A stretch of 35,965 nt of DNA from Burkholderiales bacterium (GTDB lineage: Bacteria; Pseudomonadota; Gammaproteobacteria; Burkholderiales; Casimicrobiaceae). Both the position numbers and the translations under genes were made by a program. Below the pieces are notes generated by a model. The model was not told where the DNA came from. It was given only the letters and a program-made list of their open reading frames with translations, and did not search any database. The first letter of the stretch is position 1, and each line of letters starts with the position of its first letter. Where the stretch lies: the NCBI GenBank assembly GCA_017989135.1, contig JAGNQL010000011.1:1-35965 (forward strand), in the 5' to 3' direction. Positions 1 to 35,965 of this stretch are shown piece by piece.

Positions 1-65
1 ACGTTGTTCAATGCGAGAGTGTTGCCGAATTTTTTGGTCAATCCGCGCGCTTCGATGCAATGCAT
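1..65 (-). CDS. ABC transporter ATP-binding protein (N-terminal fragment)
   Basis: Only the first 21 codons are in the window; the gene continues past the left edge. The minus-strand reading from the ATG at 65 begins MHCIEARGLTKKFGN and continues TLALNNV. This is the usual opening of an ABC ATPase (A-loop region 'L-T-K-x-F-G', then the 'A-L-x-x-V' strand before Walker A). It starts 4 bases after the stop of the GntR gene upstream, so the two are surely co-transcribed. A GntR/YtrA regulator followed by an ABC ATPase is the arrangement of YtrA-type operons. The exported substrate cannot be told from this fragment. Confidence 0.75.
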   Translation of the reverse strand, partial: MHCIEARGLTKKFGNTLALNN

Positions 66-69
66 GGTG

Positions 70-468
70 TTAGTCGCTCCGCTTTTCGTTGGTCGCATTC
101 GGCGCAATGGGCGCAATGGGCGCTAGTCCCGGCAGCTCGTCAGCCTTGATCCCAAGCCGTTCAATCGTCGCTCGAATCTTTGGCCAGTCTTGGTTCAGAA
201 ATCGCTCACGCTCGCCCTGCAACAGCAATGCGCGCGCATCCGCCTTCACGAACATGCCCAAGCCACGCCTTGACTCCACGATGCCTTCGTCGACGAGCTG
301 CTGGTAGGCCTTCAGTACGGTCAGGTGATTCACGCGGCTTTCGGCGGCGACGGCGCGCACCGACGGCAAGCTATCGCCAGCGGTCAACACGTTGTCCAAA
401 ATCATGACGATCACCCGCTCCCGAATTTGTCGGTAGATCGGTTGGCCGTCATTCCAGTCGGTGTTCAT
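70..468 (-). CDS. GntR-family transcriptional regulator, YtrA-like subfamily
   Basis: A 132-residue DNA-binding repressor. Residues about 8-75 form the winged-helix GntR domain ('QPIYRQIRERV', 'LPSVRAVAAESRVNHLTV', 'VDEGIVESRRGLGMFV'). Only a short helical tail of about 55 residues follows, with none of the large FadR- or HutC-type effector domains. That size and layout are typical of the YtrA subfamily, whose genes usually sit in front of an ABC transporter, as here. The C-terminal 'PGLAPIAPIAPNA' segment is low complexity. The gene probably represses its own operon through the palindrome at 511-538. The inducer is unknown. Confidence 0.85.
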   Translation of the reverse strand: MNTDWNDGQPIYRQIRERVIVMILDNVLTAGDSLPSVRAVAAESRVNHLTVLKAYQQLVDEGIVESRRGLGMFVKADARALLLQGERERFLNQDWPKIRATIERLGIKADELPGLAPIAPIAPNATNEKRSD

Positions 469-510
469 GCTGTTGGAGCTTTCGAGGGCACTTTTGTGGC
501 GTCTTGCGAT

Positions 511-538
511 ATGGTGTTGTATTTAACTATATCACCAT
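511..538. promoter_or_regulatory. Palindromic operator candidate upstream of the GntR-ABC operon
   Basis: A 28-bp imperfect palindrome with arms ATGGTG (511-516) and CACCAT (533-538). Eleven of 14 base pairs are symmetric between the two halves. The A/T-rich centre lies 40-70 bases upstream of the GntR start codon, where its promoter should be. GntR proteins of this class commonly autoregulate through such palindromes; the assignment here is inference from position and symmetry. Confidence 0.55.
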
Positions 539-667
539 GCATTCGTCAAACGCATTCCACTCATGGTGAACCGAATGCGGATTCCGACGCTGGATCGCGG
601 CGAGGCGAAAGCGCTCGACGGCACCGTAGCGATGCGCGTTCAAACCGTTACCAAGGTTTCAACCAGT

Positions 668-783
668 AGCTTTTTTCGGGAAACGACTGCCGTGTGGCGA
701 TTTCGATGCATTTCTTTGCATACTCGACTAGTCGGAATATGTAGTGACAACGACCGCCGCACGGTCGCTCAAGCGCAAAAGCC
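668..783. repeat. 116-bp palindromic intergenic element, copy A
   Basis: The left end AGCTTTTTT (668-676) is mirrored by AAAAGC (777-782). The left hairpin block is 682-702 (AACGACTGCC...GGCGATT). The centre CTCGAC is at 723-728. The right hairpin block is 749-769 (AACGACCG-CCGCA-CGGTCGCT, an 8-bp stem with one mismatch). The segment layout is 14-21-20-6-20-21-14, the same as in copies B, C and E. It lies just upstream of the NtrC-like sites of glnA. Confidence 0.85.
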
Positions 784-817
784 ATTGATGAGTAGTGCAC
801 GATCAATTTCCCTCGAA

Positions 818-903
818 AGCATTAATTTGGTGCGAAACAGAGAACGCACCAAGTTGGGTCTTTCCGCCCATATTTCCGACCAAGTTAGCGCTTTTTTGGT
901 GCA
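818..903. promoter_or_regulatory. Three NtrC-like binding sites upstream of glnA
   Basis: Compared with the 17-bp NtrC consensus (GCACC and GGTGC arms around an A/T-rich centre), three matches are visible. 818-834 matches 11/17, with a right arm TTGGTGC. 845-861 matches 11/17, with a left arm GCACCA. 887-903 matches 12/17, with a perfect right half TTGGTGCA. They lie roughly 165-250 bases upstream of the expected glnA transcription start, a distance workable for an enhancer-binding protein acting by DNA looping. Confidence 0.55.
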
Positions 904-1043
904 CCCATCAACGCTCCGAACTACTCGCGCAGCCCACTAACCAAGTCGACGCGAATGATTGTGCGACAAACATCGCCCTTTTGACGCGCGGCAAACGCGC
1001 TGCGACGGGACGGTTTAGCATAATGGGCTGTTTGTCGTGCTGA

Positions 1044-1059
1044 TGGCATGTTTTCTGCA
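1044..1059 (+). promoter_or_regulatory. Sigma54 (-24/-12) promoter of glnA
   Basis: TGGCATG-N4-CTGCA with GG at 1045-1046 and GC at 1057-1058, the exact 12-base spacing that sigma54 requires. The consensus is TGGCACR-N4-TTGCW, so the site departs only at two positions. The predicted start is near 1070, about 110 bases before the glnA ATG. Together with the NtrC-like sites upstream and ntrBC downstream, this indicates nitrogen-regulated transcription. Confidence 0.8.
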
Positions 1060-1180
1060 TCGTATGACCAATTGGAGCGCGTGGAAATGAACCCTAATGG
1101 GAAAACCAACCGCGCTCTGCTGATTTCTGACCTCGATTCACGTTTCACTTCCAACCTCACCGCTGTTTAGGAGAAATTGC

Positions 1181-2593
1181 ATGGCCACTGGAGCCGACGT
1201 ACTCAAAAAAATCAAAGACGAAGAAGTCCGCTTCGTTGACCTTCGCTTCACCGACTTCCGCGGAAAAGAGCAACACGTTCAAGTGCCGCATCACCAGTTC
1301 ACGAACGACAAGTTCGTTGAAGGTCACGCCTTTGACGGCTCGTCCATCGCCGGTTGGAAAGGCATTGAAGCCTCCGACATGCTGCTGATGCCCGATCCAA
1401 ACACCGCTGTGATCGATCCGTTCATCGAAGAGACGACGCTCAACATCACCTGCGACGTCATCGAGCCGTCCACCGGCAAGGGCTACGACCGCGATCCACG
1501 CTCGCTCGCGAAGCGTGCTGAGGCTTACCTGAAAACCTCCGGCATCGGCGACGTTGCTTACTTCGGTCCAGAGCCAGAATTCTTCATTTTCGATTCCGTC
1601 GAATGGAAAACGGACATGTCCGGTTCCTTCTCGAAGATTTACTCGGAAGAAGCCGCTTGGGAATCTGACGCTAAGCACGAAGGCGGCAACAAAGGCCATC
1701 GCCCTACGGTTAAAGGCGGTTACTTCCCAGTTCCTCCGGTCGATCAACTGCAAGACCTGCGTAACGCGATGGTTCTGGCCGCTGAAGAAATGGGCGTTCC
1801 GGTTGAAGTGTTCCACCACGAAGTGGCCAACGCTGGCCAATGCGAAATCGGTACGCGTTTCTCGTCGCTCGTACAACGTGCCGACTGGACTCAGCTCCTG
1901 AAATACGCCGTTTGGAACACCGCTGCCCTCTACGGCAAAACGGCAACCTTCATGCCGAAGCCAATCGTTGGCGACAACGGCTCGGGCATGCACGTTCACC
2001 AATCGATTTGGAAAGATGGCAAAAACCTTTTCGCAGGCAACGGCTACGCCGGCCTGTCCGAAATGGCCCTCTACTACATCGGCGGCATCATCAAACATGC
2101 TCGCGCCTTGAACGCGATCACCAACCCTGGCACCAACTCCTACAAGCGCTTGGTTCCACACTTCGAAGCACCGGTCAAACTCGCGTACTCTGCGCGTAAC
2201 CGCTCGGCTTCGATTCGTATTCCTTACGTGCAGTCTGACAAAGCACGCCGTATCGAAGTGCGCTTCCCTGATCCATTGGCCAACAGCTACCTCGCCTTCT
2301 CGGCGATGATGATGGCCGGTATCGACGGTATCCAAAACAAGATTCACCCAGGTGAGCCTTCTGACAAAAACCTCTACGACTTGTCGCCAGAGGAAGATGC
2401 CAAGATCCCAACCGTGTGCTCGTCGCTCGACCAAGCACTTGAGTATTTGGACAAAGACCGCGAGTTCCTGACCCGCGGTGGTGTGTTCAGCAATGACATG
2501 ATCGACGCTTACATCGCGCTCAAAATGGAAGAGGTCACCCGCTTCCGCGCGACCACGCACCCGATCGAGTTCGAGATGTACTACTCGCTTTAA
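1181..2593 (+). CDS. glnA: Glutamine synthetase, type I-beta
   Basis: The 470-residue cytoplasmic enzyme forms glutamine from glutamate, ammonia and ATP, and is normally a dodecamer. The N-terminal beta-grasp domain ('[18 protein letters not shown]', '[12 protein letters not shown]') is followed by the catalytic domain. Visible motifs are the metal-binding '[10 protein letters not shown]', '[12 protein letters not shown]', the glutamate/ATP-site '[12 protein letters not shown]' and '[10 protein letters not shown]'. Tyr399 in 'NLYDLSPEE' matches the tyrosine adenylylated by GlnE in the I-beta class, so activity is probably also controlled covalently. The ATG is preceded by AGGAGA at 1168-1173. 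Length is typical of the family, and a terminator follows at 2645-2669. Confidence 0.99.
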
Positions 2594-2644
2594 CAGCGCG
2601 AATCATAGAGGCGACGGAACCACTTCCGACGCCGCGACTCCAAG

Positions 2645-2669
2645 AAAGGCAGGGTTTCCTGCCTTTTTT
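2645..2669 (+). terminator. Rho-independent terminator of glnA
   Basis: Stem AAAGGCAGG / CCTGCCTTT with loop GTTT, ending in a run of T. It lies about 50 bases after the glnA stop, so glnA is probably monocistronic and the downstream genes have their own promoters. Confidence 0.9.
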
Positions 2670-2693
2670 GTTTTCTTAACTTACAAAATGGCG

Positions 2694-2711
2694 TGAAATG
2701 ACAGCATTTCA
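2694..2711. promoter_or_regulatory. Inverted repeat upstream of the DUF4124 gene
   Basis: Perfect 7-bp arms TGAAATG and CATTTCA around ACAG, 47 bases before the next start codon. Position and symmetry fit an operator, but no regulator can be assigned. Confidence 0.35.
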
Positions 2712-2757
2712 GACGACCCGCATTGCTCTAAGTATCTGTTTTGATTAAACTTTCCGT

Positions 2758-3306
2758 ATGAAATCTGCCCGACTCCTCGCCTATTCGACTGCCGCGTCCC
2801 TCTCATGGGCGCTGGTCATGGGGCAGTCGCACGCTCAGATTTACAAGTACATTGATCCGGTGACTGGCGCGGTTGAGTACACCAATCAACCGAAAAAGGG
2901 CGCGTCGCGCATGGATAGCGCCGACACCCTGTCGGAAATCCCGACGGGAAACAAGCCGGCCAAGAGCAAAACAGTGGCCGGTACCGGTGCTGGCTCAGCC
3001 CCGCGCGCAGTGAACACAAGCACCAACAGCAGCGCTGGCTCCGCAGCCGCCGTGGTCGACGCGGGAACGCAAAAAACGCGCGACGGCACACGTCGCCAAG
3101 TGCTCAGCGACGAGCTCTCGAACGAAGAGAAGGCGCTCGCGCAAACGCGATTGGCGTTTAACGGCGGCAAACCATTGCCCATGGCTGACGAGGGCGTTGG
3201 TTCGCCGAAATACATCGACCGCACAAAGCAACTGGAGCAAACCTTGCGCCATCACGAGCGTAACGTTGCCGCGCTCAAACAAGAGCTGTCGAATCTAAAG
3301 CTCTAG
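2758..3306 (+). CDS. DUF4124-domain periplasmic protein
   Basis: A 182-residue exported protein of unknown function. Residues 1-26 form a Sec signal peptide with a probable cleavage after 'SHAQ'. The next stretch ('IYKYIDPVTGAVEYTNQP') is the hallmark of DUF4124, a small domain common in betaproteobacteria. The middle (about 60-110) is Ala/Ser/Thr-rich and probably disordered. The C-terminal 40 residues ('RTKQLEQTLRHHERNVAALKQ') look like a coiled coil. No clear Shine-Dalgarno site precedes the ATG. Related DUF4124 genes often sit between glnA and ntrB in this group, but no nitrogen-related role is established. Confidence 0.85.
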   Translation: MKSARLLAYSTAASLSWALVMGQSHAQIYKYIDPVTGAVEYTNQPKKGASRMDSADTLSEIPTGNKPAKSKTVAGTGAGSAPRAVNTSTNSSAGSAAAVVDAGTQKTRDGTRRQVLSDELSNEEKALAQTRLAFNGGKPLPMADEGVGSPKYIDRTKQLEQTLRHHERNVAALKQELSNLKL

Positions 3307-3478
3307 CTCGGAAGTCGTTCGTAATCTACTGCGATGCGGCCTTTGAGATCGGGCTTGTTCGCGATCAGCCTCCCGCGTTGCAGTCATTCCTCGCTCGTGC
3401 GACCGCTTATCGCGGGCAAGCTCGATCCCACAGCTGTCGCTCAATGCAATCAGGCGCGCTTCTTGCTAAAACGTCTGC

Positions 3479-4591
3479 ATGATCGCTGGCACGGACACCG
3501 CAGGACTCGAACTTATTTCCACCGCAGTGTTGTTGCTCGGCCACGACCAACGCATTCTCTACGCGAACCCAGCTGCGGAGCATTTACTCGCGCAGTCGAA
3601 GCGACAGCTTCAAAGCGCACGCCTGTCCGACGTCCTGCGCGATAGTGAGCGACTGGCTCCAGCGTTGGCGTTGGCGCTCGCGCACCGCGCAAGCTACACC
3701 GAGCAAGAGCTTGAGCTTCACTTAGCTAGCAAACCAAACGGAGCGTCGCGTTTGCTCGTCAACTGCACGGTGAGTTTTCTCGAGGGCGATTCGGTGAATG
3801 ACGCACAACTCATCGTTGAATTGCGGCACATTGATCAGCAACTAAAAATTGCTCGCGAAGCGAAGATCGCGGAGCAAAATCAAGCCAATCGGGAACTGGT
3901 ACGTAACCTCGCGCACGAGATCAAGAATCCGCTTGGCGGCATTCGCGGCGCAGCGCAGTTACTCGAAGCCGAGTTGTCGTCCGCGCAGTTGACCGAATAC
4001 ACGCAAGTCATCATCGCAGAGGCGGATCGTCTGCAAAATTTGGTCAACAAACTGCTGACCCCGCACAAACTACCCCGCTACATTCGCACCGACATTCATC
4101 GCGTGCTTGACCACGTGTTGCAGCTCCTAAAAAACGAATTTGGCGCAACGCACACGCTCACGCCGGACTTCGATGTTAGTCTGCCCGAGGTCGAGTGCGA
4201 TGGAGAGCAAATCACACAGGTACTCCTGAACATTGCGCGCAATGCATGCCAGTCGACCGCGTCAGTGAAATCGCCACACGTCACACTGCGCTCGCGCGTA
4301 GCCCGTCAGGTTGTGCTCTCTAAGCGCCGTTATCGCATGGCGCTCGAAATCGCTGTCATCGACAACGGCACGGGCATTTCACACGATATACGCGACCGCA
4401 TTTTTTATCCGTTGTTCACCACACGCAACGATGGCCAAGGCTCCGGCTTGGGTCTCTCGATTGCGCAAACTTTTGTTGCCCAACACTATGGCGCAATTGA
4501 AGTGGACAGCGAACCGGGCCACACCGAGTTCCGGGTCATTCTGCCGTTCGATCACCCTACGAGCGCCGAAACTGAAAGCAAAGCACCATGA
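3479..4591 (+). CDS. glnL: Nitrogen regulation sensor kinase/phosphatase NtrB
   Basis: The 370-residue soluble histidine kinase phosphorylates NtrC under nitrogen limitation and, when bound by PII, dephosphorylates it. An N-terminal PAS domain lies at about 12-110 ('GHDQRILYANPAAEHLL'). The dimerisation/phosphoacceptor segment has His146 in 'NLAHEIKNPLGGIRGAAQLL', the NtrB form of the H-box. The ATP-binding domain shows the N-box ('LLNIARNACQS'), G1 ('DNGTGI'), F-box ('IFYPLFTTR') and G2 ('GSGLGLSIA'). There are no membrane segments, as expected. The stop overlaps the ntrC start by 4 bases (ATGA), indicating translational coupling. Confidence 0.97.
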   Translation: MIAGTDTAGLELISTAVLLLGHDQRILYANPAAEHLLAQSKRQLQSARLSDVLRDSERLAPALALALAHRASYTEQELELHLASKPNGASRLLVNCTVSFLEGDSVNDAQLIVELRHIDQQLKIAREAKIAEQNQANRELVRNLAHEIKNPLGGIRGAAQLLEAELSSAQLTEYTQVIIAEADRLQNLVNKLLTPHKLPRYIRTDIHRVLDHVLQLLKNEFGATHTLTPDFDVSLPEVECDGEQITQVLLNIARNACQSTASVKSPHVTLRSRVARQVVLSKRRYRMALEIAVIDNGTGISHDIRDRIFYPLFTTRNDGQGSGLGLSIAQTFVAQHYGAIEVDSEPGHTEFRVILPFDHPTSAETESKAP

Positions 4592-6156
4592 AAAACGTCT
4601 GGATCGTTGATGACGACCGCTCCATCCGCTGGGTTCTCGAAAAAGCCCTCACACGCGAAGGCATTGCACATCGCAGCTTTGACAATGCGCTTGACGTGCA
4701 GCGTGCCATCGAGACCGAAACGCCTTCGGTGCTGGTGAGCGACGTACGTATGCCCGGCGAATCGGGCTTATCGTTGCTCAAGAAAATCAAGGCCGCGCAC
4801 CCGCAAGTGCCGGTGATTGTGATGACCGCGTTTTCAGATCTCGACACCGCAGTGCAAGCCTTTCAAGGTGGCGCGTTTGAGTATCTACCCAAACCGTTCG
4901 ACGTTGAGCAAGCGCTCGCACTGATCCGCCGCGCAGCCGCAACGGTTGAAGCGGCACCGACTGAGGCCGTTGCCGCTGCCGGCGAGCGAGAAATGCTCGG
5001 CCAAGCCGCAGCGATGCAAGACGTATTCCGTGCGATTGGTCGCTTGTCGCAGTCGCACGTTACGGTGCTCATCACCGGCGAATCCGGCACCGGAAAAGAG
5101 CTCGTCGCGCGTGCGCTGCACGAGCACAGCCTGCGCAAAGGAAAACCCTTCATCGCAATTAACACCGCAGCAATTCCAAAGGACTTGCTCGAATCGGAGC
5201 TCTTCGGCCATGAACGTGGCTCGTTCACCGGTGCTGCGGCGACGCGCCAAGGGCGCTTCCAGCAAGCCGAGGGCGGCACGCTGTTCCTCGACGAGATTGG
5301 CGATATGCCTTCCGACCTGCAGGTGCGTTTGCTCCGGGTTTTGCAAGACGGCGAGTACTACCGCGTGGGCGGTCAAGCGCCGATGAAGTCGAATGTGCGC
5401 ATCATCGCCGCAACGCATCAAAACCTAGATGAGCGCGTGAAACAAGGCATGTTCCGAGAAGACTTGCTGCACCGCCTGAACGTCGTTCGTTTACGTCTTC
5501 CGCCACTTCGCGAACGGCGCGAAGATGTGCCGCTGCTGATGAAGCATTTCTTGGGCAAAAGCGCGCAGTCGTTAGGGGGCGAAGTCAAAGCGCTAACTGG
5601 CGGCGCGCTGCAAGTCTTGCAAGCGTTCCCGTTTCCTGGCAACGTGCGTCAGCTCGAGAATATTTGCCACTGGATCACGGTGATGGCGCCGGGTTCGACC
5701 GTGGATGTTGAAGATCTTCCGCCCGAAGTTCGTGTGGCCGCGCCGGAGACGTTAAGCACCGCGCCAACCGCAAGCGCTAGTCGCGCGGCCATCGAGTACG
5801 CGCCGTCTATCGCCGGCTCGGCGAGCGCGCATTCATCGGGTTACGCGCCTGCTTCAGCAGCCGCCACGCACGCTGCGCCTCCTCGCCAATACGCACCCGC
5901 TGCATATTCACCTGATGCCAGTTCAAGCCCCAGCGGCGACTGGCAAAACGCACTGGCGGCGACATTGGCCGGTGCGATACAGCAGGGCGAGAAAGCGCCG
6001 GGCGAACGCCTCACACGCGAGTTTGAGGCCACGATGATTCGTTCCGCGTTGCTGCAAACGAAAGGTCGCCGCATCGAAGCCAGCGAATGGCTAGGCTGGG
6101 GTCGCAATACGCTTACACGCAAGATCCACGAACTAGGACTCGACGGCGAGGTGTGA
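4588..6156 (+). CDS. glnG: Nitrogen response regulator NtrC (sigma54 activator)
   Basis: A 522-residue enhancer-binding protein that, once phosphorylated, drives sigma54 promoters such as that of glnA. The receiver domain (1-120) has Asp52 in 'VLVSDVRMPG' as phosphoacceptor. The AAA+ domain (about 138-375) carries Walker A 'GESGTGKE', the sigma54-contact loop as GSFTGA rather than the GAFTGA usual in NtrC, Walker B 'GGTLFLDEIGDM' and an arginine finger region. A Fis-type helix-turn-helix forms the C-terminus ('LLQTKGRRIEASEWLGWGRNTL'). The linker before it (about 382-448) is an unusually long Ala/Ser/Pro-rich stretch, making the protein about 50 residues longer than the E. coli one. Confidence 0.97.
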   Translation: MKNVWIVDDDRSIRWVLEKALTREGIAHRSFDNALDVQRAIETETPSVLVSDVRMPGESGLSLLKKIKAAHPQVPVIVMTAFSDLDTAVQAFQGGAFEYLPKPFDVEQALALIRRAAATVEAAPTEAVAAAGEREMLGQAAAMQDVFRAIGRLSQSHVTVLITGESGTGKELVARALHEHSLRKGKPFIAINTAAIPKDLLESELFGHERGSFTGAAATRQGRFQQAEGGTLFLDEIGDMPSDLQVRLLRVLQDGEYYRVGGQAPMKSNVRIIAATHQNLDERVKQGMFREDLLHRLNVVRLRLPPLRERREDVPLLMKHFLGKSAQSLGGEVKALTGGALQVLQAFPFPGNVRQLENICHWITVMAPGSTVDVEDLPPEVRVAAPETLSTAPTASASRAAIEYAPSIAGSASAHSSGYAPASAAATHAAPPRQYAPAAYSPDASSSPSGDWQNALAATLAGAIQQGEKAPGERLTREFEATMIRSALLQTKGRRIEASEWLGWGRNTLTRKIHELGLDGEV

Positions 6157-6184
6157 GTCCGCGTCAATACACCCGTGCGCTCGC

Positions 6185-6817
6185 CTACTTGCGAAACACC
6201 CAAGGCGCGGCGTTCGCGGGCTTCGCGCCCAGATTGCCAAGGTCGCGATAAAACGCGTTGATTGCGGCGAGATCGACCTCAACGTTGCCGCTCGGCGTGA
6301 AGAACGCGTTCACGTTCACGCGCTTGCGGGGAAAATCAAACGAGCCGAGCGCGATCGGGACGCCCGCTGCCACGGCGACGTAATAGAAGCTTGAGCGCAT
6401 GTAAGGCACGTAGCTTCGCGTGCCCTCGGGTGCAATCACAAAGCGCAAGCGCGGCACGGCGGCGAAGCGCTCGGTCATTTGTTTGGCGAACCCGGTCGAA
6501 CCGCTGCGATCCACGGGGAACCCGCCCACCGCTCGAAAGAAGCCACCCCACGGCCATTTGAACAAGCTCTCTTTGCCCGCGAAACTAAGCGCCTCGCCCT
6601 TTACGGTTAGGCCAATCGCCCATTTCGAAAGCAGCCCAATCGGAAAATCCCAATTGCTGGTGTGCGGATACATCACGACCACACATTTTTCCGGCAGCGC
6701 TTGCGCCACCGATAATTGCCAGCCGAACGCCCGCAAAACGACCGCAGATACTCGGGAAAGCAAGCCGTAACGACCTGGCTCGCGGCATTTCGCATCAACA
6801 AATAGACTCGGTTCCAA
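6185..6817 (-). CDS. 1-acyl-sn-glycerol-3-phosphate acyltransferase family protein
   Basis: A 210-residue PlsC-fold acyltransferase, probably membrane-associated and acting on phospholipids or ornithine-lipid-like acceptors. The catalytic HX4D motif is His52-Asp57 in 'PHTSNWDFP'. The substrate-binding motifs 'GGFPVDRSG' and 'APEGTRS' follow. I chose the TTG start at 6817 because a perfect GGAGGAG Shine-Dalgarno lies 5 bases before it. The frame stays open to 6931, but only through other TTG codons that run into the divergent rnfB gene. It converges on ntrC with a 28-base gap. The exact acceptor is unknown. Confidence 0.85.
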   Translation of the reverse strand: MEPSLFVDAKCREPGRYGLLSRVSAVVLRAFGWQLSVAQALPEKCVVVMYPHTSNWDFPIGLLSKWAIGLTVKGEALSFAGKESLFKWPWGGFFRAVGGFPVDRSGSTGFAKQMTERFAAVPRLRFVIAPEGTRSYVPYMRSSFYYVAVAAGVPIALGSFDFPRKRVNVNAFFTPSGNVEVDLAAINAFYRDLGNLGAKPANAAPWVFRK

Positions 6818-6894
6818 GCGCGCTCCTCCGCGTAAACGTGAAGCGTCGCGCGATACGTTGCCGCGCAAACAAGCATTCCACGATAATTTGATAG

Positions 6895-7512
6895 ATGTTA
6901 GCGCCTCCTTTTCGCCCCAGTATTGACGCAATCGATGCGTTGTTGCCGCAAACGCAGTGTCAGCGTTGCAGCTACGCCGATTGCCGCGCCTATGCCGAGG
7001 CGATGCACGCGGGTGAGGCCGACATCAACCGCTGTCCGCCGGGCGGCGACGCAACGCGCGAGGCGCTCGCAGAAATGCTCACCCGACCGTTAGCGCCCCT
7101 GGCAGATGATGTGGACGGTTACGCACCAGAGCATGTCGCGGTGATTGACGAGGCGGCATGCATCGGTTGCGCAGCTTGCCTAGCGCCCTGCCCCACGGAC
7201 GCCATCATCGGTGCATCGAAACGGATGCACACGGTGATTGCTGCCGAGTGTACGGGCTGCGAACTGTGCATCATTGCTTGTCCGGTAGATTGCATTTCGC
7301 TTGCGCCTGTGACGACTGCGGCGAATCGTGTGCATGTGTCGCTCGTTGAACGCGCGCCGCAAGTCGCGATGCTGCGCGGGCGTTATGACGCGCACAAACT
7401 GCGTTTGCTCGAACGCGTAGAGGCCAAAGCCGAAGCGCACGCGCCCAAAGTAGCGCCAGACAAAAAAGCGCTGCTCGCCGACATTCTTGCCAGAGCGAAA
7501 GCCCGCGGATGA
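6895..7512 (+). CDS. rnfB: RnfB-like ferredoxin, electron transport complex subunit B
   Basis: A 205-residue iron-sulfur protein. The N-terminal Fe-S domain has Cys22, Cys25, Cys30 and Cys47 ('CQRCSYADC...RCPPGG'). Two ferredoxin motifs follow, 'CIGCAACLAPCP' and 'CTGCELCIIACP', each for a 4Fe-4S cluster. Classical RnfB has an N-terminal membrane helix; none is present here, and no other rnf genes are nearby. The C-terminal tail (about 160-205) is a charged helix. The stop overlaps the nth start by 4 bases. This stand-alone rnfB-nth pair is common in betaproteobacteria; the protein may feed electrons to Fe-S proteins such as Nth, but that is inference. Confidence 0.9.
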   Translation: MLAPPFRPSIDAIDALLPQTQCQRCSYADCRAYAEAMHAGEADINRCPPGGDATREALAEMLTRPLAPLADDVDGYAPEHVAVIDEAACIGCAACLAPCPTDAIIGASKRMHTVIAAECTGCELCIIACPVDCISLAPVTTAANRVHVSLVERAPQVAMLRGRYDAHKLRLLERVEAKAEAHAPKVAPDKKALLADILARAKARG

Positions 7513-8156
7513 ACACCGAGAAGCGCTATCGCATTTACGCAACGCTGGCGAGAGGCAACCCGAATCCGAAGACCGAGCTGGAATTTGGTAACCCGTTTCA
7601 ATTGCTGATCGCTGTCTTGCTCTCCGCCCAAGCCACGGATAAATCAGTCAACGCCGCAACGCGACGATTTTTTCCAACGGTCAAAACCCCCGCCGATCTG
7701 CTCGCGATGGGTGAAGCTAATCTCGCCGACATGATCAAAACGATCGGCCTCTTTCGCAACAAAGCGAAGAACGCGATCGCCACCGCCCGGCAACTCATCA
7801 CATTGCACGGTGGTGAAGTGCCCCACGACCGCGCGGCGCTCGAAGCGCTGCCCGGCGTCGGCCGAAAAACCGCAAACGTCGTGCTCAACGAAGCGTTCGG
7901 CGAAGCCACGCTCGCCGTCGACACCCACGTCTTTCGCGTCGCCAATCGAATGAAGCTCGCGCCGGGAAAAACGGTCGATGAAGTAGAGCGCAAACTGATG
8001 AAATTCACGCCGCCAGAATTTTTGCGCGGCGCGCATCACTGGCTCATCCTGCACGGACGCTACACCTGTGTGGCACGCAATCCCAAGTGCGGCATTTGCC
8101 CTGTGTTTGATGACTGCGAGTTCACAGGCAAGACGAAGTCAGAACCATTCCCGTAG
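7509..8156 (+). CDS. nth: Endonuclease III (DNA glycosylase/AP lyase)
   Basis: The 215-residue base-excision repair enzyme removes oxidised pyrimidines and cleaves the abasic site. The helix-hairpin-helix 'LPGVGRKTANVV' contains the catalytic Lys120. Asp138 ('VDTHVFRVANR') is the second catalytic residue, and both numbers equal those of the E. coli enzyme. The 4Fe-4S cluster ligands are Cys187, Cys194, Cys197 and Cys203 (CX6CX2CX5C). Translation is coupled to rnfB by an ATGA overlap. Length and motifs are complete, so it should be active. Confidence 0.98.
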   Translation: MNTEKRYRIYATLARGNPNPKTELEFGNPFQLLIAVLLSAQATDKSVNAATRRFFPTVKTPADLLAMGEANLADMIKTIGLFRNKAKNAIATARQLITLHGGEVPHDRAALEALPGVGRKTANVVLNEAFGEATLAVDTHVFRVANRMKLAPGKTVDEVERKLMKFTPPEFLRGAHHWLILHGRYTCVARNPKCGICPVFDDCEFTGKTKSEPFP

Positions 8157-8169
8157 CGATTCAAAAAAA

Positions 8170-8607
8170 ATGTACAACCCCTCTCGCGATCAAGCCCGGC
8201 AATTTTTCATCGACACTTGGGCAAAGTTTCAGCGCCACGACGCGCTCACGCCGCTTGAAGAAAAGACCGCTGCGATCATCGCGCTGCATCCGGAATATCA
8301 CCGCGTATTGCAAAACCCAGAATCGTTCATTACGACCGATTGGCGACCTGAATCGGGCGACATCAATCCGTTCATGCATCTCGGGTTTCACCTTGCGATT
8401 CAAGAGCAGCTCGATATTGACCAACCGCACGGCATTCGCGCCATTCACGGCCAGCTTGCGGGCAAACACGACGACCCACATGCCGCGACGCACGAAATTC
8501 TCGAATGCCTCGGCGAGACGCTCTGGCAATCACAGCGCACAGGCACCCCGCTCGACGGCGCGCTCTACTTGAGTTTGCTCAAAGCGCGCGTTCCGTCGCA
8601 GCAATAG
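8170..8607 (+). CDS. DUF1841 family protein
   Basis: A 145-residue cytoplasmic protein of unknown function. The start at 8170 gives the family's usual N-terminus ('MYNPSRDQARQFFIDTW'); the frame is open further upstream but that part overlaps nth. Conserved-looking stretches are 'LTPLEEKTAAIIALHPEYH', 'NPFMHLGFHLAIQEQ' and 'HDDPHAATHEILECLGETLW', rich in His, Asp and Glu, which could bind a metal (inference). It sits 13 bases after nth and is probably co-transcribed with rnfB-nth. Confidence 0.88.
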   Translation: MYNPSRDQARQFFIDTWAKFQRHDALTPLEEKTAAIIALHPEYHRVLQNPESFITTDWRPESGDINPFMHLGFHLAIQEQLDIDQPHGIRAIHGQLAGKHDDPHAATHEILECLGETLWQSQRTGTPLDGALYLSLLKARVPSQQ

Positions 8608-8634
8608 CCACCGCAGCATTGGTTTTTTGACATC

Positions 8635-8750
8635 AGCTTTTAGGCGCCAACGACCAGCGGGTGGTCGTTTTCCCCAATTTATCGCAATAGTCGACTTAGC
8701 AAGAATTTTTCACGAAACGTCCACCCGCTAGTCGTCGGCGAGGTGTTCAG
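8635..8750. repeat. 116-bp palindromic intergenic element, copy B
   Basis: The left end AGCTTTT is at 8635-8641. The left hairpin 8649-8669 has a perfect 7-bp stem AACGACC / GGTCGTT. The centre GTCGAC is at 8690-8695. The right hairpin block 8716-8736 is the inverted counterpart (AACGTCCACC...AGTCGTC). The layout is 14-21-20-6-20-21-14. The right end is diverged and overlaps the stop codon of the yggU gene (8747-8749). It lies between two converging genes. Confidence 0.85.
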
Positions 8751-9043
8751 AGGGAAAGTTGTTGCAGAGCATTTTCTGCGGTGATGCCCGTCACGCGTAA
8801 CCGCTTGCGGCGATTGGTGTCGCCCGAAATTAGCGTGACTTTACTTTTGCTCACTGCGCAACGCTCGGCCAAGAATGCGATGACGGCGGCGTTGGCTTTG
8901 CCGTCAAGCGGCGGCGCGTTGATGCGCAGTTTCAGCGCGCCGTCGTGCTCGCCGGACACTTCCGTGGTTTTCGCTCCGGGCTGTACGTAGACCGAGATTT
9001 CCACACCACCCGCAGAGTCGCGCAGCCACGCCGGGAGTGTCAT
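8747..9043 (-). CDS. YggU / DUF167 family protein
   Basis: A 98-residue small protein of the YggU (DUF167) family, whose structure is known but whose function is not. Family features are 'VYVQPGAKTTEVSGEHDG', 'LKLRINAPPLDGKANAAVIAFLA' and 'KVTLISGDTNRRKRLRV'. I started at 9043 (MTLPAWLRDS), the family's normal N-terminus; the longer frame would overlap proC. It is the third gene of a yggS-proC-yggU minus-strand operon, 25 bases after proC. The last codons overlap repeat copy B. Confidence 0.9.
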   Translation of the reverse strand: MTLPAWLRDSAGGVEISVYVQPGAKTTEVSGEHDGALKLRINAPPLDGKANAAVIAFLAERCAVSKSKVTLISGDTNRRKRLRVTGITAENALQQLSL

Positions 9044-9068
9044 ACGTCGTCTCTGGCGCAGTGTTGCA

Positions 9069-9881
9069 CTACGCTTTGTCGAGCAGGTCGCCCAGCTCCG
9101 CGCCACGATCGCGCGCCGCGCGCACCGCATCAACGTACGCCGCTTGCACACCGCGCTCGGCGATCACCGCGAGCGCGGCAGCAGTTGTGCCACCCTTCGA
9201 CGTTACGCGTTCGCGCAAGACGCTGGGGCTCTCGGTGGAGGCTTCAGCCAGCGCGGTCGAGCCCTTCATCGTTGCGAGCACCAGCGTGCGCGCATCCGCG
9301 GCACTAAAACCTACGCCCTCGGCTGCTGCGAGCATCGATTCGATGAAGTGAAAAACGTACGCTGGGCCGCTGCCGGAAACGGCAGTGACTGCATCAATCA
9401 TCGCCTCGCTCTCCGCGCGCACGACCGGTCCGGTGGACCGCATGAGCTCCGTCGCCGTGGCAACGTCGTCCGCCGCAAGCGTCGGCGCAGCGTAGAGCCC
9501 TGTGATGCCCTGCCCGATGAGCGCAGGCGTGTTCGGCATCGTGCGCACAATTCGCGCGTGCCCGCCCAGCCAGCGCGCGATGGTGCCTGCGCGCGTCCCA
9601 GCCGCGATACTCACGATCAGCTCGCCACGCAGATGTGGCAACAACTCGCTGCACACCTCTTTAAGTACCTGCGGCTTCACCGCGAGCACCACCGCGTCAG
9701 CGCCGTCGATGGCCGCGCGGTTTGCGGCTTCGTGAACGACAACGTTCAGCGTTGAAAGCTTCTCACGCGCCGGCGCGAACGGCTCAATGATGTGACAGGA
9801 GAGCTTTGGATGCTTTTTGATGAGCCCCGCAAGCATCGCGCTCGCCATGTTGCCGCCGCCGACGAAACAGATTTTTTTCAT
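9069..9881 (-). CDS. proC: Pyrroline-5-carboxylate reductase
   Basis: The 270-residue enzyme makes the last step of proline synthesis, reducing 1-pyrroline-5-carboxylate with NAD(P)H. The Rossmann motif 'ICFVGGGNMASAMLAGL' opens the protein, followed by 'VVLAVKPQVLKEV' and 'RTMPNTPALIGQGITGL'. The C-terminal dimerisation domain has the signature 'SGSGPAYVFHFIESM' and 'LRERVTSKGGTTAAAL'. The start at 9881 puts the Rossmann strand directly at the N-terminus; a GTG five codons upstream (9896) is possible. It follows yggS with a short gap, a widely conserved pairing. Confidence 0.97.
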   Translation of the reverse strand: MKKICFVGGGNMASAMLAGLIKKHPKLSCHIIEPFAPAREKLSTLNVVVHEAANRAAIDGADAVVLAVKPQVLKEVCSELLPHLRGELIVSIAAGTRAGTIARWLGGHARIVRTMPNTPALIGQGITGLYAAPTLAADDVATATELMRSTGPVVRAESEAMIDAVTAVSGSGPAYVFHFIESMLAAAEGVGFSAADARTLVLATMKGSTALAEASTESPSVLRERVTSKGGTTAAALAVIAERGVQAAYVDAVRAARDRGAELGDLLDKA

Positions 9882-9897
9882 TGCAATTGCATTCACA

Positions 9898-10617
9898 TTA
9901 ATTCGCTACCCGCGCCCCGAACAGGGCCGTTCCAACACGCACCATGGTCGAGCCGCACGCTACGGCTATTTCGAGATCGTCCGACATTCCCATCGACAAC
10001 GTATCCATGCCCTGCACCGCTGTGCGCGCCTGTGCGTACAAGCCAGCGAGCAACGAAAACTGCGCTCGCGTCGCCTCGGCGCCTACATCGGGCTCTGGCA
10101 TACCCATGACGCCACGCACGCGAATGCCGGGTAGCTGACTCACCGCTACCGCGAGTGCCACGGTTTCTACTGGCTCACAGCCGCTCTTAGAGGCCTCGCC
10201 ACTGATGTTGACTTGAATGCACACGTTCAGCGGTGGCATGGCCGCAGGACGCTGAGCCGAGAGTCGCTCGGCAATTTTGAGGCGATCCACCGAGTGCACC
10301 CAATGCGCGCACTCGGCAACCACACGGGTTTTGTTCGATTGCAAGGGGCCGATGAGGTGCCACTGAACGCCTGACAGGTCAGAAAGGTCCCGCACCTTCG
10401 CTTCTAGCTCCTGCACATAGTTTTCGCCAAAATCGCGCTGCCCGGCCGCGTAAAGCGCACGAATTTTCGCGATGGGCTGCACTTTGCTCACAGCCAAGAG
10501 CTGCACACTGTCGGCGGCACGCCCAGTGCGTTCCGTGGCCGCGGCGATGCGTCCATACAGCGCAGCGAGCCGAGCGAGCGATTCGTCAGCTTGCAGTGGG
10601 TTAGAGCTTGCAGTCAT
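9898..10617 (-). CDS. YggS family PLP homeostasis protein
   Basis: A 239-residue cytosolic protein that binds pyridoxal phosphate without known enzymatic activity and helps PLP and amino-acid homeostasis (PLPBP/YggS family). Lys45 in 'LLAVSKVQP' is the PLP lysine. 'FGENYVQELEAK', 'WHLIGPLQSNK', 'VNISGEASKSG' and 'LSMGMSDDLEIAVACGSTMVRVG' are strong family signatures, the last binding the phosphate. The start is the ATG at 10617; a GTG at 10635 adds six residues. Divergent from pilT, as often in proteobacteria. Confidence 0.95.
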   Translation of the reverse strand: MTASSNPLQADESLARLAALYGRIAAATERTGRAADSVQLLAVSKVQPIAKIRALYAAGQRDFGENYVQELEAKVRDLSDLSGVQWHLIGPLQSNKTRVVAECAHWVHSVDRLKIAERLSAQRPAAMPPLNVCIQVNISGEASKSGCEPVETVALAVAVSQLPGIRVRGVMGMPEPDVGAEATRAQFSLLAGLYAQARTAVQGMDTLSMGMSDDLEIAVACGSTMVRVGTALFGARVAN

Positions 10618-10700
10618 AATGGCAACGTCATGCACAATGTAGAAAATTAGCCGTAGCGGCTCGCGGTAGCGCGAACGTACGGGGGCAAAGGATTATAGGG

Positions 10701-11741
10701 ATGGATATTGCAGAGCTTCTTGCGTTCTCGGTAAAGAACACCGCGTCCGACTTGCATTTGTCGGCGGGTCTGCCACCGATGCTGCGAGTGCACGGCGACA
10801 TGCGCCGCATCAACCTTCCTGCGATGGATCACAAAGATGTGCATAGCCTCGTCTACGACATCATGTCAGACGCGCAGCGAAAAGTTTTCGAAGAGAACCT
10901 TGAAGTCGATTTCTCGTTCGAGATTCCCAACCTCGCCCGCTTTCGCGTAAACGCCTTCAATCAAGATCGCGGCGCGGCAGCCGTCTTTCGTACGATTCCA
11001 TCGCGTGTACTCACGCTCGAGGATCTGGCTGCGCCAAAAATATTCTCCGAACTGGCTATGAAGCCGCGCGGATTGGTGCTCGTAACAGGTCCGACTGGCT
11101 CCGGAAAGTCGACCACGCTCGCGGCGATGGTGAATCACGCCAACGAAAACATCATGGGACACATCCTCACCGTTGAGGATCCGATCGAATTCGTGCACGA
11201 GAGCAAGAAGTGTTTGATCAACCAGCGTGAACTCGGCGAGCAAACGTTGTCGTTTTCCAACGCGTTGCGTTCCGCCCTTCGTGAAGACCCGGACATCATT
11301 TTGATCGGCGAGATGCGCGACCTCGAGACCATTCGCCTCGCACTCACCGCAGCCGAAACTGGCCACTTGGTGTTCGGCACGTTGCACACGTCTTCCGCCG
11401 CGAAAACCATCGACCGTATCGTCGACGTCTTCCCCGCCGCCGAAAAAGACATGACGCGCTCCATGCTCTCAGAATCATTGGTTGCGGTGATCTCGCAATC
11501 ACTCATTAAGCGCAAAGACGGCAGCGGCCGAATCGCTGCGCACGAAATTATGATCGGGAACTCTGCGATCCGAAATCTCATCCGCGAAAACAAGATTGCC
11601 CAGATGTACTCGGTGATTCAAACGAGCCTTGGCCAAGGCATGCAAACACTTGATCAATGCCTCGAAGAACTTGTTCGCCGCAACCTCATCAACAATGCCG
11701 AAGCCAGACTGAGCGCCCGTCAGCCTGAGATGTTCGCTTAA
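10701..11741 (+). CDS. pilT: Type IV pilus retraction ATPase PilT
   Basis: The 346-residue hexameric motor depolymerises type IV pili to power twitching and DNA uptake. The N-terminal PAS-like domain begins 'MDIAELLAFSVKNTASDLHLS'. Walker A 'GPTGSGKST' has Lys136, the Asp box lies in 'TVEDPIEFVHE', Walker B is 'DIILIGEMRDLETI', and the His box is in 'GHLVFGTLHT'. The C-terminal retraction-type motif 'AIRNLIRENKIAQMYSVIQTS' matches the conserved AIRNLIRE. pilU follows after 37 bases. The pilus structural genes are not in the window. Confidence 0.98.
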   Translation: MDIAELLAFSVKNTASDLHLSAGLPPMLRVHGDMRRINLPAMDHKDVHSLVYDIMSDAQRKVFEENLEVDFSFEIPNLARFRVNAFNQDRGAAAVFRTIPSRVLTLEDLAAPKIFSELAMKPRGLVLVTGPTGSGKSTTLAAMVNHANENIMGHILTVEDPIEFVHESKKCLINQRELGEQTLSFSNALRSALREDPDIILIGEMRDLETIRLALTAAETGHLVFGTLHTSSAAKTIDRIVDVFPAAEKDMTRSMLSESLVAVISQSLIKRKDGSGRIAAHEIMIGNSAIRNLIRENKIAQMYSVIQTSLGQGMQTLDQCLEELVRRNLINNAEARLSARQPEMFA

Positions 11742-11778
11742 TCGCAGCATACGAAAAAGCGACGAAAGAGACCACACT

Positions 11779-12918
11779 ATGGAACGCGAACAAGCTACCC
11801 CGTTTATCAATTCGCTACTGCTCATGATGGTGCAGAAAGGCGCGTCCGACTTGTTCTTGACGGCGGGCTTTCCGCCGGCGTTAAAGATCGACGGCGAGAT
11901 CACGCCAGTCTCAAAAACCGCGCTTTCGCCGCTACACACGCTCACGCTCGCTCGATCGATCATGAACGACAAGCAGGCGGCTGAATTCGAGCGATCCAGC
12001 GAATGCAATTTCGCGATCAACCCTCCAGGTACCGGTCGCTTCCGTTGCAGTGCGTTTATGCAGCAAAACCATGTCGGCGTGGTGATTCGTACGATTAACA
12101 CGACGATTCCACGTTTTGAAGAATTGATGTTGCCGCCGATCCTGCGTGACATCGTCATGGCTAAGCGTGGGCTCGTGATTTTTGTGGGCGCGACGGGTAG
12201 TGGTAAGTCCACGTCGATGGCCGCGATGATCGATCATCGCAATCGCAATTCGCGTGGCCACATCGTGACCATTGAAGACCCGATTGAATTCGTGCACGAG
12301 CATCGCAATTGCATCATCACGCAACGTGAAATCGGCACTGACACTGAGAACTGGGGCGTCGCTCTGCGCAACAGCCTGCGCCAAGCGCCAGACGTCATCA
12401 CCATCGGCGAAATCCGCGACCGCGACGCGATGGATCATGCGATCACATTCGCCGAAACCGGCCACTTGTGCATTGCCACGCTTCACGCGAATAACACCAA
12501 TCAAGCGCTGGATCGCATCATCAACTTCTTCCCGGAAGAGCGTCGCCAGCAACTGCTCATGGACCTGTCGCTCAACCTGCGCTCGTTCGTTTCGCAACGG
12601 CTAATCCCGAAGCGCGACGGCAAAGGTCGTGTGCCCGCCGTTGAAGTGCTGCTGAACTCGCCGCTCATCGCTGATTTGATTTTCAAAGGCGACGTGAGCG
12701 AAATCAAAGAGATCATGAAAAAGTCCACTGAGCTGGGCATGCAAACGTTCGATCAGGCACTATTCCAATTGCACGAAGCGGGTCATATCAGCTACGAAGA
12801 TGCTCTGCGAAACGCCGACAGCGTGAACGACCTACGTCTACGCATCAAACTCGAAGGACACGAGGCGAAGGGGCGCAACATATTGGCCGGGCTTGAGCAC
12901 CTTGATATGGTCAAGTGA
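11779..12918 (+). CDS. pilU: Type IV pilus retraction ATPase PilU
   Basis: A 379-residue PilT paralogue that assists retraction and generally depends on PilT. Walker A 'GATGSGKST' has Lys143. 'TIEDPIEFVHEH', Walker B 'DVITIGEIRDRDAM' and 'GHLCIATLHANN' follow. The C-terminal part ('LIADLIFKGDVSEIKEIMKKS') and the extra tail to 'LAGLEHLDMVK' distinguish it from PilT. It is clearly in one operon with pilT; the short gap carries the purine-rich AAAGAGA as a ribosome site. Confidence 0.96.
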   Translation: MEREQATPFINSLLLMMVQKGASDLFLTAGFPPALKIDGEITPVSKTALSPLHTLTLARSIMNDKQAAEFERSSECNFAINPPGTGRFRCSAFMQQNHVGVVIRTINTTIPRFEELMLPPILRDIVMAKRGLVIFVGATGSGKSTSMAAMIDHRNRNSRGHIVTIEDPIEFVHEHRNCIITQREIGTDTENWGVALRNSLRQAPDVITIGEIRDRDAMDHAITFAETGHLCIATLHANNTNQALDRIINFFPEERRQQLLMDLSLNLRSFVSQRLIPKRDGKGRVPAVEVLLNSPLIADLIFKGDVSEIKEIMKKSTELGMQTFDQALFQLHEAGHISYEDALRNADSVNDLRLRIKLEGHEAKGRNILAGLEHLDMVK

Positions 12919-12999
12919 CGGCGCGCGGCAACGAGTGCCAGCGCCCACTGCGCGATACGCGTAAGCTGTGTTGCAAACCCAGTAGCACCGCTGTTATCC

Positions 13000-13899
13000 A
13001 TGAGATTTGAGAATTTCAGCGCATACGCGGCGCTCGCCAGCGCGATGATGATTGTGGGCGCCTATGTCGGGTTCTCCAAAGTGCTTGTGGCTGTGTTCCC
13101 CGTGTTTCTCTTGGCGTGGCTACGCTTCGGGATCGCTGCAGTGGCGATGGCCACTTGGGTAAAACGCGCCCCCGACGAACCAAAGCTGGACGCGCGGACA
13201 CGCCGCCTTATTTTTCTCGAATCTTTTCTCGGCAATTTTCTGTTTTCGATTTGCATGCTGTACGGCATGCGGCAAGCCAGCGCTATTTCTGCAGGCGTAG
13301 TGATGGCCTGCATTCCCGCCGCCGTCGCGCTGCTGTCGCGAGTCTTTCTGAACGAACGCTTGTCGCCGCGCACACTTGCCGCCATCGCGTTCGCGGTGCT
13401 GGGAGTCGGTCTTCTCGCGTTGTCGCGTAACGACGCTTCGGCCGATGATTCGTCATTGTTCGGCACTGCGTTGCTGATCGGCGCGGTACTGTGTGAGGCT
13501 AGCTATGTCGTGATTGGCAAGCGCCTCACGGGACAAGTTTCCCCGAAGCGCATTAGTGCGCTCATCAATTTGTGGGGACTTGCCCTGGTCACACCCCTAG
13601 GCGTGTGGGCCGCGCTTTCGTTTGATTTTCCTTCAGTGACCCTTCCGATTTGGGGAGGCCTTGCGCTGTATGCGCTGGCTGCGAGCATGTGGACGGTGTG
13701 GTTGTGGATGACGGGGCTCAAGAAAATCCCGGCGGCAAAGGCAGGCATTTTTACCGTGTTCTTGCCCATTACTTCCGCGTTAGTGGGCGTGCTATTTCTC
13801 GGGGAGCAGTTCACCCACACTCACCTTGCGGCGTTTGCCTGCGCGCTCGCGGGCGTGGTGCTGGCTACATGGCCGGTTCGCGAAAGACCGGCGCTCTGA
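13000..13899 (+). CDS. DMT/EamA family transporter
   Basis: A 299-residue inner-membrane protein with two EamA repeats of about five helices each (residues about 5-135 and 150-292), the layout of drug/metabolite exporters. Hydrophobic helices are clear, for example 'LIFLESFLGNFLFSICMLYG', 'AISAGVVMACIPAAVALLSR' and 'AAIAFAVLGVGLLALSR'. The motif 'PAAKAGIFTVFLPITSALVG' near the end of repeat two is typical. The substrate cannot be predicted. It lies 81 bases after pilU and upstream of DUF971; there is no sign that it belongs with either. Confidence 0.88.
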   Translation: MRFENFSAYAALASAMMIVGAYVGFSKVLVAVFPVFLLAWLRFGIAAVAMATWVKRAPDEPKLDARTRRLIFLESFLGNFLFSICMLYGMRQASAISAGVVMACIPAAVALLSRVFLNERLSPRTLAAIAFAVLGVGLLALSRNDASADDSSLFGTALLIGAVLCEASYVVIGKRLTGQVSPKRISALINLWGLALVTPLGVWAALSFDFPSVTLPIWGGLALYALAASMWTVWLWMTGLKKIPAAKAGIFTVFLPITSALVGVLFLGEQFTHTHLAAFACALAGVVLATWPVRERPAL

Positions 13900-13937
13900 G
13901 AGAATACCAACCTGCTCCACTGTCTTAGATTGTTCAC

Positions 13938-14306
13938 ATGCCCGGACTCGAACCTGATACGCCCATCCCAACGGAACTCACGCTAGACCGGAAGCGCCAT
14001 GTACTTGGCCTCGCATATGGCAGTACACAGCACGAGTTGAGCTTCGAATTTTTGCGTGTGCACTCGCCCTCAGCAGAAGTGCGCGGACACGGCCCGGGCC
14101 AAGAAGTGTTGCAAGTCGGCAAGCGTGCGGTGGACATTACTGAGCTCGAACCGGTCGGCATGTACGCCGTTCGCCCCACGTTTAGCGATGGCCACAACAC
14201 GGGGCTATTTTCATGGGATTACCTGTACAAACTTTGCGCCGAAAAAGAAGCGTTATGGAGCGAATATCTCGCTCGTTTGGAGCGCGCGGGAGCCAGCCGT
14301 GACTAA
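13938..14306 (+). CDS. DUF971 domain protein
   Basis: A 122-residue protein made almost entirely of DUF971, a small fold also found at the N-terminus of gamma-butyrobetaine hydroxylases. Signatures are '[19 protein letters not shown]', '[17 protein letters not shown]' and '[22 protein letters not shown]'. Stand-alone copies next to ubiE are widespread in betaproteobacteria, but the function is not known; a role with Fe-S or ubiquinone enzymes is only suggested by context. Its last 8 bases overlap the GTG start of ubiE. Confidence 0.9.
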
Positions 14307-15069
14307 TTCCACTCAGCACAACAACGGCACCGAAAATGGCACGACGCATTTCGGTTTCCAAACGGTCCCCGAAGGCGAAAAGCAGCAAAAAGTGCGCGGC
14401 GTGTTCGACTCGGTCGCGTCGAAATACGACATCATGAACGACGCGATGTCCGGCGGACTGCACCGTGTCTGGAAGCGCTTCGCCATTGGCCAGCTCGCGT
14501 TGCGGCCGGGCGAACGCGTGCTCGATTTGGCGAGCGGCACCGGGGATTTAATTCGTTTGATGAAGCCGTTGGTCGGCGCAAATGGCTTGGTGCTGCACAC
14601 CGACATTAACGCCGCGATGCTGGCAGAAGGCCGCAACAATCTGCTCGATCATGGCATCAACACCCCGACGACGCAGTGCAATGCCGAAGCGCTTCCTTTT
14701 GCCGATAAAAGTTTCGATGCCGTCACGATCGCGTTTGGTTTGCGCAATGTGACGCACAAAGATCGCGCCTTGGCGGAAATGCATCGCGTATTGAAGGTCG
14801 GTGGTCGCGCGTTGGTGCTCGAATTTTCGCGTCCCAACCCACTGCTCAAAGCGCCATACGACTGGTACTCGTTCAACATCCTGCCTAAACTGGGCGCCAA
14901 GATCGCAGGCGATGCCTCAAGTTACCAATACTTGGCAGAGAGTATTCGCATGCACCCCCCGCAAGAAGAACTGAAAACCATGTTCGAAACGGCAGGTTTT
15001 GGGCGTGTCGAGTTCTTTAACCTTACTGGCGGCATAGTTGCAGTGCATCGCGGCTATCGGCTATCCTAG
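14299..15069 (+). CDS. ubiE: Ubiquinone/menaquinone biosynthesis C-methyltransferase
   Basis: A 256-residue SAM-dependent enzyme that methylates the ring carbon of the demethylated quinol precursor. Motifs are '[25 protein letters not shown]', the SAM motif I '[11 protein letters not shown]', '[20 protein letters not shown]' and '[20 protein letters not shown]'. I used the GTG at 14299, which gives '[10 protein letters not shown]' and overlaps the DUF971 stop by 8 bases; an earlier start would run through most of DUF971. ubiJ lies two genes downstream, so this is a ubiquinone gene block. Confidence 0.96.
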
Positions 15070-15189
15070 GCAGTTGAAACGCACTTGAAAAACGCATTGA
15101 TACCCCAAAGTAGTGGTTCATGTGTAAGTGCGGTTTCTCCGTAGGTTTCACTCATTTAATTTTCGCTTTCCACACTGAGGTCAAGCACC

Positions 15190-16077
15190 ATGTTCAAAGC
15201 ACTCTCCATCGCCATCCTGGCAGCCACCGTCGCCTTCGGCGCGGCGACCGTCGAGGCAAAGAAATTTGGCGGCGGTAAATCTGTCGGCGCGCAACGCAGC
15301 TCCGTGACAGACCAAAAGGCCAACCCCGGAGCGTCCGCCGCTACCGCAGCACCTGCCACGGCAGCGGCCGCGGCGCCGGCTGCTGCGGCCGCCGCTGCAG
15401 CCAAACCGAGTCTGATGTCGCGCATGGCCGGCCCGCTCGCCGGTATCGCGGCTGGCTTGGGTCTCGCCTACCTGTTCTCCAAAATGGGGGCGGGCGGCTT
15501 CCTAGGCTTCTTGCTGATTGCTGGCTTGGTCATCGCCGCGTTGGTATGGTTTGGCCGCAAAGCGATGCAGAAACAGCAACCCGCAGCCGCGGGCGGCGCA
15601 CCGATGCCATTCGGTACGCAACCTAGCGCTCCGGCAACGCAGTACGCCGGCACGGCCGCAGGCGGCTCATCGGCTGCGCCAATGGCCGCCGGGCTTGCTG
15701 GTGGTTTCGGCATTCCAGCTGGCTTCGACAAAGCAGGCTTTGAAGAAAACGCCAAGAAGCAATTCATGGCGATGCAAGCCGCCAACGATAAGGGCGACCT
15801 CGACGAGGTGCGCAACTTCGCAACCGACGAGTTCTACAACCAAATTGCCAAGGACGTGGTCGGCGGTAACAAAGACGCAACACACGTCGACGAGTTGCAC
15901 GCCAACCTTCTGGGCATTGAAACCGAGCGCGGTCAGTACTGGGCTAGCGTTGAGTTCACCGGCAAGATGCGCGAAGACGGAATGGTGATGGGCTCCGCGT
16001 TCAGCGAAGTTTGGAATCTCGTTAAGCCTGTTGACGGCAGCAAAGGCTGGTTGGTTGCTGGTATTCAGCAAGCCTAG
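15190..16077 (+). CDS. Tim44-like domain membrane protein
   Basis: A 295-residue protein with a signal peptide or anchor (residues 1-22). It then has an Ala/Pro-rich linker, two hydrophobic helices (about 78-98 and 101-122, 'GFLGFLLIAGLVIAALVWFG'), and a C-terminal Tim44-like domain (about 180-293, 'QFMAMQAANDKGDLDEVRNFATDEFYNQI'). This domain resembles that of mitochondrial Tim44 and MRPL45. Bacterial copies sit with ubiE and ubiJ in this group, and a role at the membrane is likely but not known. Compositional bias is strong (A, G) between residues 45 and 75. A terminator follows. Confidence 0.88.
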   Translation: MFKALSIAILAATVAFGAATVEAKKFGGGKSVGAQRSSVTDQKANPGASAATAAPATAAAAAPAAAAAAAAKPSLMSRMAGPLAGIAAGLGLAYLFSKMGAGGFLGFLLIAGLVIAALVWFGRKAMQKQQPAAAGGAPMPFGTQPSAPATQYAGTAAGGSSAAPMAAGLAGGFGIPAGFDKAGFEENAKKQFMAMQAANDKGDLDEVRNFATDEFYNQIAKDVVGGNKDATHVDELHANLLGIETERGQYWASVEFTGKMREDGMVMGSAFSEVWNLVKPVDGSKGWLVAGIQQA

Positions 16078-16094
16078 TCTCCGTCTCACATAGC

Positions 16095-16125
16095 AAAAAG
16101 GCCGACGATTCGTCGGCCTTTTTTT
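16095..16125 (+). terminator. Rho-independent terminator after the Tim44-like gene
   Basis: Stem AAAAAGGCCGACG / CGTCGGCC with loop ATT, followed by seven T. A strong intrinsic terminator 17 bases after the stop, so ubiJ (16148) must have its own promoter or depend on read-through. Confidence 0.95.
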
Positions 16126-16147
16126 ATTTCAGAAGATAATTGCTTCT

Positions 16148-16726
16148 ATGCTGCCTTCCTCACTTATCGCCCGAGCGTTGACCCGTCTACTCTCACATGA
16201 TGACGCCGCTCGCAAGCTGCTGTCATCGCACGCGGAATCCACCGTTCAAGTACGCATGCCGCCATTCACCACCACGCTCAAGATTACGTCTTCGGGCGAT
16301 TTTGAAGCGTGTGAATCGGGCTTAAATGGCGATGAACCGTCGGTAGGTGTTGAGTTTCCCCTGACGTCGTTGCCACTGATTGCGCAAGGCAAAGATGCGG
16401 CTATCCGCAGCGCAAAAATTTCGGGCCACGCCGCGCTGCTCCAAGATATTTCTAAAGCGTTTTCATCATTGCCGCTCGCCGCTGAAGCCGAACTGGAGCG
16501 AGTCGTCGGCCCGTTGCTAGCCAATGAAGCAATGCGTTTTTTCAAAGCGCTCAAAGCGCTAGGCGACAACGCACAAGCGAGCTTGCACGAGGCGGGCAAA
16601 CGATACATTCACGACGAGGCTAAGCTCGTGGCCGAGCGCGACGACGTTTCGAAATTCGCGAGCGACATTCAGCGTCTGCGCATTGATGTGCAGCGCTTGC
16701 AGGCAAGAGTCGCCAAACTCGCTTAG
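16148..16726 (+). CDS. ubiJ: Ubiquinone biosynthesis accessory factor UbiJ (SCP2 domain)
   Basis: A 192-residue soluble protein that in E. coli binds lipid intermediates and holds the Ubi enzyme complex together with UbiK. The SCP2 lipid-binding domain spans about 15-115 ('VQVRMPPFTTTLKITSSGDFE', 'VGVEFPLTSLPLI'). The C-terminal helix-rich part ends in a coiled coil ('DIQRLRIDVQRLQARVAKLA'), as in UbiJ. Context supports this: ubiE lies two genes upstream. In many relatives ubiB comes next, but here a convergent thioesterase gene follows. Confidence 0.85.
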   Translation: MLPSSLIARALTRLLSHDDAARKLLSSHAESTVQVRMPPFTTTLKITSSGDFEACESGLNGDEPSVGVEFPLTSLPLIAQGKDAAIRSAKISGHAALLQDISKAFSSLPLAAEAELERVVGPLLANEAMRFFKALKALGDNAQASLHEAGKRYIHDEAKLVAERDDVSKFASDIQRLRIDVQRLQARVAKLA

Positions 16727-16757
16727 GCGTTAACGGCCCGCTACGAGCCACGCAAAA

Positions 16758-17297
16758 TTAGCGTTTCACGCTCGGCATTTCAAACACCAAACACGTCGTC
16801 GACGCATGCGCATAGAGCGTCCCGTCGGCACCGTATAAGCGTCCTTCCGCGGTCGCGGTTTGTCGTCCAACATGAACGGTGTAGCCCTCGGCGCGCACCA
16901 GTGGCACTTTGAGCGAAATGCCGCGCACGATGTTCAGCTTGAGCTCGAGGGTTGTGTACGCGCGGCCCACGGGCATCGCGGTATGCACCGCGCAGCCTAC
17001 CGCCGAATCGAGCAATGTGGCGTACCAACCACCGTGAACAGTCCCCATCGGGTTGAGTAGTTTTGTCGAAGGCTTTCCCTGAAAAATCGCACGACCGAAC
17101 TCGACGCTCAGCAAGCCAAAGTCCATCGTCTCCGAAATGGGTGGCGCTGGGAAATCACCCGACAAGAGGCGTTGCATTTGCTCGAGTCCGGTCAACCCTT
17201 GAAGTTGCTCAACGGTTGCCACTCCACGCGCCCCAATGCGAGCGCGTACCGTCGCTTCCTCATCTTGCCATTGCTTAAGCATTTCTTCTGCGGTCAT
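16758..17297 (-). CDS. PaaI-family hotdog thioesterase
   Basis: A 179-residue cytoplasmic acyl-CoA thioesterase-like protein. Residues about 60-175 form the hotdog domain. The active-site signature is 'LNPMGTVHGGWYATLLDSAVGCAV', where HGG and the following Asp are family-typical. 'YTTLELKLNIVRGISL' and 'GYTVHVGRQTATAEGRLYGADGTLYAHASTTCLVF' complete the fold. The N-terminal 50 residues are a helical extension ('MLKQWQDEEATVRAR'). It faces away from the MarR-MFS operon across a shared 75-base promoter, so MarR may control both. The acyl substrate is unknown. Confidence 0.9.
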   Translation of the reverse strand: MTAEEMLKQWQDEEATVRARIGARGVATVEQLQGLTGLEQMQRLLSGDFPAPPISETMDFGLLSVEFGRAIFQGKPSTKLLNPMGTVHGGWYATLLDSAVGCAVHTAMPVGRAYTTLELKLNIVRGISLKVPLVRAEGYTVHVGRQTATAEGRLYGADGTLYAHASTTCLVFEMPSVKR

Positions 17298-17327
17298 TCC
17301 TGTCCCTGAAAATTTAATAATGCAGCT

Positions 17328-17345
17328 ACAATTGTTGCATATGCA
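17328..17345. promoter_or_regulatory. Tandem palindromes in the thioesterase/MarR divergent promoter
   Basis: ACAATTGT (17328-17335) directly abuts TGCATATGCA (17336-17345), both perfect palindromes. They lie in the short space between the divergent thioesterase and MarR genes. MarR proteins bind short A/T-rich palindromes and usually control themselves and the divergent gene, so this is a good operator candidate. No binding is shown. Confidence 0.5.
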
Positions 17346-17372
17346 TGTTTATTTGCGAAATCGCTGACGGCC

Positions 17373-17837
17373 ATGCCTCCCAAGAACGCTTCATTGCCTG
17401 TCGGCTGCACCAACTTCAAGTTGCGACAACTGTTGCGCCGCGTTTCGCTTGGCTACGACCATGCGATGGCCGAATGCGGCCTCAAGATCACGCAGTATTC
17501 ACTTCTGACGCACATCGAAAAACTCGAACCGATTACTCAAGCGGAACTCTCGAAAGCGATGGGCATGGATGCGTCAACGCTATCGCGCAATTTGCGCCCT
17601 CTCGAAGCGGCCGGTTGGATCGTCGTGCACGCAGGCGACGACGCGCGAAGCCATGCCCTGGCGTGCACAGTGAGCGGCCGGCTGAAGCGCAAAGAGGCGC
17701 AAGCCTTGTGGAAGCGCGCGCAACTGCAACTCAACGAACGGGTCGGTGTCGACGACGTGATCGCCCTGCACACACTTATCGACCGAATGACGCTGGCGCT
17801 GGCTGAAAGTGCCGATGAAGCAAAGGATGCCGCATGA
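17373..17837 (+). CDS. MarR-family transcriptional regulator
   Basis: A 154-residue dimeric winged-helix regulator. The N-terminal helix contains 'LPVGCTNFKLRQLLRRVSLGYDHAM'. The DNA-binding part is 'ITQAELSKAMGMDASTLSRNLRPLEAAGWI' (recognition helix 'DASTLSRNLRPL'), with a wing at 'VVHAGDDARSHALACTVSG'. The C-terminal helix returns to the dimer interface. Its stop overlaps the start of the MFS gene by 4 bases (ATGA), so it most likely represses that transporter in response to an exported compound. The ligand is unknown. Confidence 0.93.
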   Translation: MPPKNASLPVGCTNFKLRQLLRRVSLGYDHAMAECGLKITQYSLLTHIEKLEPITQAELSKAMGMDASTLSRNLRPLEAAGWIVVHAGDDARSHALACTVSGRLKRKEAQALWKRAQLQLNERVGVDDVIALHTLIDRMTLALAESADEAKDAA

Positions 17838-19069
17838 CGGACGCTCTGAAGAAACACGCGATGTGGATCGTCTTATTGGCAGCCGCCGGCACCTTCGCCT
17901 TGACGATGGGTGTACGGCAAACGATGGGGCTCTTCCTCGCGGATGTGAACACCTCGACGGGGCTCGGTATTGCCAACATCAGCCTTGCGTTCGCCTACGG
18001 CCAACTTTGGTGGGGCCTCACGCAACCGTTTGCGGGCGCGGCAGCAGATCGCCTCGGTGCAGGTCGAGTGTTGTTCATTGGCGTCTGTCTCGTGGCGCTC
18101 GGCACGATCATGACACCGCTGATGACCACAACGATTGGCCTCATTTTTGCGATTGGAATTTTGGCCGCTGGCGGCGCAGGGATGGCTGGGCCGTCGGTGC
18201 TGATGGCGGCGACCACGCGCTTGCTGCCGCCGGAAAAACGCGGCATGGCTACGGGCATCGTCAACGCAGGCGGTTCGTTTGGGCAGTTCCTGATGGCCCC
18301 AATCGCTGCAGGGCTCACGGCGATGTCGGGCTGGATGACGTCCATGCAGATTCTGGGTTTTATCGTGTTGCTCGCGTTGCCGGCGGCGTGGGTGCTCAAA
18401 GGCAACTCGAACGCCGTTGCACAGCCCGCATCAACGGCTAGCGCACCGCCGGCCGCGCGCGAAGGCACCGGCGCTGCGATCAAGCGTGCGCTTTCCGACT
18501 CAAGCTACTTAATGCTTGGCGCAGGCTTCTTCGTATGCGGATTTCACGTTGCATTTCTCGGCACACATTTGCCGAACGTGGTGGCGATGTGCGGCTTGCC
18601 GCCGTCGATCAGCGCTTGGTCGCTCGCGGTGCTGGGGCTGTTCAACATCGTCGGTAGTTTGCTCATGGGTTGGGCCGTTGGCCGCTGGCGCATGAAGTCG
18701 CTGCTATCGCTCGTCTATGCGGCCAGAGCCGTAGGTGTAGCGCTATTTTTGGTATCGCCGAAAACCGCCACGGTCATGCTCATCTTCGCGGCGTTTATGG
18801 GATTGACGTACTTGTCGACCGTGCCGCCGACAGCCGGCCTTGTCGCCAAATTTTTCGGCACAGCGAACATGGCCACGCTGTTTGGCCTCGTGCTCTTCTC
18901 ACACCAAATCGGTGGTTTTCTAGGCGCGTGGCTCGGCGGCAAAGTCTTCACCGCCACCGGCAGCTACGACACGATCTGGATCATCGACATCCTGCTCGCG
19001 ATTGGTGCAGCATTGGTGCATTTGCCGATCAAGGAAGCGAAGTTGGCGTTGAAACCGCGGGCGGCGTGA
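17834..19069 (+). CDS. MFS transporter
   Basis: A 411-residue inner-membrane protein with about 12 hydrophobic helices in two halves separated by a cytoplasmic loop at about 195-215 ('QPASTASAPPAAREGTGAA'). The loop between helices 2 and 3 has 'QPFAGAAADRLGAGRVL', the MFS motif A (G-x-x-x-D-R). 'LLPPEKRGMATGIVNAGGSFGQFL' resembles the oxalate/formate and monocarboxylate branch. It is translationally coupled to the MarR gene. Substrate and direction are not evident; a MarR partner hints at efflux or at uptake of an aromatic or organic acid. Confidence 0.92.
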   Translation: MTDALKKHAMWIVLLAAAGTFALTMGVRQTMGLFLADVNTSTGLGIANISLAFAYGQLWWGLTQPFAGAAADRLGAGRVLFIGVCLVALGTIMTPLMTTTIGLIFAIGILAAGGAGMAGPSVLMAATTRLLPPEKRGMATGIVNAGGSFGQFLMAPIAAGLTAMSGWMTSMQILGFIVLLALPAAWVLKGNSNAVAQPASTASAPPAAREGTGAAIKRALSDSSYLMLGAGFFVCGFHVAFLGTHLPNVVAMCGLPPSISAWSLAVLGLFNIVGSLLMGWAVGRWRMKSLLSLVYAARAVGVALFLVSPKTATVMLIFAAFMGLTYLSTVPPTAGLVAKFFGTANMATLFGLVLFSHQIGGFLGAWLGGKVFTATGSYDTIWIIDILLAIGAALVHLPIKEAKLALKPRAA

Positions 19070-19239
19070 CGCCACGAATGGCACTGTACGCGGCGGAGGC
19101 TCTGCAAGACCAATTCTTAGATTCTGCTGTGCTGCGTCGAGGCTATGCAACTCTGCTCGGAAAGCTAGTAAACATTCGTTGCTTGCAATCTTGTCGCACG
19201 ATAATTGATACCAACCACGATCGATTTGACTAGCCAGTT

Positions 19240-19255
19240 ATGCGTTAAAACGCAT
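19240..19255. other. Perfect inverted repeat between converging genes
   Basis: ATGCGTT-AA-AACGCAT, a 16-bp palindrome in the 194-base gap between the MFS gene and the converging lipoprotein gene. No T-run follows, so it is a weak terminator at best. The rest of the gap shows nothing I can name. Confidence 0.35.
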
Positions 19256-19263
19256 CCGACGCA

Positions 19264-19722
19264 CTAGTTCTCGAGTACAAATCGAAACGGAAACTCGAAC
19301 TGCCCTAATTCAACGGATGGTTGAATCTTGCATGGCGGTGCCGTGAAGGACTCTCGCCAAAGTTCTGTCAGGTCCGTGCGGAGACTCTCCGGTATATCTC
19401 CGCGCAGACCGACGAATTCGAGTACACCATTCGCGGCAATTCGACCATCAACCAAACCATCTACCGAAAATACTTTTTCGCGAATCATTGCTCGTACTGG
19501 CACGGAATAGGGACGGCATTGCATCGGTGGATGCGCTAGTTGCAAGCGACCATTGCTGTCACGTTTCGTGTAGCTTTCGACGGACTCAATTGCACGCGAG
19601 GCTAGCCCGTGTTCGTGGTTCTGAATAAGCACGGGACGAGTGCCCGAGCATGCGACCATTGAAAACCCAACAATCGTACTCAGCGCCATCAACTTTAGGA
19701 TTGACCCGGTGGACACCTTCAA
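19264..19722 (-). CDS. Predicted lipoprotein
   Basis: A 152-residue protein with an N-terminal signal ending in a lipobox-like 'SMVACSG' (lipidated Cys25), hence probably an outer- or inner-membrane lipoprotein facing the periplasm. The C-terminal half ('VDGRIAANGVLEFVGLRGDIPESLRTDL', 'FPFRFVLE') is reminiscent of a TonB C-terminal-like fold, in which a conserved 'G-x-V' strand and a basic or proline turn recur, but I am not sure. It overlaps the upstream repeat-protein gene by 4 bases, so the pair is co-translated. The function is not known. Confidence 0.7.
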   Translation of the reverse strand: MKVSTGSILKLMALSTIVGFSMVACSGTRPVLIQNHEHGLASRAIESVESYTKRDSNGRLQLAHPPMQCRPYSVPVRAMIREKVFSVDGLVDGRIAANGVLEFVGLRGDIPESLRTDLTELWRESFTAPPCKIQPSVELGQFEFPFRFVLEN

Positions 19723-20504
19723 TCCTCCAGCTCCGCCTTAGCCGCCTCAATATCTAGGCACTCCATCGCATCCATAGGCTCACACGCCGCCGCTTCAGCG
19801 TAAAGTTTCTCCGCGTCTTTCACTTTCGCTTTTCCAAACAACGTGAACAGCGCGTTGGCGTATTCCGTGCGAGCGATCGCTGACGTTGGGTTGAGCTTCA
19901 ACGCTTTATCGAAGTTTTCGACGCATGCATCTTTGCTGACACCGTAGGTCATCTTGCCGATCATGGCGCCGACTTTGTCGATCACTTCGGCGTTGAATGT
20001 GCCGAGTGCAATGTGCGAATCGGAATGCTTGGGCTCAAGCTTTAACGCCGATTCCAGCGCTTTGCTGACCTTACCGCCGATGCCTTGGGTGAGCGCTTTA
20101 GCAACGCCGATCAGCTGACCGTAGCGGCCGAGAGCGTAGGCGGCCAAGTAGTGAGCGTTGGCGTTCTTCTTTTGCGCAGCTTGCAGTTCCTCGCAGCGCG
20201 CAGCGATTTCTTCGTAAGCCTTTTGCTTTTTGGCGTCGCTCGTTTCGATGTAGTTGTTGTAGATGCACGCGGCCTTGTTCGCCGCGTTGTAGCCGTCTAA
20301 ACCCGCGGCAAGCCCGGCCTCGTATGCGCCTTGAAAATCACCGGCGTGATAGAGCCGCCAAGCCTCTTCTACCGTCTTATTCGTCGGGAACGGTTCTGCG
20401 TCGCCCTTGTGCAAGCGAGCCCAGTTCTTCTTGAGCGCAGCGCCTTCGTAAACAAACGCGCTGTTGTCGTGTGGGAACGCTGCCCAGCCACCTTTTTTCG
20501 CCAT
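19719..20504 (-). CDS. TPR-like repeat protein
   Basis: A 261-residue soluble protein without a signal peptide. From residue 45 on it is a series of amphipathic helices with TPR-like spacing: 'EEAWRLYHAGDFQGAYEAGLAAG', 'ALKLEPKHSDSHIALGTFNAE' and 'NFDKALKLNPTSAIARTEYANALF'. These resemble bacterial relatives of the RMD-type TPR family. The N-terminal 'MAKKGGWAAFPHDNSAFVYEG' is distinctive, but I cannot assign it to a function. A strong AAGGAGAG ribosome site precedes the ATG. It lies between the TetR regulator and the lipoprotein and is probably in their operon. Confidence 0.8.
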   Translation of the reverse strand: MAKKGGWAAFPHDNSAFVYEGAALKKNWARLHKGDAEPFPTNKTVEEAWRLYHAGDFQGAYEAGLAAGLDGYNAANKAACIYNNYIETSDAKKQKAYEEIAARCEELQAAQKKNANAHYLAAYALGRYGQLIGVAKALTQGIGGKVSKALESALKLEPKHSDSHIALGTFNAEVIDKVGAMIGKMTYGVSKDACVENFDKALKLNPTSAIARTEYANALFTLFGKAKVKDAEKLYAEAAACEPMDAMECLDIEAAKAELED

Positions 20505-20539
20505 GATATTTCTCTCCTTTTTTCGTTAATGCACGCGGC

Positions 20540-21181
20540 TCACCGATATTCGGCGGCCAATTTTTCAAACAATAGTCGGGCGTCGCCCTGCAAGTACGGC
20601 GCGAGGAGCACCATGACTTGAAACACGCCTTGGTTCATCGCCTTTTCTTCGTCAAGCTTGCGCGGATTCATCACGTACGCATACGAGTGCCAGAAGGTGA
20701 CGATCATGACGAGGTTGGTCGCTACGGCGTGAATTTCGCCATCGGTCGCGCTGAGTTCGTTGATCGAACGCATCTCGGTCATGAGGCGTTCGGTTTTCTT
20801 TTGCGAGTTTTCGAGAAGCGTCTTGAAGTGCGTTTCGATGATGCGATTCTTCGACAGCAAATGATTCAAATCGCGATAGATGAATCGGTACTTCCAGATT
20901 TTCTCGAACAGCAAGTGCAGCCAAAACCAAGTGTCTTCGACGTTTGCCGCGCGGTCCTTGCCCATCGCGAAAAGCTCATCAAGCTCACGCTCGAACTGAC
21001 CAAAAATTTTGGTGACGATTTCGTCTTTGCTGCGGTAGTGGTAGTAAAGATTGCCGGGCGAAATGTTCATTTCGTCGGCGATGGCGTTGGTCGTTACGTT
21101 CGGTTCACCGAACGAATTGAACATCGCGAGCGACACTTCGAGAATGCGCTCTTTGGTGCGACGGGGGGCTTTGCGTTCCAT
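20540..21181 (-). CDS. TetR-family transcriptional regulator
   Basis: A 213-residue repressor. The N-terminal helix-turn-helix is at about 10-58 ('RTKERILEVSLAMFNSFGEPNVTTNAIADEMNISPGNLYYHYRSKDEIV'). The C-terminal part is a helical ligand domain with many aromatic residues ('DTWFWLHLLFEKIWKYRFIYRDL', 'VTFWHSYAYVMNP'), suggesting a hydrophobic ligand such as an acyl compound. It is 35 bases upstream of the repeat-protein gene on the same strand. Close relatives with this 'GNLYYHYRSKDEI' helix are often linked to PHA or lipid genes; the target here is not shown. Confidence 0.93.
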   Translation of the reverse strand: MERKAPRRTKERILEVSLAMFNSFGEPNVTTNAIADEMNISPGNLYYHYRSKDEIVTKIFGQFERELDELFAMGKDRAANVEDTWFWLHLLFEKIWKYRFIYRDLNHLLSKNRIIETHFKTLLENSQKKTERLMTEMRSINELSATDGEIHAVATNLVMIVTFWHSYAYVMNPRKLDEEKAMNQGVFQVMVLLAPYLQGDARLLFEKLAAEYR

Positions 21182-21255
21182 GGGGTTGTATCTTCCTCTT
21201 TGCTCATTGTGGAGGAACTGGGAACGGCGCGCAACTGAATTAGAGTCGGGTTAAC

Positions 21256-21371
21256 AGCTTTTTAGCGCTAACGACACGCGTGTGGTCGTTTCAAGCGCAA
21301 ATGCAATACTGTCGACATATGACCAATTTCTCTTCAAACGACCGCCTGGCAGTCGTTACCTCCAAAAAGCT
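21256..21371. repeat. 116-bp palindromic intergenic element, copy C (best-preserved)
   Basis: The ends AGCTTTTT (21256-21263) and AAAAAGCT (21364-21371) are perfect inverted repeats. The left hairpin block is 21270-21290 and the right one 21337-21357, both of the type AACGAC-N9-GTCGTT. The palindrome GTCGAC (21311-21316) sits exactly at the centre (21313.5). The layout is 14-21-20-6-20-21-14. It lies downstream of the patatin gene and upstream of the TetR gene. Confidence 0.9.
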
Positions 21372-21406
21372 ATATCGCACCGCTCATTGTTCACCGCGCA
21401 CTGCTC

Positions 21407-22609
21407 TCAGCGCAGGAGCGCCACCTCAAGCTCGTCCAACGCATCGGTCAGGCTCGACATCGCGGCGCCCGCTGCGCCCCGCGCCGCGCGGCGCGCAGTC
21501 GGCAGGAGCTTGCGGTCTGGATCCTTCAGCGCACTGATGTTGAGCTTTACGCCGTACTCGGCGAACGCAGGACCAATGAAGTCCGCGCGCTCCAAAAGTT
21601 GCGCACGCGTGCGCTGGTACGCGTGTTCGGCGAGGCGACGACGGTTCGCGTAGCTAAACAAATTCGAGAAGAACAAATCGGCGTCGCCGCGCGACGGCTC
21701 CAAGAGAACAATCTTGGCGTCGGGATACTTTGTTTCGTACGCCTTGATGCCGATCCCCAAGCGCGAATGGATAAGCGAGCGAAAGGTTTGCGAGAGCACG
21801 GTGGGCAGGCCACGTACCGCAAGGTGCGACTGCGCACGTTGCGCCGTCGTGCTGTCGAACGGCACGAGTGGATTGACGCAAATCACAAGCTTCGCGCCTG
21901 CGTCCATCGCACAGGAGGCATGTACGGTTTTGTTGAGCGCACCGTCGACATAAAAGCGCGCCCCTACTTTCACCGGCGGATACAAGCCGGGCAGCGCAGC
22001 GCTCGCTTGCACGGCCTGCGAGATCGGTACGTGATTCATCGAAGGCGAACCAAACTCAATCGTCTCGCCCGAATCAAGGTCCGTCGCGATCACGAAAAGG
22101 CGCGCGCCCAGCTCACGAAAATCGTTGGTGCGCCCAGGCTTTGACAGCAGCGTGCGCACGGCGTTTTCGATCGGGCGATTGTCGAGTAAACCGGCCGGAA
22201 TCACAGCCGCTAAATGCTGCATTTCTGAGAGCATGCGATTCGAGCTCAGCGAGCGCATACTCGCCCAGAGCGCCGCCGCAACCGCGCCGGGCAACGCACC
22301 CGCGCGCGAGGCAAATTCGCGAATCGCGGGCCGCATGAAAACGCCGGGCGCGAGCACGTCCCCGTCGTCGCCCTCGTTTTCGATAAAGAGCTTTACGAGC
22401 TCATGCGGCGTGATGCCGTTGGCCAGTCCAGCCGCGACGAACGAGCCCGCGCTAACGCCTACGTACGAATGCAGCTTGGTGAAATCAAGCGTCGGCAACG
22501 CTTCGTGCAAAGCCGCCAACGCACCCACTTCGTATACCGCGCCCAACGGGCCACCGCCAGCGAGGGCGATTGCGATGGGGGGTTGCGGAAAGCTAGTCGA
22601 TGGCGTCAT
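21407..22609 (-). CDS. Patatin-like phospholipase
   Basis: A 400-residue lipid acyl hydrolase. The oxyanion loop 'LAGGGPLGAVYEVGAL' is at residues 17-31. The nucleophile Ser53 is in 'GVSAGSF', and the catalytic Asp222 is in 'YVDGALN', together the Ser-Asp dyad of patatins. No signal peptide is evident, so it is probably cytoplasmic. The C-terminal 40 residues ('PTARRAARGAAGAAMSSLTDALDELE') are Ala/Arg-rich. Patatin-like enzymes near phasin genes have been associated with PHA granules in related bacteria, but the substrate here is inference. Confidence 0.92.
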   Translation of the reverse strand: MTPSTSFPQPPIAIALAGGGPLGAVYEVGALAALHEALPTLDFTKLHSYVGVSAGSFVAAGLANGITPHELVKLFIENEGDDGDVLAPGVFMRPAIREFASRAGALPGAVAAALWASMRSLSSNRMLSEMQHLAAVIPAGLLDNRPIENAVRTLLSKPGRTNDFRELGARLFVIATDLDSGETIEFGSPSMNHVPISQAVQASAALPGLYPPVKVGARFYVDGALNKTVHASCAMDAGAKLVICVNPLVPFDSTTAQRAQSHLAVRGLPTVLSQTFRSLIHSRLGIGIKAYETKYPDAKIVLLEPSRGDADLFFSNLFSYANRRRLAEHAYQRTRAQLLERADFIGPAFAEYGVKLNISALKDPDRKLLPTARRAARGAAGAAMSSLTDALDELEVALLR

Positions 22610-22647
22610 GGCGTGAAATCAGTGCGTTACGTGAACCCGGATCATAG

Positions 22648-22670
22648 AAAAACGGCCACCGAAGTGGCCG
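22648..22670 (-). terminator. Rho-independent terminator of the phasin gene
   Basis: On the minus strand, CGGCCAC-TTCG-GTGGCCG followed by TTTTTC, 26 bases after the phasin stop. A UUCG tetraloop on a G/C-rich stem and the U-run make this a strong intrinsic terminator. It separates the phasin from the patatin gene. Confidence 0.9.
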
Positions 22671-22695
22671 CGCTGCGTTTTGCTTTTGGAAGAGC

Positions 22696-23226
22696 TTACG
22701 CGGCTTTCTTTGCGGCCTTGCGAGCAGCAGGCTTTTTCGCGGCGGGCTTTGCCGCGGCTTTAACAGCAGGCGCGGCTTTTGCGGCCTTCGGTGCGGCTTT
22801 AGGGGCGGCAGCTTTTGCGGCGTTCAGCTTTTGCACTTGCAACGTGAGGGCTTCAACACGAGCGGTGAGCTTAGCGATGTCGGCTTTGGTGGGCACGCCA
22901 AGGCTGCTCACTGCACGGCCAACGCGCTCTTCGAACACGGTTTCCAAGCGGCCCCAAGCTTCAGCGGCTTTGCCGGTCGCTTCGGTGATCTTGCCGGAAA
23001 CTTCATTGGTGGCGTCGTTGATTTGCGAATCAGCGAAGCTGCGAATTTTCTTTTGCAAACCGCCGCCTTCTTTCACCAGCGCTTCAAACACTTTGCTACC
23101 TTCTTCTTGAGCCTTGGCGAATGCGCCCAGACCGGCCAACCAGATCTGGCTGGACGACTCTTTAACGGTGCCAAGCAGATTGGAATCTACAGTTGCTTCT
23201 GCGGCTTTGCTGAATTTCTTGACCAT
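22696..23226 (-). CDS. Phasin-family PHA granule-associated protein
   Basis: A 176-residue protein that coats polyhydroxyalkanoate granules. The amphipathic helical domain (about 1-130) has the PHA granule-associated signature 'SSQIWLAGLGAFAKAQEEGSKVFEALVKEG', then 'RLETVFEERVGRAVSSLGVPTK' and a short coiled coil 'KLTARVEALTLQVQKL'. The C-terminal tail (about 136-176) is Ala/Lys/Pro-rich ('AKPAAKKPAARKAAKKAA'), histone-H1-like as in PhaF, which tethers granules to DNA. It is well expressed by appearance (AGGAGT ribosome site and a strong terminator). It is divergent from the acyl-CoA-reductase-like gene. Confidence 0.93.
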   Translation of the reverse strand: MVKKFSKAAEATVDSNLLGTVKESSSQIWLAGLGAFAKAQEEGSKVFEALVKEGGGLQKKIRSFADSQINDATNEVSGKITEATGKAAEAWGRLETVFEERVGRAVSSLGVPTKADIAKLTARVEALTLQVQKLNAAKAAAPKAAPKAAKAAPAVKAAAKPAAKKPAARKAAKKAA

Positions 23227-23270
23227 GGGGAACTCCTAAATAAAGTGAGAATGTTGCGATGGGTGAACTG

Positions 23271-23318
23271 TAGGCGTTGCGCATAGAGCACGCATCCTAG
23301 AAAGCCTGTAAACGCCTA
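23271..23318. promoter_or_regulatory. Inverted repeat in the phasin / SDR divergent promoter
   Basis: Arms TAGGCGTT (23271-23278) and AACGCCTA (23311-23318), perfect complements 32 bases apart; CCTAG (23296-23300) and CTAGG (23316-23320) are nested within. The gap lies between the phasin and the SDR gene, so a shared regulator site is plausible. No regulator is assigned. Confidence 0.35.
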
Positions 23319-23401
23319 GGAGATTGGCTCTAGAATGGTTCGAGAGCTTTTGGCGCAACAGGCGTTGACGGCATCGCACATCGTGCAAATAAGGAGGCCA
23401 C

Positions 23402-25405
23402 ATGACTTACTTCGTTACCGGCGCGTCCGGATTTATCGGCAAGCGTCTCGTCAAAAAATTGTTGGGGCGTAAGAACACAACCATCTATTTTTTGATCCGC
23501 GCAGAGAGCAAAAAAAAGGTCGAGTCGATGATGCAGTTTTGGGGCCACGACGCCGCAAAGCGCTGCATCCCAATCGTGGGCGATTTAGCTAAGCCGCACC
23601 TCGGCGTCTCGCCCGCTGATCGCGCGAAACTAAAAGGCAAGATCAAACACTTTTTCCATCTTGCTGCGGTGTACGACATGTCGGCGAGTGCGGACGACAA
23701 TCACACGGCCAATGTGATCGGCACCCAACACGCAGTCACGCTTGCTAACGAAATCAAGGCGGGCTTGTTCCATCACATGAGCTCGATTGCGGTCGCGGGC
23801 AACTACGAAGGCGTATTCCGCGAAGACATGTTCGATGAGGCGAAGGATTACCTCGACCATCCTTACATGCAGACCAAGCACGAGAGCGAGAAGCACGTTC
23901 GCGAACACGCAACGATGCCGTGGCGTGTGTATCGCCCAGGCGTGGTGCTGGGCGACAGCAAAACCGGTGAGATCGACAAAATCGACGGCCCGTATTACTT
24001 CTTCAAGCTCATTCAAAAAATGCGTGCAATGCTGCCACCGTGGATGCCCGGCATCGGCATTGAAGGCGGTCGCATGAACATGGTGCCGGTGGATTTCGTC
24101 GTCGACGCCACCGATCACATCGCACACGCCGCCGACAAGTCGCACAACAAAAAAGCGTTTCATCTAACCGACCCGGCACCGCTGCGGATCGGCGATTCGC
24201 TCAACATTTTTGCGCGCGCGGCGCACGCACCTCAGATGGCGCTGCGCGTTAACGCCGCGCTCTTTGGCTTCATTCCACAAAGCGTGATCAAAGGCGTTTC
24301 CGCCCTGCCTCCAGTGCGTCGCATCAAGCACGCAGTAATGAAAGACCTGGGTATCCCGGACGACACGCTCTCGTTCATCAACTATCCCGTGCGCTTTGAT
24401 TGTCGCGAAACCCTCAAGGCGCTCGAAGGCACCAAGATCGCCGTGCCTGAGCTTGATACGTACGCGTACAAACTGTGGGACTACTGGGAGCGCAACCTCG
24501 ATCCCGACTTGTTCATTGATCGCACAATGAAAGGCCAGATTGCAGGCAAAGTTATCCTGATTACAGGCGGTACGTCGGGCATCGGTCAGGCCACCGCGCT
24601 TAAGCTCGCAGCCGCGGGCACTGCGAAAGCGATTGTGGTGTGCGGACGCGATCAAGAGAAGATCGACGAGACAATGAAACTCGCCAAGAAACAGGGCGTC
24701 AAGATCGTCGCGTATCAAGCAGACGTCGCCGATGAAGCGGGTTGCGCGGAGTTTGTGAAGTCACTCAACGAGAAACACGGCGGTGTGGATATTTTGGTGA
24801 ACAACGCCGGTCGCTCCATCCGCCGCGCGCTCGAATCGAGCTACGATCGCTTCCACGATTTCTCACGAACGATGGATGTGAACTATTTCGGCGCGCTTCG
24901 GATCACGATGGGCATCTTGCCGGGCATGACCGCGAAGAAGAAAGGCCACGTCATCAATATTTCGTCGATTGGCGTATTGACGAATGCGCCGCGTTTCTCG
25001 GCTTATGTTGCGTCGAAAGCCGCACTTGATGCGTGGACGCGATGCGCAGCCTCCGAGTATTCAGATCGCGGCATCAGCTTCACGACGATCAATATGCCAT
25101 TGGTGAAAACACCGATGATCGCGCCCACGAAGATTTACAACAATGTACCGACATTGGAGCCAGAAGAAGCCGCCGACATGATCATCCGCGCAATTGTGTA
25201 CAAGCCCGTGAGCATCGCCACGCGCCTTGGCACATCGATGCAGGTGCTGCACGCTATCGCGCCGCGCATCGCGCAGATCGTGATGAACACGAGCTTCCGT
25301 ATGTTCGGCGATTCCGAAGCGGCAAAAGGCAAGAAAAATGAAGTAGTGGGCTCGTCGCCAGATCAAGTCGCGCTTTCGAATTTGATGCGAGGAATCCATT
25401 TCTAG
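23402..25405 (+). CDS. Double-SDR oxidoreductase, fatty acyl-CoA reductase-like
   Basis: A 667-residue protein with two Rossmann domains. The N-terminal extended SDR (about 1-375) opens 'YFVTGASGFIGKRLVKKLLG', with Tyr155 and Lys159 in 'YMQTKHESEKHV'. The C-terminal classical SDR (about 380-660) opens 'VILITGGTSGIGQATALKLA', with 'ILVNNAGRS', the Ser of 'VINISSIG', Tyr535 and Lys539 in 'YVASK'. This order and length match the bacterial alcohol-forming fatty acyl-CoA reductases such as the 661-residue Marinobacter enzyme, which reduces acyl-CoA to the alcohol in two steps, and related mycobacterial proteins. A steroid- or hydroxyacyl-directed role is the alternative. It has a strong AAGGAGG ribosome site at 23391-23397. 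Confidence 0.85.
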   Translation: MTYFVTGASGFIGKRLVKKLLGRKNTTIYFLIRAESKKKVESMMQFWGHDAAKRCIPIVGDLAKPHLGVSPADRAKLKGKIKHFFHLAAVYDMSASADDNHTANVIGTQHAVTLANEIKAGLFHHMSSIAVAGNYEGVFREDMFDEAKDYLDHPYMQTKHESEKHVREHATMPWRVYRPGVVLGDSKTGEIDKIDGPYYFFKLIQKMRAMLPPWMPGIGIEGGRMNMVPVDFVVDATDHIAHAADKSHNKKAFHLTDPAPLRIGDSLNIFARAAHAPQMALRVNAALFGFIPQSVIKGVSALPPVRRIKHAVMKDLGIPDDTLSFINYPVRFDCRETLKALEGTKIAVPELDTYAYKLWDYWERNLDPDLFIDRTMKGQIAGKVILITGGTSGIGQATALKLAAAGTAKAIVVCGRDQEKIDETMKLAKKQGVKIVAYQADVADEAGCAEFVKSLNEKHGGVDILVNNAGRSIRRALESSYDRFHDFSRTMDVNYFGALRITMGILPGMTAKKKGHVINISSIGVLTNAPRFSAYVASKAALDAWTRCAASEYSDRGISFTTINMPLVKTPMIAPTKIYNNVPTLEPEEAADMIIRAIVYKPVSIATRLGTSMQVLHAIAPRIAQIVMNTSFRMFGDSEAAKGKKNEVVGSSPDQVALSNLMRGIHF

Positions 25406-25484
25406 GCGAAACCGACTGCGGTTTCGCGAGCGCAAACCGTGCCGCGCGTGAACGCAAACCTGCGTTCACGCCCTCAGGTTTGCG
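25406..25484. other. Cluster of stem-loops after the double-SDR gene
   Basis: Immediately after the stop, GCGAAACCG-ACTG-CGGTTTCGC (25406-25427) forms a perfect 9-bp hairpin. A second, GCGTGAACGCA-AACC-TGCGTTCACGC (25446-25471), has an 11-bp stem. A third, CGCAAACCTG / CAGGTTTGCG (25453-25462 with 25475-25484), overlaps the second, so the two cannot form together. No T-run follows any of them. The role could be transcript-end stability or attenuation. Confidence 0.6.
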
Positions 25485-25536
25485 CGAAATGAATCGTGCA
25501 ATTCTTAGCAAACTTCTTCCAATACGATTTCGCAAC

Positions 25537-25652
25537 AGCCTTGAGCTGCAACGACAGCCGCACGGTCGTTTGCGCCCGATTTATGCGATAAGTCGACTTT
25601 CCGCAAAATTGACCGCAAATGAGCATCTTCTATCCGCAGCGCGTAAAAAGCT
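25537..25652. repeat. 116-bp palindromic intergenic element, copy D (half decayed)
   Basis: The left end AGC is at 25537. The left hairpin block is 25550-25570 (AACGACAG...CGGTCGTT), the centre GTCGAC is at 25592-25597, and the right end AAAAAGCT is at 25645-25652. The right hairpin block (25618-25638) no longer matches, and one base is shifted on the left. The overall length is still 116. The element lies between the double-SDR gene and the SWIB gene. Confidence 0.75.
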
Positions 25653-25871
25653 GTTACGAACTCAAAAGTGTTGCGTAGAGGGAACTATTGCGCCGCAACA
25701 CGCAAAAACCCTGCGATTTTCGCTATGCAGATTGCGCAAAATGGTCTTTAATCGCGCTTGAACTTTTCAATGCGCTTCAGAGCGAAATGACGAAGCACAA
25801 ACCGGATAGTTCAAAACACACGTGTGCACACATTGTTTTTAGCAATCGATTGATCTCAGGAGAATCTCACC
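25653..25871. promoter_or_regulatory. Upstream region of the SWIB gene with two inverted repeats
   Basis: GTGTTGCG (25668-25675) pairs with CGCAACAC (25694-25701), and the palindrome CACACGTGTG lies at 25817-25826, about 45 bases before the SWIB start. The ribosome site CAGGAGAAT precedes the ATG. I see no clear -35/-10 pair and no gene; short open frames here have no domain. Confidence 0.4.
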
Positions 25872-26345
25872 ATGGCAGCAGCCAAGAAACCCGCAGCAAA
25901 AAAGCCGGCCGCAAAAGCAGCCGCTAAACCAGCAGCAAAGAAACCCGCAGCCAAAGCCGCCGCCAAAAAGCCAGCCGCTAAGCCTGCCGCGAAAAAGCCA
26001 GCAGCAAAAGCACCGGCCGCGAAAAAACCAGCAGCAAAAAAACCAGCCGCGAAAAAGCCAGCCGCTAAAGCTGCAGCGAAAAAGCCTGCCGCTAAGCGCA
26101 CGCCAAACGCTGCGTTCATGAAAGCGATGACGCCATCCGCAATCCTCGCAGCTGTTGTCGGTTCCACTCCGATTCCACGTACGGAAGTCACCAAGAAAGT
26201 GTGGGACTACATCAAGAAGAACAGCCTTCAAGATGCTATGAACAAGCGCATGATCAATGCCGACGAAAAGCTTCGCGCAATTTTCGGCAAAGCTCAAGTG
26301 TCGATGTTCGAAATGACTAAGCTCATCTCGAACCAGCTCAAGTAA
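25872..26345 (+). CDS. SWIB/MDM2-domain protein with histone-H1-like tail
   Basis: A 157-residue protein in two parts. Residues 1-77 are a chain of Lys/Ala/Pro repeats ('KKPAAKAAAKPAAKKPAAK' and variants), like the tails of histone H1, bacterial AlgP and PhaF, and likely to bind DNA. Residues about 78-155 form a complete SWIB domain: 'FMKAMTPSAILAAVVGSTPIPRTEVTKKVWDYIKKNSLQD', 'INADEKLRAIFGKAQVSMFEMTKLISNQL'. SWIB occurs in eukaryotic SWI/SNF remodelling complexes and in Chlamydia and some proteobacteria. It is probably nucleoid-associated. A strong terminator follows. Confidence 0.92.
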   Translation: MAAAKKPAAKKPAAKAAAKPAAKKPAAKAAAKKPAAKPAAKKPAAKAPAAKKPAAKKPAAKKPAAKAAAKKPAAKRTPNAAFMKAMTPSAILAAVVGSTPIPRTEVTKKVWDYIKKNSLQDAMNKRMINADEKLRAIFGKAQVSMFEMTKLISNQLK

Positions 26346-26364
26346 TTGCGCTGCGCCGAAAGGC

Positions 26365-26394
26365 AAAAAGCCGACCTTCGGGTCGGCTTTTTTT
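26365..26394 (+). terminator. Rho-independent terminator of the SWIB gene
   Basis: AAAAAGCCGACC-TTCG-GGTCGGCTTTTTTT, with a UUCG tetraloop and a U-run, 19 bases after the stop. It lies between converging genes and its A/T flanks on both sides could also stop transcription from the other strand. Confidence 0.95.
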
Positions 26395-26409
26395 ATGCGT
26401 GCAGGGACG

Positions 26410-27780
26410 TTAAGTTAAGTCAGCCACGTCGCGATACTCCGGCACGGAACATGACCACCCGAAACGCTCCTCAACATGCTTACGCATCGCGTCAGCGGCC
26501 GCGGGCTCTCCGTGCGTAATGAATGTGTGCTTTGGCGGCCGCTTGAAGTGCGAAAGCCATTGCAGCATTTCCTCATAATCCGCATGCGCCGACATAGACT
26601 CAATGTTCATGACATCCGCGCGCACAGGCACGTAACGTCCGTGAATCTTTATCTGATCGGTGCCCGAAACTAAAGCCGCACCGCGCGTGCCGCCGGACTG
26701 AAATCCGGCGAACAGAATGGTGTTACGCGCATCCGGCGCCATCGCCTCAAGGTGATGCAGAACACGCCCACCAGTGGCCATGCCGCTTGCCGAAATCACA
26801 ATCTTCGGCTTTGAGTTCGACACCAGCACGCGAGATTCTTCTGTCGTGCGCACGAATTTCGCAAGGTGGCTCATGGCCGCGTAGTCTTGCTCCGACAATC
26901 GATGTTCGCTCGCGAACTCACGGTAAATTTCCGTGGCATCAATCGCCATTGGGCTGTTGATGAACACAGGAACCTCGGGCAGCTCTCCGCGCAAAGCGAG
27001 CTGGTACAGGTAATACAAAATAGTTTGCGCTCGTCCAACGGCGAACGCCGGAATCAGCACGCTACCGCCACGCGATACGGTGCGCGTGATCACCTCGCGC
27101 AGCGCGTCGAGGGTGCCGTCTACGGGGTGACGGCGATTGCCGTAAGTGGACTCAAGAACCAAATAATCGGCGAACTCAATTGGCGTAGGTGCGCGCATCA
27201 ACGGGTCATTCGGTCGCCCAACGTCCCCCGAAAACACAACGCTACGCCCCGCTGCGTTCACCTGAACACTCGCAGAGCCGATCATGTGTCCATTCGGGCG
27301 CCAGATCGCTTCGACGTCAGATGCGACTATTACTGCAAGGTTGTAGTTCACACCGTGCAACAGGCGAATCGCTGCGTGCGCGTCTTCGGTGGTAAACAGC
27401 GCCAGGGCGGGCTCATGGCGACTAAAGCGATTTTTATTGGCGAAGCTCGCTTCTTCTTCCTGCAGATGGGCTGCATCCACCAGCAAAATTTCAGCGAGCT
27501 CACGCGTCGCGCGAGAGCAATACACGCGACGATGAAAGCCGTTCTTCACCAGCGCAGGCAGATAGCCGCTATGGTCGATATGGGCATGGGTTAGCAACAC
27601 CGCGTCAACGCTCCCGGGCGCGAAAGGCGGTGGCGCCCAGTTCTTGAGGCGCAGTTGCTTATAGCCTTGAAACAAGCCGCAATCCACAAGCACACGATGC
27701 GAGCCTATCGTGAGTAAATATTTTGATCCTGTGACCGTACCCGTTGCGCCGAAAAACTCAATTTGGAAACGCGTGCTCAT
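26410..27780 (-). CDS. Beta-CASP metallo-beta-lactamase-fold RNA nuclease
   Basis: A 456-residue zinc-dependent enzyme of the CPSF73/beta-CASP type, likely an RNA exo/endonuclease. The N-terminal MBL fold starts 'IEFFGATGTVTGSKYLL'. Motif 2 is 'LTHAHIDHSGYLP' with His65, His67, Asp69 and His70. 'VFSGDVGRPNDPLMRAPTP' and 'LVLESTYGNRRHP' follow. The beta-CASP insert includes 'LIPAFAVGRAQTILYYL' and 'ISASGMATGGRVLHHLEA'. The C-terminal metal motif is 'MSAHADYEEML' with 'FITHGEP'. I started at 27780 (MSTRFQIEFFG), as in the family. Cytoplasmic; the RNA target is unknown. Confidence 0.95.
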   Translation of the reverse strand: MSTRFQIEFFGATGTVTGSKYLLTIGSHRVLVDCGLFQGYKQLRLKNWAPPPFAPGSVDAVLLTHAHIDHSGYLPALVKNGFHRRVYCSRATRELAEILLVDAAHLQEEEASFANKNRFSRHEPALALFTTEDAHAAIRLLHGVNYNLAVIVASDVEAIWRPNGHMIGSASVQVNAAGRSVVFSGDVGRPNDPLMRAPTPIEFADYLVLESTYGNRRHPVDGTLDALREVITRTVSRGGSVLIPAFAVGRAQTILYYLYQLALRGELPEVPVFINSPMAIDATEIYREFASEHRLSEQDYAAMSHLAKFVRTTEESRVLVSNSKPKIVISASGMATGGRVLHHLEAMAPDARNTILFAGFQSGGTRGAALVSGTDQIKIHGRYVPVRADVMNIESMSAHADYEEMLQWLSHFKRPPKHTFITHGEPAAADAMRKHVEERFGWSCSVPEYRDVADLT

Positions 27781-27887
27781 GGATATCGCCTTTGTCCTGT
27801 TTCGCGGAATCAAACGCGGTCAAACGGCGTCGGCCGAGTGAACGCTCCGTACAGGCTAGCGCAAATTTTGAGGAACGCGTGTCATCG

Positions 27888-27911
27888 TGTCGCATTCATT
27901 GACATGCGACA
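27888..27911. promoter_or_regulatory. Inverted repeat upstream of the beta-CASP gene
   Basis: Perfect 8-bp arms TGTCGCAT and ATGCGACA around an 8-base spacer, about 108 bases before the start of the nuclease gene and about 96 bases after the end of the lipase gene. It could be an operator or an RNA hairpin. The remainder of the 226-base gap shows nothing else I can name. Confidence 0.45.
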
Positions 27912-28006
27912 GATGGTGACTACAAATCACAGCGTCGAGATGCATCCAATCGTTCAATGACGAGTACCGTGTACGCAAACGGGTCATCGATTCTGTCGCG
28001 CTGCAC

Positions 28007-28975
28007 CTAGGCCACGGACGCACTCAACTCGCGCGCCTGAACGGGGGCGAGCGCGTTCAATATTGCGCGTCGAGCCTGCACGCCACTTGGCATGCTTACG
28101 TGCCCTACGCCCACCAACTTCACATTCGTCGCCTCCGGCATGATCGACGACGTTTGCGGCGCGATAATGGTGTCGTGCACACTATAGATGCTCGTGAAGG
28201 ACGTGGGAACGCGCGACTCGCATAGTGTTGCGAGCCACTCGTTTCTAAGGCGCATTTGTTTGCCGTTGGTACCGCTGGCCAGATTCGCGTGAAAGGTGCC
28301 GTGATGCGGCGACCCGAGCGTGATCAGCTGCGACACTTTCTCTGCGCCACACTGACGGAGATAGGCGCGGCACACGAGCCCGCCCATGCTGTGCGCAATG
28401 AGCGTGAGCTTGGATTCGCCCGTCAATGCCAACACTTCATCCACACGAGCAGACAGTAGCGCGCCCATCGTATCAATCGATGCGAACACGGGTTGATCCA
28501 TCGTGAACACTCGATAGCCGAGGCGCTCCAATGCACGCGCGGTGAAGAACCACACTGCACCATTGTTGACATAACCATGCTGCAGCAGCAGGACACGACC
28601 CGTACTCGCAACTTTGCGTTCGTTAGCGGTTCGAAAGAGGCCGCGTAACGGAATCAGTACCAAATTCTGGATGCACAAATGCCAGTATTCAACGACAAAA
28701 AATCTAAACCAACCGACGACACTTAGTCGATCCGTTGTCGTGAGTGGCGAGCCTTTCCAGCGCGACAGTGCATAACTAGCCAGTGCGACTATTAACCGGG
28801 CTATCAATGCAAACGCAAGCACCGTGAGCATCGCGCAGCCTACTCCGTAGCGTGGTGCAATCTTGGTGAACGCCCAGAGCGCGTAGATCGAGAATTCGGC
28901 CGTCAACAAAAATAAGTTAGTCGCCCATAGTGGAACTGGAAACGTGTCGCCCGCCACCGCCGGATCGGATGCCAT
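28007..28975 (-). CDS. Membrane-anchored alpha/beta-hydrolase (lipase-like)
   Basis: A 322-residue hydrolase. Two or three hydrophobic helices at about 15-70 ('LFLLTAEFSIYALWAF', 'AMLTVLAFALIARLIVALASYAL') anchor it to the membrane. The catalytic domain (about 125-315) has the oxyanion region 'LLQHGYVNNGAVW', the nucleophile Ser196 in 'LIAHSMGGLVCR', 'LGSPHHGTF', an Asp in 'YSVHDTIIAP' and a late His in 'VGVGHVSMP'. These are features of triacylglycerol-lipase class 2 and related esterases. It lies 24 bases after the GMC oxidoreductase on the same strand, probably in its operon. Confidence 0.88.
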   Translation of the reverse strand: MASDPAVAGDTFPVPLWATNLFLLTAEFSIYALWAFTKIAPRYGVGCAMLTVLAFALIARLIVALASYALSRWKGSPLTTTDRLSVVGWFRFFVVEYWHLCIQNLVLIPLRGLFRTANERKVASTGRVLLLQHGYVNNGAVWFFTARALERLGYRVFTMDQPVFASIDTMGALLSARVDEVLALTGESKLTLIAHSMGGLVCRAYLRQCGAEKVSQLITLGSPHHGTFHANLASGTNGKQMRLRNEWLATLCESRVPTSFTSIYSVHDTIIAPQTSSIMPEATNVKLVGVGHVSMPSGVQARRAILNALAPVQARELSASVA

Positions 28976-28999
28976 CGAAAACCTCTTATTCCAACGAAG

Positions 29000-30592
29000 T
29001 TACGCGCGACGCATGTCGCCCGCGAGCCTTGCCGCATTGCGCCAAGCTAAACCATAAATCGACAATTGCGGGTTCGCACCAATCGAGGTCGGAAACACAG
29101 AGCCGTCGAGCACGCTCAGGTTTTCAACTTGGTGGTGCCGGCCATACACATTCACCACGCCGTCCTTTTCTTCCTTCGCCATGGTGCAGCCGCCCATCAC
29201 GTGCGCGCTCGCCACGCGCGTTGAATAGGCACGCAACGCCAAGGCCTCAAGACCAGATTTCGCGTCCGCCCATGATCTAAAACCGTTGATCCGCTCATCA
29301 ACCGGAAACACTTCTTTCGCGCCCGCAGCGAACTGAATCTCAGCCATCGCCAACAGCGCACGTTTCGCGGCGTCAAAGAAATAGCTATTCAACGAGTAGT
29401 CCAGTTGCGGCGAACCGTCGGCACGCAATTTCACTTGCCCGCCCGCGCTTTCCGGATGAAAGCCATCGCGACAAAGTGCAATCGTGACCTGCGTATTCGG
29501 CATGTTGGTGATGCGCGCGCGGTGATGTTCGGTCATGCCGTTAACGCTAATGGAATAGAGCACCGGGTGGATCGGCGGCACCTCAAGCTTAAAACCCATC
29601 GCGCCATCAATCGGGTGCGTCATCAGAAAGTGATCGCTGTAGGTGGTTTGCGGCGCGCCGGACCAGCCCTCGACCTTACTGCCCATATCCGCGCCCGAAA
29701 GCAACGACGGATGCAGAAACGTGCGCTTTCCTAGCAGGCTATAAGGGTCGGGCACGCCCGACCGCATCAGCAGCGCAGGCGAGTTGATCGCGCCGCCCGC
29801 CACCACGAAGTGTTTCGCTGTCACACGCACCTTCACGCGACCAACGTCGTAGCCGGTGCCTTGCATACTTACGCATTCGACTGCGGTAACGCGCCCCTTT
29901 TTCACTTCGAGTCGATCAGCTCGCGCGCGGCTCACCAAAACGGCGCCTCGATTGAGCGCTGCCGGAATGGCGGTGACGAGCATCGATTGTTTGGCGTTGG
30001 TCGGGCAACCCATGCCACAGTAACCAAGGTTGTAGCAACCTTTGACATTGCGACGAATTCGCTCGACTTTGATGCCAATTTTTTGGCCGCCGCGTTCTAG
30101 CACCGCGTTATTCTCGTTCGGTGGCACAGCCCAATCGGAAATGTTGGTGAGTTTCTCAGCGCGTTGGAACCAGCCGGCCATGTGCTCATCAGTCAGCTCG
30201 GTCAGACCGTAGCGCTCGCGCCAAAATTTGAGCGTGGCTGAAGGTGTCCGAAAGCTCGTCGTCCAGTTGACTGTGGTGGAACCGCCGACTGTGCGACCTT
30301 GCAAAATATTGATCGCTTTGTCAGCAGTTTTACGCGACGCCGATTCTTGGTAGAGCGTTGGGTAAGCCTCTGACTCAAGCATACGGAAGTCGGTTGACGA
30401 GCGCAGCATACCCTCCTCAATCATCACCACCTTGAGCCCAGTGTCTGAGAGCACATCGGCCGCAATGCCACCACCAGCACCCGTGCCGATGATGCACACG
30501 TCTGCCTCAAGCGTGGCGTCCTGCCCGAGCGTTGATGCGTCGATGTGCATCCAGCCTTTGGCGAGGCCTTCGCGAATAGGGTCAGCGATCAT
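29000..30592 (-). CDS. GMC-family FAD-dependent oxidoreductase
   Basis: A 530-residue flavoprotein that oxidises an alcohol group. The FAD-binding Rossmann motif is 'ADVCIIGTGAGGGIAADVL' (Gly36-Gly41), followed by 'ILQGRTVGGSTTVNWTTSFRTP', the GMC signature. 'HFVVAGGAINSPALLMRSGV' is the second GMC motif. The C-terminal part has 'SAHVMGGCTMA' and 'LSVLDGSVFPTSIGANPQLSIYGLAWRNA', where His and Asn lie near the flavin. I started at 30592 (MIADPIREGL), just before the fold; the frame is open further but would overlap the upstream gene. Relatives act on long-chain alcohols, sterols or sugars. Confidence 0.93.
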   Translation of the reverse strand: MIADPIREGLAKGWMHIDASTLGQDATLEADVCIIGTGAGGGIAADVLSDTGLKVVMIEEGMLRSSTDFRMLESEAYPTLYQESASRKTADKAINILQGRTVGGSTTVNWTTSFRTPSATLKFWRERYGLTELTDEHMAGWFQRAEKLTNISDWAVPPNENNAVLERGGQKIGIKVERIRRNVKGCYNLGYCGMGCPTNAKQSMLVTAIPAALNRGAVLVSRARADRLEVKKGRVTAVECVSMQGTGYDVGRVKVRVTAKHFVVAGGAINSPALLMRSGVPDPYSLLGKRTFLHPSLLSGADMGSKVEGWSGAPQTTYSDHFLMTHPIDGAMGFKLEVPPIHPVLYSISVNGMTEHHRARITNMPNTQVTIALCRDGFHPESAGGQVKLRADGSPQLDYSLNSYFFDAAKRALLAMAEIQFAAGAKEVFPVDERINGFRSWADAKSGLEALALRAYSTRVASAHVMGGCTMAKEEKDGVVNVYGRHHQVENLSVLDGSVFPTSIGANPQLSIYGLAWRNAARLAGDMRRA

Positions 30593-30635
30593 ATTGAAAT
30601 CTGTGTTCAGTTTTGGTTGAAGGACGTCGACGCGA

Positions 30636-31151
30636 TTACGCGAGCTTAGGCGGGCCGGGGTAGCCCGTTGCGATCCATGTAGCGGGCTCGGAGTAGAAAC
30701 TGCCGAGCACAAGATCATGCAGCGCGAAGTAGGCTTGTTGTTTGAGACCAATAGAACTATCGCGCAAACCTTCTAGAAACCTGCCCACCACCAAAGGATC
30801 GGCTCCGAGCCAATCACCCGAGTAGCCGAGTAACGCGCGCGCAGGCTTCAGTGCGAGCAGACCGAACAGATCCCCGATTTCCTTGCGAGTCGTCGGCGGC
30901 AGGTTATCAACCAACGCCCCGATGGCTTTGTTGACGCGCGCAAATTCTGCTTCACGCGCCTTCACGTCAACGGGCAGGGCCGTTCCGAGCAGCGCTGCCA
31001 TCACGGCGCGCAGCATGGCATCATGTTCTTTGGCGAGCTGCGTGCCGCTTGGTGCAGCTGCGGACGCGCGAAGCTGCGGAAGCAATACGACGGCACCCGC
31101 CGCGATAGCGCCCGCTACACCTACAAAAATAAATCTGCGTCTAGACCACAT
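30636..31151 (-). CDS. Tat-exported small subunit (gluconate 2-dehydrogenase subunit 3-like)
   Basis: A 171-residue protein. The N-terminus 'MWSRRRFIFVGVAGAIAAGAVVLL' is a twin-arginine signal (SRRRFIF) with a hydrophobic stretch. The rest ('AMLRAVMAALLGTALP', 'FARVNKAIGALVDNLPPTTRKEIGDLFGLLALKPAR', 'KQQAYFALHDLVLGSFYSEPATWIATGYPGPPKL') matches the gluconate 2-dehydrogenase subunit 3 family. Such subunits escort a GMC-type flavoprotein across the membrane. The partner here is the GMC gene 43 bases downstream, which has no signal of its own. No cytochrome c subunit is adjacent. Confidence 0.9.
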   Translation of the reverse strand: MWSRRRFIFVGVAGAIAAGAVVLLPQLRASAAAPSGTQLAKEHDAMLRAVMAALLGTALPVDVKAREAEFARVNKAIGALVDNLPPTTRKEIGDLFGLLALKPARALLGYSGDWLGADPLVVGRFLEGLRDSSIGLKQQAYFALHDLVLGSFYSEPATWIATGYPGPPKLA

Positions 31152-31261
31152 CGACGGCCTCCTCCTTGTTCTCCCAGCGATTCTAGGGAGCGCGGTTAGA
31201 GCGAGTTTTCTACACGAACGGCGGAGCAGACGCGTGCGAACATTTTCGCTACGCTTACGCC

Positions 31262-31960
31262 ATGGTCAAACCCATTTCAAACGAATCGGCGTTACGCAAT
31301 CATCTCGCGGCTGCACGCGCTGAGCGCGAAGCTGCGGCGCGCTTCGCCGTGAGCGCTGCGGACCGATTAGCCGTGCGTTCGTGGCAGCAAGCGAGGCTCA
31401 CGCAAACGCATGCTGACTTTCTCGCATCCGCTCGCTACGGGCCGGCCGCGAAGTTCTTCGTCACCGAGCTTTACTCTACAAAAGATCTGTCGCAGCGCGA
31501 TGCAGACATTGAGCGCGTCGTAAAAGTATTGGTGAAATTTCTGCCCGACAAGGCACTGGCCACACTTGCCACTGCCTTGGAAATGGATGCCCTTTCCGAG
31601 CTCCTCGACAACCGACTTGCGGCTAGGTTACGCGACGCCCAAGGCAACGAGAGGCCGTTGCGAATCGACGCAACCGCCTATCAACGGGCGTATTGTGAAG
31701 CGGAGGACATGACGCTGCGCAACCGGCAATTTGAGCTCACCGAAGAGATCGGCGCGTCACTCGACACATTGACCAAAGTGCCGCTCTTGCAGGGACTATT
31801 GCGCATCATGAAGCGTCCGGCGTATGCGAGCGGCGTGGGACAGTTACATGAGTTTCTTGATCGCGGTTACGCTGCCTTCGCGCACATGAAAGGTGGCGCT
31901 GAATTCGTGAAAACTGTCGTCGCGCGCGAACGCGCGGAGCATCAGCGGCTCATGGGTTGA
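31262..31960 (+). CDS. FFLEELY-motif protein
   Basis: A 232-residue, mostly helical soluble protein. Residues 65-71 read 'FFVTELY', a variant of the FFLEELY motif that names the family, followed by 'STKDLSQRDADIERVVKVLVKFLPDKALATLATALEMDALSE'. The family is found in beta- and gammaproteobacteria and has no known function. The C-terminal half is also helical ('LLQGLLRIMKRPAYASGVGQLHEFLDRGYAAFAHM'). It starts 110 bases from the divergent Tat-signal subunit gene and converges on the sugar-isomerase-like gene. Confidence 0.88.
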   Translation: MVKPISNESALRNHLAAARAEREAAARFAVSAADRLAVRSWQQARLTQTHADFLASARYGPAAKFFVTELYSTKDLSQRDADIERVVKVLVKFLPDKALATLATALEMDALSELLDNRLAARLRDAQGNERPLRIDATAYQRAYCEAEDMTLRNRQFELTEEIGASLDTLTKVPLLQGLLRIMKRPAYASGVGQLHEFLDRGYAAFAHMKGGAEFVKTVVARERAEHQRLMG

Positions 31961-32014
31961 CGCCTACCCGCGCGAGCCTCGTCACAGATAGCGCGCCCAT
32001 CGCGTGTTGCATTT

Positions 32015-32047
32015 TTTCTAGAGACCGCGCCAACGGTCGCCTAGAAA
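32015..32047. terminator. Two-part hairpin between converging genes
   Basis: TTTCTAG-A-GACCG / CGGTC-GC-CTAGAAA with the loop CGCCAA, two stems joined by a small bulge. It sits 55 bases after the FFLEELY gene and 17 before the end of the converging isomerase-like gene. There is no long T-run on either side, so it is a likely but imperfect terminator for both. Confidence 0.6.
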
Positions 32048-32063
32048 TTTATCGAAGCACGCG

Positions 32064-32882
32064 TCAGATTGGTGGTTTTTCCAGACACTCGCGGCTGCGT
32101 TCGAGGCAAACACGCGCCCACTCGTATTGGCCCATCTCGGCCATGCGCTCCATGTGAACGATTTCAACGCTCACTGGCAAATCTGCGGGGAGTGCCTCAA
32201 ACAAACCTTTCACATCAATGCTGCCCTCGCCGGGCAACAAGCGCTCGCAGCGTGCTGTGTGAATCATCGCCTCGACGTCGAAGTGTGTTCCAGCCGTGGC
32301 ATCGCAAATTTGCGCGTAGTGCAGCAGCGCGCGCGGAATGGCGCGAATGTCGTCCAACGTTGTAGTTGATCGGCCGAAATGCAGTGCGTCGACAAGGATG
32401 CCAGCGTTGCTTGGGTTGCCTGCTGCCTGCACAATTCGCATCGCAGATTTGGCGTCTGGAACCTTCGTCCAAGGCATAAATTCAAGATCAGCGGTCAGTC
32501 CAAACGGCAACATGACGTCGCAGAGTTGCGCGTAGCCGTCCACCAAGCGCGCGAAGTCGGATTCATCGCCGGCCACAAGCACGGCGCGCGCCTTCAATGC
32601 AGCCCCCGCCTCAAGCAGCGGGAGATACGCGCGAGCGTCAAATCCTGGGCCGATGCGAATAATTTCGAGATCCAGCACGCCCACGCCTGTGTCGCGCTGC
32701 GCTGCGACCGTTTCACGCAGTACATCGGGAAGGCCGATGAGAAACTGCTGAGGTGCCCCCGCTGCGTTAGGCAGTAACCGCAGGCCGACGTTCGCGTAGC
32801 CCAAGTCCGCTGCGAGACGGATTGCTTGGGGCGGCGTTAGTGTGTTGGACGTGAGGTACGCCAGCGAGTGAGAGCGGGGCAT
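32064..32882 (-). CDS. Sugar phosphate isomerase/epimerase family protein
   Basis: A 272-residue TIM-barrel protein of the xylose-isomerase-like / AP-endonuclease-2 superfamily. It begins 'MPRSHSLAYLTSNTLTPPQAIRLAADLGYANVGLRLLP'. Barrel strands and metal-site candidates are 'GVLDLEIIRIG', 'ADLEFMPWTKV', 'GILVDALHFGRS', 'HYAQICDATAG' and 'LPVSVEIVH', giving Glu, Asp/His and Glu ligands as in the family. The start at 32882 gives this N-terminus; an upstream extension is unlikely. Substrate unknown; relatives include hydroxypyruvate isomerases and inositol enzymes. Confidence 0.87.
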   Translation of the reverse strand: MPRSHSLAYLTSNTLTPPQAIRLAADLGYANVGLRLLPNAAGAPQQFLIGLPDVLRETVAAQRDTGVGVLDLEIIRIGPGFDARAYLPLLEAGAALKARAVLVAGDESDFARLVDGYAQLCDVMLPFGLTADLEFMPWTKVPDAKSAMRIVQAAGNPSNAGILVDALHFGRSTTTLDDIRAIPRALLHYAQICDATAGTHFDVEAMIHTARCERLLPGEGSIDVKGLFEALPADLPVSVEIVHMERMAEMGQYEWARVCLERSRECLEKPPI

Positions 32883-33660
32883 GTTGGTTCGTCCTTTGAA
32901 TCGGGCGTGTAAATTAGTTGTTGCGAACGCGGCGGGTTCTGCCGGCACCGTTCGCAATTCAACGAGCACCGAGCGAAACGGCCAGCGCCAGATTGCTTCG
33001 ACGGCGGATGCAATCTATACGCGTACAACCGATCACCGCGCCACCGAACAACGCGACCTTGGTTTTAGTCACGAACTACGGGGGCAATCAGGCAACGATG
33101 TGAATGAACGTCGACGTGAATTGTATTGAGCCCGTCGAGCAACCGGAACGAAGTTCGGCATTAGATTTTGTTCTAATTTCTGCCGTCGGTGACGGTGTGG
33201 GCACATCAACACGAAGTGCGCCTAGAAGCTCTAGCGCGGCGGGTCCTAAGACACAAAAAGTCCGTGATGTCTGAACTGGGCAATACTTACAGCTTTATTG
33301 CTCTAAGCACTACCAGGTGGAGATTGCAGCGCAATTTCCTTGTTACTCGACTGTTCAACAAAAACAGCTGAAACAGCCGCCCGGCTGTCGTTCAACGCAA
33401 AAAGCTGTAAGCCGGAGTTGAAAATTTTGAAGGCGAATCAAAGGGCGTCGCTTCACGCCCCATCTAAGGCGCTTGGTGCGAATACGGCCGGAATTGCCGA
33501 TCAAAATCGTTGCTCGGAAACTTGGGGCTGGAACACGGGTTCTGGACCCGCAAAATCTAGCCATCAACCGCACAAATCGCGCTTGGCCGTACCGAGCGAA
33601 GCCACGTCGTCGAATCCGACGATTGCGCCGGAGGCTGGCGCGTCGCGCGTGCGGGAAGGG
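32883..33660. other. Gene-free region between the isomerase-like gene and tRNA-Arg
   Basis: About 780 bases without a gene I can support. It holds copy E of the 116-bp element (33291-33406). A frame from 33104 could encode about 56 residues but resembles nothing and has no clear ribosome site. The stretch 33407-33660, just 3' of the tRNA gene, has no recognisable structure. Confidence 0.6.
33291..33406. repeat. 116-bp palindromic intergenic element, copy E
   Basis: The left end AGCTTTATT is at 33291 and the right end AAAAAGCT at 33399-33406. The left block 33305-33325 is diverged. The centre CTCGAC is at 33346-33351. The right hairpin block 33372-33392 contains a perfect 7-bp stem ACAGCCG-CC-CGGCTGT. 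The layout is 14-21-20-6-20-21-14. The symmetry runs five bases beyond the ends: CTTAC on the left, GTAAG on the right. Confidence 0.85.
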
Positions 33661-33737
33661 TGGCGCGCCCGACAGGAGTCGAACCTGTGACCCTTGGCTT
33701 CGGAAACCAATACTCTATCCAGCTGAGCTACGGGCGC
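33661..33737 (-). tRNA. tRNA-Arg (anticodon CCG)
   Basis: A 77-base tRNA gene including the encoded CCA (33661-33663). The acceptor stem is GCGCCCG / CGGGCGC with discriminator G. The D-arm is GCTC-AGCTGGAT-AGAGT. The anticodon stem TTGGT / GCCAA encloses the loop TTCCGAA, giving anticodon CCG (reads CGG, Arg). The T-arm is CAGG-TTCGACT-CCTG. A TATAAT at 33747-33752 on the minus strand lies 10 bases upstream, its likely -10 box. Confidence 0.97.
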
Positions 33738-33746
33738 GTGGCATCA

Positions 33747-33788
33747 ATTATAGGGGGCTACCCTCGACGCGGGCTGCATCGCTATAAT
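33747..33788. promoter_or_regulatory. Back-to-back promoters: tRNA-Arg (-) and cytochrome c (+)
   Basis: Two perfect TATAAT hexamers face away from each other: 33752-33747 on the minus strand for the tRNA and 33783-33788 on the plus strand for the cytochrome gene. Neither has a clear TTGACA-like -35 at 17 bases. They share about 30 bases of spacer. Confidence 0.65.
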
Positions 33789-33880
33789 TGAGGGTTGCAG
33801 GAAACGGTTTTCCTGAATCGAATACTACTCAGCTATTCGATGAGCAACACGCAACCACAGAACAAAAGCGAAGCCCGGTC

Positions 33881-34369
33881 ATGAGCGAAGAACACGGTAG
33901 TCTGGTCAAAACTCCAAAACAACTCATCATCGTTTCGGTGATTGCACTTGTAGTGCCTGTCGCCATCGCGCTGCTGGGCTCGCAGTTGATTTCGGGCAGC
34001 AAGCGCATTGACACGACGGAAGCCAAGAAGTCAGTCGAGCAACGCATCAAGCCCGTCGGCGAGCTTGCGAAGCTTGACGGTGCTGCGCCTGCGCCGACCG
34101 GGGCGGTCGTCGCGGTGGCGGCGAAAGCGAAGAGTGGTCAAGAGGTTTACGACACAGCCTGTGTCGCCTGCCACGGTGCCGGCGTCGCTGGCGCGCCAAA
34201 GACCGGTGACAAAGCGGCGTGGGCGGCGCGCATCGCGCAAGGCTCTTCCGTGCTGTACGACCACGCAATTAAGGGCTTCAAAGGCATGCCCGCCAAGGGC
34301 GGAGCGAGCACCCTGTCCGACGACGAGATCAAAGCCGCCGTTGACGTTCAAGTAGCGAAGTCAAAATAG
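33881..34369 (+). CDS. Membrane-anchored cytochrome c (c5-type)
   Basis: A 162-residue protein with one N-terminal membrane helix (about 14-36, 'LIIVSVIALVVPVAIALLG') and a flexible Ala/Pro-rich linker. A single class I cytochrome domain follows (about 80-160). Heme attaches at Cys94-X2-Cys97-His98 ('CVACHG'). 'GFKGMPAKGGASTLSDDEIKAAVDV' provides the axial Met and the last helix, as in cytochrome c5. It faces the periplasm and probably carries electrons to a terminal oxidase. The start at 33881 (MSEEHGSLVKTPK) is the family's usual one. A terminator follows. Confidence 0.94.
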   Translation: MSEEHGSLVKTPKQLIIVSVIALVVPVAIALLGSQLISGSKRIDTTEAKKSVEQRIKPVGELAKLDGAAPAPTGAVVAVAAKAKSGQEVYDTACVACHGAGVAGAPKTGDKAAWAARIAQGSSVLYDHAIKGFKGMPAKGGASTLSDDEIKAAVDVQVAKSK

Positions 34370-34397
34370 TCTCGGCGTGAACCATTCACTCGCCTCC

Positions 34398-34424
34398 AAA
34401 AACGCGCCACTCGGCGCGTTTTTT
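34398..34424 (+). terminator. Rho-independent terminator of the cytochrome c gene
   Basis: AACGCGCC-ACTC-GGCGCGTT flanked by A and T runs, 29 bases after the stop and only 17 bases before apaH. apaH must therefore be transcribed by read-through or from a promoter within this small space. Confidence 0.92.
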
Positions 34425-34441
34425 GTTTCCGCAGCGCCACG

Positions 34442-35281
34442 ATGAGCACGTACGTTGTTGGCGACGTGCAGGGCTGCGCAGCGGAGCTCAGCGAACTCCT
34501 TGCGTTGGTGCGCTTTGATTCGTCTAAAGATCAGGTTTACTTTGTGGGTGACTTGGTAAATCGCGGCCCAGATTCGGCCAGCGTGCTGCGCCGCGTGAAA
34601 GCGCTGCAAGAGCAAGGCGCGGCTGACAGCGTGCTTGGAAACCACGACTTTTTCCTCATCATGGCGCTGGAAGGATTTTCCAAACTGCATCCGGGCGATA
34701 CCCTCGATCAAGTCCTCAATATGCCCGACGCAGCAGCGTTGGTGACTTGGTTGCGGCACCGGCCGTTGCTGCTCGAAGTCGGGCCAGCGTCAGCGCACGC
34801 CATCGTGCACGCCGGACTGCTGCCCGCATGGACGCTCGCCGACGCTCGCGCCGCTGCTCGCGAAATTGAGGCGGAACTTCGCGGCCCAGGCTATCGCGCC
34901 TTTCTGCAGCAACTGTTCGGCAACGAACCACGAATTTGGCACGACAGCCTGACCGGGCTCGGGCGCGCACGCGCCATCGTTAACGCATTCGCACGGCTGC
35001 GATTTTGCACGCCGTTTTCTGAAGCCGACTTTCACGAAAAGCGCGATGCATCGTTCGCGCCGGAGGGCTTCGCGCCTTGGTTTGCGCTGTCCGGCCGTCG
35101 CTCGGCGGGCGGAAGCATTGTGTCGGGGCATTGGTCGAGCGAAGGGCTTCGGCTGTTGCCGGGCATCAGTCTGCTGGACTCAGGCTGTCTCTGGGGTGGC
35201 GCGCTGACCGCGCTGCGCTTAGAAGACCGCGCCGTTTTTCAAGTCGCCAGTCAGCAGCCCCTGTCGCTCGCGCAGGACTAA
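34442..35281 (+). CDS. apaH: Bis(5'-nucleosyl)-tetraphosphatase, symmetrical
   Basis: A 279-residue phosphatase that cleaves Ap4A into two ADP and, in E. coli, also removes Np4 caps from RNA. The phosphoesterase motifs are complete: 'GDVQG' (7-11), 'GDLVNRGPDS' (36-45), 'GNHD' (66-69), then 'HAIVHAGLLPAW' and 'SIVSGHWSSEGLRLLPGISLLDSGCLWGGALTALRLE'. Length is typical. The stop overlaps by 3-4 bases the stop of the converging acyltransferase gene. Confidence 0.97.
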   Translation: MSTYVVGDVQGCAAELSELLALVRFDSSKDQVYFVGDLVNRGPDSASVLRRVKALQEQGAADSVLGNHDFFLIMALEGFSKLHPGDTLDQVLNMPDAAALVTWLRHRPLLLEVGPASAHAIVHAGLLPAWTLADARAAAREIEAELRGPGYRAFLQQLFGNEPRIWHDSLTGLGRARAIVNAFARLRFCTPFSEADFHEKRDASFAPEGFAPWFALSGRRSAGGSIVSGHWSSEGLRLLPGISLLDSGCLWGGALTALRLEDRAVFQVASQQPLSLAQD

Positions 35282-35965
35282 TCAGCGCGAACGATCGCTC
35301 GTATTGCCGTCTCGGCGCGCTGCGCCACTTCGCGCCGCGTAAGCCCCGCGCAGGCAATCGCCTCAACGAAGCGCACCTCCACAGTCACCGGTTCGGCGCG
35401 ATGTATCGCACGCAGCGAATCCATGAGCGAAAGATCATCGATGTAGGCTGCCGCGTCGGTGCGCACTTCCGCGATCACGCCTTTGCTTCGAGGAACGTGA
35501 AAGTAGCGCACCGCAACGACCCACACTTCGCCCTCGGAGGCCACAATCGGCTCCAACAAGGATGCGTGAAATTTAAGCACGTCGCGACCATCGCTGGTTG
35601 TGCCCTCAGGAAACACCGCGACGGTTTCCCCCGAAGCGAGCAGGTCATGTACGACGGCCTTGAGCCGGTGCGTGTCTTTTCGGTCGTTCCGGTCAATGAA
35701 AACAGTTCCCGCGTTGGCGAGCATGCGACCCGCAATCGGCCACTGGCGAAGCTCTGCCTTAGCGATGAAATGGCAGGCGCGCTGCGAGTTAAGTGCAAAA
35801 ATATCCGCCCAAGAGATGTGATTGGCCACGAGCGTAACCGGCCGTTCGGCGTCCGCCGGGAAGCCGATCGCGCGGACCTCGATCCCGGCCAAATGCAGTA
35901 GATCGCGCGACCATTTTCGAGCCACAGCATGCCTGCGCACGCTGTCGTCACGGGCGAAAACGGTG
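35278..35965 (-). CDS. 1-acyl-sn-glycerol-3-phosphate acyltransferase (5' end outside window)
   Basis: The visible 229 codons are the catalytic and C-terminal part of a PlsC-family acyltransferase. The HX4D motif is in 'VANHISWADIFAL'; 'GTVFIDRNDRKDTHRL' and 'VAVFPEGTTSDGRDVLKFHASL' are the acceptor- and phosphate-binding motifs. The frame is open to the right edge ('TVFARDDSVRRHAVARKWSRDLL'), and members usually have a membrane helix before this point, so the true start lies beyond 35965. A GTG at 35940 is possible but would remove that helix. It probably transfers a second acyl chain to lysophosphatidate at the inner membrane. Confidence 0.9.
   Translation of the reverse strand, partial: TVFARDDSVRRHAVARKWSRDLLHLAGIEVRAIGFPADAERPVTLVANHISWADIFALNSQRACHFIAKAELRQWPIAGRMLANAGTVFIDRNDRKDTHRLKAVVHDLLASGETVAVFPEGTTSDGRDVLKFHASLLEPIVASEGEVWVVAVRYFHVPRSKGVIAEVRTDAAAYIDDLSLMDSLRAIHRAEPVTVEVRFVEAIACAGLTRREVAQRAETAIRAIVRAD

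Follow-up and report, generated by a model that had tools for sequence, protein, structure and literature searches.

What are the five nearly palindromic sequences, each exactly 116 bp long, that lie dispersed over a 35,965-nucleotide stretch of DNA from a Burkholderiales bacterium (contig JAGNQL010000011.1 of assembly GCA_017989135.1; this whole stretch is referred to as the window)? Dispersed palindromic repeats of bacteria are usually explained either as mobile elements of the REP/RAYT type or as hairpins. The present family resembles such repeats, but it fails most of the corresponding tests and shows constraint at orthologous resident copies. Based on our findings we assign a probability of about one half to the reading that the elements are vertically inherited, still-selected, two-fold symmetric duplex sites for a putative protein assembly, and a protein-binding structure, one of the options in the original prediction, is thus retained as a candidate.

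The five copies of the window and their family

All five predicted copies (e1-e5) lie where predicted, are 116 bp long and have TCGAC at positions 57-61. They and the parts of e3 are as follows (window coordinates, no strand assigned):

668-783: e1, 116 bp with two recognisable halves; flanked by glnA and by a divergently read gene encoding a GntR/MocR-like domain
8635-8750: e2, strong left half and decayed right half; flanked by ORF 8068-8607 and the convergent DUF167 gene (8747-9151)
21256-21371: e3, the fullest copy of the five
21256-21262: left end box of e3, AGCTTTT (position profile and outward profile; the family motif extends ~5 bp outward)
21270-21290: left arm of e3, AACGAC-N9-GTCGTT (dyad pairing, block scan, position profile)
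21311-21316: centre of e3, GTCGAC on the dyad (sequence, position profile)
21337-21357: right arm of e3 (dyad pairing, block scan, position profile)
21365-21371: right end box of e3, AAAAGCT (sequence, position profile)
25537-25652: e4, poor right arm; flanked by the gene of an SDR oxidoreductase and by a conserved stretch that precedes the gene of a lysine/alanine-rich protein
33291-33406: e5, flanked by the 5' end of ORF 32064-32969 and tRNA-Arg

Several details of the predicted design need to be adjusted. The centre had been given as YTCGAC; the TCGAC core stands, but the first letter is S (GTCGAC in three copies, CTCGAC in two). The terminal sequences are shared as family boxes, but not exactly in every copy, as e1 (right end CAAAAGCC), e2 (right end lost, reading GTGTTCAG), e4 (start AGCCTTG) and e5 (start AGCTTTAT) deviate. 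Likewise, the 21-bp block AACGAC-N9-GTCGTT, expected in each half, is exact in only four of ten halves (e2 left, both of e3, e4 left), and with up to three mismatches it matches the window 38 times vs. 18.6 times expected from shuffles. The copies are intergenic as predicted except e2, which overlaps the end of the DUF167 gene (8747) by 4 bp; the overlaps of e1, e3, e4 and e5 are with short ORFs only (≤125 aa), which we take as chance. Over the full length, 25, 30, 39, 22 and 31 of 58 positions of e1-e5 pair about the dyad (all 116-mers of the window: mean 14.8, s.d. 3.5), i.e. e3 alone is clear of the background, and some stretches elsewhere in the window equal e5 and e2 and surpass e1 and e4. 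A search of the window at Rfam gathering thresholds returned tRNA only and no match to the elements.

The five copies are not a chance set, as a model built from them yields at least 150 both-strand rows in the genome of the window (G000). The genome profile search hence bears out a large family with far more than five copies, non-random lengths and a conserved centre. Long contigs that had matches carry 40 copies in 352 kb, which extrapolates to ~380 copies per genome, and genomes of this one uncultured Burkholderiales genus probably contain hundreds of sites each. Matches occur in 16 of 17 genomes of the genus vs. none of 195 others sampled from the order Burkholderiales, one of the 16 (G009) being counted on five weak rows of the model search and a single exact match, a number also reached by its control; the searches covering G016 gave no match. 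In the complete genome G005 the 41 exact-pattern copies show no position bias (KS p 0.67, gap CV 0.96). Viral contigs contain 18 stretches matching the pattern, one of which (L264:8843-8957) has, by eye, the look of a genuine element and the others that of chance matches. In the open-access literature searched, no title or abstract opening describes this element.

Element length is nearly fixed within a species: of 69 G000 copies found with the model, 62 measure 116 bp, and of 31 scanned copies of G015, 22 measure 114 bp. (Omitted from one copy listing are L086:14133, a row of 48 bases, and L075:1-48, a cut end that is part of copy L074:19733.) The 62 G000 copies have a mean pairwise identity of 0.603 and a single pair above 0.725, so that there is no sign of recent copying. 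Near-fixed length despite ~60% identity supports the suggestion that the spacing is under selection. C3 and T57 are invariant in all 124 half-sites of the G000 profile and other positions are random; the whole element holds ~106 bits, and as copies were mostly found with the model, apparent conservation is inflated outside the gene-anchored set described below. In other species, orthologous copies at the same loci carry lineage-specific arms, which we call dialects. By eye, a few copies of G010 have GTA(G)-like letters on the inner side.

Conservation at orthologous loci and independence of the halves

Located via their flanking genes, e1-e4 are all present at the same loci in the sister species G003, and e5 was not found at the corresponding place; in G012 the e5 region is lacking. 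At the e1 locus the right half alone scores in G003, and G012 has 116 bp with both halves. At the e2 locus the left half scores in both G003 (L293) and G012 (L303), i.e. e1 and e2 each have one scoring half in G003. At the e3 locus an element is present in G003 and, with other arms, in five further genus loci, and e4 has an ungapped counterpart in G003. In the gene-anchored copies of G000 and G003, 34 of 152 conserved positions (22%) have changed vs. 79 of 136 free positions (58%), in a small set comprising five G000 elements (three in the comparison with G012) and with the change at e4 inflated by the ungapped comparison of its 117-bp copy in L047. Four-fold sites of two neighbouring genes have changed at 143 of 311 and 92 of 222 positions. 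Seven pairs were found with the model; in the five ungapped ones (the two with gaps were excluded from position counts) change amounts to 10.5%, compared with the 22% of the gene-anchored set. The pairs L118/L083 and L128/L099 were rejected as orthologues, being different loci. In orthologous copies the length is little altered while the flanks scramble.

The two halves evolve almost independently. In six sets, drawn from five genomes, the two halves of one element are no more identical to each other than halves of different elements (permutation p 0.22-0.70), and whole-element folding does not differ from that of chimeras (z -1.2 to 0.7, six sets). In 103 dialect-A copies, Watson-Crick pairs between the halves are 1.7% more frequent than in shuffles (z 2.3), with no excess in G000 alone (z 0.8). 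In the pooled dialect-A copies, similarity between the halves slightly exceeds that of shuffled ones (one spacer z 2.5, arms z 1.7 and 1.8). Of eight position pairs with cross-half mutual information above z 4 in a set including five other-dialect copies, four persist once these copies are removed. Because of this near-independence a whole-element hairpin is not maintained, and pairing across the element is kept marginally at most. As to the paired hairpins of the original prediction, the whole-element pairing thus falls away, and the arm hairpins retain a weak signal, with folding z of -2.6, -0.7, -1.1, -2.2, 0.1 and -2.1 in the six sets and no signal in within-arm pair counts of dialect A (z 0.7).

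Alternative explanations

A family of old MITE or REP-like elements that was dispersed by a now-lost transposase and whose copies merely decay is an unlikely explanation, even though past copying is implied: ~106 bits by far exceed what the recognition of some 400 sites needs, and the sites must therefore once have spread by copying. Moreover, copy number varies widely between species, and some copies, among them e2 and L074:12651, are half-decayed. However, mere decay is hard to combine with the constraint on resident orthologous copies (conserved vs. free positions, at few loci) and with a length that outlasts the scrambling of the flanks. Among 174 flank pairs from four sets, target-site duplications of 2-9 bp show no consistent excess, the largest excesses being 5 vs. 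2.6 (2 bp, G005) and 2 vs. 0.4 (5 bp, G000), and in the ~0.79 Mb scanned in two genomes there is no longer parent with the same ends and separated halves, but back-to-back halves only. Of 16 leftover halves, the 10 viewed have degraded or shifted partners. A MITE with target duplication or parent was hence rejected.

Equally improbable is an RNA element of gene 3' ends, the arm hairpins of which would act as bidirectional terminator, mRNA stabiliser or RNase site. The copies do mostly prefer gene 3' ends, as 59 of 125 placed copies (169 examined) lie between tandem, 52 between convergent and 14 between divergent genes, with crude long ORFs as gene calls. The elements sit behind stop codons, and canonical terminators tend to be absent where they occur (2 of 75 vs. 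25 of 305, p 0.13, with the same gene calls). All five window copies fold better than their own shuffles on both strands (z -1.4 to -7.2), and the weak arm-hairpin signal fits as well. Nevertheless, the T-run at the start and the A-run at the end are the reverse of a bidirectional terminator, and a GC-rich hairpin directly followed by a T run is seen, per strand, in no more than 2 of 69 copies, so that an intrinsic terminator was rejected. In tandem settings the half pointing away from the gene is kept nearly as well as the other (half scores of 43.4 vs. 41.4 bits, p 0.06, i.e. about equal), and the letters of the arms do not covary but are fixed.

Still less probable is a built-in strong site for DNA gyrase, which would wrap ~130 bp around itself with the 4-bp cut in the middle; gene ends are places where positive supercoils accumulate. 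According to PMC6379681, the E. coli gyrase motif spans 130 bp, is symmetric about the 4-bp cut and has flanks with GC phasing from about -63, and BIME-2 elements are gyrase targets. The element is similar in size and symmetry, as it extends from about -62 to +62, has the 4-bp TCGA on its dyad and shows weak phasing of AT content from the dyad (run-preserving p 0.007-0.048 for the whole half and 0.04-0.29 over -63 to -17, in sets that are related to each other). Yet its weak period is 9.5-9.75 (7.25-7.75 for parts of the range in G015 and G005) and not 10.75 as in the degenerate gyrase motif of E. coli, and gyrase is described as reading shape, whereas the element has many invariant letters and lineage dialects. 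In addition, each of the 17 genomes has a GyrA match (unbroken and above the cut-off in 13, fragmentary in 4), including the element-free G016, and the matches thus do not discriminate between genomes with and without elements.

The idea of a REPIN-type miniature element moved in trans by a RAYT ranks just as low. REPINs were described in Pseudomonas fluorescens SBW25, and in PMC3116915 they are REP doublets that form hairpins, have spacers in which compensatory changes are common, and lie in clusters adjoining RAYTs. Our elements are like them in being short, non-coding, intergenic and multicopy, with two inverted conserved parts at near-constant spacing (116 bp in G000, 114 bp in G015), and the weak arm-hairpin signal is in line with this. 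The RAYT genes that had been expected do exist, as PF01797 matches are found in 15 of 17 genus genomes, and the ten proteins tested all belong to NF047646. An element lies 43 bp past the stop of one RAYT, and in G000 four of five PF01797 loci have an element within ~1.5 kb (43 bp, 1.1, 1.2 and 1.4 kb), where ~30% would be expected per locus (one copy per 8.7 kb; p ~0.03 by hand estimate). However, among the 18 of 44 matches with flanks read (L180, L182, L192 and L193 lie outside these), all 18 genes have, by eye, their own flanking GTAG-type REPs, and in 17 no element is present within 260 bp on either side, one gene being read on one side. G008 (98% complete) has no PF01797 match, yet the element model gives 24 both-strand rows there, in addition to two exact matches. 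Furthermore, the 62 G000 copies include no set of near-identical copies, compensatory pairing across whole elements is hardly seen, and a GTAG/GTGG tag at the unit end is absent from the consensus of dialects A, B and C. Membership in the REPIN/RAYT system thus fails and this explanation is mostly refuted, leaving the proposed role as substrate of a REP-associated tyrosine transposase unsupported.

A candidate two-fold symmetric protein site

ERIC elements (~127 bp, intergenic, imperfect palindromes) are similar to the family in these three respects, but their copies are much more alike; to our knowledge, their function is unknown. The DNA uptake sequences of Neisseriaceae, hundreds of dispersed copies with dialects, also shift in step between species, but they are 10-12 bp long and lack a 126-bp two-fold symmetry. 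CGTC-tagged REPs, according to PMC3733652, are palindromic units of 20-40 bp with stems of 8-9 bp and a CGTC tag, occur mostly as head-to-head dimers and have, like our elements, no associated transposase; the dialect consensus found here has no CGTC tag, and the unit measures ~116 bp.

We thus return to a duplex site for a putative protein assembly. Each site would be a ~126-bp duplex, i.e. the 116 bp and a fading motif of ~5 bp per side, made up of two back-to-back half-sites, each with the order end box AGCTTTT, outer and inner arm box, A/T box and half of the central GTCGAC. A symmetric assembly may contact both half-sites as double-stranded DNA, the fixed distance between the boxes being what it would measure, and the weak AT phasing suggests that the DNA is perhaps wrapped round it. 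Since most sites lie near gene 3' ends, we infer that the role is likely architectural or topological, i.e. the anchoring, bending or wrapping of DNA where transcription ends. The specificity of the recogniser may have shifted by lineage and the resident sites may have followed, giving rise to the arm dialects. More tentatively, and with odds that we put clearly below even, this may amount to a genus-wide system of hundreds of protein-wrapped 126-bp sites at gene ends, with a reader that evolves by lineage and sites that follow it while their positions and spacing stay fixed.

Constraint at orthologous resident copies makes the old question of whether such repeats serve their host testable site by site. 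If hundreds of places are indeed read by one protein over 126 bp each, they would rank with the largest known chromosomal sites of sequence-specific recognition, and if the recogniser changes dialect together with its sites, the family would constitute a natural record of the co-evolution of a recogniser and its sites.

Elements of the family

The five elements e1-e5 are found at the coordinates originally given, each 116 bp long with TCGAC at positions 57-61:

e1: 668-783, 116-bp element
e2: 8635-8750, 116-bp element
e3: 21256-21371, 116-bp element
e4: 25537-25652, 116-bp element
e5: 33291-33406, 116-bp element

The symmetry centre is GTCGAC or CTCGAC, i.e. the TCGAC of the predicted YTCGAC hexamer holds, but its first letter does not. 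Similarly, ends and arms vary more than originally described, the exact 21-bp block being present in 4/10 halves and the right end of e2 being lost.

A genome-wide profile search, as originally suggested, with a model of both strands of e1-e5 gave at least 150 both-strand rows in the window's genome (G000). We counted 45 distinct copies (E ≤0.05), of which the window holds five and 20 stretches from four long contigs (352 kb) hold the other 40; extrapolation from these 40 yields roughly 380 copies per 3.35-Mb assembly (80% complete). The predicted constant length and conserved centre were borne out, as 62 of 69 model-found G000 copies have 116 bp and T57 occurs, like C3, in 124/124 half-sites of the G000 position profile. 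In this profile T4, C17, G18 and G29 are near-invariant (each >97%), and near-invariant positions are interleaved with random ones. The summed information is 105.7 bits, uncorrected and from model-selected copies. Outward of the ends the motif declines across ~5 bp (GTWAC in G000), the site thus comprising ~126 bp.

Scanning for ends and centre located 28/33 copies at 116 bp in G000, 22/31 at 114 bp in its congener G015, and 7, 13 and 11 at 114, 115 and 116 bp, respectively, in congener G005 (n = 32), i.e. most halves have 57 or 58 bp; shuffled DNA of these three genomes gave 0, 1 and 1 matches, respectively. A half-site profile recovered 36/39 back-to-back pairs at 116 bp in G000 and 33/39 at 114 bp in G015, leaving 9 and 7 single halves. 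Ten of these were inspected; their partners were degraded or shifted, and no half-site pair flanked a gene.

The host genus, 17 genomes including G000, is uncultured and belongs to the Burkholderiales. The exact pattern AGCTTT-N-TCGA-N-AAAGCT occurs 150 times in G015, 135 in G001, 116 in G006, 91 in G000, 77 in G012, 76 in G011, 72 in G003, 41 in G005, 29 in G004, 9 in G013, 1-4 times in six other genus members and not in G016 (backward-read control: 0-2). Elsewhere in the family, 3/47 genomes contain one match each, the level of the control, and with a GTCGAC centre the pattern is absent from all 195 non-genus genomes among 200 searched in the order. The first model alone matched 9/60 relatives (43 of them outside the genus), all nine being genus members. 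A second model (51 copies from G005 and G015) matched 16/17 genus genomes, with at least 150 rows in each of seven and just 5 in G009. G016, the sole genus genome without an element match, is small (2.6 Mb) and also lacks PF01797. An apparent dialect C-like copy of 115 bp lies at 8843-8957 of L264, a contig filed as viral; this may represent the edge of a prophage, or the contig may be host DNA filed wrongly.

Retention, dialects and gene setting

Using flanking genes as guide, e1-e4 were located at corresponding loci in G003, where e1 and e2 score with one half each, and e1, e2 and e4 in G012, where the e3 locus is rearranged. No e5 counterpart was found in G003, and the region is absent from G012. 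One further G000 copy, L078:1027, has a counterpart in G003. Intergenic DNA adjoining e1 and e2 is barely alignable. Substitutions at conserved, middle and free positions amount to 34/152, 87/176 and 79/136 in the four G003 counterparts, 24/114, 68/132 and 61/102 in those of G012, and 7/38, 15/44 and 24/34 in the L078:1027 pair; four-fold sites changed at 143/311 and 92/222. Among seven mostly model-found pairs, the five ungapped ones show 20/190, 66/220 and 71/170 changes, respectively. The flanks of all seven carry 301/1339 changes and 13 gap openings (61 columns), their elements 5 gap columns, 4 of which lie at one end of one copy.

Ends and centre are constant while the arms vary by lineage, forming dialects: AACGAC-GTCGTT in G000, G003 and G012, TGAAA-GGGGCT or GGGCT in G015 and G005, and yet another sequence in G013. 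For the e3 copies, only dialect A gives a score in G000, G003 and G012, and only B or C does so at loci L041, L042, L048, L053 and L054. Where both e3 neighbours are retained (nine loci), the element is complete in seven and present as a short form in L047, and in L046 the genes are just 48 bp apart. By eye, the short form (L047 from 7701, the G012 locus) is half-size, ~51 bp, with end box, one arm and end box, and adjoins a broken remainder. At the e4 locus 8/15 show a clear element by eye, including L053 with centre and right end only; L046 has a degraded element and L045 a weak half. Window positions 25872-26345 encode a small lysine/alanine-rich protein that matches, below the NCBIfam cut-offs, C-terminal regions of topoisomerase III and of a topoisomerase I/SWI fusion; the DNA before this gene, which adjoins e4, appears conserved genus-wide.

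Among 169 copies examined in five genomes, the gene setting could be assigned for 125, with 59 between tandem, 52 between convergent and 14 between divergent genes. G000 gaps of at least 100 bp comprise 56% tandem, 21% convergent and 23% divergent bases. The nearer upstream stop lies at a median distance of 35 bp (tandem) or 18.5 bp (convergent). The gene-proximal half is not clearly better than the distal one (p 0.06), and terminator-like folds occur at 2/75 gene ends with and 25/305 without an element (p 0.13).

Hairpins, RAYTs and mobility

Of the predicted paired hairpins, those of the arms show a weak signal. Window copies fold better than their own shuffles (z -1.4 to -7.2), as expected of any symmetric motif. 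Compared with chimeras, arm hairpins are slightly better in six sets (z -2.6, -0.7, -1.1, -2.2, 0.1 and -2.1), but whole elements are not clearly so (z -1.2 to 0.7; in G005, 2/60 chimera sets were equally low). Left and right halves are about as alike within as between elements (0.588 vs 0.583 in G000, p 0.24; p 0.22-0.70 in five further sets); by region, pooled copies gave z 2.5 for one spacer and 1.7 and 1.8 for the arms. In 103 dialect-A copies, cross-half pair counts exceed shuffles by 1.7% (z 2.3; G000 alone, z 0.8), and mutual information exceeds z 4 at four position pairs; a 108-copy set showed a stronger signal, and five of its copies belonged to other dialects. Within-arm pairs show no excess in dialect A (z 0.7). 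By eye, the arms of six G010 copies resemble good hairpins with varying stems. A long whole-element hairpin is hardly maintained.

With regard to the suggested REPIN-type design with a REP-associated tyrosine transposase (RAYT) acting on it, the genus has RAYT genes: PF01797 gave 44 matches in 15/17 genomes (none in G008 or G016), and ten tested proteins are NF047646 REP-associated tyrosine transposases. An element lies within ~1.5 kb at 4/5 G000 PF01797 loci, somewhat above density expectation, which counts against a non-RAYT reading. However, all 18 RAYT genes inspected (260 bp each side, one gene with a single side) adjoin GTAG-type REPs, which fall into at least six kinds, and L181 is the sole case with a 116-bp element, 43 bp behind the gene; a dialect scan, less sensitive than the models, missed it. 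G008 has elements without any RAYT match. We reject REPIN/RAYT membership on the features tested.

Nor is there a sign of recent movement. Mean pairwise identity is 0.603 among 62 copies, the second-best pair reaching 0.724, and no consistent target duplication appeared in four sets. The sole near-identical pair (0.957), L018:720-835 and L107:2001-2116 on two small contigs, may have arisen by true duplication or through an error of assembly.

AT phasing and the nature of the sites

Relative to the dyad, AT content peaks near -4.5, -13, -24, -43, -53 and -60; the peak near -33 is weaker or shifted. Against a null model that preserves runs, p values for the 9.5-11-bp band in the whole half were 0.023, 0.007, 0.010 and 0.048. 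Over -63 to -17 they were 0.04-0.29, and the best period in this range is 7.25 in G015 and G005. The weak phasing is a lead for possible DNA wrapping. The 130-bp gyrase motif (PMC6379681) resembles the element in size and symmetry, but differs in period and is unlike it in fixed letters.

Taken together, the family is genuine and specific to the genus, and its members are large symmetric DNA sites that are under selection; the best-supported reading is that the duplex is recognized by a symmetric protein assembly. Separately, the genus contains several RAYT types (L181, L183-L191, L194-L199, L088), each flanked by its own GTAG-type REP, with as many as four inspected in a single genome (G005), and this set is good material for studying RAYT/REP co-evolution.
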